64,000 bases of DNA from Devosia sp. A8/3-2 (GTDB lineage Bacteria; Pseudomonadota; Alphaproteobacteria; Rhizobiales; Devosiaceae). The position numbers and the translations under genes were made by a program. The stretch covers positions 620,001 through 684,000 of the forward strand of contig CP104974.1 in the NCBI GenBank assembly GCA_025452255.1, in the 5' to 3' direction. The notes beneath the pieces are model-generated. The model saw only the letters and a list, made by a program, of their open reading frames with translations, had not been told where the DNA came from and did no database searches. Below, one piece after another: positions 1 to 64,000 of the stretch. The first letter of the stretch is position 1. Every line of letters begins with the position of its first letter.

Positions 1-1
1 T

Positions 2-296
2 TTGTTCCGCTTTATCGGCCTTGTCAGAAGGCATTACCACGCTGGCGCTATTTCTGGTCGCCATGCCCCTCAAATATTGGTTCGGCACGCCGGGCCTCGT
101 GCCGCCAGTGGGCATGATCCATGGGGTGGCGTTCATTGCCTATATCGTGGCGATGATTGCGTGCCTGTGGGGAAGGGGCTTTGCCCGCGGGGAATGGGCA
201 CGAACCACGATTGCAGCCTTCGTGCCGTTCGGCACCTTTCTCAATGACCCGTTTTTGCAGCGCAAGCAGTTGCTGGATGAGGCGCGGATCGCTTAG
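2..296 (+). CDS. DUF3817 family integral membrane protein (5' partial, frameshifted)
   Basis: A short membrane protein of the DUF3817 type; the function of the family is not known. Residues FRFIGL are read from position 5 in one frame, and EGITTLALFLVAMPLKYWFG plus the rest in the next frame, so a single extra A at about position 26 (gtc-A-gaaggc) breaks the gene. Three hydrophobic stretches are visible: the ALFLVAMPL segment, the VAFIAYIVAMIACLW segment and a weaker one after ARTT. The real start is probably at or just before the window edge. It is convergent with the stress-protein gene that follows. Family assignment rests on the LKYWFG...GMIHG...FVPFGTFLND pattern and is fairly safe. Confidence 0.75.
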   Translation, partial: CSALSALSEGITTLALFLVAMPLKYWFGTPGLVPPVGMIHGVAFIAYIVAMIACLWGRGFARGEWARTTIAAFVPFGTFLNDPFLQRKQLLDEARIA

Positions 297-363
297 GCGA
301 GATTAGTCAATTTCGCCGGCCAAACCACCGCGTCATTGTGGTCTTAAAAGCTCGGAGCATTCA

Positions 364-834
364 CTAGCAGATCGCAATAATCTCTTCGTCGCTCATGCGG
401 CCCGGAACAACTGTCAGCGGGATGGGCAGGGCGTTGGCGCGGCTGGCGAAGTGCATTACCAGAGGGCCCGGGCCATCGGTGGAGGTTGAGGCGGCGAGCA
501 CCGGGATGGCGATGTCGCGGTCTTGGCCGATCACGATCTCGATCTGTTCAGGACCTTCGCCCTCGCGGATGACCGACTCGACCTTGACGTCGCCAATATC
601 CTTGAGGCGGGCTAGGCGGGCATCCAGATTCCGCTCAGCTTCCTCGACCGCTTCGGCGCGCAGCACATCCTCGACGCCCGGGCCGATGAATTCGGGCTTT
701 TGCACCACGCTCATCAGCACCACGACGCCGCCGGTGCGCTTGACGCGATAGGCGGCAAAGGTCAAAGCGCGGTCGCATTCAGGGGTCTCGTCAATGACGA
801 CGAGGAATTTCCGCTTATATTCGGTCTCGTACAT
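364..834 (-). CDS. Universal stress protein (UspA family)
   Basis: A 156-residue single-domain universal stress protein, intact. Such cytoplasmic proteins form dimers and many bind ATP; they act in stress tolerance without a defined reaction. The N-terminal strand KFLVVIDETPECDRAL (about residues 9-24) is typical, as is the late segment running from AIPVLAAS through DGPGPLVMHF, where the family keeps a glycine-rich loop. The classical ATP-loop pattern G-x2-G-x9-G(S/T) is only loosely matched, so nucleotide binding is uncertain. It lies 69 bases downstream of trpS on the same strand, a pairing common in Hyphomicrobiales, and may be co-transcribed with it. Confidence 0.85.
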   Translation of the reverse strand: MYETEYKRKFLVVIDETPECDRALTFAAYRVKRTGGVVVLMSVVQKPEFIGPGVEDVLRAEAVEEAERNLDARLARLKDIGDVKVESVIREGEGPEQIEIVIGQDRDIAIPVLAASTSTDGPGPLVMHFASRANALPIPLTVVPGRMSDEEIIAIC

Positions 835-903
835 TGCGCTCCTTACTTCTTGTTGCCGCGTTTCCGAACGGAAAACCGCGCCGCACTTTTCTGGAAACGC
901 TCA

Positions 904-1933
904 TCAGCGGATGAAGCCGACGATGTTGCGGATATCGGTCATGATGGGCTGGGCGATAGCGCGGGCGCAGTCAGCGCCACCGCGCAGGATCGTGTCCATT
1001 TCGCCACGATCGCTGACCAGCCGCTTCATCTCGTCGGCAATGGGGGACAGGTGGGCGACCGCCAGATCGGCCAAAGCCGGCTTGAAGGTGCCCCAGCCAC
1101 GGCCGCCAAATTCGGCCAGCACGTCATCGACGCTGCGGTTGGAGAGCGCGGCATAGATACCGACCGGGTTTTCCGCCTCAAGGCGCCCGGCAAGACCAGC
1201 AGCCTCGCTGGGCAGGGACTCGGCATCGGTGGTGGCGCGCTTGATTTTTGGCGATCGTAGCGGCATCGTCCATCATGTAGATGGTCGACAGGTCCGAGGC
1301 ATCGGACTTGCTCATCTTCTTGGACCCATCCTTGAGCGACTTGACCCGCATGGCGGGGCCGGTGGCTAGGGTTTCGGTGATGGGGAAGAAGTCGCCCTTA
1401 TGGCCGAGCGATTTGATCTGCTTTTTGAAGTCGTGATTGAACTTCTTGGCGATATCGCGCGTCAGCTCGAGATGCTGCTTCTGGTCTTCGCCCACCGGCA
1501 CACCGGTGGCCTTGTAGAGCAGGATGTCCGCAGCCATCAGGGACGGGTAGGCGAACAGGCCCAGCGAGACATTCTCGCTGTTTTCGCCGGCCTTGTCCTT
1601 GAACTGGGTCATCCGCGCCATCCAGCCCATGCGGGCGACGCAGTTGAAAATCCAGCTCAGCTCGGCATGTTCCATCACACGGGACTGATTGAAGATGATC
1701 GACTTTTTCGGATCGACCCCCGCCACGATATAGGCAGCAGCAATCTCATAGGTCCAGCGCTTGAGGTCTTCGGGCTCCTGCCACACGGTGATGGCATGCA
1801 TATCGACCACGCAATAGATGGTCTCATGCGTGTCCTGCAGGGGCACGAAGCGGCGGATGGCGCCGAGATAATTGCCCAGATGCAGATCGCCCGAGGGCTT
1901 GATGCCGGAAAAGACGCGAGGGGTGAAAGCCAT
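904..1933 (-). CDS. trpS: Tryptophan--tRNA ligase (one frameshift)
   Basis: Class I aminoacyl-tRNA synthetase charging tRNA-Trp in the cytoplasm. The HIGH-type signature appears as [10 protein letters not shown] near residue 15, and the KMSKS loop is intact (KKMSKSDAS, about residue 205). The reading frame breaks at about 1245, where the minus-strand run of A is one base short: ATIAKN should continue as [16 protein letters not shown], and the remaining 110 residues follow in the neighbouring frame to the stop at 904. Joined length is about 343 residues, normal for the family. It lies downstream of murJ on the same strand, separated by 81 bases. An essential gene, so the break is almost certainly not real. 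Confidence 0.93.
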
Positions 1934-2014
1934 AAAGAAAAGCCCAGAGGTTCAATGACGCGGGTATTCTGAGGGAACACTTATATCCGATGGGGCGCGA
2001 TGTCATCCCGGCGG

Positions 2015-3578
2015 CTAAGCCCGCTTGCAGCGCAGCCTGCTGGCCAGCATGCCCAGCTTTTGCGCGCCGGTGATGTGGATCAGAGTGAAATAGACCGCGC
2101 TGCCGAAGACGCAGATGACAAACAATGCCGCCGCCTGAGCGAGGAAGGGCGCGCCGGTAGCGAGATAATGCCGTGGCGCGCTGCGCGAGCAGATACAGCA
2201 CGCCGGCCATGACGAGGCTGCTGGCGATGATCAGCAGGTGCTTGCGCAGCGAAGCCACGGGCAGGGCAGAAATAGCCGCGGCGGGCGAGGAAAAGGGCGA
2301 GCAGCACCGCATTGAGCCAGGAGGAAATGGTGGTGGCCAGCGCAATGCCGACATGTTGCAGGCTCGGGAACAGCCAGAGCGAAATGCCGATATTGGCGAG
2401 CACGGACAGCCCCGCAAAAATCGTCGGCGTCACCGTATCCTTGCGCGAGAAAAAGCCCGGCTGGAGCACGCGGATCAGCACAAAGGCCGGCAGGCCCCGG
2501 GCATAACCCACCAACGCTTCGGCAACGGGGACGGTGGCACTGGCATCAAAGGCGCCGCGCTCGAACAATACGCGCACGATGGGAACGGACAAAGCGGCCA
2601 GAGCTGCCGCCGCAGGCATGGACAGCAGCATAGAGAGCAGCAAGGACTGGTCCCGGCTCTTTGTGGCCTCCGCATTGCGGCCGGCACTGAGATGGCGGCT
2701 GAGTTCAGGCAGCAACACCGTGCCGATGGCAATGCCGATAATGCCCAGCGGAAGCTGATAGAGGCGGTCGGCATAGGAGAGGATCGAAATGGCATTGTCG
2801 GCGCTTGAAGCGATGGCGGTGCCGACCAGGATATTGATCTGGGTGATGCCCCCGGCCAGATTGCCGGAATGGCGAGCAGCCAGAAACGTCTGACTTCGGC
2901 ATTGGGCCGGGGAATACCCAGCCGCGGCACGAAATTGGCGCGGCGAACCGCGCCATAAACCAAAGCCAGCTGCGCAACGCCGCCCAAAAGCATGGCGATG
3001 GCGACCCAGAAGGCAATGTCGGCCTTGTCCTCGAGCACCGGGATCGCGAGCGGGATGAGGGCAGCGATATTGACGATGTTGAGGATAATGGGCGCGAAGG
3101 CGGAGGCGAAAAAGCGGCCCAGCGTGTTCAAAATGCCGGCATAGGCGGCCATCAGCGACATGCAGGCCGGGTAAGGAAACATGATGCGCGAGAGGTAGAC
3201 CGTCAGCCCGAATTTTTCGGGATCATCGAAACCCGGCACGAAGACCCGCATAATGGGCTCCATGAAGATTTCAGCCGGGATGGTGACGATCAGGATCGCG
3301 GCGATCAGCCAGCTCATGATGCGGCTGGCGAGCAGCTTGGCGGCCTCTTCGCCCCGGGTTTCGAGCGCTGTGGAGAACATGGGCACGAAGGCGGTGTTGA
3401 AGGCGCCTTCGGCAAACAGCCGCCGGAACAGATTGGGGAAGCGGAAAGCGGCGTTGAAGGCGTCAGCAGCCGGGCCGATGCCGAGCACGGCGGCCATCAG
3501 CGCGTCGCGGGCAAAACCGGCAATGCGGGAGACCGAGGTCAGCCCGCCCACGGAGAGGAAATTGCGGTAGAGGCTCAT
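2015..3578 (-). CDS. murJ: Lipid II flippase MurJ (three frameshifts)
   Basis: MurJ/MviN moves the peptidoglycan precursor lipid II across the inner membrane. The N-terminus (SLYRNFLSVGGLTSVSRIAG, then GFARDALMAAVLG) and AFRFPNLFRRLFAEGAFN are strongly diagnostic, and repeated hydrophobic helices fill the rest. The frame changes at about 2869 (C missing before TGG), about 2275 and about 2165; translation in the third frame ends with a basic tail and a TAG stop at 2015. The joined length of about 520 residues matches the family. It follows glnD with a 30-base gap and precedes trpS, so a glnD-murJ-trpS transcription unit is likely. Confidence 0.92.
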
Positions 3579-3608
3579 GGCGAGAGCGCGGCGCCGGCTT
3601 GGGGCGCG

Positions 3609-6403
3609 CTACCCATTGACCACCTTCTGTTCCGCCGACTTGGGGTGGAACACATTCATCAGCGCATCATGGATTTTGCGCTGGCGGGGCTTGGACATGA
3701 TCTTCTGGCCAGTGAGATCGGTGACATAGAAGACGTCGACGGCCTTTTCGCCATAGGTGCCGATATGGGCCGAGCCGATGGTGAGGTTGAGGTCGGAGAT
3801 TTCGCGCGTCATGGCGTGCAGCAGGCCCATGCGGTCGAGGCCGGAAACCTCGATGACGGTGAATTTTTCCGACAGGGCGTTGGAGACCGAGACACGGGCG
3901 GGCAAAGCAAAGGGTTTGAGGCGCTTATTGTGGCGGCTTTCCTTGCCCAGATCGATCAGGATGGTGCGCTTGCCCTGCAGCAATTGGCGGACCGTATCGA
4001 TGATGCGGGTGGCGCGGACCTTTTCGTCCTCGTCGGAGGTAAAGGAGCGGCGCAGCCGGAACGTGTCGATGGCGCGACCGTCGTGGGTCGAGAAAATCTG
4101 CGCACCGATAATCGAAGCATCCTGCATAGTACAGGCGCCGGCGATCAGCGAGAGCAGGCGGGGATGGTCAGCCATGTAGAAGCTGACCTCGGTAATGCCC
4201 TCGAAGGCCTTGATGCGGATCGAGCCGGCAAAGGTTTCTGCCTGAACTATCGGCTCGGCGGATCATGCGGGCATGCTCGAACTGCAGTTCGGGCTCGGCG
4301 CGCAGCCAGTAATGATCGTAATGGCGGGCCATATAGGCTTCGACATCGGCGGGCAGCCAGTGTCGAGCTTTTCGGCCAGCTGGCGGCGGGCTGTTTCGAT
4401 GCGGTCGGACTGGGTGACTGGCTATGGCCGCCGGACAGCAGCGGTTCGGTGGCGTAATAGAGCGCCCGCAGCAGGCTGCCCTTCCAGCCAGTCCACACGC
4501 CCGGGCCGACGGCGCGAATATCGCAGGCGGTGAGGATCATCAGCAGCGCCGGGCGCTGGGGGATTGGACGACGTCGGCAAAAGCCTTGGCGGTTTCGGGG
4601 TCCTGGATATCGCGGGCTCAGGCGATCTCGCTCATCAGCAGGTGATGTTCGATCAACCAGCTTACCGTATCGGTTTCGGCGGGGGTGAGGCCAAAGCGCG
4701 GGCAGAGCTTTTTGGCAATGCGCATGCCGGCAATGGAATGGTCTTCCGGCCGCCCCTTGGCGATATCGTGCAGGAACAGCGCGACATAGAGCAGGCGGGT
4801 ATCGTTAAGCTGGGGCAGCAATTCATGGGTCAGCGGCAGCTGGTCGCGCAACCCGCCATTAGCGATATCGGCCATGACACCGACCGAGCGGATCAGATGC
4901 TCGTCCACCGTATAGTGATGGTACATGTTGAACTGCATCAGGGCGACGATCTTGCCGAAATCGGGCACGAACTTGCCCAACACGCCGCTCTCGTTCATGG
5001 CGCGCAGGATGCGCTCGACCGACATGGGCGCCGTCAGCACGGTCAGGAAATAGCTATTGGCCTTGGCGTCATTGCGCACCTTGTTGTCGATGAGGCGCAA
5101 CGAGCGGGAGATGACCTTGATGGCGTCGGGGTGGAACAGCAATTGCTCGCGCCCGGCGACGAGGAAAATCTTGATCAGATTGACCGGGTCTTTTCGAACA
5201 CATCGGGGGCGGCGATATTGAGCCGGCCGGTATCGAGCACGAAATCGCTTTCGCCCTTGATCTTGGACTTGCCCGAACGGAAGGGGGCGAGCACCCGGCC
5301 CACCGGGTCCATGTCCTTGGCGTGGTTGAATTCGAGAGATGCGCAGATGATGCGGGTCAGATCGCCCACATCCTTGGCGACCGAGAAATAGCGCTTCATG
5401 AAGCGCTCGACGCCCAGCATGCCCGAGCGCTGTGCATAGCCCATGCGGTGGGCCAGTTCGGGCTGCACGTCAAAGGTCAGTTTTTCCTCGGCGCGGCCGG
5501 TGAGGAAATGGAGGTGACAGCGCACCGCCCATAAAAAGTCCTCGGCACGGGAAAACAGGCGATATTCGCCATTGGACAGCACGCCCTTGCCGACCAGCTC
5601 ATGGCTGGTCTTGACCTGATAAAAGTATTTGCCGATCCAGAACAGGGTGTTGACGTCAGCGCAGCCCCCTTTGCCGTCCTTGATATTGGGCTCGACCACA
5701 TAGCGGGTATTGCCCATTACTTTATGGCGCTCATCGCGCTCGGCCATTTTGGCGGCAATGAATTCAGGCCCGGTCTTGGGCATGATCTCGGTCTCAAAGC
5801 GCCGGACCAATTGGTCGAACAAAGCCTTGTCGCCGGTGAGGAAACGGGCCTCGAGCGTGGCGGTGCGCACGGTCATATCGGCGCGGGCCATGCGGATGCT
5901 TTCATCGACCGAGCGGACGGCGTGGCCGACCTTCTGGCCCAGATCCCACAGCAGGTAGAGGATATATTCGGTGACCTGCTCGCCCCGAGGCGTCTGCTTA
6001 TAGGGCAGGATGAACAGCAGATCGATATCCGAACCGGGGGCCAATGTGCCGCGGCCATAGCCGCCGACAGCGGAGAGCGCGATGGCCTCGGCGCCGGAGG
6101 GGTTGTCGACCGGATAGACCCGCCTTGTGGCGAACAGATAGACCGCCGTGATGATCTCGTCCTGCGCGTCGGAGAGATTTTGCGCGCAGCAGGTGCCCTT
6201 GCCATTGGCCAGCAATTCGGCTTCGGCTGATTTGCGCGCCTCGGCCGTGGTCTGGCGCATATGGGCCAGAACCACGGCGCGGGCGGCGGCGCTTTGGGCG
6301 CTTCCTCGCCAATGGCGGCGTCCAGTTCGGCCAGCAGGGCTTCGGCGCTTTTCAGCGCGAACTGGGGTTTTCGCGGCTTGGCTTCAGCTTCGGCGAGCGT
6401 CAT
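3609..6403 (-). CDS. glnD: Bifunctional [protein-PII] uridylyltransferase / uridylyl-removing enzyme GlnD (several frameshifts)
   Basis: GlnD senses glutamine and adds or removes UMP on PII proteins, the top of the nitrogen-control cascade. Domain order is complete: the nucleotidyltransferase motif [18 protein letters not shown] (coded near 6060-6010), the HD-domain motif [15 protein letters not shown] (near 4790-4750), and two ACT domains at the C-terminus ([20 protein letters not shown] near 3860-3800). At least five frame changes occur, around 6290, 5190, 4620, 4420 and 4200; the first HD-proximal break is a run of A one base short after VFEK. Joined length, about 931 residues, is normal. 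The start overlaps the end of mutS by 20 bases. Confidence 0.92.
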
Positions 6404-9052
6404 CGCGGAGTTTCTTTAGTTCGTAGAGGGCTTCGATCGCTTGCTTGGGGGTCATTTCGTCGGGACGAACGGCGTCGAGCGCAGCATGGACTGGATCAGG
6501 ACCCGCCAGTTTGGGAGCAGGCTGGTGGGCAAAGAGCGGCAGATCATCTAGCACGCTGGCCTTCTGGCTGGAAGAGGCCGTACCGGCCGAGCGTTGCTCG
6601 AGAATATCGAGCACACGGCGGGCGCGCGCCAGCACCGGTTCGGGCAAGCCGGCCAACCGGGCCACCTGAATGCCATAGGAACGGTCGGCGGCGCCGGGCC
6701 CCACTTCATGCAGGAACACCACTTCGCCCTCCCATTCGCGCACCTTCATGGTGACATTGGAAACGCGGGAGAGAGTTTTGGCCGAGCTCGTGAGTTCGTG
6801 GAAATGGGTGGCGAACAGCGCCCGGCAGCCGGTGGTTTCGTGCAGGGCTTCGACTCGCGGCCCGGGCGATGGACAGACCATCGAATGTCGCGGTGCCGCG
6901 GCCGATTTCGTCGAGCACGACCAGCGAGCGGCGGGTGGCGCGATTGAGAATGGCCGAGGTTTCGACCATTTCGACCATGAAGGTCGAGCGGCCATGGGCA
7001 ATGTCGTCGGATGCCCCGACGCGCGAAAAGACCCGGTCGATAACCCCGATATGGGCCGACGCGGCGGGCACAGAAACTGCCCATTTGCGCCGGGATGGCG
7101 ATCAGCGCGTTCTGGCGCAGGAAGGTCGATTTACCGCCCATATTGGGGCCGGTGACCAGCCAGAGCCGGCCGCCGCCAATATCGTCGGCGCCGGAAAGAT
7201 CGGCATCATTGGCGACAAAGCTGTGGCCTTCGGCCTGCACCATATCCTCAACCACCGGATGGCGGCCGGCCTTGATCTCAAAGGCCGGGGAATTGTCGAT
7301 GTCGGGCCGGGCGTAGTTGCGGGTGGCGGCGAGGTGGGCGAGCGCGGCGGCGACATCGAGCTCGGCCAGTGCGTCGGCAAGCTCGCGCAGCCGTCAGTGC
7401 GGCCGAGAGCTTCGCTGCGCAGGCTCGAAAAAAATCCTGAGCTCGATATCGAGCGCGGCTTCATGGGCGCGGGCGATGCGGCCCTCGAGATCGGCCAATT
7501 CGGTCGTGGTGAACCGCATGGCGTTGGCCAGCGTCTGGCGATGGATAAAGCTCTGGCGATGCGGCTCTTCGAGCAATTTCGTGCCATGGGCGGCGGGCAC
7601 TTCGACAGAAATAGCCAAGCACGCCATTGTGCCGGATCTTGAGGGAGCGGACGTCAGTTTCCTCGATCAGGCGGGCACGGAGCGCCGCGACCACGGCGCG
7701 GGTTTCGCTGGCCAGCGCCCGCTCGTCGTCAAGGGTCTGGTCATATCCCTTGCGCACGAAGCCCCCATCGCGGCTGAAGAGGGGCAATTCATCATCAAGC
7801 GCCAATGCCAGCATGGAGGCCAATGGCGCAGGGGCGGCGGCGAGGGTCGCCGATAGCCGGGCAAGGACCGGCGGAACATCATCAAGCCGGGCGAAATGGC
7901 CGGAGAGCGCGAGAGCGGCGCTGACGGCCTTGCCGATGGCGGCCGAGTCGCGCGGGCCACCGCGATCGAGTGCCAATCTGGTCAGAGCGCGGGCCAGATC
8001 GGGCACGGCCTTGAGGTCGCTGCGCAAGCGGCCATTGAGCATGGTATCGCCGGCCAGAACCGCAACGGCGTCAAGCCGCTCATTGATCGCCGCCGCATCG
8101 GCCAGCAGCGCGGCCAAGCGCGCCGAGAGCAGCCGTGAGCCGGGGGCCGTGACGGTCAGATCGATGGCATTGCGCAGCGAGCCGCGTTGCTGGCCGCGCT
8201 GGGTCTGGTGGAGCTCCAGACTCGCGCGGGTCGCCTGATCGATGGCCATGCTGCGGGCATTACTGCCGAGCACGGGCGCGCGCAGGGCGACGCCAACGCC
8301 TTTTGGCTATCGCTGATATAGGCGACGATGGCGCCCAAAGCCGAGCGGGCAGCGCGGGACAGCGCAGAAGCATCAAAACTGGCGCCGGGAAAGGCGTCGC
8401 GCAGGGTGGCCGTCGCCGCCTCGCTGTCAAAACTCTGCGCCGGTGCAATATGGCTGATCGGCAGCCGGGCGGGAGCAGAACAGATGCCGCTCGACCGGGG
8501 CCGGGCGGGTGGCTTCGCTCAGGATGAGTTCGGCCGGATCGATGCGGGCCAATTCGTCCTGCAATTGATCGGCGCCCAGATCCGCGGTGAAACTCTCTCC
8601 GGTCGACACATCGGTCCGAGCGAGGGCAAAATCGGTTTCCCCGTGGCGCACCATGGCGAGGGCGGCCGAGAAATGGACGCGCGGGCATCGAGGTGATCGT
8701 CCTCGGTCAGCGTGCCGGCAGTGATCAGCCGCACGACATCGCGTTTGACCACCGATTTGGCGCCGCGTTTCTTGGCTTCCTTGGGGTCTTCCACCTGTTC
8801 GCAAATGGCGACGCGATGGCCCAGTTTCACCAGCTTATTGAGATAGTCATTGGCCGCATGGATGGGCACACCGCACATGCCGATATCCTGGCCCAGATGC
8901 TTGCCGCGCTTGGTCAGCACAATGCCCAAGGCCGCGCTGGCGATCTCGGCGTCCTCAAAGAACAGCTCGTAGAAATCGCCCATGCGGTAGAACAGCAGAT
9001 AGCCCGGATTGACCGCCTTGATCTCGAAATACTGCGCCATCATCGGCGTCAA
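6384..9052 (-). CDS. mutS: DNA mismatch repair protein MutS (many frameshifts)
   Basis: MutS recognises mismatches and starts methyl-directed mismatch repair. The mismatch-binding region is plain at the N-terminus ([18 protein letters not shown], including the Phe-x-Glu wedge region further upstream in the fold), the Walker A is [13 protein letters not shown] (near 7150), the Walker B is [16 protein letters not shown] (near 6900), and ATHFHEL and the closing [10 protein letters not shown] segment follow. About seven frame changes (around 8690, 8480, 8290, 7630, 7390, 7080 and 6860) split it; joined length is about 889 residues. The given start is a TTG; an ATG near 9100 in another frame could be the true start if one more indel is present. 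Confidence 0.92.
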
Positions 9053-9185
9053 GGCCGGGGCGGGCGAGAGGGATGCGGAGTCGGGGAGCGCACTGGTCCA
9101 TGAATGCTTTAAACTATGCGGCAGGAAGGCGCCAAACTAGGGCAGGTTGCGGCCCGACACAACCGCGCAAGGGGCATTGTCCCGC

Positions 9186-9518
9186 TCAATTGCCGCCCAG
9201 AATCAGCCACCGGGCAAGGCCACGGGCAATGGCGAAACCCAGCACGGCCGACCAGCTCAGGCTATCGGCGGTATGGGCGGGAAAGCGGAACCAGCCCAGA
9301 TGGGCGGCGACACGCAAAATGGCCAGAATGATGAAGACGGTGAGATAGGCCAGCAGGGCATAAAAGCCGATGGTCCAGCCCTTGGCGTAATTATTGTCAG
9401 TGCCGGGAACGCCCAGCAGCCACGGCACAATGGCGAGGGCACAGAGCATGGCAAGGATGATTGGCACGGCGGTGATCAGGAAACAGCGCATGGACATTCC
9501 GGGCAAGGCAATGGGCAC
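9186..9518 (-). CDS. Small hypothetical membrane protein
   Basis: A 110-residue intact ORF I do not recognise. It has three hydrophobic segments: ITAVPIILAMLCALAIVPWLL near the N-terminus, TIGFYALLAYLTVFIILAIL in the middle and a shorter one, AVLGFAIARGLARWLI, at the C-terminus, which suggests a small inner-membrane protein. The first methionine may not be the true start; the third one (9491) leaves a more compact protein beginning MRCFLITAVP. It sits upstream of mutS on the same strand, with a 133-base gap (9053-9185) that holds no other recognisable feature. Confidence 0.55.
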   Translation of the reverse strand: MPIALPGMSMRCFLITAVPIILAMLCALAIVPWLLGVPGTDNNYAKGWTIGFYALLAYLTVFIILAILRVAAHLGWFRFPAHTADSLSWSAVLGFAIARGLARWLILGGN

Positions 9519-9564
9519 CGGCCAGAGGAACCGGTGCCCGGGACTATGGCGGAATGTCAGCGCT

Positions 9565-10416
9565 TTAGCGAGTTTTTGCTTTGGCCGGTGATGCGCGGCG
9601 CCGCGGCAGAGGCACCATTTCGACCGGCTGGATGACCTTGCGATAAAGGTGCCGGGTGGCGTGGCCGAAAATCGGGATCACCACGGCCAGCCCGACAAAC
9701 AGCGGCAGTGAACCCAGTGCCAGCCCGATAGCGACGATCAGGCCCCGGGCCAGCATGGGAATGGGGTTCTTCAGCACCGCGCGGATCGAGGTGGTGACGG
9801 CGACATAGGCGCCGACATCGCGATCGAGCAGCAGCGGGAAGGCCACGACGGTGGTGCACAGCGTAACGATGGCAAAGACCGGGCCCAGCAGATTGCCCAC
9901 GATCAGCAGCGTCCAGCCTTCCGGCGTGGTCAGCACCTGATTGATCAGGGCGCCAAGCTGGGTGGGGGCCGAGGAGCCGAAGAGATTTTCGTAAAGCCCC
10001 TGCGCCGCGGTGAGCCAGAGGGTGAAGATGGCAAAGAGGAAGATGCCGACGGCGGCAATCGAGGCGATGGCGGGGGATCGCAGCACTTCGAAAGCGTGAA
10101 TCCGAGGATGTGTCGAGCCCCAATTCGCGCCGGCGGCTGATTTCATAAAGCCCGATGGCGGCAAAGGGGCCGATCAGGGCAAAGCCGCCCATCAGCGGAT
10201 AGAGCAGCGGCCGAGTGTGATAGCCCGACATCCACACTGCCAGCACGATTCCGACCAGCGGATAGATCAGCGTCAGCAGCACATAATGGGATGGTTTGGC
10301 CCAGAAATCGGACGCCCGCGCCGCAGGGCATCGATCAGATCTGCCGGGGTGATGCTGCGGACCACGGGGTGGTCCAGCGCCTCGGTGGCGCCGCCGATCA
10401 CGTGAAAATTCGCCAT
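9565..10416 (-). CDS. DUF2189 domain-containing membrane protein (two frameshifts)
   Basis: A multi-span inner-membrane protein of the DUF2189 family, of unknown function. The N-terminus MANFHVIGG is preceded by a strong ribosome binding site (ggaggaggacat, six to twelve bases upstream), which fixes the start at 10416. The segment VRSITPADLIDALRRGRPI is followed, after a break at about 10310, by DFWAKPSHYVLLTLIYPLVG and the helices of the family; a second break lies near 10110. The C-terminal half keeps hydrophobic blocks such as GWTLLIVGNLLGPVFAIV and a basic tail ending KAKTR. Joined length is about 283 residues. The 226 bases upstream hold only a palindromic repeat. Confidence 0.8.
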
Positions 10417-10575
10417 GAAATGTCCTCCTCCAGAACATGGGGAGGCCGCGTTGCATGACCTTGTAACATCGCTTCGGCCACGAAGCGCGACCTGCCAGAC
10501 GAGCAAGGATAACCCAGCTGCGGCAGATTGTCGCCCCCGGCTCGGAAAATTGTGAAGGGGATCGTGACCGCTGCA

Positions 10576-10615
10576 CCACAATGTCATTCCCGCCTTCGCG
10601 GGAATGACATTGTGG
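10576..10615. repeat. Perfect palindromic repeat (REP-like)
   Basis: CCACAATGTCATTCCCGC, a CTTC loop, and its exact reverse complement: an 18-base perfect stem. The core TGTCATTCC...GGAATGACA recurs in longer two-armed versions elsewhere in this window. It lies between the DUF2189 gene (start 10416) and the end of the GH43 gene (10643); the rest of that gap shows nothing else. Confidence 0.85.
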
Positions 10616-10642
10616 GTAACGAGGGGAGCGATGCCTTCTTCG

Positions 10643-12252
10643 CTAAATCTCGTAGCGATCCGTCGAATCCTCGACCGGCCGATAGACGAAATAATCAAAA
10701 TCCGCCGGGCTGGCCGTACCGTTGAGATCATGCGCGGCCATGCCGACAAAGGCGCCGGTGAAGCTGCCATGGGCACGGTGGCCACCGCATTCGTCCGAGA
10801 GGATCGAGGCGTCGAGTACCGGGCCGATAGGCTGCAGGTCCCGGCCTTCCAGCGCATAGAAGAATTGCAGCTTTGGCCCTCGAATGCTCAGCGCCAGCTT
10901 GACCTTGCCTGTGTTGGGAATCTGCACCGGATCGGCCGGGAAGCGCAGATTGCCGTCGGGCCAGCTCATTTCCGAGGTCAGCAGCAGCAGTTCGCGCTGG
11001 CCGTCGGAATGGGCGGTGACGGCCAGATAGAAGAAATTGTAGCGGCTGTAATAGGCGGTAAGGCCCGCCATGGTGCGCTCGTCGGTGGCAGGGAAATCGA
11101 CAACCGTCTCGGCATCATAGGAAAAATGCGTCTGGCGGCGCGCGACGAGGGATTGCTCGAACCGAGAGCCGATCGACTCACGGCCAAACAGACGCAGCTT
11201 GTTGTCTTGAAGGGCAAAAATCCGGTCGGGCTCTGGCGTGCGCAGCCATTGGAAGTCTTTGTGCAGCGCCTTCGAACGTGTAGCGCTGCTCGGTCCAGTA
11301 TTTGGCAGTGTCAGAACGTGCCGGGCACCTCGACATGCAACGAGGGCACTGGCCCGTGTTTCACGTGAATCCAGTCGTCTTCGCCCCAATAGGCCTCTCG
11401 GATCGCGGTTTCGCGACCTAGCACGCAACGGCGGTTTTGCGTGATGGGGCGGCCGGTGAGGTGGACCAGATAGGTCTTGCCCTCGGGCGTTTCGACCAGA
11501 TCGCCATGGCCGGCGCGCTGCAAAGCGGCAAAGGGCGCGTCCTTGGAGGTGAGGATGTGCTTGTCGGGATGGGTCTCGTAAGGCCCCCAGATATTGCGCG
11601 AGCGCGCAAAGGTCACGGCATGGTCATAGGCGGTGCCGCCCTCGGCGGTCAGCAGGTAATACCAGCCGTTTCGTTTGTAGAGATGCGGGCCTTCGACCAG
11701 CTTGAGGTCGGTGCCCTGATAGATATTCTTGATCGGGCCGACGAGCTTGCCCTGCGCGGGATCGAATTCCTGTAGCGCAATCCCAGCGAATTTCAGCGGC
11801 CGCGTGCGATGGTCCCACAGCATGTTGACGAACCACTTCTTGCCATCGTCATCGTGGAACAGCGAGGGGTCGAAACCCGAGGAATTGGCATAGATGGGAT
11901 CCGACCGGGGGCCTTCGATACTGGGCGCGGTGACGATGTAATTATGCGCGTCCTTGAACGAGCCGTCCTTGCGCTTGACGTCGGTATAGACCAGCCAAAA
12001 TTTTTCCCCGTCATGGGTGAGGCAGGGCGCCCAGACGCCGCAGCTATCGGGATCGCCGCGCATGTCGAGCTGGGCTTTGCGCGTCAGCGGGCGGGTGACC
12101 GAGTCCCAATTGGCGAGGTCTTTGGAATGGTGGATCTGCACGCCGGGGAACCATTCGAAGGTGGAGGTGGCGATATAGTAATCGTCGCCCACCCGCAGGA
12201 TCGAGGGGTCCGGGTTGAAGCCCGGCAAGATGGGATTGGTGATCTGGGACAT
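10643..12252 (-). CDS. Glycoside hydrolase family 43 beta-xylosidase (frameshifted)
   Basis: Predicted to release xylose (or arabinose) from xylo-oligosaccharides. The five-blade GH43 domain is clear: NPILPGFNPDPSILRVGDDY at the start carries the catalytic-base aspartate, SGFDPSLF the pKa-modulating aspartate, and KLVEGPHLYK the general-acid glutamate. The frame breaks near 11315 and 11275, between VPSLHVEVPGT and the beta-sandwich C-terminal domain that begins around ALHKDFQWLRTPE; this two-domain layout matches beta-xylosidases of about 535 residues, the joined length here. No signal peptide, so it acts on imported oligosaccharides. It lies downstream of xylB-xylA on the same strand and supplies their substrate. 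Confidence 0.9.
11358..11371 (+). repeat. parS-like 14-mer GTTTCACGTGAATC, copy 1
   Basis: Exact copy inside the GH43 coding region, where the minus strand reads it as ATT-CAC-GTG-AAA, so the codon frame differs from the other genic copies. See the finding on this motif. Confidence 0.85.
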
Positions 12253-12279
12253 GTTTCCTCCTCCCCGCCACCGTCTTGC

Positions 12280-12390
12280 CTTCTCCCCTTGTGGGAGAAG
12301 GTGGCGCGCAGCGCCGGATGAGGGGTCTGCGATGGTTGAGCGAACCCCTCACCCGCCCGTCGGGCACCCTCTCCCACACGGGGAGAGGGA
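12280..12390. repeat. Paired hairpin repeat of the CTCTCCC...GGGAGAG type
   Basis: Two arms: CTTCTCCC-cttgt-GGGAGAAG at 12280-12300 and CCCTCTCCC-acac-GGGGAGAGGG at 12368-12390, joined by about 65 bases. It fills the gap between the xylA stop and the GH43 start and could fold as two stems or one long one. Related sequence is seen at 31652-31675, 39433-39468 and 56087-56110. Confidence 0.75.
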
Positions 12391-12406
12391 AGGGTTCAGA
12401 GTTTGA

Positions 12407-13713
12407 TCAGACGAAGCGGTTGACCGGGTTTTCGAGATATTCTCGGCGGCCGGACTTGGGCTGCGGGTTGATGCCATCGGCATGAACCTTGGCGGCGATG
12501 TCAGCCGGGCTCAGCTTGCCGGCAAGGATGTCCTTGCCCGAGCCATTGTCCCAGCCGGCATAGCGGCCATCGAGCAGCTTGTCATATTCGCCATCCTCGA
12601 TCAGGGCGACGGCGCCCTTGAGGCCGCGCGCCGTGGTGTCGAGACCCGGGATGTGGCCATGCAGCAGGTCTGCGGGGTCCAGCGACTGGCGGCGCACCTT
12701 GGCGTCGAAGTTGAAGCCGCCCTTACCCAGACCGCCCTGCTTGAGGATGTAATAGAAGGCCAAAGCCATTTCACCCGCATTGTTGGGGAAGTGGTCGGTG
12801 TCCCAGCCGGACTGCAGATCGTTGCGGTTGGCGTCGACCGAGCCGAGCTGGCCCAGCGAAGAGGCAACAGCCAGTTCATGCTCGAAGGAGTGACCGGCAA
12901 GGAAAGCGTGGCCAACCTCGATATTGCACTTCACCTTCTTTTCGAGGCCGTATTTCTGCAGGAACCCAAACACCGTGGCGACGTCGAAATCGTACTGGTG
13001 CTTGCTCGGCTCCTGTGGCTTGGGCTCGATCAGGATCTGGCCCTTGAAGCCGATCTTTTCGGCATGCTCGATGACCAGATGCAGGAAGCGGGCCATCTGG
13101 TCCTGCTCTCGGCCGATCTTGGTATTGAGCAGGGTTTCGTAGCCTTCGCGGCCGCCCCAGAGCACATAGTTCTCGCCGCCCAGTTCATTGGTCAGCTCGA
13201 GCACGGCCTTCACCGGCCGGCGGCATAGGCGAAGATTTCCGGATCTGGATTGGTGGCGGCGCCCGCCATATAGCGGCGGTTGGAGAACAGGTTCGCGGTG
13301 CCCCAGAGCAGCTTCTTGCCGCTTTCCTGCATCTTGCTGGCCAGAATGTCGCCGATGACGCGCAGGTTCTTGTTGCTCTCCTCGAGCGTTGCGCCTTCGG
13401 GGGCCACGTCGACGTCATGGAAAGCAAAGAAGGGCACGTCGATCAGGTTGAAGAATTCAAAGGCCACTTCGGCCTTGAGCTTGGCGCCTTCCAGACCCTT
13501 GTCGAACCGAGGGCGGTCGAAGGTCCGGCCGCCGAACGGGTCGCCGCCTTCTCGGGCAAAGGTGTGCCAATAGGCGATGGCCGGGCGGATATGGTCTTCC
13601 ATCCGCTTGCCGGCGATCACTTCGTCCTTGTTGTAATGACGATAGGCCAGCGGGTTCTTGCTGGCAGGGCCTTCATACTTGACTCGGCTTAGGCCCTTGA
13701 AAAAATCACTCAC
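12407..13713 (-). CDS. xylA: Xylose isomerase (one frameshift)
   Basis: Converts D-xylose to D-xylulose, a metal-dependent TIM-barrel enzyme. The catalytic histidine region is [14 protein letters not shown], metal ligands lie in [16 protein letters not shown] and SVDANRND, and [15 protein letters not shown] is present (the family more often has Asn where this has Gly at IEVGHA). The start is the GTG at 13713, seven bases after a GAGGAGG ribosome binding site; the ATG-less start also overlaps the xylB stop as GTGA. A frame break at about 13215 (FAYAA | [13 protein letters not shown]) splits the gene; the joined length of about 435 residues is exactly normal. Confidence 0.94.
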
Positions 13714-15171
13714 GAAATTGCCTCCTCGATGGCGGGGTAAAGGGCGCGATAGCGCATATTGATCGGAATAGGCGGCCGACAGGCTTCTGTCGGGCGCGAT
13801 GACGGTTTTGATCGGCGGCATGGTCATGATGTCGGCCGGATTGGCGCCGGTGGCGGCGCAAAGGCCGAGCCGGGCTGCGCCCAGCGCACCACCGAAATCG
13901 CCGTCCTCGGGGAGGGCGATTTCCATATCGAGATTGGTGGCCAGCAGCTTGAGCCAGAGCGCGGATTTGGAACCGCCGCCGACGGCCAGCAGGCGGTCGA
14001 TTTTGGTGCCGGCATCGGAGAGGACACGCTGGCAATCGCGCATGGCGAAGGTCACGCCTTCCATGACGGCTCGGGCCAGTTGTGCCGGCTCGGTGCTTTG
14101 GCTCAAACCAGTGAAGGCGCCGCGCGCCTTGGCATTGTTATGCGGGGTGCGCTCACCCGACAGGTAAGGCAGGAAAATTTCCTCGCCGGGACCCTTGAAG
14201 CCTGCTTCGGCGGCGCAGGAAAGATCGGCCTGTTTCTGGCCGGTGATGCGGGCGAGCCAATTGAGGCTGTCGGTGGCCGACAGGATCACCCCCATCTGGT
14301 GCCGGGTATCGGGAATGGCGTGGCAGAAGGCGTGGACGGCGCCCTTGGTATTGGGGCGGAAACGATCGTTGGAAACAAACAGCACGCCCGAGGTGCCCAG
14401 CGAAACAAAGCCTTCGCCCGGCCGGATGGCGCCGATGCCGCAGGCCGAAGCAGCGTTGTCACCAGCGCCGCCGGCAATCACCACATCGCCCGTCATGCCC
14501 CAACGGGCGGCCAGCTCACGCTTGAGGCTGACGGCGGGGGCCGAGCCTTCAACGAGGCGCGGCATGTGCGAGCGATTGAGGCCGGTGACGGCCAGCAATT
14601 CATCCGACCAATCGCGCTTGGCGACGTCGAGCCAGAGCGTGCCGGCGGCGTCGGACATGTCCTCGATATGCTCGCCGCTCAGCAGCAGCCGCACATAGGC
14701 CTTGGGCAGCAGCACCTTGGCGATTTTGGCGTAGATTTCCGGCTCATGCTTGCGCACCCGGGCAATTTTGGGAGCGGTGAAGCCGGGCATGGCAATATTG
14801 CCGGCAATGTCGCGCAGGCTTGGGAGCGCCGCTTCCATCTCAAGGCACTCGGCGGCCGAGCGGCCATCGTTCCACAGGATAGAGGGGCGGAGCACTTCGT
14901 CGCCTTTGCCCAGCAGCACCGCGCCATGCATGTGACCAGACAGGCCAATGCCGCGCACTTTGGTCAGTTCGGCTGGATGACTGGCTTTGAGCTTGTCCAC
15001 TGCGGCGAGCGTCGCCGTCCACCAATCATTGGGGTTCTGTTCGGACCAGCCGGGATGGGGCCGCACGGGCTCGACGGCCGGGGCCGAAGCATCCCCAATG
15101 GGCTTGCCATTATCGTCGATCAGCAATGCCTTGACACCGGACGTGCCGATATCGATGCCGAGAAAAGTCAT
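13710..15171 (-). CDS. xylB: Xylulokinase (one frameshift near the end)
   Basis: Phosphorylates D-xylulose, feeding the pentose phosphate pathway. FGGY-kinase features: [18 protein letters not shown] at the N-terminus, [15 protein letters not shown] with the substrate region, [12 protein letters not shown], and the C-terminal nucleotide motif [16 protein letters not shown]. As read, the frame runs straight on into xylA to make an apparent 650-residue fusion. One base out of step near 13760 explains this: in the adjacent frame the kinase ends [14 protein letters not shown] with a TGA that overlaps the GTG start of xylA by four bases, so the fusion is an artefact. Length about 487 residues. Confidence 0.93.
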
Positions 15172-15206
15172 GAGGCACGTACCTCATTGGCGGTCACAAA
15201 CAACAT
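15168..15206 (-). CDS. Possible 12-residue leader ORF upstream of xylB
   Basis: An ATG at 15206 follows a good Shine-Dalgarno sequence (gggaggacg) and opens a 12-codon frame, [12 protein letters not shown], whose TGA overlaps the ATG of xylB in an ATGA junction. The better ribosome binding site belongs to this short ORF; xylB itself has a weaker TGAGGT about ten bases before its ATG. This could be a translational-coupling leader. It could equally be chance, or a mis-start created by an indel. The surrounding 15172-15262 gap between the regulator stop and xylB holds nothing else obvious. Confidence 0.35.
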
Positions 15207-15262
15207 CTGAACGTCCTCCCGGCCCATTTTGGGGCCACGCCGGTTTGGTGATGGCGTGCTTC

Positions 15263-16306
15263 TTAGCGCAGATTGTCGCGCAGGAAAATCCCGATTTCAA
15301 TGGGGGCATTGCCGGAAAGCCCATTGCCTCCCAAAGCCAGAGCCCGCGCCGCCGCAATCGCCTGCCGAATTTCGCCATCCGGATTCTGGTCGAGCACCAC
15401 GTCAATCGCCCCGCCAACAAGGCCTTGCCGTGTCGCGGCGGTCAATTCATGGGCGATGACGCGGATGGCGCCGGCCCGCCCGGAATTATCCAGCGCCTTG
15501 ACCAGCCCGGTATTGCCCGCGCCCAAATTGTAGAGCCCGGCCAGATCGGGATGCTCGGCCAGCAGGGCTGCGACAATCGATTCGGTCTGGGAAGCTTCGT
15601 CATGCCCTTCAAGCGGCCCCACCACGGCGATGGTGGAAAATTCGGCCGCCAATGCCGCATGAAAGCCGGCCGGGCGATCGGAGTGATCACGCAGATGCAG
15701 CGAGCCGGCGATCAATGCTACCTTGCCGCCCTGCGGCAGGAACCGACCCAATAGGGACGCGGCGGTGCGTCCGGCAGCAACATTGTCGATGCCGATGAAA
15801 TGGCGCCGCTGCGAGCCGGGCAGGTCCGACACCGGGGTGAGCACGGCAATGTCGCGGCGTGTAGCGGCATCGACCGCAGCGAGCACGGCGGCATCTTCAC
15901 CCGCCACGATCACCGCGCAATCGCAGGTTTTCGCATCGAGCCCATCCAGCGCCCGGGCGAGGGCCGCGCCATCCAGCGCCTTGACCCGTAGAATCTGGAT
16001 ATGTACGCGATCGCTCAGGGCCGGCGCGGTCCAGCGCTCGATCGCCTCGGCCGAGCTGGCCATGAAGGCATTGGAGCCATCGGGAATAATGAAAGTAACA
16101 CCGATATCGCGGGCGCGGGCCAATAGGGATGCCGACAGATCGCGATGAAAACCGATCTCGGCAATGGCCGCTTCGACCTTTTCGACGGTCGCCGCACGCA
16201 CGCCGGGGCGGCCATTGAGCACGCGATCAACCGTGGCCAGCGATACGCCAGCCACTCGCGCCACGTCATGGACGGTGACGCGCCGTCTGCCACCGATCTC
16301 ATTCAC
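15263..16306 (-). CDS. LacI family transcriptional regulator, probable xylose/pentose regulator
   Basis: A 347-residue intact regulator. The LacI helix-turn-helix is textbook: VTVHDVARVAGVSLATVDRV followed by LNGRPGVRAATVEKV, residues about 10-45. The rest is a periplasmic-binding-protein-like sensor domain (VTFIIPDGSNAFM, then GLYNLGAGNTGLVKAL), as in regulators that bind free sugars. It is 91 bases upstream of xylB on the same strand and divergent from galM, so control of xylBA-GH43 and perhaps galM is the natural reading. Its own ligand cannot be told from sequence. I found no convincing palindromic LacI operator in either adjacent gap. Confidence 0.87.
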   Translation of the reverse strand: MNEIGGRRRVTVHDVARVAGVSLATVDRVLNGRPGVRAATVEKVEAAIAEIGFHRDLSASLLARARDIGVTFIIPDGSNAFMASSAEAIERWTAPALSDRVHIQILRVKALDGAALARALDGLDAKTCDCAVIVAGEDAAVLAAVDAATRRDIAVLTPVSDLPGSQRRHFIGIDNVAAGRTAASLLGRFLPQGGKVALIAGSLHLRDHSDRPAGFHAALAAEFSTIAVVGPLEGHDEASQTESIVAALLAEHPDLAGLYNLGAGNTGLVKALDNSGRAGAIRVIAHELTAATRQGLVGGAIDVVLDQNPDGEIRQAIAAARALALGGNGLSGNAPIEIGIFLRDNLR

Positions 16307-16426
16307 GGCACTTTCCTTCCCTCATTAGGCGTACACTCGGCACCGCCCGAGAAAAGGTCAAGTCCGACATTGCAGGGCGCCGAGAAAGCGCGCTAGACCA
16401 TAGCCGCCAAAACCCGGAGGGGCAGC

Positions 16427-17437
16427 ATGACCATTGCGGTATCGACATTCGGCGAACACGCAGGCAAGCGGGTGGATCAGTTCCGCCCGGTGAGCGATAC
16501 GGGCGTTGAAGTCGACCTGATCGGCTATGGCGTGGTGGTGCGCGACTGGCGCGTGCCGGTGGCCGGGGCCCTGCGCTCGGTGGTGCTGGGCTTTGATACA
16601 TTCGATGCCTATCCCGCCCATAGCCCCCATCTTGGCTCGCTGGCCGGGCGCGTTGCCAACCGCATCAAGAATGCGTCCTTCGATCTTGACGGCAAAACAT
16701 ACAACCTGCCCGCAAACGCCGGCAATCTGCAGCTGCATGGCGGCGAACAGGGCTCGGGCCGGCAGGTTTGGGACGGGGAAGTGGACGAGGCCAATAACGC
16801 CGTGCGCTTCACCCATTTCAGCCCGGACGGGGCCATGGGCTTTCCCGGCAATGTCAATTTCACCGCGACCTACCGGCTCAAAGGCCATCGCCTGCTGCTG
16901 GAGCTGACCGCGACGACCGATCGGGCAACGCCGATTAGCCTCGTGCAGCACCAATATTTCAATCTGGGCACCGGGGCCGATGTGCTCGACCACAGCATTC
17001 AGGTCAATTCATCAGCCTATACGCTGCTGGGCGATGACACGGCGCCTACCAGGGCGATCCTGCCGTCGGCCGGCACGCAATATGACCTGCGCCAGCCCCG
17101 CATCATGCGCGACGGCGCTGGTGCACCGGTGGATTATGATATCGGCATGGTGCTCGACACCGGCCGCAATCATGCTGACCCTATCGCCACCGTGGTCGGG
17201 CCGGACAAGGCACTGACGCTCAAGCTGTGGAGCGACCGGCCGGGCGTGCAGGTCTATAATGGCGTGTGGACCGACATTCCGGTGCCGGGCCCGGGCGGCA
17301 AGCATTATGGCAAACATGCCGGCTTCTGCCTCGAAGACCGGGCCTTTGCCGATGCGGTGCACAATCCGCATTTCCCCAATGTGATCTATTCGCCCGAGCG
17401 GCCCTATAGCCATTGGTGCGAGTTCGAGATCGCCTGA
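16427..17437 (+). CDS. galM: Aldose 1-epimerase (galactose mutarotase family)
   Basis: Interconverts alpha and beta anomers of aldoses, here probably xylose or arabinose released by the neighbouring GH43 enzyme. Intact, 336 residues. Family marks: GSLAGRVANRIKNASFDLDG near residue 70, the substrate histidine in LQLHGGEQGSGRQVW, the second catalytic histidine in VQHQYFNLG, and the late GFCLEDRAFADAVHNPHFP with its acidic base. The start at 16427 has a ggagggg ribosome binding site seven bases upstream. It is divergent from the LacI regulator across 120 bases. No signal peptide. Confidence 0.93.
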   Translation: MTIAVSTFGEHAGKRVDQFRPVSDTGVEVDLIGYGVVVRDWRVPVAGALRSVVLGFDTFDAYPAHSPHLGSLAGRVANRIKNASFDLDGKTYNLPANAGNLQLHGGEQGSGRQVWDGEVDEANNAVRFTHFSPDGAMGFPGNVNFTATYRLKGHRLLLELTATTDRATPISLVQHQYFNLGTGADVLDHSIQVNSSAYTLLGDDTAPTRAILPSAGTQYDLRQPRIMRDGAGAPVDYDIGMVLDTGRNHADPIATVVGPDKALTLKLWSDRPGVQVYNGVWTDIPVPGPGGKHYGKHAGFCLEDRAFADAVHNPHFPNVIYSPERPYSHWCEFEIA

Positions 17438-17461
17438 CCGGCACGGGCCTGCGACAGAATC

Positions 17462-17493
17462 TGGCAGCAGTGACACGCGAATCACTGCTGCCA
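17462..17493 (+). terminator. Perfect 12-base inverted repeat downstream of galM
   Basis: TGGCAGCAGTGA and its exact reverse complement, separated by eight bases, starting 24 bases after the galM stop. There is no T-run on the 3' side, so an intrinsic terminator is only one reading; a regulatory palindrome in front of the epoxide hydrolase gene (start 17563) is another. Confidence 0.5.
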
Positions 17494-17562
17494 CGGCCTG
17501 TCAGCACGCGTGAATGAAGCTTTCCTCACGATGCAGCGTTGCTGCGACATGAGGAGAGACAA

Positions 17563-18679
17563 ATGACCCCTTTCACCATCGCTGTTTCCGACGCCGATAT
17601 TGCCGATCTCAAGAACCGGCTCGCCCGCACTCGATTTCCTTATGCCCCGGCCGATGCCGGCTGGGACGATGGCATAGACGACAAATTCCTGCGCTGATTT
17701 CCTCGCCTATTGGAGCAATAGCTACGATTGGCGCGCCGCCGAAGCCGGGCTCAACGCTTTCCCCCAATTCACCGAGGTGATCGAGGGTGAGCTGGTGCAT
17801 TTCGTCCATGTGCGCGGACGCGGCCAGACCAATGTGCCGCTCCTGCTGGCCAATGGCTGGCCATCCAATTTCGTCGAATTGCTGCCGCTGGTGCCGCTGC
17901 TCACCGAGCCGGTCGATGGCGTGGCCTTCGATGTGGTCATCCCGTCGCTGCCCGGCTTTGGCTTTTCGGGCAAGCCCAGCCGGCCCGGCATGAACCTGAC
18001 CCGGGTCGCCCCACTCTGGGCCGAGCTGATGAGCCGGCTCGATTATCCGAAATTTCTCGTATCCGGCTCCGATATGGGCGCCGGCGCCGTAATGGCGCTG
18101 GTGCGCGATTTTTCCGAAAGGCTGATCGGGGCGCATTACATCAATGTCTATTTCGGCTTTCCCAAGCCGGACGATCTCTCCCCCGAGGAAAAGGCCTATG
18201 TCGAGCGCGGCAATTACTGGGCCTTCGCGGAAGGCGCCTATGCCATGATCCGGGGCACCAAGCCCGCCACGCTGGCGGTCGGGCTCAACGATTCCCCGGC
18301 TGGGCTTGCCGCCCGGATCCTCGAAAAATATCGCACTCGGTCGGATAATGGTGGCGAGATCGGCAATGCCTTCGAATTCGAGGACTCGGCCACCATCCTG
18401 TCGGTCTATTGGTTCACCCAGACGATCGGCTCCTCCGTCCGGCTCTACAAGGAGGCTTTTGCCGATGCCGAACTGCCTAAAAAGCCGGCCCGCCACAATG
18501 TGCCCCATGCCATTCTCGTGCCGCCCGCCGACAATCCGGCGCCGCGCGCTCGGGGCGAGAGAAACCTCTGGAACATCGTGCGCTGGACCGAACTGAGCCG
18601 GGGCGGCCATTTCCCGGCGCTCGAAGTGCCCGAGGCGATGGCTCACGACATCCGTGCGTTCCATGGCCAGATCGCGTAA
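17563..18679 (+). CDS. Epoxide hydrolase, EHN-type (one frameshift)
   Basis: Alpha/beta-hydrolase fold protein with the N-terminal epoxide-hydrolase extension (FTIAVSDADIADLKNRLART, then YDWRAAEAGLNAFPQF). Oxyanion segment LLLANGWPSNFVELLPL, nucleophile elbow SGSDMGAGAVMALV with Asp as nucleophile, and a late HFPALEVPE with the catalytic histidine. The start ATG at 17563 has a gaggagag site before it. After DDKFLR a TGA at 17695-17697 interrupts; removing the T restores GAT-TTC (DFLAYWSNSYD). Joined length about 372 residues. Physiological substrate unknown. Confidence 0.88.
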
Positions 18680-18763
18680 TTCTGGCGCTGCGAGGCCCGC
18701 CATGCAGATGCTTGGCTCCGGCTCGGGAATCTGGCATCCAAGGGCGCCAGAGGAGAACGAACC

Positions 18764-19459
18764 ATGGACAAGACCGAGCGGCTCTTTGCTGTCATGGATG
18801 CGCTGCGGCGCCATCGCCGGCCGGTCACTGCCGCCGCTTTGGCCGAGGAACAGGGCGTTTCCGTGCGCACGCTCTATCGCGATGTGCAGACGCTTATCGG
18901 GCTGGGCGCGCCCATCGATGGCGAAGCGGGGGTGGGCTATATGCTGAAACCCGGCTTTTTCCTGCCACCCTTGATGTTCACCCCCGAAGAGCTCGAGGCC
19001 CCGGTGCTGGGCGCCCGCTGGGTGGGGGCGCAGCCCGATGATGGGCTGGGTGCAGCGGCGCAGAATGCCCCGGCCAAGATTGCCACCGCCTCACCCGAAG
19101 ACCTGCGCGACCGCATCAACGATACCGGCCTGTGGCCGGTAGCGGTGTGGAGCACCAAGACGCCCATGCCGGTGCTGGGACAGGTGCGGCAGGCCATGCG
19201 CACCGAAAAAGCGCTGCATATTTGCTATGCCGATGAAAGCGGGCGGCCCAGCGAGCGCGCCATCTGGCCGGTGCAACTGGCCTATTACGAAGGCAAGCAG
19301 GTCATTGCCGCTCGGTGCTGCCTGCGCCGGGCCTTCCGCAATTTCCGCACCGACCGCATCGTGTCGCTGCTGATGACCGAAGACCGCTATGGCAAGCGCC
19401 GCGCCATGCTGGAGCGCGAATGGCGCGAAGTGCTGGCGACGGAGCGGCGTGGCGAGTGA
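18764..19459 (+). CDS. YafY/PafC-type transcriptional regulator (HTH_11 plus WYL)
   Basis: Intact, 231 residues. N-terminal DeoR-like winged helix: ERLFAVMDALRRHRRPVTAA, then LAEEQGVSVRTLYRDVQTLI. The C-terminal half is a WYL domain (ALHICYADESGRPSERAIWP, then LAYYEGKQVIAARC), a ligand-sensing module found in regulators of DNA-damage and stress responses. Start ATG at 18764 with an aggagaac site upstream. It follows the epoxide hydrolase by 84 bases, a gap containing TCTGGCGC and GCGCCAGA arms about 55 bases apart. It may control that gene; this is only suggested by position. Confidence 0.88.
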   Translation: MDKTERLFAVMDALRRHRRPVTAAALAEEQGVSVRTLYRDVQTLIGLGAPIDGEAGVGYMLKPGFFLPPLMFTPEELEAPVLGARWVGAQPDDGLGAAAQNAPAKIATASPEDLRDRINDTGLWPVAVWSTKTPMPVLGQVRQAMRTEKALHICYADESGRPSERAIWPVQLAYYEGKQVIAARCCLRRAFRNFRTDRIVSLLMTEDRYGKRRAMLEREWREVLATERRGE

Positions 19460-19483
19460 TGCCGACCGCCTCGAAACGCACTC

Positions 19484-19497
19484 GTTTCACGTGAATC
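19484..19497 (+). repeat. parS-like 14-mer GTTTCACGTGAATC, copy 2
   Basis: Exact copy in the 36-base convergent gap after the WYL regulator, just touching the stop of the cold-shock/DUF1294 gene. See the finding on this motif. Confidence 0.85.
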
Positions 19498-20146
19498 AGC
19501 CGAATAGGTTGAGCAGGCCAGCCAGATCGGCCGGCGCGATGCGGCCAATGGCTATCCCGCCCAGCCAGAACGCATGCACGCCCACGAGGCACCGAGTGAG
19601 CAGGGCAAAGCCCGGCTTGGCCGTTTTGTGACGAAAGCGGCTCTGCGCCAACAGGCCGCCGATGATGCCGAAGCCCAGATCAATACTATGCAGCATGGTC
19701 TCGGAAATGCGCCATTGATCGGTTTGGGCATAATGCTTGTCGGTGGCGTAAAGCCCGAAGGACACGGCGCCCAGCACGAGATAGGCGGCACCCAGCCAGA
19801 GCGGCGCCAGACCCAGCGCCGAGTCGTAGCCAAGCAAAACAAACAGGCCCAAGGCAAGCCGGGGTCGTGGATCGAAACGCTGTGAATTGGCGACGGGCGG
19901 CAGGCCGCGCGATCGGACGGCCCCGGACGGGGCAGGATTGGCGCCGCGGATACGCGCATTGAGCGCACGCGGGCGGCCTTGTTTGTCGGTGCCCACGTCG
20001 AAATCGAGATGGTCACCAATCAGTGGGCGCGTGGCGATGCGGGTGATGGATTTGATATGGATGAAATAGCGTTCGCCATCCGCATCGCGAATGAAGCCAA
20101 AGCCACGATCATCGTTCCAATCGACCAATTGTCCGCTTTTGCGCAT
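19496..20146 (-). CDS. Cold-shock-domain/DUF1294 fusion membrane protein
   Basis: Intact, 216 residues. The first 70 residues form a cold-shock nucleic-acid-binding domain (GQLVDWNDDRGFGFIRD matches the RNP-1 K-G-F-G-F-I type, with YFIHIKSI as the RNP-2 counterpart). After a basic linker of about 30 residues come at least three membrane helices of the DUF1294 type, including LGAAYLVLGAVSFGLYATDK and WRISETMLHSIDLGFGIIGG. This fusion is known in proteobacteria; the protein is probably membrane-anchored with an RNA/ssDNA-binding head. Function untested. It is convergent with the WYL regulator. Confidence 0.87.
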   Translation of the reverse strand: MRKSGQLVDWNDDRGFGFIRDADGERYFIHIKSITRIATRPLIGDHLDFDVGTDKQGRPRALNARIRGANPAPSGAVRSRGLPPVANSQRFDPRPRLALGLFVLLGYDSALGLAPLWLGAAYLVLGAVSFGLYATDKHYAQTDQWRISETMLHSIDLGFGIIGGLLAQSRFRHKTAKPGFALLTRCLVGVHAFWLGGIAIGRIAPADLAGLLNLFG

Positions 20147-20286
20147 GTCTACCCCCGCCCATGCAATATAGCCACACGCCGGTTAAGCAGGTTTTGAGCC
20201 GGTCAAGGCGCCATCAAAATGGGATGAAATAACCGTTGATCGGTAAACGCCGATGGATGTAGGCTGGCCTTTCCTTCCATTTTTTC

Positions 20287-21414
20287 ATGCCGTTTGTCAT
20301 GTCAGATACTGCGAAGCGTTTCGTTCAAACCCAATTGGCCCGCACACAGGTTGAGATCGGGGGCAGTCGTCCTCGGGACGTGCAGGTGCACAATGAAAGC
20401 CTTTATGGGCGCGTGCTCAGCCAAGGCACGTTGGGCCTCGGTGAAAGCTACATGGATGGCTGGTGGGACGCCGAGGCGCTCGACCAGTTCCTGTTCAAAC
20501 TGATCACGGCCAATATTCAGGATAATTTCCCCAAGGACTGGCCCTGATCGGCAGCGTGCTCAAGGGCAAGCTGCTCAATATGCAGCGCCTACGCGTCACC
20601 GAAGTGGGCGAAAAGCATTACGATATCGGCAATGATCTCTACGCGGCCATGCTCGATAGCCGCATGATCTATTCCTGCGGCTATTGGCACAATGCCGACG
20701 ATCTCGAAGCCGCCCAGGAAGCCAAGCTCGATCTGATCTGCCGCAAGGTGGGGCTGGAGCCCGGCATGCGCATTCTCGATATCGGTTCGGGCTGGGGCGG
20801 CTTTCTGCAATTTGCCGCCGAGCGCTATGGCGTGTCGGGGGTGGGCGTCACCGTCTCCAAGGAACAGGCGGCTTTGGCCAATGAACGCACTGCGCATTTG
20901 CCGGTCGAGACCAAGCTGCTCGATTATCAGGCGCTGGACGGACAGTTCGATCGCATTATCTCGATCGGCATGTTCGAGCATGTCGGTTACAAGAATTACC
21001 GCGCCTATTTCGAAAAAGCGGCCAGCCTGCTAACGCCGGACGGGCTGATGCTGCTGCACACGATTGGCGGGCATAGCTCGACCAGCCATGGCGATCCATG
21101 GAGCGAAAAATATATCTTCCCCAATGGCATGCTGCCCTCCATCGCCCAGATCGGCAAAGCCACCGAAGGCCTGTTCGTGATGGAGGACTGGCACAATTTT
21201 GGCGCTGATTACGACAAGACGCTGATGGCCCGGCACGAACGGTTCTGTCGCCGCCCGGCCCCAGCTCAAGGATCGATATGACGAGCGCTTCTACCGGATG
21301 TGGCGCTATTATCTCAACGTCTTCGCCGCCCTGTTCCGGGCGCGCAATATCAGCCTCTGGCAGGTGGTGCTATCGCCGCGTGGCGTGCCGGGCGGCTATA
21401 CGAGCGCGCGGTGA
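20287..21414 (+). CDS. cfa: Cyclopropane-fatty-acyl-phospholipid synthase (two frameshifts)
   Basis: Methylates unsaturated acyl chains of membrane phospholipids with S-adenosylmethionine. The N-terminal domain includes LGLGESYMDGWWDAEALDQF, the SAM-binding motif is MRILDIGSGWGGFLQFAAERY (the family core begins at ILDIG), preceded by HYDIGNDLYAAMLD and IYSCGYW. The catalytic region near ISIGMFEHVG is present. Frame breaks lie at about 20545 (one base missing in CCC) and about 21247 (extra T, ttc-T-gtc), after which RFVAARPQLKDRYDERFYRM and the final GVPGGYTSAR follow to a TGA at 21414. Joined length about 375 residues. Confidence 0.92.
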
Positions 21415-21419
21415 GGCGT

Positions 21420-21433
21420 GATTCACGTGGAAC
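21420..21433 (-). repeat. Reverse-oriented near copy of the parS-like 14-mer
   Basis: GATTCACGTGGAAC on the plus strand, i.e. GTTCCACGTGAATC on the minus strand, one mismatch from the repeated 14-mer and the only copy in the opposite orientation. It begins six bases after the cfa stop, in the gap before the 75-residue gene. Confidence 0.6.
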
Positions 21434-21478
21434 ATTTATCCACAGCTATGTAAAACCGCGCCGAGCAGGCCGGCCAGC

Positions 21479-21706
21479 CTAGTCGGACGCGGTCACGGCG
21501 CTGACCATGGCCCGTATCTTGGTCGCCTTCTCGAAATGATCAAGTTGATGGGTGCGGATCCACCATTCGGCCGCCTCCATCAGCAGCTCGGAATCGTCAT
21601 TCTTGTTGGCAAAGAAGGCATAGAAAGACAGCCCGACTTCGGGACCTTTTGCAGCGATCTTGCGATCGCAGACCGCTATTATGCGCTGCTGCAATATGCG
21701 TCGCAT
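21479..21706 (-). CDS. Small conserved-looking protein, 75 residues
   Basis: Starting at the ATG at 21706 (MRRILQQRIIAVCDRKIAAK), this gives a compact soluble protein with an aromatic middle (EVGLSFYAFFANKN) and a helical acidic/basic C-terminal half (LLMEAAEWWIRTHQLDHFEK). Codon use and amino-acid make-up look coding, and it fits neatly between cfa and the Nudix gene. I think it may belong to a DUF6500-like family but cannot confirm. The longer upstream extension of the frame overlaps the Nudix gene and is unlikely. Function unknown. Confidence 0.6.
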   Translation of the reverse strand: MRRILQQRIIAVCDRKIAAKGPEVGLSFYAFFANKNDDSELLMEAAEWWIRTHQLDHFEKATKIRAMVSAVTASD

Positions 21707-21719
21707 GAGCTTTTCGCTC

Positions 21720-22172
21720 CTAGAACAATAGCTTGCGGAGCGGCAGCTTGACCGCACCGGGAAAACCCGCTGCCAGATCGTGGCTGAAGCGGCCGCGCAG
21801 CGGATCAGGAAATACATGGCCCTGCGGCAGGGCATCGAGCGCGAACCAACCGGCCTTCACGATCGATTCGCCACTGGCCGGATTGGCGGACACATCGATC
21901 TCGCCGGAGACATAGTCGGCGAGAAACCAGAATTTGAGGATGCGCTGCTCCGCGGACCAGCCTTCCTCGATATAGGCCAGCCGGGTGGCGCGCACCCGGA
22001 TGCCGGATTCCTCCAAGGTCTCCCGTTCGGCTGTGGCAGCCAATTCTTCGCTGCTTTCGACGCCGCCACCGGGCGCAATCCAGAATTCCTGCTGACCCGG
22101 CTGCTGATGGCAGACCAGCAGGATCCTGTTCTCGCGCATTACCAGCGCCCCGCAGGATATGCGATGCAGCAT
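21720..22172 (-). CDS. Nudix hydrolase
   Basis: Intact, 150 residues from the ATG at 22172 (a GTG codon lies just upstream in frame). The Nudix box is complete: GGGVESSEELAATAERETLE followed by ESGI, fitting G-x5-E-x7-R-E-x-x-E-E-x-G, which binds the metal that hydrolyses a nucleoside-diphosphate-linked substrate. Substrate cannot be inferred. The ATG overlaps the comM stop (TGATG), so the two genes are translationally coupled. Confidence 0.88.
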   Translation of the reverse strand: MLHRISCGALVMRENRILLVCHQQPGQQEFWIAPGGGVESSEELAATAERETLEESGIRVRATRLAYIEEGWSAEQRILKFWFLADYVSGEIDVSANPASGESIVKAGWFALDALPQGHVFPDPLRGRFSHDLAAGFPGAVKLPLRKLLF

Positions 22173-23694
22173 CACGCCAGTCCCATATTGACGCGATAGC
22201 TCAGCGCTTCGGCGATGTGTGGCCGGGCCACACGATCGACCCCGGCCAGATCGGCCGGGGTGCGGGCCACCTTGAGCACGCGATGATAGGCGCGGGCGGA
22301 AAGATTGAAGCGTTCGGCCGCCTGCAGCAGTAGGGCTCGGCTTTCCCGGTCGGGATTGACCAGCTTTTCGATCAGCGTCGGGCCGGCGGCGGCATTGGTG
22401 AAGATGTCGGGCGCGCCATGTTCGAGGAAGCGCTGGCGTTGCCGCTCGCGCGCCGCATAAACGCTGGGCGACCGCTGTCGAGCTTTCTGCAGGCCGCGGC
22501 CAGGGCGATCATGTCGGCGGCGGTGACGGCGGGCACGTCGATGCGGATATCGATACGATCAAGGAAGGGGCCGGAGACGCGCGATTGGTAATCCCCAGCG
22601 CAGGCCGCACCCCGCTTGCAGGTGTGGCCCGGCGTGCCGGCCATGCCGCATTTGCACGGGTTCATCGCCGCGATCAGCTGCACGCGGCTGGGATAATTGA
22701 CCCGCGCATTGGCCCGGAGCGATCACCGTTTCGCCGCTTTCGAGCGGCTGGCGCAGGCTATCGAGTACACTGGGGAGAAAATTCAGGCAATTCATCGAGA
22801 AATAGCACGCCATTATGCGCCAGACTCACTTCCCCCGGCCTTACCCGCAACCCGCCGCCGACCAGAGCCGCCATGGAGGCGGAGTGATGCAGCGCGAAAC
22901 GGCCGCCGGTCGGAAATAGCGCCGCCGGCCAATTCGCCCGCAATCGACTGGATCATCGAAATATCGAGCAATTCGCGCGGATTGAGCGGCGGCAGAATGG
23001 AGGGCAGGCGCGCCGCCAGCATGGATTTACCGGCGCCGGGCGGGCCGATCATCAGCATATTATGCCCGCCTGCCGCCGCCACTTCGAGCGCGCGGCGCGC
23101 CACCTGCTGGCCGCGCACTTCGCTCAGATCGGGCAGGGCGCCATTCGGCAGATATTTGCGCGGTTGCAGGCGCGCTGCCAATTGGTGGCCAGTTAGGTGA
23201 TTGACCAGCGCCAACAGGCTCTCGGCAGCGATAATGTCGATGCCTTCGCCGGCCCGAGCCGCTTCGGGGCCGGACGAGGCCGGGCAGATAATACCCAGAT
23301 TGCGGCTTTGCGCGGCAATCGCCGCCGGCAATACGCCGCTGACCGGCGCCAGGCGGCCATCAAGGCCCAATTCGCCCAGCACCAAAAACCCATCCAGCGC
23401 ATCCCGGGGAATGGCGCCAATGGCTGCCATCAGACCCGGGGCGATGGGCAGATCGTAATGGCTGCCCTCCTTGGGCAGGTCGGCCGGCGCCAGATTGACC
23501 GTGATGCGCTTGGGCGGCAGCCCCAGCCCCGAAGCAATCATGGCGGCATAGACGCGTTCGCTGGATTCCTTGACCGCCTTGTCCGGCAGCCCGACCATAA
23601 GAAATTTCGGCACGCCGGGCGCGATCTGCACCTGCACATCGACCGGCACGGCCTCAATGCCCTGAAACGCCACGGTCGCAACGCGGGTGACCAT
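22172..23694 (-). CDS. comM: ComM/YifB family ATPase, Mg-chelatase-like (several frameshifts)
   Basis: AAA+ helicase-like ATPase; in naturally competent bacteria ComM drives branch migration during recombination. The N-terminal Lon-protease-like domain ([20 protein letters not shown]) leads to the Walker A region [20 protein letters not shown] and [12 protein letters not shown] (Walker B). The zinc-like segment [20 protein letters not shown] follows, then the C-terminal helical domain ending [12 protein letters not shown] at 22172. Frame breaks occur near 22900, 22790, 22690 and 22480. Joined length about 508 residues, normal. Start ATG at 23694 is well placed before [14 protein letters not shown]. 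Confidence 0.9.
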
Positions 23695-23877
23695 GCCCCA
23701 ACTCCCCCAAAATCCATGGGGAGCCTAGCAGGACTCGATTTGGCCGACAAGAACGTTTGGCGAACAGATTATGGCTCATTAACCATGCTCACTGCCACAA
23801 TGGTTACCCTAATCCTCCATTAACCGCGCCATGTTGAATCAAAGGTCAGGTTTGTTTGTTGCATAGAGTTCCGCCCA

Positions 23878-24715
23878 ATGACCGCCAGCCGGCCATTCTT
23901 CTCGTTTTCTGCCATTGCCAAGACGTCGCTGGCTGCCGCCTTCGTGTTCATTCTGGCCGCCTGTTCGACCGGCGGGGGCTTTACGGCGCCATCCCGGGCG
24001 ACAATCGCCCGCATAAGGGGGTCGACCGGGCCTGCAATATGCCGATCCAGGGGATCGACGTGGCCCGCTATCAGGAGAATGTGGATTTCCGGGCGGCGTT
24101 CGGCGCGGGCATCCATTTCGTCTTCATGAAGGCGACCGAGGGCAAGGACTATATCGACCCCAATTTCCGGGTGAACTGGGAGCGGGCACGCCAATCGGGC
24201 ATGCCGCGCGGCGCCTATCATTTCATGACACGGTGTTCGCTGGCGTCCGAACAGGCGGCGTGGTTCATGGCCAATGTGCCCAATGATCCCGATGCGCTGC
24301 CGCCGGTGCTGGATCTGGAATGGAACAATCATTCGAGCTGCCGGAACAAGCCGAGCCGGGCCGATGCGCTGGAAAAGATCCGCGTCATGCTGGACGCCAT
24401 GGAGCGCCATACCGGCAAGCTGCCCATCATCTATACCGACATGAATTTCCATCGCGATATTCTGGACGGCGAATATTTCCCCAATGCGTTCTGGCTGCGC
24501 TCGACCGCCGCCGAGCCGCATGAGCGCTACAATAACCGCACTGGACCTTCTGGCAGTGGACCCAGACCGGGGTGGTGCGCGGCGTGCGCGGGGAAGTGGA
24601 TCGCAATGCCTTCTATGGCAACCAGAATGACTGGCTGACGTTCCTGTCGACCGGTTGCGATCCGCGCGCCATTTCAGCGCTGCTGCCGACCGGGCGGTGT
24701 GGCTATGCCAAATAA
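23878..24715 (+). CDS. GH25-type lysozyme lipoprotein (two frameshifts)
   Basis: Predicted lipid-anchored muramidase. The first 30 residues form a lipoprotein signal peptide ending in the lipobox LAAC (AAAFVFILAAC). After a break at about 23985 (run of G one short) the GH25 barrel begins: PIQGIDVARYQENVDF carries the first catalytic aspartate and PPVLDLEWNNHS the D-x-E pair. FVFMKATEGKDYIDPNF and GAYHFMT are further family marks. A second break at about 24541 (CCTGG read as CTGG) precedes WTFWQWTQTG and the end at 24715. Probably acts in peptidoglycan turnover in the periplasm. Divergent from comM; the 183-base gap is AT-rich and likely holds both promoters. Confidence 0.88.
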
Positions 24716-24801
24716 TTGCGGGCCTTGCCAGCCTCTTGGGGCAGGATTAGCCTTAACATTGTAATTGCGGGCGGGCGCCCGAGCATGAGGAGGACCACCA
24801 G

Positions 24802-24924
24802 ATGGCCAAAGGACAAATGCGCAGCAACAAGGAAGCCAAGAAACCCAAGAAGGACAAGGTCGCTGCGGCCAAGCCCGTTACGGGCACAGGCGCCGGCAGC
24901 ACTGGCAATGTGGCCAAGAAATAG
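24802..24924 (+). CDS. Small basic protein, 40 residues
   Basis: MAKGQMRSNKEAKKPKKDKV then a Gly/Thr/Ala-rich tail ending NVAKK. A strong AGGAGG site lies eight bases before the ATG. I have seen this lysine-rich start in small uncharacterised proteins of Hyphomicrobiales; that recollection is not a search. The charge suggests nucleic-acid or ribosome association but nothing proves it. It is followed by a convincing terminator. Confidence 0.75.
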   Translation: MAKGQMRSNKEAKKPKKDKVAAAKPVTGTGAGSTGNVAKK

Positions 24925-24956
24925 GCTGGCTTTCTTCGGCTAAGATGAAATTTCAG

Positions 24957-24987
24957 AACGGTCGGCTCATGCCGGCCGTTTTCGTTT
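24957..24987. terminator. Intrinsic terminator between two convergent small genes
   Basis: Stem AACGGTCGGC-tcat-GCCGGCCGTT (one T:G step) followed by TTCGTTT on the plus strand. It begins 33 bases after the 40-residue gene and abuts the stop of the minus-strand 36-residue gene, so it may serve both directions. Confidence 0.75.
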
Positions 24988-25097
24988 CATTGCGTGCCCA
25001 GCGTCGTGGGCGCCACGGTTTGCGTGGCCGCAATGCCGGCCGCGCCGGAGCCGATAATGGCAAAGAGCAGCAAGACGAGTGCCGCGGTGATACGCAT
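24987..25097 (-). CDS. Small hydrophobic peptide, 36 residues
   Basis: MRITAALVLLLFAIIGSGAA followed by a short polar tail (GIAATQTVAPTTLGTQ). The ATG at 25097 has a ggagggg site seven bases upstream. One hydrophobic segment covers residues 4-25: either a single-pass membrane peptide or a secreted peptide after signal cleavage near the GSGAAG region. No family recognised. It is short, but the ribosome binding site and its placement against a terminator support it. Confidence 0.55.
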   Translation of the reverse strand: MRITAALVLLLFAIIGSGAAGIAATQTVAPTTLGTQ

Positions 25098-25203
25098 GAA
25101 GCCCCTCCGCCCCATTCAAGGTCTTGGATGATAGGTGCGCGGTGAAGCGGCAGGGTCAATCGCGTCCTTAAGATTTGCTTAACGGAGCAATTTTACGAAG
25201 TTT

Positions 25204-25835
25204 TCAGCCGCCAAGCAGGCCGCTGGCCTTGACCCCGTCAAAGACGAATTGCACCGCCGGGGCCGCAAGGAGAATGCCGACCACGCGCGACACCACGGCC
25301 GGGCCCGTAACGCCCAGCAGGCGCTGGATGGGAATGGCGACCAGCAGTGTGAGCCGGGCGAGGAACAAAATCACCACGATGGCGACCAGCACGGCCCAGA
25401 ATTCGAGATCGCTCGTCGTACCGGTGGTGAGCAGGATCACCGCCGAGATGGCGCCGGGACCGGCCAGCAGCGGCATGGCCAGCGGGAAGACCGCGATATC
25501 CTCGCGCTGCCGGGCTTCGACCTCTTCCTCATCGGTCGTGCCGGTGCCGCCCGAATGGCGGGCAAACACCATGTCGATGGCGATCAGGAACAGCAGCAAT
25601 CCGCCCGCCGTGCGCAAAGCCGGAATGGTAATGCCGAACACTTCGAGAATGGCGCTGCCCAATACGCCGAACAGCAGCAGGATAATGCCGGCAATGATCA
25701 CGCCCCGCGTAGCAAAGGCAAAACGCTGCTTGGCTGTATTATGCTTGGTGAGCGCGGCGAAAATAAACGCGATATCAGCCACGCCCACAGTGGCAAAAGG
25801 GTCGCAAAGGCGACGAAAAATGTCGTGGTGGGCAT
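25204..25835 (-). CDS. MarC/UPF0056 family membrane protein (one frameshift)
   Basis: Inner-membrane protein of the MarC family, six predicted helices; role uncertain. Characteristic segments: PLAMPLLAGPGAISAVILLT near the middle and VVSRVVGILLAAPAVQFVFD near the end. The true N-terminus MPTTTFFVAFATLFATVGVA starts at 25835; a run of T one base short (about 25797) throws it out of frame with the rest. Joined length about 210 residues. An acidic cytoplasmic loop (DEEEVEARQRED) separates the two halves. Confidence 0.88.
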
Positions 25836-25915
25836 TGCTGAAGAGTTCCCCGGCTTATCTTCACCAGCATTAGCGGCTTAAACGGGCGGGGGCCAGTCCT
25901 GCAAGCATGCAGTCT

Positions 25916-26844
25916 CTAAACATCGTTCAACGCCGCTTCGACAAGCCGGTCCAGCGTTTCAAACGCAGCACCGGCGGCCATCGCGACGACAGCGATTCCC
26001 AGCGCGGGGCAGCGGACGGCTTTGGCGACTGCGCCAGTCCATTCTCCGCCATGGATCAGCAATTTGTTGCCGCGGTGGACGCGCAGGCCTAGACCCCAGC
26101 CATAGGGCACATCCACCCCGGTCGTGAGCCGCCCGAGTGCCTCAACAGTGTCGGCAATACCCAGCGTGTCCAAGTTTTGCTGGTGCAGCCAGAGTGCAAA
26201 GGCATGGCTGGTTGACCAGAGCCCGCCATCGCCATGCGTGAGCGGCAGGGATTGTCCCATATGAGCGACCTGCGGATGAGCCGTGACATCCCGTGCAAAA
26301 CCCATGCCCTTGATGCCGAGCAGCGCCAGCAGGCGGGCATTGATGAAGGCTGCGAATGGCTCGCCGGAGATGCGTTCCACGAGCCGGGCGAGCAGGATGT
26401 AGCCGACGTTGGAATAGGCATAGCTGGTGGCAGGCGCCGTTACCAAACGAGGCAAGGCATCCAGCGCAGCGGAAACAAAATCCTCGGTCCAGTCACCCGG
26501 CGCCTGCGCTTCAAGCGCACCGCCAGCCGGCAGACCGGCAATGTGATGGGCAAGGTGGCGCGGCGTAATGCCGGCAGCCCACAGCGGCAGATCACTCAAA
26601 TGGCCTGCCACCGGCTGATCCGGGTCGAGCCGACCGTCACGAACGAGGATCGCTACGGCCGCCCCGGTGAATTGCTTGGCGAGGCTGGCGCCATAGAAGC
26701 GATCGGACGCCGCCACGGCACGACCATTCGACCAGTGCCGGCGACAAAATCCTCGATCGCGCCGGACGCGGTGCAACGCGCGATGGTGATCGGCGTGCCC
26801 GAGGCAAAGCCCGCAAGATCGACGAGCAATGCCAGCGGGCGCAA
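25916..26844 (-). CDS. Serine hydrolase, beta-lactamase/class C family (frameshifted)
   Basis: Penicillin-binding-protein-like serine hydrolase of the beta-lactamase-related family. The S-x-x-K motif is SLAK in FYGASLAKQF, the Y-x-N motif is YSN in SYAYSNVGYILLARLVE, and a C-terminal HGGEWTGA stands for the third motif. Substrate unknown; not evidence of antibiotic resistance. The start given is a TTG five bases after the gshB stop, in phase with RPLALLVDLAGFASG; a frame break near 26730 precedes the SLAK region. Length about 309 residues, short for the family but complete. Co-directional with gshB and probably in its operon. Confidence 0.75.
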
Positions 26845-26849
26845 CGCGC

Positions 26850-27793
26850 TTAGCTCCGCCGCTTCTCGATCGCGTCCCAGATCATTACCGCGATGTCGGG
26901 GCCGCCGAAGCGTTTGATTTCGCGGATGCCGGTGGGGGAGGTGACGTTGATTTCGGTGAGGTAGTCGCCGATGACGTCGATGCCCACAAAAATCATGTCG
27001 CGCTCTTTCAACGCCGGGGCGATGGTCGCGCAGATTTCGCGCTCGCGCTCGGTGAGCGGGGAGAGTTCAGGGCGGCCGCCGACATGCATGTTGGACCGCG
27101 CTTCGCCATCGGCGGGGATACAGTTGAGGCCGGCCACGGGCTCGCCGTCGATGATGATGATGCGTTTATCGCCCTTGCGCACGTCCGGCAGGTATTTCTG
27201 GATCATGAAGGGTTCGCGGTAATTGGCCTCGAACAATTCTGAGCAGGCTGGCCAGATTGTGGTCGCCCTCCCGGATGAAGAACACGCCGGCCCTGCCATT
27301 GCCGTAGAGCGGCTTGACGATGATATTGCCATGCTCCTTGCGGAATTCATGGATTTGCGCGCGGTCGCGCGTCACCGTGGTTGGCGGCATCAGCTCGGGG
27401 AAATCGGTGACGAGGATTTTTCGGGCGCATTGGCACCGCGGCAGGCGGATTGACCACCAGCGTCTTGGGATGGATACGCTCAAGCAGGTGCGTGAGCGTG
27501 ATATAATTCATGTCAAAGGGCGGGTCCTGGCGCATCAGCACCACGTCCCGGGTGGACAGATCAATCCGGCTCGCTTCGCCCGGGGTGAAATGCTCGCCCT
27601 TGGGCTTGTCGATCACGGTGATCAGGGCGGCCAGCGCCGAGACCACATTGCCGCGCAGGGCCGGGCTATCGGGCGTGTAATGCAGAAGATAGTGCCCGCG
27701 CTCCTGGGCTTCCAGCATCATGGCGAAGGTGGAATCGCCGCGTGGGTTGATGGTGGCGACATGGTCCATCTGGACGGCGACTTTGAGCGACAT
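26850..27793 (-). CDS. gshB: Glutathione synthetase (two frameshifts)
   Basis: ATP-grasp enzyme joining gamma-glutamylcysteine and glycine. [20 protein letters not shown] at the N-terminus, [16 protein letters not shown], the grasp-loop part [17 protein letters not shown] and the metal/ADP-binding segment [20 protein letters not shown] are all diagnostic. Breaks lie near 27430 and 27240. Joined length about 314 residues, normal. Start ATG at 27793. The gap to the divergent exonuclease-like gene (27794-27939) includes no other feature. Confidence 0.93.
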
Positions 27794-27939
27794 GAAGAGC
27801 CCTTTGCTTGGCAATGAGTGCAATGACATGGCATGGCGCGGCCGGACGCAAGAGCTTTTGCCCCATCCATTTTTGCCGATTGGTCAGTGTCACAATGGCG
27901 GCGCATAGTGAGCGCGGGAATCATGAGCTGGAGGGCATC

Positions 27940-29056
27940 ATGAAGATCGCAGCATTCAATGTGGAGAATCTGTTCGACCGGCCCAAGGCCTTTAACTCGG
28001 AAGACCAGGCCAAGGGCGCCACGATTACCGATGCGGTGGCCGAGATCAATGTGCTGATCGGCAAGGAGATCTATTCGGACGCCGACAAGAAGCGGATGCT
28101 GGTGCTGATCAAGGAGCTCAAGCTCACCGCGCCCAATCCGCCCTTTGCCATCTTCCGCAAGATTCGCGGCAGTTTCTGGAAGCAGCCCAAGAGCGGGCCC
28201 ATGGTGATTACCGCCAAGGGCCGCGCCGATTGGGTGGGCTGGGTGGAATTGCGCACCGAGCCCAATAACGCGGTGGCGGTGATGAATACCGGGCGGGTGA
28301 TCATGGAGGCAGCAGCCGATATCCCGGCGGTGATCGAGGCCGAAGATCGCGTCGCGCTGAAGCAGTTTTCCGAGCAGGTTCTGCTCAAGCTGGGCGGCGA
28401 ACCCTATGACGAGATCATGCTGATCGACGGCAATGACGAGCGCGGCATTGATGTTGGGCTAATGCTCACTAATGGCTATTCGGTGGGGCTGATGCGCAGC
28501 CATATTGCCGATATGCGGGAAAATGGCGAGCGCATCTATTCGCGCTGATTGCCCGGAATATCAGGTGATCACGCCGGGCGGGGAAACCATCTGGATCCTG
28601 CCCAACCACTTCAAATCCAAATTCGGCGGCAATGACGAGAATTCGATCGGCAAGCGGCGCGACCGAGCCGAGCGCACCGCCGAGATCTATGAGGGATTGC
28701 GCGCCGAGGGACACGACAAGATCGTTATCTCGGGCGATCTCAATGACACCCCAGAATCCGAGCCGCTCCAGCGCCTGCTGGCTGAGACGGACCTCAAGGA
28801 GGTCAGCGAGCATCCCAATTTTTCGACCGGGGCGTTTGCCGGCAAGGGTACCTATGGGCTGGGCAATGACAGCAACAAGATTGATTATCTACTGCTGTCG
28901 CCGGCGCTGTTTGCCCGGGTCACCGCGGCCGGCATTTTCCGCAAGGGCGCTCGGCCCGGCACCCGGCCCAAGCGCTGGGAGGTGTTTGCCGAACTCGACA
29001 AGGAAATCCACGCCGCCAGCGATCACCACCTGATCTGGGTGGAGATTTCCGACTAG
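27940..29056 (+). CDS. Endonuclease/exonuclease/phosphatase family protein (one frameshift)
   Basis: Metal-dependent phosphoesterase fold. KIAAFNVENLF at the start carries the family's Asn and is followed by the Glu-bearing region; ISGDLNDTPESEPL holds the D-x-N pair and the end SDHHLIWVE the catalytic His. Start ATG at 27940 with a ggaggg site. An in-frame TGA at 28546-28548 after RIYSR interrupts; dropping its T gives DCPEYQVITPGG and the rest. Joined length about 371 residues. Could act on DNA or phospholipid head groups; no signal peptide. Ends three bases before the convergent YraN stop. Confidence 0.85.
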
Positions 29057-29059
29057 GCT

Positions 29060-29446
29060 TCAGCCGCCGAAGGCATTCACCAAGTGGCGCGGCCAGCCGC
29101 GCGGGACCAGAAAGATCACGTCGAAGCGCAGATCGGTATGAGCCTTGTCGGGGTGACGGCTGAGCCAATATTCCGCCGCCCGCACGATGCGTGATTGATT
29201 GACCGCCGCCGGGGCCTCGGCATGGGCGCTAGCCTTCGTGCGCGCCTTGACCTCGACAAAGACGGTGACGCCGAAGCGCTCGGCGATGAGGTCGATTTCC
29301 CCGACCGGGGTTTTGTAACGGGTTTCAACGATCCGGTAGAGTTTGAGCCGCAGAAACCAGGCGGCCAAAGCCTCGCCGCGGTGGCCACCCAGATGGGCGG
29401 CAACACGCGCCTTACTTTTCGGCTTTAAGGGCGAGGGCGGCATCAT
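29060..29446 (-). CDS. YraN/UPF0102 family nuclease-like protein
   Basis: Intact, 128 residues. Restriction-endonuclease-like fold: GEIDLIAE and VFVEVKART give the E...D...E-x-K active-site pattern, though no enzymatic role is established for the family. The first methionine overlaps the rsmI end by 35 bases; a later start near AAHLGGHRGE is possible. Its position immediately after rsmI is conserved in many proteobacteria. Confidence 0.9.
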   Translation of the reverse strand: MMPPSPLKPKSKARVAAHLGGHRGEALAAWFLRLKLYRIVETRYKTPVGEIDLIAERFGVTVFVEVKARTKASAHAEAPAAVNQSRIVRAAEYWLSRHPDKAHTDLRFDVIFLVPRGWPRHLVNAFGG

Positions 29447-30300
29447 AGACTTCCTTGCGCTTGAGCCCGTATTTTTTGGTCACTTCGTCGACTGCCGCTC
29501 GCAGGGGCTGCTTTTCCATTTCCACGACAAGGTCCGCCTGCCAGTCGGCGGCGTCCGGGGTACTCGCCTCGGCGGCGCCAGCAACGACGATGACGGCTTC
29601 GCCCTTGGTTTCGGTATCGGCAAATTCGGCGGCCAGAGCCGGCAGGGTGCCACGATGGACGCGCTCGAACCGCTTGGTCAGCTCCAGCGCGACGGCCGCC
29701 TGCCGCTCGCCAAAGATTTCGGCCATGGCGGCGAGCGTGTCATCGAGCCGGCGGGGGCTTTCGTAAAACACCAAAGTTTCACGTGAATCCTTGAGCGCCG
29801 TAATGGCATTGGCGCGGGCGCCGGCCTTGTTGGGCAGGAAGCCGTGAAAGGCAAAAGCATCAGTGGGCAGGCCCGCGACGACCAGCGCCGAGAGCAGGGC
29901 CGAGGCACCGGGAATGGGGAAGACCGGCAGATTGGCTTCGGCCAAAGCGCGGATCAGCGGAAAGCCGGGATCGGACAGCAGCGGCGTGCCGGCGTCGGAA
30001 ATCAGCGCAATGGCTCGGCCGGAAGCGACGCGGGCGACGATGTCGTCGGCCTTGGCGCGCTCATTGTGTTCGTGCAGCGCCACCCGGCGCCCCTTGATGC
30101 CGTAATGATCGAGCAGGCGGGCGGACATGCGGGTGTCTTCGCACAGCACCACGGAGGCAGCGGCGAGGGTTTCCAGCGCCCTTATGGTGATATCAGCGCA
30201 AATTGCCGATCGGCGTCGCCACGACATAAAGGCCGGGGGCGAGGGGCGGAGCGGCAAAGGCGGTGCCGGCGATGAAATAGCCGGAGGAGGGTTCGGTCAT
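29412..30300 (-). CDS. rsmI: 16S rRNA (cytidine-1402-2'-O)-methyltransferase (one frameshift)
   Basis: Methylates C1402 in the decoding centre of 16S rRNA. YVVATPIGN near the start, VLCEDTRMSARLLDHYGI, SDAGTPLLSDPGFPLIR and TLVFYESPRRLDDTLA are family hallmarks of the tetrapyrrole-methylase fold. The start ATG at 30300 leads into an N-terminal extension, and an extra base at about 30193 (ttgcgc-T-gatatc on the minus strand) produces an in-frame TGA; in the next frame DITIRALETLAAA follows. Joined length about 295 residues. An exact copy of the parS-like 14-mer lies inside it. Confidence 0.92.
29776..29789 (+). repeat. parS-like 14-mer GTTTCACGTGAATC, copy 3
   Basis: Exact copy inside rsmI; on the coding strand it reads GAT-TCA-CGT-GAA (DSRE). 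See the finding on this motif. Confidence 0.85.
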
Positions 30301-30387
30301 GGCTTTGCCTTGTCGCACGTCATTGACGCCGGGTTAACGATATCGGCGCAAGATGTTAACCGATTGCTATCAATTCGAGGGCATGGG

Positions 30388-31645
30388 GTGGGCATTGTCA
30401 AACCATCCACGCGACGAATCCGGCTGGCGCTGCTGACGGCGGCGCTGCTCGCCGTGTCCTCCTGTGCTCCGGGCGAATACCAGATCGGTTCGCGCAGCTT
30501 CAGCTTTCCCTTTGGCGATTCTGGCCCTGCAACAGGCGCAGCCCATCCCGATACAACAGCCGGGCATGATGCCCATGCCGGTAGCGGCAGGACCATCAGA
30601 GAGTTTCGGTCACGGCCCGGTCAAGGTGGCTTTGCTGCTGCCGCTGAGCGGGGACCCGGGCACGGCTTCGGTGGGCATGGCGCTGGCCAATGCCAGCAAG
30701 CTTGCCATCAGCTTTATCGAAGCCAATCCCAATATTGCCGAGAATATCACCATCACCCTGCAGGACACTAGCACCAGCGTCGAGGGCGCGGCCAGCGCTG
30801 CCAGTGCCGCGGTGACGGATGGGGCCAAGCTGATCCCGGGGCCATTGCGGGCCGATCAAGTGACGGCCGCCGGCGCGGTGGCGCGCTCGGCCGGATTGCC
30901 GCTGATCGGGTTTTCCAACAATCCCAATGCGGCCAGCCCCGGCGTTTACCTGCTGAGCGTGTTGCCCGATGCCGAGATGAAGCGCTCGCTGGCCTATGTG
31001 CGCAGCCGGGGCCGGCGCGGCATTGCCGGGATTTTCCCCAATAGCGAATTCGGGCAGGCGCAGCAGGGCGCGTTCCGGCAACAGGCCGCCGTGGCGGGTT
31101 ATCAGCCGCAGGCGGTTTATGGATTTTCCAGCGCTGGGGAGGTGCAGCAGGTCATCAGCCGAGCGCTACCGCTGATCCAGAGCGGGGTGATCGATACCCT
31201 GTTCCTGCCGGATCGGGCGAGCGCGCCCACCTTCGCGGCGGCGCTGCAACAGGCCGGATTGGCGCCGGGCGCGGTGCTATTGGTGGGTTCAGCCGATTGG
31301 CAGGGCGATGCGGCGATATTGCAATCTAGCCAATTGAGCGGCGCACTCTATCCCAGCGTCGATGATGGCGGGCTCAATGCCATTCGCGGTGACTACCGGG
31401 CCCGCTTCGGCACCCAACCACATCCGCTCGCGACCATCGCCTATACGGCAACGATCTTGGCCAATGTAAACACGCTGTCCATGGCCAACCCGCCCTATAA
31501 TCCGAGCCTGATGCTGGCGGCGTCGGGCTTTAACGGCCGGGACGGGATGTTCCGCTTTTTGGGAAATGGCCGCAGCGAATATGGGCTGGTGATCAAAAAG
31601 CTTGCGCCGGGTGGGGCGGTGACGGTGGATGGGGTGAGGCTCTGA
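30388..31645 (+). CDS. LppC/LpoA-like penicillin-binding protein activator lipoprotein (one frameshift)
   Basis: Periplasmic-binding-protein-like outer-membrane lipoprotein; E. coli LpoA, the best-studied relative, activates PBP1A. The GTG at 30388 opens a lipoprotein signal peptide with lipobox VSSC (LLTAALLAVSSC). After a frame break near 30520, a proline/glutamine-rich linker leads to KVALLLPLSGDPG and the two lobes (LIGFSNNPNAASPGVYLLSV; LFLPDRASAPTFAAALQQAG). Length about 419 residues. It is divergent from rsmI, a pairing conserved across proteobacteria (rsmI-lpoA-yraN). Confidence 0.87.
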
Positions 31646-31678
31646 ACTCCCTCTCCCCTTGAGGGAAGAGGAAGAAGT

Positions 31679-32835
31679 CTAAGCCGCCAGATCCGCCACC
31701 ACGGCATCCAGCACCGGCCAACCCCGGTCCGTCACCCTTATATTGCCGTTGGGCAGTGTCTCAACAAACCCGTAGCCCTTCAAATCATCAATCTGGCGCT
31801 GGTTGATCTTGCGGCCGGAAATGGCAGTGAAGCGGGACGGCGAGATGCCTTCCTTGAGCCGCAGGCCCATGACCGAGAATTCGTCGCCCTGTTCTTCCCG
31901 AGTCAGCACATCGTCCACCACCATGCCGTGGCCGGCCGTATTGACCTTTTTCTGCCAGTCGAAGGGCATTTTTTCGGCGGCGGTGGCGTGGCGCTGGTTG
32001 TTGATCATCAACCGGCCATGGGCGCCTGGACCAATGCCGGCATATTCGCCATAGCGCCAATAGAGCATATTGTGCTGGCTTTCTCGGCCGGGGCGGGCGT
32101 GATTGGAAATCTCATAGGCGGGCAGGCCCGCGGCAGCGGTCAATTCTCGGGTCAGCTCGTAGAAATCGGCCGAGAGATCCTCGTCCGGCATCTTGAGCTT
32201 GCCGGCCTTGTGCAGGTCAAAATAGCGCGTGCCTTGCTCGATGGTCAGCTGGTAGAGGCTGATATGGCCGCGCGCCATCCAGAGGGCTTCCTTGAGCTCG
32301 TCTTCCCAATCTTCCGGGGTCTGGTGGGGACGGGCATAGATCAGATCAAAGCTCGAGCGTTCGAACACCGATTGGGCGATGCGCACCGCCGTAATGGCTT
32401 CGTCCACCGTGTGGCGACGGCCCAGTTCAGCCAGCGGCTTGTCGCGCAGCGATTGCACGCCCAGCGAGACGCGGTTGACCCCGGCGGTGCGGAAGCCCTT
32501 GAAGCGGTCGACTTCAACGCTGGTCGGATTGGCTTCGAGCGTGATCTCGGCATGGCGCTCGACGGTCCAGTGCTTGGCAATGGCGTCGATGATCTTGCCG
32601 GTGGCCCGGGGCTCATCAGCGAGGGCGTGCCGCCGCCAAAAAATATCGATTGCACGACCCGGCCGGGGGTCAGCTGCGCAGCATGGGCGATTTCGCGCTC
32701 ATAGGCGGCGACATAGCCTTCCTCGTCAAAGGGGCCGCGATGGACATGGCTGTTGAAGTCACAATAGGGGCATTTGGACGCGCAGAACGGCCAATGCACA
32801 TAGACGCCGAACAGGTCATTGCTGGATTGCGGCAT
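31679..32835 (-). CDS. hemW: Radical SAM heme chaperone HemW (one frameshift)
   Basis: Radical-SAM protein related to HemN; members act as heme chaperones, not coproporphyrinogen dehydrogenases. The C-x3-C-x2-C cluster motif is CASKCPYC, preceded by VYVHWPF, and IFFGGGTPSLMSP follows as expected. The missing fourth cysteine of true HemN fits the HemW call. A break lies near 32610, after which RHAEITLEANPTSVEVDRFK and the rest run to 31679. Joined length about 385 residues. It is followed by nothing but a short repeat arm before the convergent LppC gene; rdgB lies directly upstream. Confidence 0.9.
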
Positions 32836-32870
32836 TCCCTGCTCCCAAAAACGGCTGCCACATGATGCGG

Positions 32871-33518
32871 TCAGTCCTTGGCAATCTGATCCTCGACGAA
32901 TTTCGAAAAGGCCCGGGCGCGGTGGCTCAGCCCCTGTTCGCCCGGCGTCCAGCTATGCTTGGCTTCGGCGGCCATCTGGCCGAAGGTGATGTCATAGCCG
33001 GCGGGCATGAAAACCGGATCGAAGCCATGGCCCCGCTCGACGCGCGGCGGCCAGACAATGGTGCCATCGACCCGGCCCTCGAACAGCACGTCGCGGCCAT
33101 CGGGATGGGCCAGACACAGCGTGGCCATGAAATGGGCCCGGCGCTGGCTGGGCGAGGTGGCATTGGCAGCCTGCAGCGCATCTTCGACGCGCTTCATGCC
33201 ATGCAAAAGTCCTTGTTGGGACCAGCCCAATTGGCGGTGTAGACGCCCGGATCGCCGCCGAGAGCATCAACGCAGAGCCCCGAATCATCGGATAGAGCCA
33301 GCATGCCCGAGGCCCGGGCGGCGGCATGCGCCTTGATGCGGGCATTTTCGGCAAAAGTAGTGCCGGTTTCCTCGGGCTCGGGCAGGTCGAGCTCAGCCGC
33401 CGAGACGATTTCGAGGCCGAAGGGCTCGAACAATTCCTGAAATTCGACCAGCTTGCCCTTGTTGTGGGAGGCCAGCACCAGTCGGTCGCCTTCTGCGCAG
33501 GCGGGGAATGGCGGTCAT
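32871..33518 (-). CDS. rdgB: XTP/dITP diphosphatase (RdgB/HAM1 family; frameshifts)
   Basis: House-cleaning enzyme that hydrolyses ITP and [23 protein letters not shown] is the substrate-binding start of the family, followed by [17 protein letters not shown] and [14 protein letters not shown]. The frame changes at about 33197, where a run of T is one short (KDF | [11 protein letters not shown]), and again near the N-terminus at about 33495. [18 protein letters not shown] and the closing [10 protein letters not shown] confirm the C-terminal half. Start ATG at 33518 (MTAIPRL) is tentative because of the nearby break. Joined length about 215 residues. Confidence 0.9.
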
Positions 33519-33678
33519 CGTGTCGCTCCCTTGGCTTTGCGCGCTGGCGGCGCGGGCCGATTGGTCGAGCGCCCGGCTCACGTCGTGCCAGAGTGCGCAA
33601 TTCTCGCCCGGCACGGAGCGAACCGGTTCACGCTTGGGGGCGGGCTGGTTGCGGGTGAGCTTTTGAGGATCCAGCCGA
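33519..33678. other. Unassigned stretch between rph and rdgB
   Basis: No gene is certain here. One candidate is a 34-codon minus-strand ORF, 33578-33682, whose ATG overlaps the rph stop (TCATGATC) and begins [10 protein letters not shown]; another frame reads QKLTRNQPAPKREPVRSV through to the rdgB start. Given the indel density, a small coupled gene of about 55 residues ending at rdgB is possible but cannot be proven. Confidence 0.3.
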
Positions 33679-34395
33679 TCATGAGGCAAAGGCCGTTTGT
33701 TGCAACAGGGTCAATTCGCCAATGCCCTGTTCGGCCAGCGCCATGAGTGCATTGAGCTCGTCGCGGCTAAAGGGAACCTGCTCGGCCGTGCCCCGGATTT
33801 CAACGAACTTGCCCGAGCCGGTCATGACGAAATTAGCATCGGTATGGGCTTCCACGTCCTCGAGATAATCGAGATCGAGCACCGGCGCGCCGCGATAGAT
33901 GCCGCAGGAAACCGCCGCAACCGAATCGCGCAAAGCCGCGCCCTTGGTCAGCTTGCGCTCATCCATCCATTTGATGGCATCGCGCAGCGCCACATAGGCG
34001 CCGGTGATGGAGGCGGTGCGGGTGCCGCCATCGGCCTCGAGCACGTCGCAATCCACCGTGATCTGGTTTTCGCCCAGCAGCTGCAGATCGACCACGGCGC
34101 GCAACGAGCGGCCGATCAGGCGCTGGATTTCCGAGGTGCGGCCCGATTGCTTGCCGGCAGTTGCCTCGCGGCAGGTGCGGCTGCCGGTGGCGCGGGGCAA
34201 CATGCCATATTCGGCGGTGACCCAGCCCCGGCCCTTGCCGCGCAGCCAGCTGGGTATGCTGGTTTCCACCGATGCCGTCACCAGCACCTTGGTATTGCCG
34301 AAGCTGACGAGGCACGAGCCTTCCGCCTTTTGGGCGACGCCGCGCTCGATGGTTACGGCGCGCATCTGGTTGGGCTCACGTCCGGAAGGCCGCAT
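33679..34395 (-). CDS. rph: Ribonuclease PH
   Basis: Phosphorolytic 3'-5' exoribonuclease that trims tRNA 3' ends. Intact. [19 protein letters not shown] at the start (ATG at 34395, preferred over an upstream in-frame start at 34416 because it matches the family start), [20 protein letters not shown] with the RNA-binding arginines, [20 protein letters not shown] and [20 protein letters not shown] are all canonical. Length 238 residues. It is divergent from hrcA and upstream of rdgB and hemW, the standard alphaproteobacterial order. Confidence 0.96.
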
Positions 34396-34548
34396 GGGCA
34401 AATCACCTGAAGACAAGTCAAAGAAAAGGGCTATTAACCGCCTCTTAACCCTGATGGGCCCCGCTCACAAGTCGTGGACGCTTGGCGGGAGGCAGCAATG
34501 CCCTTAAATGAGAGCTCAGGGTTAAAGGGATAATTTGAATCTTTTCTC

Positions 34549-35618
34549 ATGACAAAGCCCCCGGAAGACTTTCTCAGCGTCCTCAATGCCCGCAGCCGGG
34601 ACATCTTCAAGAAGATCGTCGAGCGCTATCTCGATACCGGCATGCCGGTGGGCTCGCGTGATCTCAGCCGCATGCTGCAGGTGGGCCTATCGCCCGCCTC
34701 CGTGCGGAACGTCATGGCGGATCTCGAAGATCTGGGGCTGATTGCGGCGCCCCATACCTCGGCCGGCCGCGCCCCGACGCAGGAAGGCTTGCGGTTTTTC
34801 GTCGATGCCATGCTCGAGGTGGGCTCGGTCGACGAGCGCGAACGCAGCCAGATCGCCAGCCATATCGAAGGGCGGCAGGGCCGAGTCGAGGATTTTCTGA
34901 CCGAAGCCAGCCAGTTGCTCTCCGGCCTCAGCCGGGGGCAGGGGTGGTGATCGCCGCCAAATCCGACATGGTGCTGCGCCATATCGAATTCGTGCGGCTC
35001 GACGCCGCCCGGGCCATGGCCGTGCTGGTGGGGCAGGACGGGCAGGTGGAAAACCGCATCATGGACCTGCCGCCGGGCACGGCCGCCAGCACCTTGACCC
35101 GGGCCAGCAATTATCTGGCCCATCACGTGGTAGGGCGCACCATTGCCGAAGCGCGCAAGATTTTGTCCGAGCAACGCGCCGAACAGCGGGCCGAACTGGA
35201 TGAGTTGACGCAAAAGTTGGTCGATGCGGGGATAGCCACGCTCAGCCAGCCATCGGTCTCGAGCCAGCCCACGGTGATCGTGCGCGGCCGGGCCAATCTG
35301 ATCAATGACGCCATGGCCTCGGACGATCTGGCACGGATGCGGCAACTCTTCGACGAGCTGGAAAGCAAGGACGGGCTGCTCGACCTGTTGGGGGACGCCG
35401 AAAAGGCGCAGGGCGTGCGCATCTTTATCGGCTCGGAGAATAAGCTGTTCTCGCTCTCCGGCTCCTCGGTCATCCTCAGCCCCTATAAGGACGCCAATGA
35501 CAAGGTGGTGGGCGTCCCGGGGGTGATCGGGCCGACCCGGCTCAATTACGCCCGCATCGTGCCGGTGGTGGATTATACCGCCAATGTGATTTCCACGATG
35601 ATGGCCTGCAAGCGCTAG
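34549..35618 (+). CDS. hrcA: Heat-inducible transcription repressor HrcA (one frameshift)
   Basis: Represses heat-shock genes by binding CIRCE elements. N-terminal winged helix ([20 protein letters not shown], then [19 protein letters not shown] and [19 protein letters not shown]) and the C-terminal GAF-like region ([20 protein letters not shown]) are complete. The break near 34937 is a run of G one base short: GLSRG should continue [10 protein letters not shown]. Joined length about 356 residues. No CIRCE inverted repeat was found upstream of hrcA, grpE or dnaK here, so its targets (usually groESL) probably lie elsewhere. Confidence 0.93.
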
Positions 35619-35634
35619 GGCGGCGTTCCCAAGG

Positions 35635-35663
35635 CTTGAAAAAGTGCCATGTTTGGCCGATAT
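35635..35663 (+). promoter_or_regulatory. Probable sigma-32 (RpoH) promoter of grpE
   Basis: CTTGAA (35635-35640), a 16-base spacer and CCGATAT (35657-35663), matching the alphaproteobacterial heat-shock consensus CTTGAA-N16/17-CYTATNT. It lies 40 bases upstream of the grpE ATG and just after hrcA, and has the same element spacing as the dnaK promoter. Confidence 0.7.
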
Positions 35664-35702
35664 GGCTGACTAAATCCCGAACTCTCTGCGGAACCCAAAT
35701 TC

Positions 35703-36286
35703 ATGATGAGCGACGAAAACGCCGCCAATGGCGAAACGCCCGAAGTCGAAACCCCTGAAGCCACGCCCGAGATCGACCCGATCGAAGCGCTGCGCGCCGA
35801 GAATGCCGAGCTCAAGGACCGGGTGCTGCGGACCATTGCGGAGATGGAAAACCTGCGCAAGCGCACCGAGCGCGATGTCGCCGACACCCGCTCCTACGCC
35901 ATTGCCGGCTTTGCCCGCGACATGCTCTCGGCCACCGATGCACTGAGCCGGGCTCTCCGGTGCTGCCGGCCGAAGCCCGCAGATCGGGCGATGCGACGAC
36001 CAAGAGCCTGATCGAAGGCATCGAGATGACCGAGCGCGAAATGCAGCGCCTGCTCGCCAAGCACGGCGTCAAGCCGATCGAGGCCGAAGGTCAGAAATTT
36101 GATCCGCACAAGCATCAGGCCATGTTCGAAGTCCCCGATCCCAGCCGGCCTGAAGGCACGGTGGTCCAAGTCGTGCAGGCGGGCTTCGCCATCGGCGACC
36201 GCGTGCTGCGCCCCGCCATGGTCGGCGTCGCCAAGGGCGGCCCCAGCCACGCCCCGGCCGACGAGACGGTGGATAAGAGCGTTTGA
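35703..36286 (+). CDS. grpE: Nucleotide exchange factor GrpE (one frameshift)
   Basis: Releases ADP from DnaK. An acidic disordered start ([20 protein letters not shown]) leads to the coiled coil [20 protein letters not shown] and [20 protein letters not shown]. The frame breaks near 35957; the C-terminal beta domain follows ([20 protein letters not shown], then HQAMFEVPD and [20 protein letters not shown]). Two consecutive ATGs at 35703 and 35706 are possible starts. Joined length about 194 residues. Confidence 0.94.
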
Positions 36287-36313
36287 CGGCTTGAGGCCAG
36301 CTCACCAATCTGG

Positions 36314-36341
36314 GGGCGCCAGCAATGGCGCCCTTTTGTTT
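36314..36341 (+). terminator. Intrinsic terminator of grpE
   Basis: GGGCGCC-agcaat-GGCGCCC followed by TTTTGTTT, 27 bases after the grpE stop. Perfect 7-bp GC stem with a T-run: a textbook rho-independent terminator. Confidence 0.9.
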
Positions 36342-36365
36342 GGGGGTTGGGGATTCTCGTTCCAA

Positions 36366-36456
36366 ACACGGTGTCATCCCCGCGAAAGCGGGACCTCCGT
36401 TTTTCTTGCCAAGGTTGAAAACAGGGTTCCCTGCTCGCGGGAATGACCCTGTGGGT
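36366..36456. repeat. Two-armed palindromic repeat (REP-like)
   Basis: First arm GGTGTCATCCCCGCGAAAGCGGG, second arm CTGCTCGCGGGAATGACCCTGTGGG, with about 45 bases between. Same TGTCAT/ATGAC-framed design as the repeats at 10576, 42031, 55147 and 55935. Sits in the convergent gap between grpE and pncA. Confidence 0.75.
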
Positions 36457-36475
36457 ATCGTAGCTTAGGGGTGTG

Positions 36476-37112
36476 CTACCCCAGAATATCCTTGCTCAGC
36501 ACTCGCTCCACGCCCGCTTCGGCCATATCGGTCCGAGCCTGAGCCAGACTCCCCGCATTGTCGATGGCGCGAGTCGCGTCTTCGATGACGGTCACGTCAT
36601 AGCCGGCGGCGGCGCCGTCGATGGCGGTCCAGCCAACGCAGAAATCGGTGGCGAGGCCGACTAGGTAAAGCCGGCCGGTGTCGCGCTCTGTTGAGATAAC
36701 CGGCCGGGCCCGTCAGCAGTTTCGCGGTCGGCTTCTCGGAAGCCGGAATAGCTGTCGATCTGGGGATTGCAGCCCTTGCGGATGATCAGCTGGGCACGGG
36801 GGATGTCGAGGTCGGCCGAAATCTGGGCGCCGTGGCTCATCCAGACGCAATGGTCGGGCCAGAGCACCTGAGTGCCATAGGGCAGTTCGATTGTCTGAAA
36901 CGGAGCTTTGCCGGGATGGTTGCTGGCAAAGGAAATGTGATTGGCCGGGTGCCAGTCTCGGGTCAGCACCACATTGGTGAATTTTTTGGCGAGCGTATTG
37001 ATCAGCGGCACGATTTCATCGCCCCCGGCCACGGCCAGATTGCCGCCGGGCAGGAAATCATATTGCACATCGACCACGACCAGCACGTCCCGGGGGTGAT
37101 GGTGATCGTCAT
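36476..37112 (-). CDS. pncA: Nicotinamidase / pyrazinamidase (two frameshifts)
   Basis: Hydrolyses nicotinamide to nicotinate in NAD salvage. Isochorismatase-like fold: DVLVVVDVQYDFLPGGNLAV carries the catalytic aspartate, FTNVVLTRDWHPANHISFAS the metal histidine region, GTQVLWPDHCVWMSHGAQI the family hallmark, and LVGLATDFCVGWTAIDGAAA the nucleophilic cysteine (read in the frame after the second break). Breaks are near 37095 and at 36689 (extra A, aac-A-gag). Ends VERVLSKDILG at 36476. Joined length about 211 residues, normal. Confidence 0.9.
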
Positions 37113-37309
37113 GGCAATAACTCCTCAAATGAACTGGCATCAGAGTGCCTTGGGCCGGCCCATTTGGGCAAGAGGGCCTAACTGCGCACTGGACGAATAT
37201 GGGCTGAGCGATTAATTGGCTCGGTTGCTCATGTCTGGCTGGTACAAGCTGGGCATGAGCCGAGACGGCAAGAATGAATCAAACCCAAGGCAAATCCGGG
37301 CTCTGCGCG

Positions 37310-37338
37310 CTTGAAGCGCCATGCTCACCCCCTATATA
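37310..37338 (+). promoter_or_regulatory. Sigma-32 (RpoH) promoter of dnaK
   Basis: CTTGAAG at 37310-37316 and CTATATA at 37332-37338, preceded by CCC, with 16 bases between CTTGAA and CTATAT: a near-perfect alphaproteobacterial heat-shock promoter. It lies about 115 bases upstream of the dnaK ATG. The rest of the 342-base gap between pncA and dnaK (37113-37454) shows no gene; its leader after the promoter is long enough for an RNA thermosensor or simple 5' UTR, but I see no clear structure. Confidence 0.85.
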
Positions 37339-37454
37339 CGCCCAAGGCCCAGCAATGGGCACATTCCAGTTGCAAGGAACCCGGCCTGCGTGGCCACGGG
37401 GCTGCTTCGCAAGGAGGGCTCCACAATGGGTTTGCTCAAAGAGAGGCTAGAGTA

Positions 37455-39370
37455 ATGGCTAAAGTCATCGGTATCGATCTGGGCACCACCAATAGCTGCG
37501 TTGCAGTGATGGACGGCGCCAATCCCAAGGTTATCGAAAACGCGGAAGGGGCGCGCACCACCCCCTCGATGGTCGCCTTCAGTAAGGATGGCGAGCGTCT
37601 GGTAGGCCAGCCGGCCAAGCGCCGAGCTGTCACCAATCCTGAAGGCACGCTGTTTGCCGTCAAGCGCCTGATCGGGCGCCGCTATGACGACAAGGTCGTG
37701 GCCAAGGACAAGAATCTGGTTCCCTTCAAGATCGTCGCCGCCGACAATGGCGATGCATGGGTGGAAGCCTCGGGCGAAAAGTATTCGCCCTCGCAGGTTT
37801 CGGCCATGATCCTGCAGAAGATGAAGGAAACCGCCGAATCCTATCTCGGCGAGACTGTCACGCAGGCCGTGATCACGGTTCCGGCTTACTTCAACGACAG
37901 CCAGCGCCGAGCCACCAAGGATGCCGGCCGCATTGCCGGGCTTGAAGTGCTGCGCATCATCAACGAGCCCACCGCTGCGGCGCTCGCCTATGGCCTCGAC
38001 AAGAAGGCCGCCGGCACGATCGCCGTCTACGATCTTGGCGGCGGCACGTTCGACGTGTCGGTGCTGGAAATCGGCGATGGCGTGTTCGAAGTGAAGTCGA
38101 CCAATGGCGACACCTTCCCGGGCGGCGAAGACTTTGACATGCGTCTGGTCGATTACTTTGCCGACGAGTTCAAGAAAGAGCAGGGCATTGACCTGCGCAA
38201 CGATAAGCTCGCTCTGCAGCGCCTCAAGGAAGCTGCCGAAAAGGCCAAGATCGAACTCTCGAGCTCGACCCAGACCGAAATCAACCTGCCCTTCATCACG
38301 GCAGACGCTTCGGGCCCCAAGCATTTGACGCTCAAGCTCAGCCGTTCCAAGTTCAGAATCGCTGGTCGATGACCTGATCCAGAAGACCGTCGAGCCCTGC
38401 AAGCAGGCGCTCAAGGATGCCGGCCTCACCGCGGCCCAGATCGACGAAGTCGTGCTGGTCGGTGGCATGAGCCGCATGCCCAAGGTGCAGGAAGTGGTCA
38501 AGCAACTGTTCGGCAAGGAGCCCCATAAGGGCGTAAACCCGGACGAAGTCGTGGCGCTGGGCGCGGCGATCCGAGCCGGCGTGCTACAGGGCGACGTCAA
38601 GGACGTGCTGCTGCTCGACGTGACGCCATTGTCGCTCGGCATTGAAACGCTGGGTGGCGTGTTCACCCGCCTGATCGATCGCAACACGACCATCCCGACC
38701 AAGAAGAGCCAGACTTTCTCGACCGCCGAGGACAGCCAGAGCGCCGTGACCATCCGCGTGTTCCGGGGCGAACGCGAAATGGCCGCCAACAACAAGCTGC
38801 TCGGCAATTTCTGATCTGACCGGCATTCCGCCCGCACCGCGTGGTGTGCCGCAGATCGAAGTGACCTTCGACATCGATGCCAACGGCATCGTGCAGGTTT
38901 CGGCCAAGGACAAGGGCACCGGCAAGGAGCAGCAGATCCGCATCCGGGCTTCGGGTGGCCTCAGCGACGCCGACATCGAAAAGATGGTCAAGGAAGCCGA
39001 GCAGAATGCGGAGGCCGACAAGGCCAAGCGCGAAGCTGTGGAAGCCAAGAACCGGGGCGAAAGCCTGATCCACTCGACCGAAAAGTCGCTCAAGGAATAT
39101 GGCGACAAGGTTTCGGCCGAGGACAAGACCGCTATCGAAGCCGCCATCACCGACCTCAAGGGCGTGATCGACGGCGAGGATGGCGAAGTGATCAAGGAAA
39201 AGACCGCGGCGCTGGCGGAAGCCTCGATGAAGCTGGGCGAGGCCATGTACAAGGCCAGCCGGGCGGAAGCCGAAGCCAAGGCCAATGGCACTGCCGATGA
39301 GGACGAAGACGATGTCGTCGACGCCGACTTCGAAGAGGTCAAGGACGACGACGACAAGAAATCGGCTTAA
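37455..39370 (+). CDS. dnaK: Molecular chaperone DnaK (Hsp70; two frameshifts)
   Basis: ATP-driven chaperone working with DnaJ and Grp[19 protein letters not shown] (phosphate 1), [20 protein letters not shown] (phosphate 2), [20 protein letters not shown] (adenosine) and the substrate domain from [19 protein letters not shown] are complete, ending in an acidic tail with [12 protein letters not shown]. Breaks: an extra A at 38355 (ttc-A-gaatcg, should read FESLVDDL) and an extra T at 38812 that makes an in-frame TGA (should read [13 protein letters not shown]). Joined length about 637 residues, exactly normal. ATG at 37455. Essential or near-essential, so the breaks are almost surely artefacts. 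Confidence 0.97.
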
Positions 39371-39391
39371 GTCTCAAGCCAAGATTATGAA

Positions 39392-39420
39392 GGGTCCGGC
39401 GCAAGCCGGGCCCTTTTTGT
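39392..39420 (+). terminator. Intrinsic terminator of dnaK
   Basis: GGGTCCGGC-gcaa-GCCGGGCCC followed by TTTTTG, 21 bases after the dnaK stop. Strong GC stem plus T-run. It implies that the downstream hydrolase and dnaJ largely depend on other promoters. Confidence 0.88.
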
Positions 39421-39510
39421 TTTGGGCAGGAGCATCTCTTCCCCTCGCCCCTTGCGGGAGAAGGGAAGGCCACCGGTTGTGGCGGCATTGCACCAAATGC
39501 CCGGCTTTCC

Positions 39511-39524
39511 GTTTCACGTGAATC
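39511..39524 (+). repeat. parS-like 14-mer GTTTCACGTGAATC, copy 4
   Basis: Exact copy in the 239-base gap between dnaK and the alpha/beta hydrolase gene; the same gap also holds the dnaK terminator and a CTTCCC...GGGAAGG repeat arm at about 39433-39468. Confidence 0.85.
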
Positions 39525-39609
39525 ACCCGCCGCAAAAACAGCACGATTGGGCCTAAATCCCGGCCGAATGGGGGGATCAAACAGAGCCAACCAAGAACGA
39601 GGTGGCTCG

Positions 39610-40678
39610 ATGAGCGATTCCAGCGCGAATATTCCTGAGCCGGCCCACCGAGCCGACACGATCGGGCGCATTGCCGAATTGATCGGCGGCGATCCGATGA
39701 GCCGGCTCGATACCGATATGAAGCATGTGCTCGATGCCCCGGCCGAACTGGGTGCGCGGCCGCTGGAACAGGCAACGCCCGCTGCCGCAAGGCGCCAGCC
39801 CAAGGCAGCCGATGCCATTGCCGGCATTTTGGCGCTGCAGACCCGCGAAGCCGCCGATGATGGCGTGACCGCTGAGGACATCGCCATCGAGACCGACCGA
39901 GACATGAGCCTGTCCGCCCGGCTCTACCGGCCGCTGGGCCTGCTCAGCCGGCTCAATCCGATGATTCTCTATTTCCACGGCGGCGGCTTTGTCACCGGCG
40001 ATCTCGATACGCACGATGCCTCGGCCCGCGCCACGGCGCAGCTGCACCGGCGCCATGGTGGTCTCGGTGGCCTATCGCCTCGCGCCCGAGCACAAATTTC
40101 CCGCTGCCCATGACGATGCTCGGGCGTCCCGGCGCTGGCTGATCGCCAAGGCGCGCGAACTGGGCGGGGATCCGCGCCGGCTGGCCATTGCCGGCGAAGA
40201 TGCGGGGGCAAACCCGGCCGCCAATGTGGCGCTGCGCGCCTGCGCCGAACGCGTCACCCAGCCGCTGCATCAATTGCTGATCCACCCCATTGCCGGCAGC
40301 GATCTCACCACCGCCTCCTATGGCGCGACGCTCCGGGTGCGCCCGATCGGGCTGGCCGCCATGCGCTGGCGCTTCCGGCATCTGTTCGAGGATGCCGAGA
40401 CCATCAAGGACCACCGCATTGATCTGGTCGCCCGCGACGACTGGCGCAGGGTGGCTCCGGCCACCATCGTGCTGGCCGAGATCGATCCGCTGCGCTCGGA
40501 AGGCGAGGCTTTGGCCGAAGCGCTGGAAGCGGCCCATGTCCCAGTCAATTGCTGGGTCTATGACGGGGTGACGCAGGGCTTTTTCGGGCTGGGCGTGCTG
40601 GTCACCAAGGCGCTGTTCGCCCAAGGCGACGCCGCCGACGCGCTGAGCAAGGCCTTCATGTCCGACCGACGGGGTTGA
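39610..40678 (+). CDS. Alpha/beta hydrolase-3 (HSL-like) protein with altered catalytic residues (one frameshift)
   Basis: Hormone-sensitive-lipase-type fold: oxyanion motif ILYFHGGGFVTGDLDTHDAS, then VVSVAYRLAPEHKFPAAHDD. Where active esterases have the G-D-S-A-G nucleophile elbow, this protein reads IAGEDAGANPAANVAL, i.e. Asp in place of Ser; the later acid DPLRSEGEALAEAL is normal, but the catalytic His region reads GVTQGFFGLG, with Gln where relatives have His. A break near 40052 separates the N-terminal half. Start ATG at 39610 after an acgaggtgg site. Length about 355 residues with a long N-terminal extension. Placed between dnaK and dnaJ, which are normally adjacent. Confidence 0.8.
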
Positions 40679-40870
40679 TAGCCTGAAAATCTGCCGAATC
40701 AGCAATGTTGAACCGCCCGCCGTCGCTTGCTAAGAGCGGCGGCGATGGTTTTGCCCGTTAACTGAGCCCAGCCCCTTGCGGGGAGCGGGGTCGATTGCCA
40801 TCTAGGGCGAGACGTGGGGCTGGTTTGATCAGGGGCGCAAGCGCCCCCAAAATGCATTCGGAGTTGTTTC

Positions 40871-42010
40871 TTGGCCAAACGGGATTTCTATGAGGTGCTT
40901 GGCGTGGCCAAGGGCGCCGACGATGCAGCGCTGAAAAGCGCCTATCGCAAGCTCGCCATGCAGCACCACCCGGATCGCAATCCCGGCAATGGGGAGGCCG
41001 AGGCCAAGTTCAAGGAAATCAACGAAGCCTACGACACGCTCAAGGACGGCCAGAAGCGCGCAGCCTATGACCGGTTCGGCCATGCCGCGTTCGAAAATGG
41101 CGGCAGGCGTGGCCCGGGCCCCGGTTTCGGCAGCGATTTCAATTCCTCCATGTCCGATATCTTTGAAGATATTTTCGGCGACTTCATGGGTGGCCAACGC
41201 CGCGGCAGGGGCGGCGGTGGCGCCGCCAAGCTGCGCGGCGCGGATTTGCGCTACAATCTTGAAATCAGCCTTGAAGAAAGCTTTGCCGGCCGCACCGTCG
41301 AGATCGACGTGCCCACGCTGGTCGGCTGCGACACTTGCGATGGCTCGGGCGCCAAGCCGGGCACCGGCACCCATACCTGCCGCCAGTGCAATGGCCATGG
41401 CAAGGTGCGCGCGGCCCGGGGCTTTTTCACCATTGAGCGGACCTGCCCGGTCTGCCGGGGCCGTGGCCAGATGATGGACCAGCCTTGCACCGATTGCGGT
41501 GGCCGGGGCCGCCGCCGAGAAAATCGCAAGCTCTCGGTCGATATTCCAAAAGGCATCGAGGACGGCACCCGCATACGCCTCGCCAATGAGGGGGAGGCCG
41601 GGCTACGCGGTGGCCCGCCGGGCGATCTTTACATCTTCATCTCGATCCGCCCGCATGAGCTGTTCCAGCGCGATGGGGCCGATCTTTATGCCCGCATTCC
41701 CATTGCCATGACCACGGCCGCGCTCGGCGGGGAATTCGAAGTGCCCACGCTCGACGCCACCCGCGCCAAGGTCAAGGTTGCCGCCGGCACCCAGCCGGGC
41801 CAGCGTGTGCGCCTCAAGGGCAAGGGCATGCCGGTGCTCCGCTCCAAGGATGTCGGCGATCTCTATGTGCAGCTCGATATCGAAACGCCGCAGGCCCTGA
41901 GCCGCAAGCAGCGCGAGCTGCTTGAGGAATTTGCCCGGCTCGAGACCGAAGAGACCAGCCCCACCTCGGGCGGCTTCTTCGACAAGCTCAAGAAGATGTT
42001 CGAGGCTTAA
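40871..42010 (+). CDS. dnaJ: Molecular chaperone DnaJ (Hsp40)
   Basis: Co-chaperone stimulating DnaK ATPase. Intact, 379 residues, complete type I layout: J domain with HPD ([20 protein letters not shown]), Gly/Phe-rich region ([10 protein letters not shown]), four-repeat zinc domain ([32 protein letters not shown]) and C-terminal substrate domain. The start is a TTG at 40871 reading [11 protein letters not shown]; no in-frame ATG lies close by, so TTG is either real or a substitution. The 192-base gap upstream contains a GGGGCGC-AA-GCGCCCC hairpin at about 40832-40848 and no clear sigma-32 promoter. Confidence 0.96.
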
Positions 42011-42030
42011 GCCGGGGTCTCTCCCCTCGC

Positions 42031-42144
42031 GCGGTGTCATCCCGGCGCAGGCCGGGATCCATGCTGTGCTGCCACAACGAACATCATGCTGGCGGTCGGC
42101 CTTCAGCATGGATTCCGGCCTGCGCCGGAATGACATCGTGGGTG
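42031..42144. repeat. Two-armed palindromic repeat (REP/BIME-like)
   Basis: Arms TGTCATCCCGGCGCAGGCCGGGATCCATGC and GCATGGATTCCGGCCTGCGCCGGAATGACA face each other across about 40 bases, each arm itself a hairpin. Nearly the same second arm occurs at 55935-56046, including the phrase CTTCAGCATGGATTCCGG. Located between dnaJ and the flavoprotein gene; may also end dnaJ transcription. Confidence 0.85.
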
Positions 42145-42229
42145 AGGCGGGCTCAATGCTGTGGACCTCTTGCCGAATATGGGGCGCGCAGGCACAGTTG
42201 CTGCATCGCAGCAGGAATCTCTCCCCACC

Positions 42230-42775
42230 ATGCCGACCGCCCTCACCCTTTCCGGCTCCATCCGCACCGGATCGTATAATCGCCTGCTGCAGGCCCATGT
42301 GGGTCGCAAACTTGAAGAAGCCGGCGTCATCGTCACCGCGCTCGATCTCAGCGATTTCGACATGCCGATCTTCAATGAGGATCTGGAGCCCGATAACGTG
42401 CCCGAAGCCGCGGTGCGGCTGGCCGAGCTCTGGCGCAGCCATCACATCATCTTCATTGCCAGCCCCGAATATAATGGCGGAGCCTCCCCGCTCATGGTCA
42501 ACACGCTGGCTCGGGTCAGCCGCCAGCGGCCCAGCCCCTTCCAGCACGCCATATTCGGCATTGGCGGGGTCAGCTCGGGCAAATATGGCACCATCTGGGG
42601 CCTCAGCCATTTGCGCGAATCGCTGACCAAGGTCGGCGCATTGGTAGTCCCGACGCTGTTGGGAATCGGGCCGGCAACCGAGGCCTTTGACGAAGCCGGC
42701 GCCCCGGTCGAGCCGGCCATCATCCGCAAGGTCGATCAGATGGTCAAAGAACTGACCCATTTTTCGCGGGGCTAA
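42230..42775 (+). CDS. NADPH-dependent FMN reductase family protein
   Basis: Intact flavodoxin-fold reductase of 181 residues. The flavin phosphate loop is LTLSGSIRTGSYNRLL near the N-terminus, and ASPEYNGGASPLMVNTLARV is the second family mark that contacts the isoalloxazine ring. Start ATG at 42230 with little Shine-Dalgarno before it. It precedes the phosphatase-like gene by four bases, so the two are probably co-transcribed. Substrate may be quinones, chromate or azo compounds; not decidable here. Confidence 0.88.
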   Translation: MPTALTLSGSIRTGSYNRLLQAHVGRKLEEAGVIVTALDLSDFDMPIFNEDLEPDNVPEAAVRLAELWRSHHIIFIASPEYNGGASPLMVNTLARVSRQRPSPFQHAIFGIGGVSSGKYGTIWGLSHLRESLTKVGALVVPTLLGIGPATEAFDEAGAPVEPAIIRKVDQMVKELTHFSRG

Positions 42776-42779
42776 AACG

Positions 42780-43388
42780 ATGCTGGCGCTCTATGTGACC
42801 CATCCGCAAGTCAGAATGGACCCCAATGTGCCGGTGCCGCTCTGGGGTCTGTCCGAAGAGGGCAGGCGCCGCGCCGAGGCCTTCGCCGCCCGCGGCGTGA
42901 TCCCGTCCGGCGCGCCGATCTTTTCCAGCAGCGAGCGCAAGGCGGTTGAACTGGCCGAGATCATCGCCGCCGTCACCGCCAGCATCATCGCCTGCGAGCA
43001 TGCGATGGGCGAGAATGATCGCAGCGCCACCGGCTTCCTGCCGCCCGAGCTGTTCGAGGCCACGGCCGACCGCTTCTTTGGTGCGCCCGAAACCAGTATC
43101 GATGGGTGGGAGCGGGCGATCGATGCCTGTGCCCGTATCGTGGACGCCGTCGCGACCGCGCTAGCCGGTGTGTCCGACGATGCGCCCGTGGTGTTTTGCG
43201 GCCATGGCGCGGTGGGCACATTGCTCAAATGCCATGTCGGGGGCCGTGCCATCACCCGCGCCGAAGACCGGGGCCACACTGGCGGCCCGGGCGGCGGCAA
43301 TGGCTTTGTGTTCGACTTTACCGCCCGGCAATTGCACAGCGAATGGACCCGCATCGAGGATATCGCGGCGGGCTGGCACCAGCGCTGA
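42780..43388 (+). CDS. Histidine-phosphatase-superfamily-like protein lacking the RHG motif
   Basis: Intact, 202 residues. Fold marks of the phosphoglycerate-mutase-like superfamily are present: LSEEGRRRAEAFAARGV, IFSSSERKAVELAEII (the conserved Ser-x-x-x-R/A-x-x-T-A region) and VVFCGHGAVGTLLKCHVGG with the second catalytic histidine. The N-terminal catalytic R-H-G, however, is replaced by YVTHPQVRMDPNVPVPLWGL: the histidine is kept, Arg and Gly are not. An acidic residue expected near the middle (ENDRSATG) may remain. Phosphatase activity is therefore uncertain. Confidence 0.8.
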   Translation: MLALYVTHPQVRMDPNVPVPLWGLSEEGRRRAEAFAARGVIPSGAPIFSSSERKAVELAEIIAAVTASIIACEHAMGENDRSATGFLPPELFEATADRFFGAPETSIDGWERAIDACARIVDAVATALAGVSDDAPVVFCGHGAVGTLLKCHVGGRAITRAEDRGHTGGPGGGNGFVFDFTARQLHSEWTRIEDIAAGWHQR

Positions 43389-43451
43389 GACTTGCGGCGC
43401 AGCTGGATTTGCTTTAACGCGACAGCAATAGCGACATCGGAGGGAAAGACC

Positions 43452-44146
43452 ATGACTGGCCAGTTGATCGTGGGCCTCGACGTTTCGTCACGCGCGCCGA
43501 GGAAATCGTTTCCCTGCTGGGCGATAGCGTCGATTTCTACAAGATCGGCTATCAGTGCTTTTACGGCGCCGACGGTTATGCGCTAGGCCGCGACCTGCTC
43601 AAGGCCGGCAAGAAAGTATTCTTCGACCTCAAGCTGCTCGATATCGACAACACGGTCGAAAAGGGCGTGGCCGCCATTGCTGAAACCGGCGCCACCATGC
43701 TGACCGTGCATGCCTATCCCAAAACGATGCAGGCGGCCGCCAAGGCCGCCCGGGGCTCCGATCTCTGTGTGCTCGGCGTCACCGTTTTGACCTCGATGGA
43801 CGATGCGGACGTCAAGGATGCCGGCTATGCCCGCGACGCGGCAGGGCTGGTGGCGCTGCAGGCGCAGCAGGCGCGCGATGCCGGCATTGGCGGGGTGGTG
43901 ACCTCCCCGCACGAGGCCGAAATGGTGCGCACCATTATCGGGCACAAAATGGCCATCGTCACCCCGGGCATTCGCCCGGCCGGTTCGGCAATGGGCGATC
44001 AGAAGCGGGTCATGGCCCCGGCCGAGGCGCTGGCGCTGGGCGCCACGCATCTGGTGGTGGGCCGCCCCATTATCGCGGCGCCCGATCCCAAGGCAGCAGC
44101 CGAGGCGATCCTCAAGGAAATGAACAGCGGCACGCGGCTCGCATGA
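43452..44146 (+). CDS. pyrF: Orotidine 5'-phosphate decarboxylase (one frameshift)
   Basis: Last step of UMP synthesis. [10 protein letters not shown] at the N-terminus, the catalytic D-x-K-x-x-D signature in [20 protein letters not shown], and the phosphate-binding [15 protein letters not shown] near the end. A base is missing at about 43495 (SSRA | [10 protein letters not shown]). ATG at 43452 with a ggaggg site. Joined length about 231 residues. Its TGA overlaps the start of the next gene by four bases (ATGA). Confidence 0.95.
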
Positions 44147-44912
44147 GGCGATATTCAGCCTGCATCGACATGCTCTTCGTGCCCGAAACGGCCGATGTGG
44201 CGCAGCGCATTCACCGGCCAAGGCGGCCGGCATGGATGCGGTGGAATTCTGGTTGTGGTCCAACAAGGATCTCAACGCCATTGAGGACGCGTTGGGCGCG
44301 ACCGGGCTGGCTTTGGCGGGCATCGTTGCCGAGCCCTTTGCCGAACTGACGCGCACCAGCGATCACAACCGCTTTCTCGACGGGCTGGCGCAAGGCCTTG
44401 CCGTCGCGCAGCGGCTGGGCACCAAGGTGATGATCGCCCGGGCCGGACCGCTGCTGGCGGACGTGTCGCGCGAGAGCCAGCATGATGCGCTGGCCGAGGC
44501 CATGGCGCGCTCGGCCGATGTGCTCAAGGGCTCGGGCGTGCAGCTGGCGCTGGAGCCGCTCAACACCCCGGTCGATCATGCCGGCTATTATCTGCATTCG
44601 ACCCTCGAAGGTCTCGACATTGTCGAAGCGGTGAACCGTCCCGAAATCGCGCTGCTCTACGACCTCTACCATTCCATGGTGATGGGCGAAGTGCCCCAGG
44701 ACGTGCTGGCCGGCCGGGTCGACCGCATCGCCCATATCCACGTCGCCGACCATCCCGGCCGCAACCAGCCGGGCACGGGTGGGCTGCCGCTGGCACCGAC
44801 ACTCGATTGGCTCGCCGCCAATGGCTATGGCGGCTATGTCGGGCTGGAATTCAGGCCGACCGGCGCCACGGCCGTGGCGCTGGATGAAACGCGGGTAGCT
44901 TTGGGGCGCTAA
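44143..44912 (+). CDS. Hydroxypyruvate isomerase-like TIM-barrel protein (one frameshift)
   Basis: Xylose-isomerase-like TIM barrel. SACIDMLF at the start, [14 protein letters not shown], the metal ligands in [46 protein letters not shown] and [10 protein letters not shown] are all in the pattern of hydroxypyruvate/xylose isomerase-like proteins (Hyi family). A break at about 44220 follows QRIH. Joined length about 256 residues. Overlaps pyrF by four bases at the start and the convergent kinase gene by four bases at the end. The true substrate could be another ketose. Confidence 0.83.
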
Positions 44913-45912
44913 CCCGCCAGCCCGTGCGCTTCTGCCAGCCCGGTCAATTCCACCAGCGGCCGCGCACCGATATGGCTGATGACTTCCGACGCCGCCGGGC
45001 ATCCGGTCTTGAGCGCCGATTCCATCGACTGCCCGCGCGCCATGCCCAGCAAAAACCCCGAGGCAAACAGATCGCCGGCGCCGGTCGCGTCGACCACCTT
45101 GTCGACCGGGAAGGCCGGCACCGAGGTGATCTCGCCATTATAGACCGCCATGGCGCCATCGGCGCCCATGGTGATGGCGGCCAGTTCGGCATCCTTGGCG
45201 ATTTCGTGCACGGCTTCGCCCAGATCGTCGGTCTGATAGAGCGACTTCAGCTCATGCACATTGGCAAAGACGTAGTCGATGGTCTTACTGCGGATCAGGT
45301 CCAGAAATTCGGCGCGATAGCGATCGACGCAGAACGGGTCCGAGAGGGTGAAAGCCGCGGCGCGCTCATTCTTGTGCGCGTAATGAGCGGCCAGCACGAA
45401 GGCCTTTTGGCTTCGACCGGGTCCCACAAAAAGCCTTCCATATAGGTGATGGCGGCGGCGCCGATCTCGTCAGGGCGGATATCGGCCTCGGTCAATTGGT
45501 GGCAGGCGCCGAGATACGTATTCATGGTACGCTCGCCATCTTCGCTAAGGAAGATCATGGAGCGGGCCGTCAGCGCGCCATTCTTGAGCCGGCTGGTGGC
45601 ATAATGCACGCCGATAGCGTCGAGATCGCTTTCGAACACATCGCCCAGCGGATCATCGGCCACCTTGCCGACAAAGGCAGCGCGGCCGCCCAAAGAGGCA
45701 ACGCCAGCCGCCGTATTGGCGGCGCTACTGCCCGAAATCTGCTGCCGCGTGATCGGCATCTTGCCGTAAAGGTCTTCGGCCCGATCGGTATCGATCAGGT
45801 GCATGATGCCCTCGCTCATGCCTTCGCGTTCGATGAACCCAGCCTCGACCGGCGCGATGATGTCGACAATCGCATTGCCGATGGTGAGGACGTCAAAACG
45901 GGTATGGGACAT
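44909..45912 (-). CDS. PfkB family kinase, probable adenosine kinase (one frameshift)
   Basis: Ribokinase-fold kinase. RFDVLTIGNAIVDIIAPVEA at the start, SGSSAANTAAGVASLGGRAA (signature 1 region), MNTYLGACHQLTEADI, and the C-terminal VVDATGAGDLFASGFLLGMA with the catalytic Asp in DATGAGD. The wording matches alphaproteobacterial adenosine kinases closely. A run of A one base short at about 45405 (EAK | KAFVLAAHY) causes the break. Joined length about 334 residues. Alternative: another sugar/nucleoside kinase of the same superfamily. Confidence 0.87.
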
Positions 45913-45952
45913 GCAGGGGGTCCGCCGGTGAGGAAATTTTCCGACGCCCGGT

Positions 45953-46543
45953 TTAGACGGGCAGGATCGCCGGGGCAAGCCTTAGAGATGTTCTGACGAT
46001 CTCGGCGATCAACGCCTCGGTATCCTCCCCAGCCCGGATGGCGATCTGGCCGTCGAGTAAGAGCACCGCCAGCCCGTGCACTCTTGCCCAGGGCCGCGAG
46101 CGCGGTGATGCGGCCGGTCTTGGTGTCGCCACCGCTGATATGGCGCAGGGTTTCGAACGCCGCGTCGGCGGCCATGCGCAGGCCGGGGCGGCCGTCCTTT
46201 TGAGCTGGGGCGAGAACATCAGCCGGAACAGATTGGCATTGTCGAGCGCGAACAGCACATAGGTCTTGCCCATGGCTGCCATCAGGTCAGGCGGATTGGC
46301 GAGAGGTATGGCCTCCATGGCGGCGGTGAAGCGCTGGAAGCCGGTAACGGCCAAGGCCTCGAGCAAAGCCGCCCGGCCATCGAAATGGCGATAGGGCGCG
46401 GCAGCCGAAACGCCGACGGCACGGGCCAGATCGCGCAGGCCCAGTCCCGCCTCGCCCTCGCGCTCGAGAATGATGAGGGCTGCTTCGAGCAGGGCTCGGC
46501 GGAGATTGCCGTGATGATAGGGAGCGTTGATGGATGTTGACAT
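45953..46543 (-). CDS. TetR/AcrR family transcriptional regulator (compensating frameshifts)
   Basis: N-terminal helix-turn-helix: YHHGNLRRALLEAALIILER then LRDLARAVGVSAAAPYRHFD. The C-terminal ligand domain is the WHG type (FALDNANLFRLMFSPQLKRT). Two opposite indels near 46190 and 46090 put the short stretch AADAAFETLRHISGGDTKTG in another frame; the protein returns to the first frame at VHGLAVLLLDGQIAIRAGED and ends at 45953. About 196 residues. Divergent from the DUF2214 gene, with a clear two-copy site between and across its own start codon. Confidence 0.87.
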   Translation of the reverse strand: MSTSINAPYHHGNLRRALLEAALIILEREGEAGLGLRDLARAVGVSAAAPYRHFDGRAALLEALAVTGFQRFTAAMEAIPLANPPDLMAAMGKTYVLFALDNANLFRLMFSPQLKRTAAPACAWPPTRRSKPCAISAVATPRPAASPRSRPWARVHGLAVLLLDGQIAIRAGEDTEALIAEIVRTSLRLAPAILPV

Positions 46544-46583
46544 TGATCACATGAAGGAGCAGATATGTGAACATTGATAACAT
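46534..46583. promoter_or_regulatory. Two-copy operator candidate for the TetR regulator
   Basis: ATGTTGACATTGATCACAT (46534-46552) and ATGTGAACATTGATAACAT (46565-46583): 16 of 19 bases identical, starts exactly 31 bases (about three helical turns) apart. Each contains a small palindrome ATGT-N2-ACAT. The first copy covers the TetR start codon (46541-46543); the second precedes the DUF2214 gene. Autoregulation plus control of DUF2214 is the natural inference. Confidence 0.65.
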
Positions 46584-46603
46584 GGAGCGTTGAGGGCTCG
46601 CAA

Positions 46604-47059
46604 ATGGATATCGGACTCATCCCGGCCATTGCTCACCATCTGGCGGTCTTTGCCCCGGTCGGCATCCTCGCCGCCGAATTCGCCCTGCTGCGGCCGGGCA
46701 TTGCCGGCCCGCGACTCAACCAGCTGGCCCGGATCGATGGCGCCTATGGCGGGGTGGCGATGCTCGTGATCGCCGTCGGGTTCACCCGCGTCTTTTTCGG
46801 TGGCGTGGATGCCAGCTATTACCTCACCAATTTCGCCTTCTGGGCCAAGATGGCGGCCTTCGTCGTGGTGGGCCTGCTCTCGATCCAGCCGACCCTGTCG
46901 CTGGTGCGCTGGCGCAAGAGTCTGGCGAGCGAACCGGACTTTGCCCCGCCCGCCAGCGAAATCGCCGCGAGCCGAAAATTCGTGCATGGCGAAGTGGCGA
47001 TATTGGTGCTGATCCCGATTTTCGCCGCGGCCATGGCGCGGGGCTATGGGGCGGTCTAA
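46604..47059 (+). CDS. DUF2214 family membrane protein
   Basis: Intact, 151 residues, four predicted membrane helices (FAPVGILAAEFALL; GGVAMLVIAVGFTRVFFG; FAFWAKMAAFVVVGLLS; VAILVLIPIFAAAMA). Members of this family are small inner-membrane proteins without known function. Start ATG at 46604, preceded by ttgagggctcg. Its last codon region overlaps the convergent nth stop by four bases. Paired divergently with a TetR gene, it may be an inducible transporter or redox-related membrane protein; that is speculation from context. Confidence 0.85.
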   Translation: MDIGLIPAIAHHLAVFAPVGILAAEFALLRPGIAGPRLNQLARIDGAYGGVAMLVIAVGFTRVFFGGVDASYYLTNFAFWAKMAAFVVVGLLSIQPTLSLVRWRKSLASEPDFAPPASEIAASRKFVHGEVAILVLIPIFAAAMARGYGAV

Positions 47060-47731
47060 GTCCCCCGAGGCAGCGGCGATTTCGGCTCAAACCGGCACCA
47101 TTCGGCAATAGCGCAGCGCCAGCATTCGGGCTTGCGCGCCTTGCAGACATAGCGGCCGTGCAGGATCAGCCAATGATGCGCATGCAACAAATATTGCGGC
47201 GGGATGACCTTGAGCAGCGCCTGTTCCACCGCCAGCGGCGTCGCGCCGGGCGCTAGGCCCCGTGCGGTTGCCAACACGGAACAGATGCGTGTCCACGGCG
47301 ATGGTGGGTTGCTTGAACCAGATATTGAGCACCACATTGGCGGTCTTGCGGCCAACGCCGGGCAGGGCTTCGAGCGCCTCACGATCGTCCGGCACCTCCC
47401 CGCCGTGCCGCTCCAGCAGCAATTGGCTCAGCGCAAAGACATTCTTGGCCTTGGTGCGGAACAGACCAATAGTCTTGATCTGCCGCTCGATCTCTTCCTG
47501 ACCCAAAGCCACCATGGCAGCCGGCGAGGGGGCGAGTTCGAAGAGGCTTTTGGTGGCCTTGTTAACGCCGAGGTCGGTGGCCTGCGCCGACAGCACCACC
47601 GCCACCAAAAGGGTAAAAGCATTGATATAATCGAGCTCGCCCTTGGGCTCGGGCTCGATTTCATGAAACCGAGCGAAGATGGCTTCGACATCGGCTTTGG
47701 GCAGGCTCTTCACTTTTTTTGCCACGGCCAT
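47056..47731 (-). CDS. nth: Endonuclease III (one frameshift)
   Basis: DNA glycosylase/AP lyase for oxidised pyrimidines. Helix-hairpin-helix LEALPGVGRKTANVVLN with the catalytic lysine, then the catalytic aspartate in IAVDTHLFRVGNR, and the [4Fe-4S] loop CKARKPECWRCAIAEWC (C-x6/7-C-x2-C-x5-C). A one-base insertion near 47253 breaks the frame after NRTG; LAPGATPLAVEQALLKVIPP follows. Start ATG at 47731 (MAVAKKVKSLPKADV); an upstream in-frame ATG exists but overlaps the divergent gene. About 224 residues. Confidence 0.93.
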
Positions 47732-47777
47732 TCTCTCGACACTGATTCTGCGCCTATAGTCTTTCCCAGAGACAGCC

Positions 47778-48258
47778 ATGCCGATGCAAGCCACAACCAC
47801 TTCGCCGTTGTTTGCCGCTGAACTGACCCCCATCGCACGCTGGGACGGGGCGGCCTGCGGCTGGTCATTGCCCTCGTGGTTCTGCTGATCCTGTCGCCGC
47901 TCTTGCTGGCGGCGCCGGGCGGCGTCTGGCCGCTCCTCGTTTTCATCACCCTTGATGTTATCGCCATTGCCGCGACGCTGTTATTCTCCTCCCGCCGGGG
48001 CAAAGGCGTGAGATTATCCGGCTGTGGTCCGATCAGCTCGAAATCGTCAGCATGGATGCCAAGGGCGATCGCGTCTTGCGCCGGTTCAATCCCAAAAGTG
48101 TGCGCTCGGTGCTCGACCGGGACGTCAATGAAAAGACGCTGGCGCTGCATCTGCGCGCCAATCGGGACGAGATGGAAATCGGCGCCTTCCTCAATGGCGA
48201 TGACAAGGCCAGTTTCGCCAAGGCGTTCGGCACGGCCCTGCGCAAGGCGCGGGCCTAG
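47778..48258 (+). CDS. DUF2244 family membrane protein (two frameshifts)
   Basis: Small integral membrane protein. SPLFAAELTPHRTLGRGGLR, a break near 47830, two helices (LVIALVVLLILSPLLLAAPG; VWPLLVFITLDVIAIAATLL), a second break near 48008, then a cytoplasmic tail with EIVSMDAKGDRVLRRFNPKS and the family-typical EIGAFLNGDDKASFAKAFGT. About 160 residues. Function unknown. ATG at 47778, divergent from nth across 46 bases; the pairing of nth and DUF2244 is common in alphaproteobacteria. Confidence 0.85.
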
Positions 48259-48343
48259 CATCCTCGTGTCAAAACCGGGTCGCATTCACGGCCGCTAAAG
48301 CCTAGATCAAAGCCATGACGAAAAACCGATCATGGGTGTCCCG

Positions 48344-49214
48344 ATGAACCAGATCATGCCCCTCACGCCCGATACCGATTACAGAAACCATTCAGGCCGC
48401 CATCCGCTATCTCAGCGAGAACGGCCCCGACGTCGCCGACCTGCCGCGCTTTGGCCGCGCGCTGGGGCTGACCGAGCGGCAGCTGACCGATCTCTTCCGC
48501 CGCTGGTGCGGCCTATCGCCCAAGAGCTTTGCCCGGGCCGTGGCGCTCGACCATGCCAAGAGCCTGTTGCGGGCGAAGGAAAGCGTGCTCGACACCACTT
48601 ATGAAGTGGGTCTCAGCTCGACCTCGCGCCTGCACGATCTGTTCGTGGCCTATGAAGCCATGCCGCCGGGGATTTTCCGCGCCGGCGGCTCAGCCTCGAC
48701 ATGGTTTGGGGCGTCGGCCCCTCGCCCTTTGGCTCGGCCGTGGTCACCGCCACCGAATATGGCATGTCGGGCTCGGGCTTTGCCGATGCCAATACAACAG
48801 TCGAACAGGCCTTCGAGGACTCGGCCAATCGCTGGCCCAATGCCCGCTTCACCCGCAATGACGCCAAGGTGGCCCCGATGATCGCCCGGGCGTTCTGATC
48901 CGGCCCATTGGTCGGCCGATCGGCCGGTGCGGGTGGTGCTGATCGGCACCGATTTTGAGGTCAAGGTCTGGGAAACGCTGCTCAAGATTCCGGTGGGGCA
49001 GGCGACGACCTATTCGGCAGTCGCCAACCATATCGGCCGGCCCACGGCATCACGCGCAGTCGGGGCGGCGGTGGGCAAGAACCCGATCAGCTTCGTCGTG
49101 CCGTGCCATCGCGTGGTGGGCACATCAGGCGCGCTGACCGGCTATCACTGGGGCGTGCCGCGCAAGCGGGCGATTCTGGGCTGGGAAGCCGGCGTGATTT
49201 CGGCTGCGCATTAA
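48344..49214 (+). CDS. Ada-like AraC-HTH / O6-methylguanine-DNA methyltransferase (several frameshifts)
   Basis: Fusion of an AraC-type DNA-binding domain and a suicide methyltransferase that repairs O6-alkylguanine. HTH: ADLPRFGRALGLTERQLTDL and RWCGLSPKSFARAVALDHAK. The Ada-like middle (WGVGPSPFGSAVVTATEYGM) leads to the MGMT active site PISFVVPCHRVVGTSGALTG, with Cys in PCHR. Breaks: an extra A at 48383 (tac-A-gaaacc), near 48690 and near 48898. The N-terminal methyl-phosphotriester cysteine domain of true Ada is absent. Start ATG at 48344 or 48332. About 290 residues. Confidence 0.87.
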
Positions 49215-49228
49215 GTTTCACGTGAATC
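49215..49228 (+). repeat. parS-like 14-mer GTTTCACGTGAATC, copy 5
   Basis: Exact copy beginning at the base after the stop codon of the Ada-like gene. See the finding on this motif. Confidence 0.85.
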
Positions 49229-49241
49229 GGTGGGATCGGAG

Positions 49242-49355
49242 TACCCCCTCCTAGCCTCCCCTGATAGGGGGAGGGACCGCCTTGTGGCTAGGGCTCGATC
49301 GCGTTCCAAGAGTGGAGAGATCCCTCCCCTATCAGGGGGAGGTTAGGTGGGGGTA
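49242..49355. repeat. Long near-perfect inverted repeat (MITE-like or hairpin repeat)
   Basis: Terminal arms of about 35 bases, starting TACCCCCTCCTAGCCTCCCC and ending GGGGGAGGTTAGGTGGGGGTA, are reverse complements with about four differences, and flank 44 bases without a reading frame. Each arm also contains its own hairpin (CTCCCCTGATAGGGGGAG). Located between the Ada-like gene and the convergent gpmA stop, where it could also terminate transcription. Confidence 0.75.
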
Positions 49356-49360
49356 TCCCC

Positions 49361-49975
49361 TTAAATCTCGATCCGCGCTTCGAGCTGCCCCTCAGCCCCA
49401 ATATTATACACCGTGGGCTGACCCGTCCCGATCTCGCGCTTCAAGATCTGTTCCGGCGTCAGCCCTTCAATCGCCATCACCAGCGCCCGCAGCGAATTGC
49501 CATGGGCGGCGATCAGGATGGTCTTGCCGGCTTTCAGCAGCGGCAGGATCTCGGCGTCGTAATAGGGCAGGGTACGCGCAGCCGTGTCCTTCAGGCTCTC
49601 ACCACCCGGCGGGGGCACGTCGAAGGAACGGCGCCAGATCAGCACCTGCTCCTCGCCCCATTTCTCGCGGGCATCATCCTTATTGAGACCCGACAGGTCG
49701 CCATAATCGCGTTCGTTGAGCGCGATATTGCGGGTGATGGTGACATTGAGAATGTCCATCTCTTCCAGCATCAGGTCCAGCGTATGCTGGGCGCGGCGCA
49801 GGGCGGAGGTGTAATAAAGATCGGGCACGATGCCCTTGGCCTTGAGCGCCTTGCCGGTGGCGCGGGCTTCGCCAATGCCCTTTTCGGTCAGGTCCGGATT
49901 GCGCCAGCCGGTAAACAGGTTCTTGAGGTTCCACTCGCTTTCGCCGTGGCGCACGAGGATCAGGGTGCCGGTCAT
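49361..49975 (-). CDS. gpmA: 2,3-bisphosphoglycerate-dependent phosphoglycerate mutase
   Basis: Interconverts 3- and 2-phosphoglycerate in glycolysis. Intact, 204 residues, the short alphaproteobacterial form. The phosphohistidine motif is [13 protein letters not shown], then [20 protein letters not shown], the acid [15 protein letters not shown], and the second histidine [16 protein letters not shown]. Start ATG at 49975; it lies 17 bases after the dapB stop on the same strand. In Hyphomicrobiales dapB-gpmA is a conserved pair. Confidence 0.95.
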
Positions 49976-49992
49976 GTTCTGATTGTCCTTGT

Positions 49993-50803
49993 TCAGTCGG
50001 TAAGGCCGAGCACGTCGACCATGGAATAAAGCCCTGCCTTTTGCCCATAGGCCCAGAGCACGGCGCGGGCGGCGCCATTGGCATAGATGGTGCGATCCTC
50101 AGCCTTGTGGTTGAGCTCGATGCGCTCGGAGGGACCGGCCGGGATCACCATGTGATCGCCGATCACCGTGCCGCCGCGCAAAGCGGTAAAGCCGATCGTG
50201 CCGGGCTCGCGCGCACCGGTATGGCCGTCGCGGCCACTGACCTTTTGTCCTTGAGCGCCACATTGCGGCCCGAAGCTGCCGCCTCGCCCAGCATCAGCGC
50301 GGTGCCCGAAGGCGCATCGACCTTTTGGCGTGGTGCATTTCAAAGATTTCGACGTCGTAATCGGCCAGTGCCGCCGCGGCTCTGGCGCACCAGATTGGTC
50401 AACACCACCATGCCCATGGAGAAATTGCCCGACTTGACGATCCGCGCCCCGGCAGCACCAGACGCGGCAATCGCCGCATCATCGGCTTCCGAACAGCCGG
50501 TCGTGCCAATGATATGAACAAGCCCACGCGCCGCGGCCTTTGCGCCAAAGCGACACTGGCGCCGGGCGCGGTGAAATCAATGATCGCATCGGCGCCATCA
50601 AGCACCGCGTCGATATTATCGGTGATGGCGACACCCAGCGCGTCCCCGCCTACCAGCGATCCGGCATCCTTGCCGATAGAAGGGGCGCCGGGACGGTCGA
50701 TGGCAGCATGCAGCAGCAGATCAGGATGACTAGCGATGGCTTTGATATTGGCCGCCCCCATGCGCCCCCCAGCACCCGCCACAATCACCTTCAGCTGCGT
50801 CAT
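49993..50803 (-). CDS. dapB: 4-hydroxy-tetrahydrodipicolinate reductase (several frameshifts)
   Basis: Lysine/diaminopimelate pathway reductase. Nucleotide-binding loop [36 protein letters not shown], then (next frames) [32 protein letters not shown] with the catalytic Lys, and the late [20 protein letters not shown] with the substrate-binding region. Breaks near 50535, 50395, 50330 and 50245. Joined length about 270 residues, normal. Start ATG at 50803. Essential gene in most bacteria, so the density of breaks again points to errors. Confidence 0.92.
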
Positions 50804-50922
50804 CGTCCATCTCCGAATAGTCCTGTCGGCTATAGCAGCGGCAGATGCAAACGCCAACACCGCTACCGGAACACAATGGGCGTGTTAGTGTTGGAAAAAC
50901 GCAGACCAAATCAGGACGCGAC

Positions 50923-51273
50923 ATGACCATCACCAACGTCCCGGCCGGCATTGCCGTGGAAGACATTGGCGAGGCGATCGATTTTTACGAACGCCTGTTC
51001 GGACGCATGCCGGACGCAAGGCCGATGAATGATGTGGCCGAATGGAAAACACCCGGCGGCGGCTGGATTCAGATATTTACCGATGCCGACCGCGCCGGCG
51101 CCTCGGCGCTGACCCCGGTCGTCGATGACATTGCCGAGGAATTGGGCCGGCTGAGCCTGCACGGCATCGTGCCGGTCGCCAAGGCCATCGGCGACTTCTT
51201 CAAGACCGCAAAGTTCCGCGATCCGGATGGCAACCAGATCGTGCTGAGCCAGCCGCAACAGGGGACCTATTAA
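50923..51273 (+). CDS. VOC (glyoxalase-like) family protein
   Basis: Intact, 116 residues, single vicinal-oxygen-chelate module: GIAVEDIGEAIDFYERLFGR at the start and KFRDPDGNQIVLSQ at the end, the latter with the usual metal-ligand Glu position replaced by Gln. Lacks the His of glyoxalase I at its first strand, so enzymatic activity is uncertain; may be a binding protein. ATG at 50923, divergent from dapB. A small hairpin (AGGGG-cgttgtt-CCCCT) at about 51275-51291 separates it from the convergent coaA stop. Confidence 0.82.
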   Translation: MTITNVPAGIAVEDIGEAIDFYERLFGRMPDARPMNDVAEWKTPGGGWIQIFTDADRAGASALTPVVDDIAEELGRLSLHGIVPVAKAIGDFFKTAKFRDPDGNQIVLSQPQQGTY

Positions 51274-51288
51274 GGGGCGTTGTTCCCC

Positions 51289-52236
51289 TCAGACCCGTCG
51301 CAGCTGCACATCCTCGATCAGATGATCCTTGCCCTTCTTCAGCACCAGATCGGCCCGCCCGCGCGTCGGCAGCACGTTCTCGATCAGGTTGGGCAGATTG
51401 ATGGTCCGCCAGATCATGCGGCCGAATGTGGCCGCCTCATCCTCGCTCATTTCCACGATGCGGCGGAAATAGGAGGTTGGGTCCTTGAACGCGGTCTCGC
51501 GCAGGCGGAAGAAACGTTCGAGATACCAGCCTTCCAGATCATCGGTATCGGCGTCGATATAGACCGAGAAATCGAGATAATCGGAGGCAAAGACGATGGG
51601 TTTGCCATTCCGGGGCAATTCGCCGGGCTGCAGGATATTGAGCCCTTCGACGATGAGAATATCGGGCCGATCGACCAAAGCTTCCTCGCCCGGCACCACG
51701 TCATAGACCAGTGCGAATAGACCGGGGCTTTGACATTGGCCTTACCCGATTTGATATCGGCGAGGAACGAGACGAAGCGGCCGCGATCATAGCTTTCGGG
51801 AAAGCCCTTGCGCTCCATGATGCCGCGTTCGGTCAGCACCGCATTGGGATACAAAAACCCGTCGGTGGTGACCAGATCAACCTTGGGGCTCGAAGGCCAC
51901 CGCTGCAGCAGCGCCTGCAGGATACGCGCCGTGGTCGATTTACCCACCGCCACCGAACCGGCCACCCCGATGATGAAGGGGACCTTGTTGTCGGGGGTTT
52001 CGAGGAACCGCGCCGACACATTGTGCAGGCCCCTGGATCGCCTCGACATAGAATGAGAGCAGGCGCGTCAGCGGCAGATAAACTTCCTCGGCCTCTTCCA
52101 GCGAGATCGGATCGGACAGTGTGCGCAGCCGGGCGACATCCTCGTGGGTCAGCGTCATCGGCTCGTCGGCCCGCAGGGCGGACCACTCCGCCTTGGTGAA
52201 GTGGTGATAGGGTGCTGGCGCCTTGCGCTTGCTCAT
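51289..52236 (-). CDS. coaA: Type I pantothenate kinase (two compensating frameshifts)
   Basis: First step of coenzyme A synthesis. [20 protein letters not shown], then the P-loop [40 protein letters not shown] and the segment [14 protein letters not shown] are family-specific. Breaks are at about 52030 (one G too many) and about 51712 (CCTGG read as CTGG), after which [15 protein letters not shown] follows. Joined length 315 residues, exactly normal. Its ATG directly follows the hisE TGA without a gap, tying it to the histidine operon. Confidence 0.95.
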
Positions 52237-52552
52237 TCAGGTATTGTCCTTGCGGCCGGCCTTTTCGGCGAGGCCCGATTGGGCGGTACGGGCATCGAGT
52301 TCGGCCATGACATCGTCCAGCGCCACGCCCGAGGCGCGCAGCAATACCAGCAGGTGATAGAGCACGTCGGCGGCTTCCTTGGTCAATTCGGGCTTGTCGC
52401 GCGAGACCGCAGCGATCACCGCTTCGGTGGCCTCCTCGCCCAGCTTTTGCGCGCATTTTTCGATGCCGCGCGCAATCAGCTTGGCTGTGTAGCTGTCATC
52501 GGGCGAGGCAGCAGCGCAGCGCCGAGCGCTGGTCGAGAGTTTCAAGAGTCAT
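52237..52552 (-). CDS. hisE: Phosphoribosyl-ATP diphosphatase (one frameshift near the start)
   Basis: Second step of histidine synthesis. All-alpha MazG-like fold: [20 protein letters not shown] followed by [15 protein letters not shown] (metal-binding acidic residues) and [19 protein letters not shown]. The N-terminus MTLETLDQR starts at 52552 (or 52558) and breaks into the next frame near 52520. About 104 residues. Ends immediately before coaA. Confidence 0.93.
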
Positions 52553-52576
52553 GGGCATGAATGCCTCCAAATGCCG

Positions 52577-53374
52577 TTAGGCGGCCCTATCCATCCGCAC
52601 ATCCACGCCATGTTCGCGCAGATATTGCTTGGCCCGGGGAATGGTGAAGGTGCCGAAGTGGAAGATGGACGCCGCCAGCACGGCGCTGGCATGGCCCTCC
52701 TTCACCCCATCGACCGAGTCCTGCAGGCTGCCCACCCCGCCCGAAGCGATAACCGGCACATCCACCGCATCGGCAATGGCGCGGGTCAGCGCCGAGTCAA
52801 ACCCCGACTTGGTGCCGTCGCGATCCATCGAGGTCACCAGCAATTCACCGGCGCCGCGTTCGACCGGGCGGGTGGCAAATTCCACCGCATCGAGCCCGGT
52901 CGGCCGACGGCCGCCATGGGTATAGATTTCCCATTCGCTGCGATTGTCGCCACCCACCCGCTGGTCAAGCCGCTGCTTGGCATCGACCGAAACCACGATG
53001 CACTGATTGCCGAATTTGTCCGCCGCCCGTTCTGATGAAATCGGGATCGTTCACTGCCGCCGAATTGATCGCGACCTTGTCGGCCCCGGCCAGCAGGAGC
53101 TTGCGGATATCCTCAATGCTCCGCACACCGCCCCCACCGTCACCGGCATGAAGCAATGTTCGGCCGTGCGCTCCACCACGTCGAAAATGGTGTCGCGGCC
53201 CTCATGGCTGGCCGTGATGTCGAGAAAGGTCAATTCATCGGCGCCCGCCGCATCATAGGCGATAGCAGCCGCCACCGGATCACCGGCATCGATCAGATCG
53301 ACAAATTGCACGCCCTTGACCACGCGGCCGCCCATCACATCGAGGCAGGGGATCAGGCGGGTCTTGAGGGTCAT
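52577..53374 (-). CDS. hisF: Imidazole glycerol phosphate synthase cyclase subunit HisF (two frameshifts)
   Basis: Uses ammonia from HisH to form imidazole glycerol phosphate and [25 protein letters not shown] with the catalytic Asp, [20 protein letters not shown], then [20 protein letters not shown] and VVSVDAKQR; the second catalytic Asp is in [16 protein letters not shown]. Breaks at about 53139 (run of G one short) and 53033 (extra A, atc-A-gaacgg). 265 residues after joining. Its ATG overlaps the hisA stop by four bases. Confidence 0.95.
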
Positions 53375-54125
53375 GGCCGAAGCTCCCGATTCAGCTGGTC
53401 GGCTCGCAACAGCGCCAATGCTTCACGTGAATCAATCCGCCCGTCATAAAGCGCGCGGCCGGAAATGGCGCCTTCGAGCACGGCGAATTCCGGCTGGGTC
53501 ATGCGCTCGATATCGGCCATGGAGGCGAGCCCTCCCGAGGCGATCACCGGAATGGAGGTGGCGCGCGCCAGCTCAAGGGTGGACTCCCAATTGATGCCAG
53601 CCAGCACGCCATCGCGGTCGATATCGGTATAGATGATGGCCGCAACCCCAGCGCCTTCAAAGCGCTTGGCCAGCTCGATCACGCTGAGTTCGGACGTCTC
53701 CGCCCAGCCCTCAACCGCCACCATGCCCTTGCGCGCATCGATACCGACGGCACCTCTGGCCGGGCCACCTAGTGGCTGCTTCCTTGACCAAAGCCGGATC
53801 GCGCACCGCGACCGTGCCGAGAATGACCCGGGCCAGACCCTTGTCGAGCCAGCTTTCGATATGGCCGAGATTGCGAATCCCGCCGCCGAGCTGGACGGGG
53901 AATTTCACGGTTTTGAGGATGGCCTCAACCGCCGCGCCGTTGACGCTCTCGCCAGCGAAAGCGCCATTGAGATCGACGACATGCAGATATTCGAACCCCT
54001 GGTCCTCAAAGCTCTTGGCCTGCGCGGCCGGATCGTCATTGAACACGGTCGCTCTGGTTCATGTCGCCCAGCTTGAGACGGACGCATTGGCCGTCCTTGA
54101 GGTCGATGGCTGGAAAAAGGATCAT
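53371..54125 (-). CDS. hisA: ProFAR isomerase HisA (frameshifts)
   Basis: Isomerises the ProFAR intermediate of histidine synthesis. [20 protein letters not shown] at the start with the catalytic Asp; an extra A at 54055 (c-A-gagcg) precedes [37 protein letters not shown] and [20 protein letters not shown] follow. A second break lies near 53760; the end has [20 protein letters not shown] with the second catalytic Asp. About 250 residues. It overlaps hisH upstream and hisF downstream by four bases each. Confidence 0.95.
53420..53433 (+). repeat. parS-like 14-mer, one-mismatch copy (GCTTCACGTGAATC)
   Basis: Same orientation as the five exact copies, one base different (C for T at position 2). 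Inside hisA, coding strand GAT-TCA-CGT-GAA (DSRE), as in rsmI. Confidence 0.65.
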
Positions 54126-54775
54126 GGCGCCCACCGCAAAAAGTTCTCGATCAATTGAAGGCCCAGCGCTCGGCTTTTTTCCGGGTGGAACTGGGTGCCG
54201 AAAATATTGTCGCGCACGACACAGGCGGTGACCGGCCCACCATAATCGGCGGTGGCAACAAGCGTGTCCGCACCATCCGTCACCGGGTGATAGGAGTGCA
54301 CGAAATAGGCATGCAGCCCATCGGGCCCGGTGGGAATGCCGGCGAGCAGCGCATGGGGGCGCAGGACCTCAATCGTGTTCCAGCCCATATGCGGAATCTT
54401 GAGGTTTGGATCGGACGGGGTGAGCTTTTCAACCGCGCCGGCAATCCAGCCGAGGCCCGGCGTGACAACCTTTTCACGGCCCTCGCTGGCCAGCAATTGC
54501 ATGCCGACACAGACGCCCAAAAACGGTACGCCGCCCGCGATGACCCGCTCCTGCAAAACCTCGACCATGCCATCAACGGCATCGAGCCCCGCCTTGCATT
54601 CGGCAAAGGCGCCGACGCCGGGCAGCATGATGCGATCAGCCTGACGCACGCGATCGGGATCGGAAGTGACCTCGACCACCGGCCGATCATCGAGCCCCGC
54701 CGCCATGCGCTCAAACGCCTTGGCGGCCGAGTGCAGATTGCCCGCGCCGTAATCGATAATGGTGACGAGACTCAT
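54122..54775 (-). CDS. hisH: Imidazole glycerol phosphate synthase glutaminase subunit HisH
   Basis: Class I glutamine amidotransferase that channels ammonia to HisF. Intact, 217 residues. [19 protein letters not shown], the nucleophile cysteine in [16 protein letters not shown], and the His-x-Glu dyad in [22 protein letters not shown] at 54775; stop overlaps hisA ATG by four bases, and the start overlaps the end of the DUF2628 gene by four bases. Confidence 0.96.
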
Positions 54776-55128
54776 GAGCGGCTCTCCAGCGCGCCCAGCC
54801 GTGCCAGATCGGCATCGCCAGCCACGCGGTCGCCGCGATGGCGCCAGCCGCGCGAAGCAAGGTTATGCCGGCGCAGACCGGGGGCGGCAAAGCCGATGGC
54901 CATGGCGAAAAGAATATAGAGCCAGATGGTCGCGTCCGGCCCCAACCGAGGTGCGGCAAAGCTCAACGCCACCAGCGCCACGACAAAACCAATCAGCTCG
55001 AGCCAGAGCCCATGTACCAGCGCGAAGAGCGGCGGCAGCAGGGCGGCGAACCGAGAGAACTTTTCCGGAATCGTGGCGGGGGCAAGCGAATTGCCGGGCT
55101 TTGGATCAAAGATGGCGAAGAGGGTCAC
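54772..55128 (-). CDS. DUF2628 membrane protein of the histidine operon
   Basis: 118 residues from a GTG at 55128 (ggagcg site upstream), reading [20 protein letters not shown], then two hydrophobic segments ([40 protein letters not shown]) and a charged tail. DUF2628 proteins sit between hisB and hisH across Hyphomicrobiales; their role is unknown. The tail (after GLRRHNL) is rich in Arg/Gly and may be out of frame because of an indel near 54850. No enzymatic motif. Confidence 0.8.
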
Positions 55129-55146
55129 TGAACGCTCCAAAAACTC

Positions 55147-55225
55147 GATGTCATCCCGGCGTAGGCCGGGATCCATCTTGAGATCTCAGGATGGGCCCCG
55201 GCTTTCGCCGGGGTGACACCGTGGT
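55147..55225. repeat. Two-armed palindromic repeat (REP-like)
   Basis: GATGTCATCCCGGCGTAGGCCGGGATCCATC followed, after a short gap with TGAGATCTCA, by GGATGGGCCCCGGCTTTCGCCGGGGTGACACCGTGG. Same family as 42031-42144 and 55935-56046. Lies between hisB and DUF2628. Confidence 0.8.
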
Positions 55226-55263
55226 TGGGGTGGATTTAGTGCAAAAGGCCGGAAAACAAAAGC

Positions 55264-55850
55264 CTACAGCACGCCCTTGGTGCTCGGCACACGATCGGCA
55301 GCACGCGGATCGATCTCGACGGCGTCGCGCAAGGCACGGGCCACCGCCTTGAACATGGACTCGGCCAGATGGTGGTTATTGTCGGTGTAGAAGTTTTCGA
55401 TATGCAGCGTAATACCGGCATTCATGGCGAAGGCCCGGAAGAACTCGTGGAAGAGTTCGCTATCCATCTCGCCCACCTTGTCGCGGGAGAATTCAGCGCG
55501 GAACACCGAGAATGGGCGACCGGACACATCCAGCGCCGCGCGAGTCAGCGTGCCGTCCATGGGCAGGTCGCAGCTGGCATAGCGGCGGATGCCCTTTTGT
55601 CGCCCAGCGCCTGAGCGATGGCTTGGCCGATGGCAATGCCCACATCTTCCGCCGTGTGGTGGAAGTCGATGTGCAGATCGCCCGTGCAGGACACATCCAT
55701 ATCGATCAGCGAGTGCCGGGAAAGCTGGTCGAGCATGTGATCGAAAAAGCCGATACCGGTCGCCATTGTGTGCGCGCCGGTGCCATCGAGATTGATCGAG
55801 ACTGATATCTCGGTCTCGTTGGTCTTGCGGGCGATTTTTGCGGTGCGCAT
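55264..55850 (-). CDS. hisB: Imidazoleglycerol-phosphate dehydratase (one frameshift)
   Basis: Monofunctional plant-type dehydratase of histidine synthesis, without the phosphatase domain of enterobacterial His[38 protein letters not shown], the manganese-binding [17 protein letters not shown] and [19 protein letters not shown] are complete. A run of A one short at about 55597 (GDK | [15 protein letters not shown]) breaks it. 195 residues. ATG at 55850. First gene of the hisB-DUF2628-hisH-hisA-hisF-hisE-coaA unit. Confidence 0.95.
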
Positions 55851-55934
55851 TGGCGTGTCTCCGAAGGTCGGGGCTCTCTAGCAGATAAGCGCAGAGGCAT
55901 AAAGATTGCGTTGCAGGGCACTACGCCCGCCCCA

Positions 55935-56046
55935 CCCACAATGTCATTCCGGCGCAGGCCGGAATCCAGTCCGTAGCCAACCACACGCATCCAGCGCCGG
56001 GATGGTCTTCAGCATGGATTCCGGCCTGCGCTGGAATGACACCGTG
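55935..56046. repeat. Two-armed palindromic repeat (REP/BIME-like)
   Basis: CCCACAATGTCATTCCGGCGCAGGCCGGAATCCAG and CTTCAGCATGGATTCCGGCCTGCGCTGGAATGACACCGTG, arms about 40 bases apart. The second arm matches 42087-42135 almost base for base. Part of the 639-base gap between hisB and hslV (55851-56489), which also has a CCCTCCCC-ttgat-GGGGAGGG hairpin at 56087-56110 and the stem-loop at 56329-56388; no gene is visible in it. Confidence 0.85.
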
Positions 56047-56328
56047 ATGTATTGACACTTGGGGGCACTATCCCTCCCCACCCACCGGGCTCACCCTCCC
56101 CTTGATGGGGAGGGAAGGGAGGGGTGATGAGAGCCCCGATCTATCCATCTTATCCCCGCCCCCAAAACCCCATGCGACTATGTCCCCATCCCGCCAGTCA
56201 CCGGCCTCTACGCAGGGTCGGGCGGGGTGACCGTGGGAGAGGGGCGCCTCTCCAGTGGGGTTGGAAACTCGGCAGCCGGACCTGCAATAATGGTACCGCC
56301 TGAACCGGACCTTGCACAAAAGCGGATC

Positions 56329-56388
56329 GTGACGGGCGGCCTTTGGCTCCCATTTTGTACAAAGGTCGAGTCAAGGGCCGCCCGTTAC
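56329..56388 (+). promoter_or_regulatory. Long stem-loop upstream of hslVU
   Basis: GTGACGGGCGGCC (56329-56341) pairs with GGCCGCCCGTTAC (56376-56388), a 13-base stem with one G:T step, enclosing 34 bases. Inside, CCTTTG (56340-56345) can instead pair with CAAAGG (56360-56365), sharing two C with the outer stem, so the two structures compete. It ends 101 bases before hslV. No T-run follows, so it does not look like a simple terminator. Confidence 0.5.
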
Positions 56389-56489
56389 CGTGTCTCCGCA
56401 GGCGCCCGCGCTGTGCGGCGCTTTTGCACGCATTGCATTCGCGTTCATGTCACCTAAATATCACTCGACAGTTCTGGAGTACCTTCCCA

Positions 56490-57048
56490 ATGAGTGACAG
56501 TAATTTCCCGGGTGGCACGGGACGACGATCGTTTCCGTGCGCAAGGGCAATAAGGTCGTGGTGGCTGGCGATGGCCGAGTCTCCATGGGCCCCACAGTGA
56601 TGAAGCACACCGCCAAGAAAGTGCGGCGCTGGCCGGTGGCAAGGTGATTGGCGGCTTTGCCGGTTCCACCGCCGATGCTTTCACCCTGTTCGAGCGGCTT
56701 GAAGCCAAGCTTGAGCAATATCCCGATCAGTTGATGCGGGCCGCGGTCGAATTGGCCAAGGACTGGCGCACCGATCGCTATCTGCGCAAGCTCGAAGCCA
56801 TGATGATCGTGGCCGACAAGACCGACACGCTGGTGCTGACCGGCACGGGCGACGTGCTGACCCCTGACCACGGCGTCATCGCCATTGGCTCGGGCGGCAA
56901 TTATGCCCATTCGGCCGCTTTGGCCCTGCATCAGGCGACCGAACTTGACGCCGAAGACATTGCCCGCCGCGCCATGAAGATCGCCGAGGAAATCTGCGTC
57001 TACACCAATGGCAATGTGACGCTGGAAACCATCGAGCTCGACGCGTGA
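56490..57048 (+). CDS. hslV: ATP-dependent protease subunit HslV (two frameshifts)
   Basis: Threonine peptidase of the HslUV (ClpQY) heat-shock protease. [20 protein letters not shown] carries the catalytic Thr (first T of TTIV after processing), [40 protein letters not shown], and [20 protein letters not shown]. Breaks: a G missing at about 56515 before WHGTT and CCTGG read as CTGG at about 56629. ATG at 56490 with a ctggag site. About 185 residues. The stop overlaps the GTG of the acetyltransferase gene (GTGA). Confidence 0.95.
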
Positions 57049-57566
57049 GCTATACGATCCGCCAGCTGACAGGGGACGATGTCGAGGCCTATCACGAGCT
57101 GCGGCTGGAAAGCCTGCAACAGCATCCCGAAGCCTTTGCCGCCACCTATGAGCTTGCGGCGGCGCGGCCGGCCAACCAATGGGTCGAGACCCTGACCCAG
57201 CTGACCTTGTTCGGCGCCTTTGCCGAAGGCGGCCGCCCCGTGGGGCTGGTGGCCTTCGATCAGAGCCGTGGCGACAAGGACAGCCACCGCGGCTGGTTGC
57301 TGCAAATGTATGTGCGCCCGGAAATGCGCGGCACCGGCTGTGCGCAGGCACTGGTCGAAACCGTGCTCGATCATGCCCGAGGCAAGGTATTGCAGGTGCA
57401 TCTGGGCGTCTGGGCCGAGAACCGGCCCGCCATCCGCCTTTATGAAAAGACGGGATTTGTGACCTACGGCAACGATCCGCGGGCCTTTTATGTCAACGGT
57501 CGATTTATCGATGACCATTTGATGGTGCGCTTCCTGGATAAGGCACCGGAGACCAACAATGAGTGA
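57045..57566 (+). CDS. GNAT family N-acetyltransferase between hslV and hslU
   Basis: Intact, 173 residues, starting at a GTG that overlaps the hslV stop. Acetyl-CoA-binding motif A is [20 protein letters not shown] (R-G-x-G-x-A form), followed by [20 protein letters not shown] and [18 protein letters not shown]. Substrate unknown. Its TGA overlaps the hslU ATG by eight bases, so all three genes are translationally linked; the same insertion of a GNAT gene in hslVU is seen in other Hyphomicrobiales. Confidence 0.9.
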
Positions 57567-58870
57567 AACCAATTTTTCCCCGCGCGAGATCGTCAGCGAA
57601 CTCGATCGCAATATTGTGGGCCAGAAGGACGCCAAGCGCGCCGTGGCCGTGGCTCTGCGCAATCGCTGGCGCCGCCAGCAGCTGCCGCCCGAATTGCGGC
57701 GCGAGGTCAGCCCCAAGAATATCCTGATGATCGGGCCGACCGGCGTCGGCAAGACCGAGATTTCCCGCCGTCTGGCCCGCCTTGCGCAAGCCCCCTTCAT
57801 CAAGGTTGAAGCCACCAAGTTCACCGAAGTGGGCTATGTCGGGCGCGACGTCGAGCAGATCATCCGCGATCTGGTGGAAGCCGGCATAGCCGTCTTGCGC
57901 GACAAGCGGCGTGCCGATGTGCAGGCCCGTGCCCATCACAATGCAGAGGAACGCGTGCTCGACGCGCTGGTGGGCAATTCCTGCCGCGCCCTCGACCCGC
58001 GATAGCTTCCGCAAAAAGCTGCGCGAGAACGAGCTCGACGACAAGGAAATCGAGATCGAGATGACGCCCTCGACCGGCACGGGCGGGTTTGAAATTCCCG
58101 GCATGCCCAATGGCGGCATCGGCATGATCAACCTATCCGACATGTTCAAGCAGGCCATGGGCGGGCGCGGCGTCAAACGCAAGATCAAGGTCAAGGATGC
58201 CTATGAGCCGCTGATTGCCGAAGAGGCCGACAAGCTGCTCGATCAGGAACAGCTCAAGGCCGAGGCCATCGAGCTGGTGGAAAATCACGGTATCGTCTTC
58301 ATCGACGAGATCGACAAGGTCGCCGCCCGCGAGGGTGGGGTGTCCGGCGGTCCGTCCCGCGAAGGCGTGCAGCGCGATCTGCTGCCGCTGATCGAGGGCA
58401 CCACGGTATCGACCAAATATGGCCCGGTCAGCACCGACCATATCCTGTTCATTGCCTCGGGCGCCTTCCATGTGAGCAAGCCCAGTGACCTGCTGCCCGA
58501 ATTGCAGGGTCGCCTGCCGATCCGGGTGGAGCTCAAGGCGCTGACGCGGGAGGATTTCATCCAGATACTCTCCAGCACCGATGCGAGCCTGATCAAGCAA
58601 TATGTGGCATTGATGGGCACGGAAGGGGTGACGCTCGACTTCACCCGAGACGCCATCGAGGCGATTGCCGATGCCGCCGTCAAGGTCAACAATTCGGTCG
58701 AAAATATCGGCGCCCGGCGCCTCCAGACCGTAATGGAACGGCTGGTCGAGGATATTTCCTTCGACGCGCCGGACCAGTCTGGCCAGACCATCAAAATCGA
58801 CGCTGCCTTTGTGGCGGACAAGGTTGGCGTCTTGGCCGCAGATACGGATTTGAGCAAGTTCGTGCTGTAG
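57559..58870 (+). CDS. hslU: HslU ATPase subunit of the HslUV protease (one frameshift)
   Basis: AAA+ unfoldase feeding Hsl[21 protein letters not shown], Walker [41 protein letters not shown], Walker [17 protein letters not shown], sensor region [20 protein letters not shown] and the final SKFVL tail that activates HslV. An extra T at about 57983 (tcc-T-gcc) ends the first frame at [25 protein letters not shown] follows. Joined length about 436 residues, normal. Confidence 0.96.
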
Positions 58871-58884
58871 GCCATTGAAAGAGA

Positions 58885-58910
58885 GGGGAAGAAGGACCTA
58901 CTTCTTCCCC
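58885..58910. terminator. Shared terminator hairpin of hslU and the XRE gene
   Basis: GGGGAAGAAG-gaccta-CTTCTTCCCC, a perfect 10-base stem 14 bases after hslU. It overlaps the last codons of the convergent XRE gene. The minus-strand side continues TCTCTTTC, so it may terminate that gene better than hslU. Confidence 0.65.
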
Positions 58911-59262
58911 GATCGCCGCATGACCTCATTGGTCAAAAATCGCAAATCCTCGGGATCGAGCTTGCCGATATCCTTGGCCAGCCGATTGGTCAGCTCGGTC
59001 GCCTCGGGCACCAACCCGCCGGTATCGATGGTGATTTTGGGATCGCTCAGCTCAGCCGAGCGCTGCAACTCCTCGGCCTCGTCCCAGATCACGTTGAAAA
59101 ACGTGATCATCCGATGCAGCAGGAAGCCGGTGGGCTTGCCCCGCCGTCCATGCTCAAGCGCCGACAGATAGGCACTCGACACGTTGAGCGCCGCCGCCAT
59201 GTCCTTGAGCGAGATGCCGCGTTCTTCGCGCAGCGCCTGGATTTTGCGCCCAGCGGGGTCAT
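58898..59262 (-). CDS. XRE family helix-turn-helix regulator (start frameshift)
   Basis: About 121 residues. HTH: IQALREERGISLKDMAAALN, then VSSAYLSALEHGRRGKPTGF. The C-terminal half (LTNRLAKDIGKLDPEDLRFL) is helical. The probable start is the ATG at 59262, in an ATGA overlap with the Smr stop; it reads M-T-P and then needs one more C in the run of C at about 59257 to continue AGRKIQALREE. This regulator accompanies smr in Hyphomicrobiales. Target unknown. Confidence 0.87.
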
Positions 59263-59843
59263 GAGCGGCGCAGGCGCACATACCACGCCCCCTCTCCGCC
59301 ATGGCCGCGCGCCGCAATGCTCCAGCCCGACACCAGCGGCGCCGGGCTTGGCTCGTTGAGCCAGAGCGGCAACATGGTGCGCAGCACGCCGCGCTCGCTC
59401 ATGGCCGCGATATAATCATTGTCGGTTTTGAGGCCCTTGCCGGTGATGACCAATATGGTGCGGTCACCCCGGGCAAACCGCGCCTGGATGAAGCGATACA
59501 AGGCGCCGCGCGCCTCGTTCTGGGTCATGCCATGCAGATCGATCGTGCCATCGATCTCGATCCGGCCGCGCACCACTTTCTTGCGCACCGAGGGCTCCAC
59601 CGCCTTGTCGGGCAGCGGACTATTGGCCATGGGCGCCTGATAGGGCGGCAAAAACGCCTTGCGCGGCGGTTTGCGGGCCGGCGGCGGCTTGGGCAGGTCA
59701 GGCTGGGGATCGGCAACCGGCAGGGGCAGCGGACCGGAAGCCATTTTCAGCAGGCCCTTGCGCCGCAGCGGATCGACCGTGGCGGCAACGGCCGTCCACA
59801 GGTGGAAATCGTGCGGCAGGCGTTTGGAATCACGCTTGGACAT
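59259..59843 (-). CDS. Smr/MutS2-domain endonuclease-like protein
   Basis: Intact, 194 residues. A proline-rich N-terminal region (ADPQPDLPKPPPARKPPRKA) precedes the Smr domain: GTIDLHGMTQNEARGALYRF and TILVITGKGLKTDND, with the L-D-x-H-like motif as IDLHG and the H-G-x-G-like end as RGHGGEGAWYVRL. Smr domains nick or bind nucleic acid. ATG at 59843. It is followed directly by the XRE gene; Tim44-like is the upstream neighbour. Confidence 0.92.
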   Translation of the reverse strand: MSKRDSKRLPHDFHLWTAVAATVDPLRRKGLLKMASGPLPLPVADPQPDLPKPPPARKPPRKAFLPPYQAPMANSPLPDKAVEPSVRKKVVRGRIEIDGTIDLHGMTQNEARGALYRFIQARFARGDRTILVITGKGLKTDNDYIAAMSERGVLRTMLPLWLNEPSPAPLVSGWSIAARGHGGEGAWYVRLRRS

Positions 59844-59871
59844 GCAAGGTCACGCCTGCCGGACACTGAGA

Positions 59872-60588
59872 TCAATCGAGCTGGCTGGTGGAGGTGACTT
59901 TCCAATTGGGATCGCGCGATTTGGGATTGCGCGCAAAGGTCCATTCGTCGGCGACGGTCTGCACCTGATCGGCATTGCCTTCGATCAGATTGCCATCCTT
60001 GTCGCGCGTGGCCGACACCACTTCGGCATGGAAGCGCACGGTCAGCAGGATATTTTTCTTGTCATATTCGGCTTCCGAGATTTCCACCTTGGGCAGTCCG
60101 ACAAAAGTGAAGTCCACGGTCTGGCCGGCCGCTTCGCGGTCGGCGATGACGCGTTGGAAGCCATCGAACACATCTTTTTCGAGCAGGTTCTTGAGCGTGG
60201 TGCGATCACCCGAGGCAAAAGCGGTGACGATCATCTCATAGGCCTGCTTGGCGCCATCGAGGAAGGATTTGGGCGAGAAGGTCGGATCGGCCTCGACCAC
60301 CGGCGCAGCCCGGTGGCCAGATCTGCATCGCCATGGGAGAGCTGTTCGATTTCCGCCTCGGTCTTGCGAGCGCGGCGCTCGTCATCCAGATCTGGGGCCG
60401 CAGCCGTGGGCCGGGGCCGCATCGGCACTACGGTGTCGTCGGTCGCCGGCGCGTCTGCGGGTTTGCGCCGCTCGATAGGCGGGCGTTCATTTCCCTGCAC
60501 GGGTGCCCAGCACGGAGCGCAATCTGAACAGGACGAACACCGCGACAGCGATGACGATGAGGGTCGGAAGATCTAGAAATTCGGCCAT
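59872..60588 (-). CDS. Tim44/TimA domain membrane-anchored protein (two frameshifts)
   Basis: A single N-terminal membrane anchor (LPTLIVIAVAVFVLFRLRSV), a polar linker (ERRKPADAPATDDTVVPMRP), and the Tim44-like C-terminal domain: FSPKSFLDGAKQAYEMIVTA and FASGDRTTLKNLLEKDVFDG, then VADEWTFARNPKSRDPNWKV. The domain is the bacterial relative of mitochondrial Tim44; the alphaproteobacterial protein is membrane-associated with no firmly known role. Breaks near 60495 and 60305. ATG at 60588. About 238 residues. Divergent from fxsA. Confidence 0.88.
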
Positions 60589-60756
60589 CAATGGGTACCT
60601 TGCGCAAGACGCATCGGAAAATCGACACGGGTGACGCTCGCTGAGCGCGGAGATTGGCCTATATATAGGCAAAGCCTCACCTCAAAACCAGTTCACGATG
60701 GGGCGAGTTGCAATTTGCCGCGGCGTGACGCGGATTTACTGGAAGGATGCCTGCCT

Positions 60757-61212
60757 TTGGCCCGTTTTTTTGCCCTAGGTCTGCTTGTGCTGCCGATTGT
60801 GGAAATCGCCCTCTTCATCAAGGTGGGACAGACGATCGGCCTGTGGCCAACCCCGGCGTTGGTGATCGGCGCTGCCCTGTTTGGCGCCATGCTGCTGCGC
60901 CAGCAGAGCTTGAGCGTGGTCAATCAATTGCGCGGCAATATCAGCGCCGGCCAATTGCCCGCCCGCACCACTGCCGACACGATGATGATCGGGCTGGCCG
61001 GATTGCTGCTGATTCTGCCGGGATTCCTGACCGATATCCCGGCACTGGCGCTGTTGCTGCCGCCAGTGCGGAGCTGGATTTACGGCGGGTTGGCCAGTCG
61101 CGTCACCGTGGTCGACGCCGCCAGCTACCGGAGCCAGCGCGACCCCCGGGATGGTCGTATTCGCAGCCCCGGCACGATTGATCTGGATGAGGACGACTAT
61201 CGTCCGAAATGA
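60757..61212 (+). CDS. fxsA: FxsA family membrane protein
   Basis: FxsA/YtzA membrane protein, 151 residues from a TTG at 60757 preceded by GGAAGG. ARFFALGLLVLPIVEIALFI, VGQTIGLWPTPALVIGAALF, and GLAGLLLILPGFLTDIPALA are family-typical; the C-terminal tail is acidic (TIDLDEDDYRPK). The frame is open further upstream to 60631, but no better start is seen there; an ATG at 60747 is in another frame and would need an indel. Divergent from Tim44-like, upstream of secB. Confidence 0.9.
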   Translation: MARFFALGLLVLPIVEIALFIKVGQTIGLWPTPALVIGAALFGAMLLRQQSLSVVNQLRGNISAGQLPARTTADTMMIGLAGLLLILPGFLTDIPALALLLPPVRSWIYGGLASRVTVVDAASYRSQRDPRDGRIRSPGTIDLDEDDYRPK

Positions 61213-61295
61213 CGCCAGAGCGGGCGCTGCGCTTGTGGCACAGGGCCAAAGATGCTAGCCAGCCCGGCAACGATATTGCCGCAAAGGACTAGAGA

Positions 61296-61817
61296 ATGGC
61301 TGACGAGAACCGGGGCGCCGCAGCACCCCGTGCCAGCAATTTGCCCTCCATGAACTTGGTGGGTCAGTATATTCGCGACCTCTCCTTCGAAAATCCAGGC
61401 GCGCCGGGCTCGATCATGGCCGGTGGCGGCAATCCGGCCTTTAATGTGTCGATCTCGGTCGGCGTCAAGAAGCAGGCCGATGACATTTATGCGGTCGAGC
61501 TGACGCTGAACGCCAAAGCCAATCGCGAGACCACCATCCTGTTCAATGTCGAGCTGGTCTATGGCGGCGTGTTCCGCCTCAAGAACGTGCCCGAGGCCCA
61601 GCTCAGCCAGCTGTTGATGATTGAGTGCCCGCGCCTGATCTTCCCGTTTGCCCGTCAGGTGCTTGCCAGCGTCACCCAGCAGGGCGGTTTCCCGCCGCTG
61701 ATGATGGAGCCGGTCGATTTTGCCGCCATCTATCGCCAGAATCTGGCCCAGCTCGCCGCCAAGCAGGGCGCAGCCCCGCTGACCGCCGCCAATGCCGAGA
61801 CCGACAAGCCGAACTGA
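61296..61817 (+). CDS. secB: Protein-export chaperone SecB
   Basis: Tetrameric cytoplasmic chaperone that delivers unfolded preproteins to SecA. Intact, 173 residues. LVGQYIRDLSFENPGAPGSI near the start, VELTLNAKANRETTILFNVE, VYGGVFRLKNVPEAQLSQLL, MIECPRLIFPFARQVLASVT and GGFPPLMMEPVDFAAIYRQN are all canonical. ATG at 61296 with an ggactagag region upstream. Followed by a strong terminator. Confidence 0.97.
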   Translation: MADENRGAAAPRASNLPSMNLVGQYIRDLSFENPGAPGSIMAGGGNPAFNVSISVGVKKQADDIYAVELTLNAKANRETTILFNVELVYGGVFRLKNVPEAQLSQLLMIECPRLIFPFARQVLASVTQQGGFPPLMMEPVDFAAIYRQNLAQLAAKQGAAPLTAANAETDKPN

Positions 61818-61847
61818 TTTTTAGCCGATTTGGCTCTGTGATGAAAC

Positions 61848-61875
61848 AAAACCCCGGATCGATGGTCCGGGGTTT
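61848..61875. terminator. Bidirectional intrinsic terminator between secB and dnaQ
   Basis: AAACCCCGGA-tcgatggt-TCCGGGGTTT, followed by TT on the plus strand and preceded by AAAC on the other side: a near-perfect 10-base stem with A/T flanks in both directions, 30 bases after secB and two bases before the dnaQ stop. Confidence 0.88.
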
Positions 61876-61877
61876 TT

Positions 61878-62592
61878 CTATTCGGCGGCTGCGATTTCGC
61901 TGTCGTACTGCGCCCAGAGCGAATCGGGGCCCAGCTTGGCCACCATGGCGGCATGGGCAGCACGCTCGGCCTCGGTAATCTTGCGCACCAGCGGCACGGG
62001 CCTCGGCGCCACATCGGCGCGGGCGGCAATGGCGTCGGCGCCCGAGACGCGGTTTTCCGCGATCAGCGCCGAGCTGACCTGCTTGCCGCCGATCAGCCTC
62101 GAGATAGACCTCGGCCGGGATCTCGCTATCGAGCAGGGCGCCATGCAGCGTGCGGCGGGAATTGTCGATGCCATAGAGCTTGCACAGCGCATCCGGGCTC
62201 ACCCCGGAGCCGGGATGCTTGGCTCGCGCCACCATGACCGTATCGATCACTTCATTGCTCAAAACCGGCCTGCCAGCCTTTTTCAGCTCAGCATTGAGAA
62301 AGCCCATATCGAAAGCGGCATTGTGAATGATCAGCTTGGCATCGCCGATGAAATCAAGGAAGTCGCCGACTACCGCCGAAAACAACGGCTTATCGGACAA
62401 AAACTCTTCCGACAGGCCATGCACCCGGAAGGCTTCTTCCGGCATCGAGCGCTGCGGATTGATATAGACGTGATAATGCCGCCCCGAGGGGATGTGGTTG
62501 ATCAGCTCGACACAGCCGATTTCCACCAGCCGATCGCCATCGGCGGGCGACAGGCCCGTGGTTTCGGTATCGAGCACGATCTCACGGTTCAT
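61878..62592 (-). CDS. dnaQ: DNA polymerase III epsilon subunit (one frameshift)
   Basis: 3'-5' proofreading exonuclease. Exo I EIVLDTETTGLSPADGDRLV with the D-x-E pair, VHGLSEEFLSDKPLF, Exo II LIIHNAAFDMGFLNAELKKA, and Exo III-epsilon in HPGSGVSPDALCKLYGIDNS followed by the catalytic His in RRTLHGALLDSEI. An extra base at about 62098 (gag-G-ctgatc) breaks the frame before LIGGKQVSSALIAENR. About 238 residues. ATG at 62592, inside the last codons of coaE. Confidence 0.95.
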
Positions 62593-63185
62593 TTTTTGGC
62601 CCTTTGGCGCGGATATCGGCGACCAATGCCGCGACCTCTTTGTGGGTCTGGGCGACGGAGCTGCCGGTATCGAAGAGATAGGTGGCGCGTCTCTTCTTTT
62701 CGGCCCGGGGAGTCTGGCGGGCAAGGATGGTATTGAGCTTTTCCACGGACATCCCCGGCCGCGCCAGCTCCCGCTCGCGCTGAATGGCCTCATCGACAAA
62801 GGTCACCGCGATGGCGTCAAAGCCATAATCATGGCCGCTCTCGAACAGCAGGGGGACTTCCACCACCGCCAGCGCGTGGCCCCGGGCTTCGGCTATGTCG
62901 AGAAATTGCGCTGATACGGGCTCGGACCAGAGGATGCACAACGGCTTCGAGACGCTTGAAGCCAGAGGGGTCTTCGCCCAGTTTTTTGGAAAGCAGGGCG
63001 CGATCGATCCGGCCGTCATGAGCAACGCCGAGAAACAGCGCCTCGACCGGCGCTACAGCCTCGCCTTCATAGAGTTCGGCCACCGCTGTATCAGCGGAAA
63101 AGACCGGCACGCCCGTGTCGGCAAAGGCCCTGAGGACCGTCGATTTTCCGGTGGCAATCGATCCGGTAATGCCGATGCGCCACAT
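62582..63185 (-). CDS. coaE: Dephospho-CoA kinase (one frameshift)
   Basis: Last step of CoA synthesis. P-loop IGITGSIATGKSTVLRAFAD, VFSADTAVAELYEGEAV, KRLEAVVHPLVR, then in the next frame LAVVEVPLLFESGHDYGFDA and MSVEKLNTILARQTPRAEKK. Break near 62940. About 201 residues. ATG at 63185, two bases after the aroE stop; a TTG six bases further up is possible. With coaA in the same window, both ends of the CoA pathway are here. Confidence 0.94.
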
Positions 63186-63187
63186 GC

Positions 63188-64000
63188 TCAATGCTCCAGC
63201 GTGGCTTCGATCTTTGCTCGCAATTTTTTGGTCACCAAGGGCCGAACACCAAACCGAGCCTCGAATCCCGGCACGGCCTGATGCAGCAGCATGCCCAGCC
63301 CATCGACGATCCGCAAGCCACGCGCCTTGGCATCGTCCAGCAGCGGGGTCACGAGGGGCGCATAGACGATATCGGTCACTAAGGCGTCCGATGGGAGCAG
63401 ATCGAGGTTAAAGCCGTCAAAGCGGCTGCCATGCATGCCAATGGAGGTGGTGTTGACCACCAGCCCTGCCGATGGCGCGGCAATATTGAAGTCGGTCAGT
63501 TCGCCGGCGCGGATATCGCCGCCGATTTCCGTGGCCAAACGGTCCGCTGTTGAGCGGGTGCGATTGAGCAAAATCACAGGAATGCCACGGCTTTTCAGCG
63601 CCACAAGAATGGCCCGTGCCGCGCCGCCAGCGCCCAGCACGATGGCCGGCTTATTACCCGCCGACCAATCGGGCGCCCCCGCATCGAGATTGCCCAGAAA
63701 GCCAAGATAATCGGTATTGGTGCCATGCACCTTGCCGTCCCGCGCCACCAAAGTGTTAACGGCGCCAATGGTTCGCGCCAGCGGATCGACGCTGTCGCAG
63801 AGGGCAAAAACCGCTTCCTTGTGTGGAATGGTGACATTGCCGCCGGCAAATTCACCCACCCGAAGCCGCTGGAAAAAGCCGGGCAATTCTGGCCGGGGCC
63901 ACGTCGATGGCCTCATAGCTGCCGTCGATATTGTGTTCGGCCAGCCAGTGCCATGAATCAAGGGCGAGCGCGAATGGGCGATGGGATGCCCGATAACAAA
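63188..64000 (-). CDS. aroE: Shikimate dehydrogenase (5' partial, frameshifts)
   Basis: Reduces 3-dehydroshikimate in the aromatic pathway. The gene runs off the window end; visible N-terminal residues FVIGHPIAHSRSPLIHG carry the substrate-binding S-R-S-P motif. Breaks at about 63948 (HG | HWLAEHNIDG, one C missing) and 63890 (extra A, gcc-A-gaattg). Then GGNVTIPHKEAVFALCD with the catalytic Lys, AVNTLVARDGKVHGTNTDYL with the Asn/Asp, and the NADP loop AIVLGAGGAARAILVALKSR. Ends at 63188 next to coaE. Confidence 0.94.
   Translation of the reverse strand, partial: FVIGHPIAHSRSPLIHGTGWPNTISTAAMRPSTWPRPELPGFFQRLRVGEFAGGNVTIPHKEAVFALCDSVDPLARTIGAVNTLVARDGKVHGTNTDYLGFLGNLDAGAPDWSAGNKPAIVLGAGGAARAILVALKSRGIPVILLNRTRSTADRLATEIGGDIRAGELTDFNIAAPSAGLVVNTTSIGMHGSRFDGFNLDLLPSDALVTDIVYAPLVTPLLDDAKARGLRIVDGLGMLLHQAVPGFEARFGVRPLVTKKLRAKIEATLEH

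Follow-up and report, generated by a model that had tools for sequence, protein, structure and literature searches.

A candidate parS array around parAB in Devosia sp. A8/3-2 in which one half-site coincides with a putative CcrM target

Relation to described partition sites

The parS consensus of chromosomal ParABS systems is TGTTTCACGTGAAACA. The sites described here resemble such parS in their CACGTG core, in one full half-site, in their clustering near ori and parAB, and in the presence of one parS-type ParB; they differ in that one half is mostly GATTCAC, that GANTC is kept within it, and that the sites spread over 69 kb. In Caulobacter crescentus, the degenerate sites parS 1–7 likewise lie near ori, with one half conserved and the other variable (PMC5815017); the five strongest fall within 5 kb there, and, as far as that description extends, the present sites are set apart because their variation amounts to one base that creates a CcrM target. 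On repABC replicons, GANTC also occurs near replication and partition loci, and methylation follows the cell cycle in Alphaproteobacteria (PMC11514494, PMC9040568); in these sources GANTC stands near parS or in secondary-replicon promoters, whereas here it lies inside a chromosomal parS. DnaA binds the Caulobacter centromere, where DnaA boxes and parS occur together (Mera et al. 2014, as described in PMC6399470 and cited in PMC6667618); the arrangement found here is a single unit in which two bases always separate parS from the DnaA box, 42–52 kb from the hemE-rho site. The ParB of Pseudomonas aeruginosa also uses 7-base halves, but its half-parS are described as scattered genome-wide, unlike those reported here (PMC10419367). 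A literature search, with subscription papers mostly outside its reach, returned no report of GANTC inside a chromosomal parS among the matches listed, and the exact 14-mer was absent from the texts searched. We consider that the motif is probably a parS composed of one ParB half and one half shared by ParB and CcrM, arranged in an origin-proximal array at which ParB loading and methylation may interact.

The array and its conservation in the genus

The window, a 64-kb stretch (C1:620001–684000) of a 4.55-Mb assembly estimated to be 84% complete, had been reported in the initial annotation to contain five exact and two one-mismatch copies of the 14-mer GTTTCACGTGAATC, and our scan recovered each of them at the same position and on the same strand (Table 1). 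When up to two mismatches were allowed, there were 13 matches, among which a near-palindromic copy may count once per strand, against a mean of 0.26 (largest 3) in shuffled sequence. Assuming independent bases, the exact 14-mer is expected 0.0002 times per 64 kb, in agreement with the earlier statement that far less than one copy should occur, and 0.014 times per 4.55 Mb. A genome-wide count, on which the initial annotation had made its reading depend, yielded 10 exact copies in the whole assembly, all within C1:631358–700086, and no match to the reversed-pattern control. The copies occupy genes (GH43, rsmI, and a His_biosynth-family gene) as well as intergenic stretches, so that coding does not explain them, as had been argued; chance and coding were both ruled out as their source by the shuffles, the expectation, the conservation, and this varied placement.

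Table 1. Positions of parS-type sites and the DnaA box in the window
Feature	Position	Strand	Context
Asymmetric parS, exact GTTTCACGTGAATC	11358..11371 (C1:631358)	+	Within GH43 gene
Asymmetric parS, exact	19484..19497	+	Between WYL-regulator and DUF1294 genes, overlapping last bases of DUF1294 ORF
Asymmetric parS, one mismatch, GTTCCAC half (GATTCACGTGGAAC on +)	21420..21433	-	After cyclopropane-synthase-like (CMAS) gene
DnaA box TTATCCACA (presumed)	21436..21444	+	Begins 16 bases past start of 21420 parS
Asymmetric parS, exact	29776..29789	+	Within rsmI
Asymmetric parS, exact	39511..39524	+	dnaK-dnaJ intergenic
Asymmetric parS, exact	49215..49228	+	Between + ORF stop and 3' end of - strand His_Phos_1 (phosphoglycerate-mutase-like) gene
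Asymmetric parS, one mismatch, GCTTCAC half	53420..53433	+	In His_biosynth-family gene (hisA-like)

The cluster, at 631–700 kb of contig 1, surrounds hemE-gidAB-parAB, and two perfect parS palindromes sit in the same 69 kb around parAB as the exact copies; this location supports the earlier proposal of a specialized or degenerate parS near oriC and parAB. Altogether, the array comprises 12 asymmetric and 2 palindromic sites across 68.7 kb. Relative to GTTTCACGTGAAAC, the former differ by one or two mismatches with a CACGTG core and the latter are perfect. A full inverted repeat is thus absent from 12 of the 14 sites, in which position 2 of one half breaks the symmetry; because known parS can be degenerate, as in the Caulobacter sites described in PMC5815017, this asymmetry defines a parS variant and does not exclude the sites from the class. 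The initial annotation had also described a spacing of 8–10 kb and a common orientation. Both hold for the exact copies in the window, but regular spacing is unsupported once all 14 sites are counted, and orientation over the whole array is 8 versus 4.

The gene order, in which hemE-rho-trmE-gidA-gidB-parA-parB adjoins maf-aroE-coaE-dnaQ-secB, bears out the earlier remark that the gene content is typical of the vicinity of oriC. The maf-hemE gap contains several GANTCs and TTAA-N7-TTAA motifs (picked by eye), which we take to be CtrA motifs; together with the gene order, these suggest a putative oriC at about C1:684.6–685.1 kb. The minimum of the cumulative GC skew, calculated over the 240 kb read, lies near 605–615 kb, away from this position, and the orientation of the array relative to replication is therefore not secure. 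The element fused to the 21420 parS, TTATCCACA, which we take to be a DnaA box from the box consensus, is the sole perfect one in the same 240 kb.

Eight genomes of the genus (this one and seven relatives) were compared. Sites in rsmI, in the dnaK-dnaJ interval, in the His_biosynth-family gene, and between hemE and rho have counterparts in all eight, so the persistence at equivalent positions that the initial annotation had regarded as decisive is present. The rsmI site has the same 14 bases throughout, with flanking column identities of 0.85 and 0.81, and the site at 53420 is likewise identical in 8/8. Each genome has one same-facing dnaK-dnaJ site, with a GTTCCAC half in G032, although these counterparts were not recovered by a stricter flank test. 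At 21420, an opposite-facing site clusters in 8/8 genomes, and the CMAS gene adjoins it in five; at 49215, a same-facing copy precedes the His_Phos_1 gene in six of the eight. The two leftmost sites are less widely shared: that at 11358 has an orthologous copy in one of the seven relatives (G021), and for that at 19484 no same-facing copy was found clustered in the seven, G032 having an opposite-facing site near the matching point. The hemE-rho copy of GTTTCACGTGAATC is identical in all eight genomes while its flanks are conserved at only 0.45 and 0.50, so the asymmetry of copies of this type looks to be under selection. Strand bias is moderate: 10 of the 11 left-arm loci in the genus share one direction, as the earlier expectation of strand skew would have it, but this does not extend to the mixed array as a whole; the trmE-to-gidB sites point in the opposite direction, and the direction of the trmE-gidA site differs among families at the same place.

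Half-site substitutions and the GANTC sequence

Of 199 sampled Hyphomicrobiales genomes, 90 contained the exact 14-mer (235 copies, with one control match), and base 13 was T in 235 cases, G in 21, and C in 4 (4 control matches); these counts scan whole genomes, so some matches need not be parS. Outside the order, the GTTTCACGTGANTC form occurred in 10 of 285 genomes, with 12 matches against 4 in the control and two of them 12 kb apart in G468, and some of these matches may be real. Sites with two GATTCAC halves, GATTCACGTGAATC, were absent from all 199 genomes of the order, and the 105 sites in the eight genus genomes included no double variant, where 19 would be expected if the halves combined independently.

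GANTC, the target of CcrM, lies within the variant half GATTCAC; this substantiates the GANTC overlap previously noted in the right arm. Some relatives have GACTCAC instead. Among T13 copies in the 199 genomes, there were 15 changes at base N and none at the last C, whereas among A13 copies N had changed 3 times and the last C 27 times, 7 of these 27 being seen inside fetched ParB loci; the three scans behind these counts gave 2, 2, and 3 control matches. The contrast was significant by copy (Fisher, 2e-9) and by family (2e-5), shared ancestry being handled by the family count alone. In 129 fetched loci, which include 40 beyond the named ones, most of them fetched for carrying the motif, GANTC was kept in 236 of 237 A2 halves, with N changed in 14, and the base at the N position was changed in none of 815 T2 halves. 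Conversely, positions 1 or 4 were changed in 37 ordinary (T2) halves versus one A2 half. GTCTCAC, in which N is changed without A2, was seen in three genomes of one family, and one genus site has a GATCCAC half, which is not GANTC. Proximity of GANTC to palindromic parS was discarded as a general feature: GANTC occurs close to 37 of 240 palindromes (9/77, 8/94, 10/54, and 10/15 by set), consistently so only for the genus gidB palindrome.

A candidate CcrM gene is present in the genome, and with GANTC inside them the sites qualify as putative CcrM targets. The RAMA domain has one match in the assembly and, among 14 control genomes, one in Caulobacter alone; the best family for the RAMA protein was NF050803 (CcrM), at 528 bits over profile positions 49–349 of 350 and below the 830-bit cut-off. 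The CcrM domain was found in 194 of the 199 genomes of the order, so that comparing CcrM presence with site presence is uninformative; of the five without it, G149 (71% complete) and G211 (75%) have the motif, and G061, G082, and G163 do not. According to PMC11514494, CcrM-type methylation occurs in nearly all Alphaproteobacteria, and no GANTC-type half-site was found in 51 named loci of other groups; having CcrM therefore does not predict these sites.

Alternative readings and a possible link to the cell cycle

The ParB_N domain occurs in the assembly at one gene only, split into two pieces resembling a frameshift. The orthologous ParB of G027 scores above the cut-off of TIGR00180 and below that of the Noc model, and the genus orthologue has the GKSRSHVANT helix and AGHAR, which are parS-type recognition residues; the roles of such ParB and Noc residues, and of site positions 1 and 6, are treated in PMC7383237. 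The recognition helix is identical in loci with and without GANTC-type sites (for example, Brucella L110 and Oricola L113), and a difference in it was rejected as the cause, no separating residue being visible by eye among 34 named loci. In five of the six f44 genomes, ParB is 90–93% identical to that of Cohaesibacter L118, and the order was assigned from named relatives such as this.

These observations bear on whether a second ParB-like or Noc-like protein uses the sites, as the initial annotation had allowed. In its favor, two bases suffice to separate Noc sites from ParB sites (PMC7383237); yet the variation here falls at position 2 rather than at 1 and 6, the sites keep G1 and A6, and a single ParB_N gene was found, although in an 84%-complete assembly a paralogue may have gone unseen. 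We regard this reading as very improbable, and we give as little credence to the other earlier suggestion, a KOPS/AIMS-type polar motif guiding FtsK or another translocase, which would account for the same-strand runs and the nearly uniform left arm but is at odds with the confinement of all 10 exact copies in the 4.55-Mb assembly to 69 kb around parAB, with no chromosome-wide skew, with the mixed orientation of the array, and with the varying direction at trmE-gidA.

A more serious competitor is that these are ordinary parS of lower affinity, A2 being the best-tolerated change for the ParB of this order and GANTC a by-product without a role. Degenerate Caulobacter sites with one conserved half (PMC5815017), the absence of double variants, which an affinity threshold predicts, and the failure to show a correlation between CcrM presence and the sites all accord with this. 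However, GACTCAC outnumbers GTCTCAC by 14 to 0 in the loci, with the order-wide excess of N changes pointing the same way, and no T13 copy in the 199 genomes has lost the C of GANTC, yet that position changes 27 times in the A13 background; tolerance alone would demand special epistasis, and we consider this explanation possible but doubtful. It has also to be asked whether the strand bias encodes sister identity, the old methyl group lying on a set strand so that same-facing sites make the sisters coherently distinct. By symmetry, one GANTC per parS would distinguish hemimethylated sisters where two would not, and the left arm is suitably oriented; against this, the array as a whole is mixed, the trmE-gidB sites are reversed, and orientation is inherited, so that few independent events are represented. 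We find this improbable.

The reading of the motif as a parS shared by ParB and CcrM draws on features legible in the sequences: the location near parAB, the single ParB gene, the conserved asymmetry, the GANTC-specific change, and the absence of double GATTCAC sites. Each asymmetric copy would combine a standard ParB half (GTTTCAC, GCTTCAC, or GTTCCAC) with a GATTCAC half that ParB tolerates and that is simultaneously a GANTC target of CcrM, one intact half being retained because two weak halves would fail to bind. ParB presumably binds these sites, and its binding or clamp loading may differ among fully, hemi-, and unmethylated sites, or ParB may shield the sites from CcrM, or both. After passage of the fork, full methylation of sites near ori would have to wait for CcrM, which acts late in the cycle, and a hemimethylated array could tell the segregation machinery that its DNA has just been replicated. 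In Agrobacterium, hemimethylation is detectable at GANTCs close to ori1 (PMC11514494). The earlier idea of a methylation-sensitive mark may hold, with the substitution pattern as indirect support. A bolder version, which we think rather unlikely, is that the centromere of the Hyphomicrobiales is epigenetically marked: ParB loading would depend on CcrM, new and old centromeres would differ, the single GANTC per site, with one prevailing direction on the left arm, would make sister centromeres differ, and the parS/DnaA-box unit would add a second cell-cycle input.

Methylome data exist for two members of the order, S. meliloti (PMC5172544) and A. tumefaciens (PMC11514494). Our results suggest that DNA methylation may be directly linked to chromosome segregation via the parS array. 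Of the 199 genomes sampled from this large order, 90 carry a candidate methylase-target parS and, if the reading is true, a centromere site that doubles as the target of a cell-cycle methylase would couple replication to segregation by simple physical means.

Array of predicted parS sites around parAB

A motif search of the window reproduced the positions at which the initial annotation had placed the 14-mer GTTTCACGTGAATC. In the entire source assembly (4,552,693 bases, two contigs), the motif occurred in 10 exact copies, against 0.014 expected under independent bases and no match in a reversed-pattern control, so that it is in clear genome-wide excess, as had been anticipated. A whole-assembly search allowing one mismatch added further asymmetric sites (a GATTCAC half-site joined to a standard half-site) and two perfect palindromes GTTTCACGTGAAAC, giving 12 asymmetric and 2 palindromic sites across 68.7 kb. 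The earlier suggestion of a specialised or degenerate parS is supported by the clustering of these sites around parAB and by the palindromes in the same cluster; judged from sequence, the asymmetric 14-mer is a real, conserved feature and a variant class of predicted parS.

Sites and candidate elements of the array in the source genome (C1, contig 1; window position 21420 is C1:641420)
Feature	Position	Observation
Exact copies of GTTTCACGTGAATC	C1:631358-700086	All 10 copies of the assembly
Further asymmetric sites	C1:641420 and 673420	One mismatch allowed
Palindrome	C1:691431	In gidB, outside the window; GAATC two bases ahead of it in 8/8 genus genomes compared
Palindrome	C1:693676	Directly beyond parB
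parS + DnaA box composite	window 21420-21444	parS opposite-facing; box follows after a two-base spacer
oriC candidate	C1:684621-685062	maf-hemE gap, outside the window; TTAA-N7-TTAA and several GANTCs

Intact proteins of one genus relative gave the tblastn order secB+ dnaQ- coaE- aroE- maf- hemE+ rho+ trmE+ gidA+ gidB+ parA+ parB+ holA- leuS-, in which the identity of SecB is backed by Pfam and that of ParB by NCBIfam, and the remaining names are those we presume to apply. The assembly contains one ParB_N gene, present as two pieces, with no ParB_N match on contig 2 (taken by subtraction as about 515 kb; possibly a separate replicon). It also has a single RAMA-domain methylase, which matches the CcrM family best, at a score under that model's cut-off. 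The gene order, the single ParB_N gene, and the CcrM-like methylase together indicate that the window holds the left wing of an ori-proximal array of predicted parS sites. In the window and across C1, parB, dnaK, and many other genes appear frameshift-split (completeness 84%), suggesting that the assembly is error-prone. Over the 240 kb examined, the cumulative GC skew reached its minimum near 605-615 kb, away from the oriC candidate.

Conservation and orientation of the asymmetric sites

All 36 same-genus genomes surveyed had matches, with 3 to 18 strand-hits at ≤1 mismatch, a count in which palindromes score twice and whose lowest value came from a genome 62% complete. Eight genomes, including the source, were compared across at least 100 kb each; their 105 core-intact sites were GATTCAC/GTTTCAC (74), palindromes (14), GATTCAC/GCTTCAC (8), GATTCAC/GTTCCAC (5), GACTCAC/GTTTCAC (2), and GATCCAC/GTTTCAC and GTTCCAC/GTTTCAC (1 each). 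None of the 105 combined two half-sites with A at position 2 (A2 halves), where 19 would be expected if the halves paired independently, and no site with two GATTCAC halves occurred in 199 genomes of the order Hyphomicrobiales.

Six site groups were paired by hand from a list at ≤2 mismatches, so that their presence, but not their identity, is partly by construction. In five of them the 14 bases were identical in all eight genomes, and in the sixth, beyond parB, mean identity was 0.973; flank identity across the six ranged from 0.45 to 0.88. The copy between hemE and rho kept its asymmetric form in all eight genomes with flanks at 0.45 and 0.50. Because this form is kept although the palindrome is only one base away, we infer that selection holds the asymmetric base.

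The expectation that relatives would carry the motif at equivalent positions held for the hemE-rho site and, by gene context, for the same-facing sites found once between dnaK and dnaJ and once in rsmI in 8/8 genomes. Other sites in the window turn over: the 11358 copy is common to one relative and the 19484 copy to none. The same-strand arrangement described in the initial annotation applies left of hemE, where 10 of 11 loci defined by approximate synteny clustering face one direction (two-sided binomial 0.012), but not to the entire array of the source genome, which divides 8 to 4.

GANTC in parS-like sites within and beyond the genus

GANTC, the CcrM target, spans bases 10-14 of the 14-mer, with base 12 free. 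In the 199 genomes, copies with the variant base (T13) had base 12 changed in 15 cases (13 GAGTC, 1 GACTC, 1 GATTC) and base 14 in none, whereas among ordinary (A13) copies 3 changes fell at base 12 and 27 at base 14 (Fisher 2e-9 by copy; 2e-5 by family, 7/0/1/16, counted by hand); these tallies are whole-genome, some copies need not be parS, and the three base-change searches had 2, 2, and 3 control hits. Among 129 fetched ParB loci (80 titled, 40 others, and 9 of the genus), GANTC was intact in 236 of 237 A2 halves, with base 3 changed in 14, base 1 in 0, and base 4 in 1, against 0, 13, and 24, respectively, in 815 halves with T at position 2; most of the 40 others were selected because they carry the motif, a choice that raises the A2 count but not obviously the between-position contrast. 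Position 2 was otherwise C (19) or G (1). A link between CcrM and the parS-like sites is thereby supported as a sequence constraint. The form GTTTCACGTGAGAC, a single N change without GANTC, occurred once each in G200, G141, and G105 (family f27).

The exact 14-mer was present in 90 of the 199 genomes (235 copies; control, 1). In a class survey of 289 genomes, 285 of them outside the order, GTTTCACGTGANTC was found in 10 of the 285 (12 hits versus 4 control hits), and at least the two hits in one genome (G468), 12 kb apart, may be real. The titled loci (3.4 to 20.9 kb each, none titled with the window's genus) were the best 80 of a longer scan and thus non-random; 15 had GANTC-type halves (24 GATTCAC, 8 GACTCAC), all Hyphomicrobiales by title (Brucella, Rhizobium, Mesorhizobium, Bartonella, Pseudovibrio, Cohaesibacter, Ancylobacter, and others). 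No such halves were present in the remaining 65, 14 of them from the same order by title, which mostly carried palindromes. One Rhizobiales MAG locus (L116) had twelve perfect palindromic parS sites in ~4 kb, about 1.5-5.5 kb before parB. In four Mesorhizobium-type loci (L114, L115, L128, and L139), the stretch ~3.5-4 kb ahead of parB held GACTCAC halves in close copies, one to three per locus, either together with GATTCAC or replacing it.

The DnaA-box composite and a proposed mechanism

The box of the composite, TTATCCACA, which we take to be a perfect DnaA box, was the only one in 240 kb. At the corresponding site, a TTATNCACA box stood at the same offset in six genus genomes (G000, the source, and G027, G010, G026, G015, and G034), had one mismatch in G021, and was missing in G032; three genus genomes had a second box 12 bases further on. 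Across 960 kb of sequence from the genus there were 12 TTATNCACA boxes, nine of them at this site, and a box lay within 40 bp of 6 of 112 genus sites (0.15 expected), against 0 of 243 and 0 of 181 in the other two locus sets. The neighbouring gene varies, CMAS adjoining in 5/8 genus genomes. DnaA action at parS is already known in Caulobacter (Mera et al. 2014, as described in PMC6399470).

In Caulobacter ParB, R173 is described as contacting guanine 1 of the half-site (PMC7383237). This guanine adjoins the position-2 adenine that CcrM would methylate, while the second adenine to be methylated lies opposite base 4; m6A there may alter ParB binding. In Agrobacterium, of the same order, a lower methylation signal is reported at GANTCs near ori1 and is interpreted there as a hemimethylated state that lasts until CcrM acts late (PMC11514494). 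By extension, an ori-near parS bearing GANTC would remain hemimethylated after fork passage. The likeliest proposal, in our judgement, is a mutual mechanism, in which methylation would tune ParB loading and ParB would in turn shield the site.
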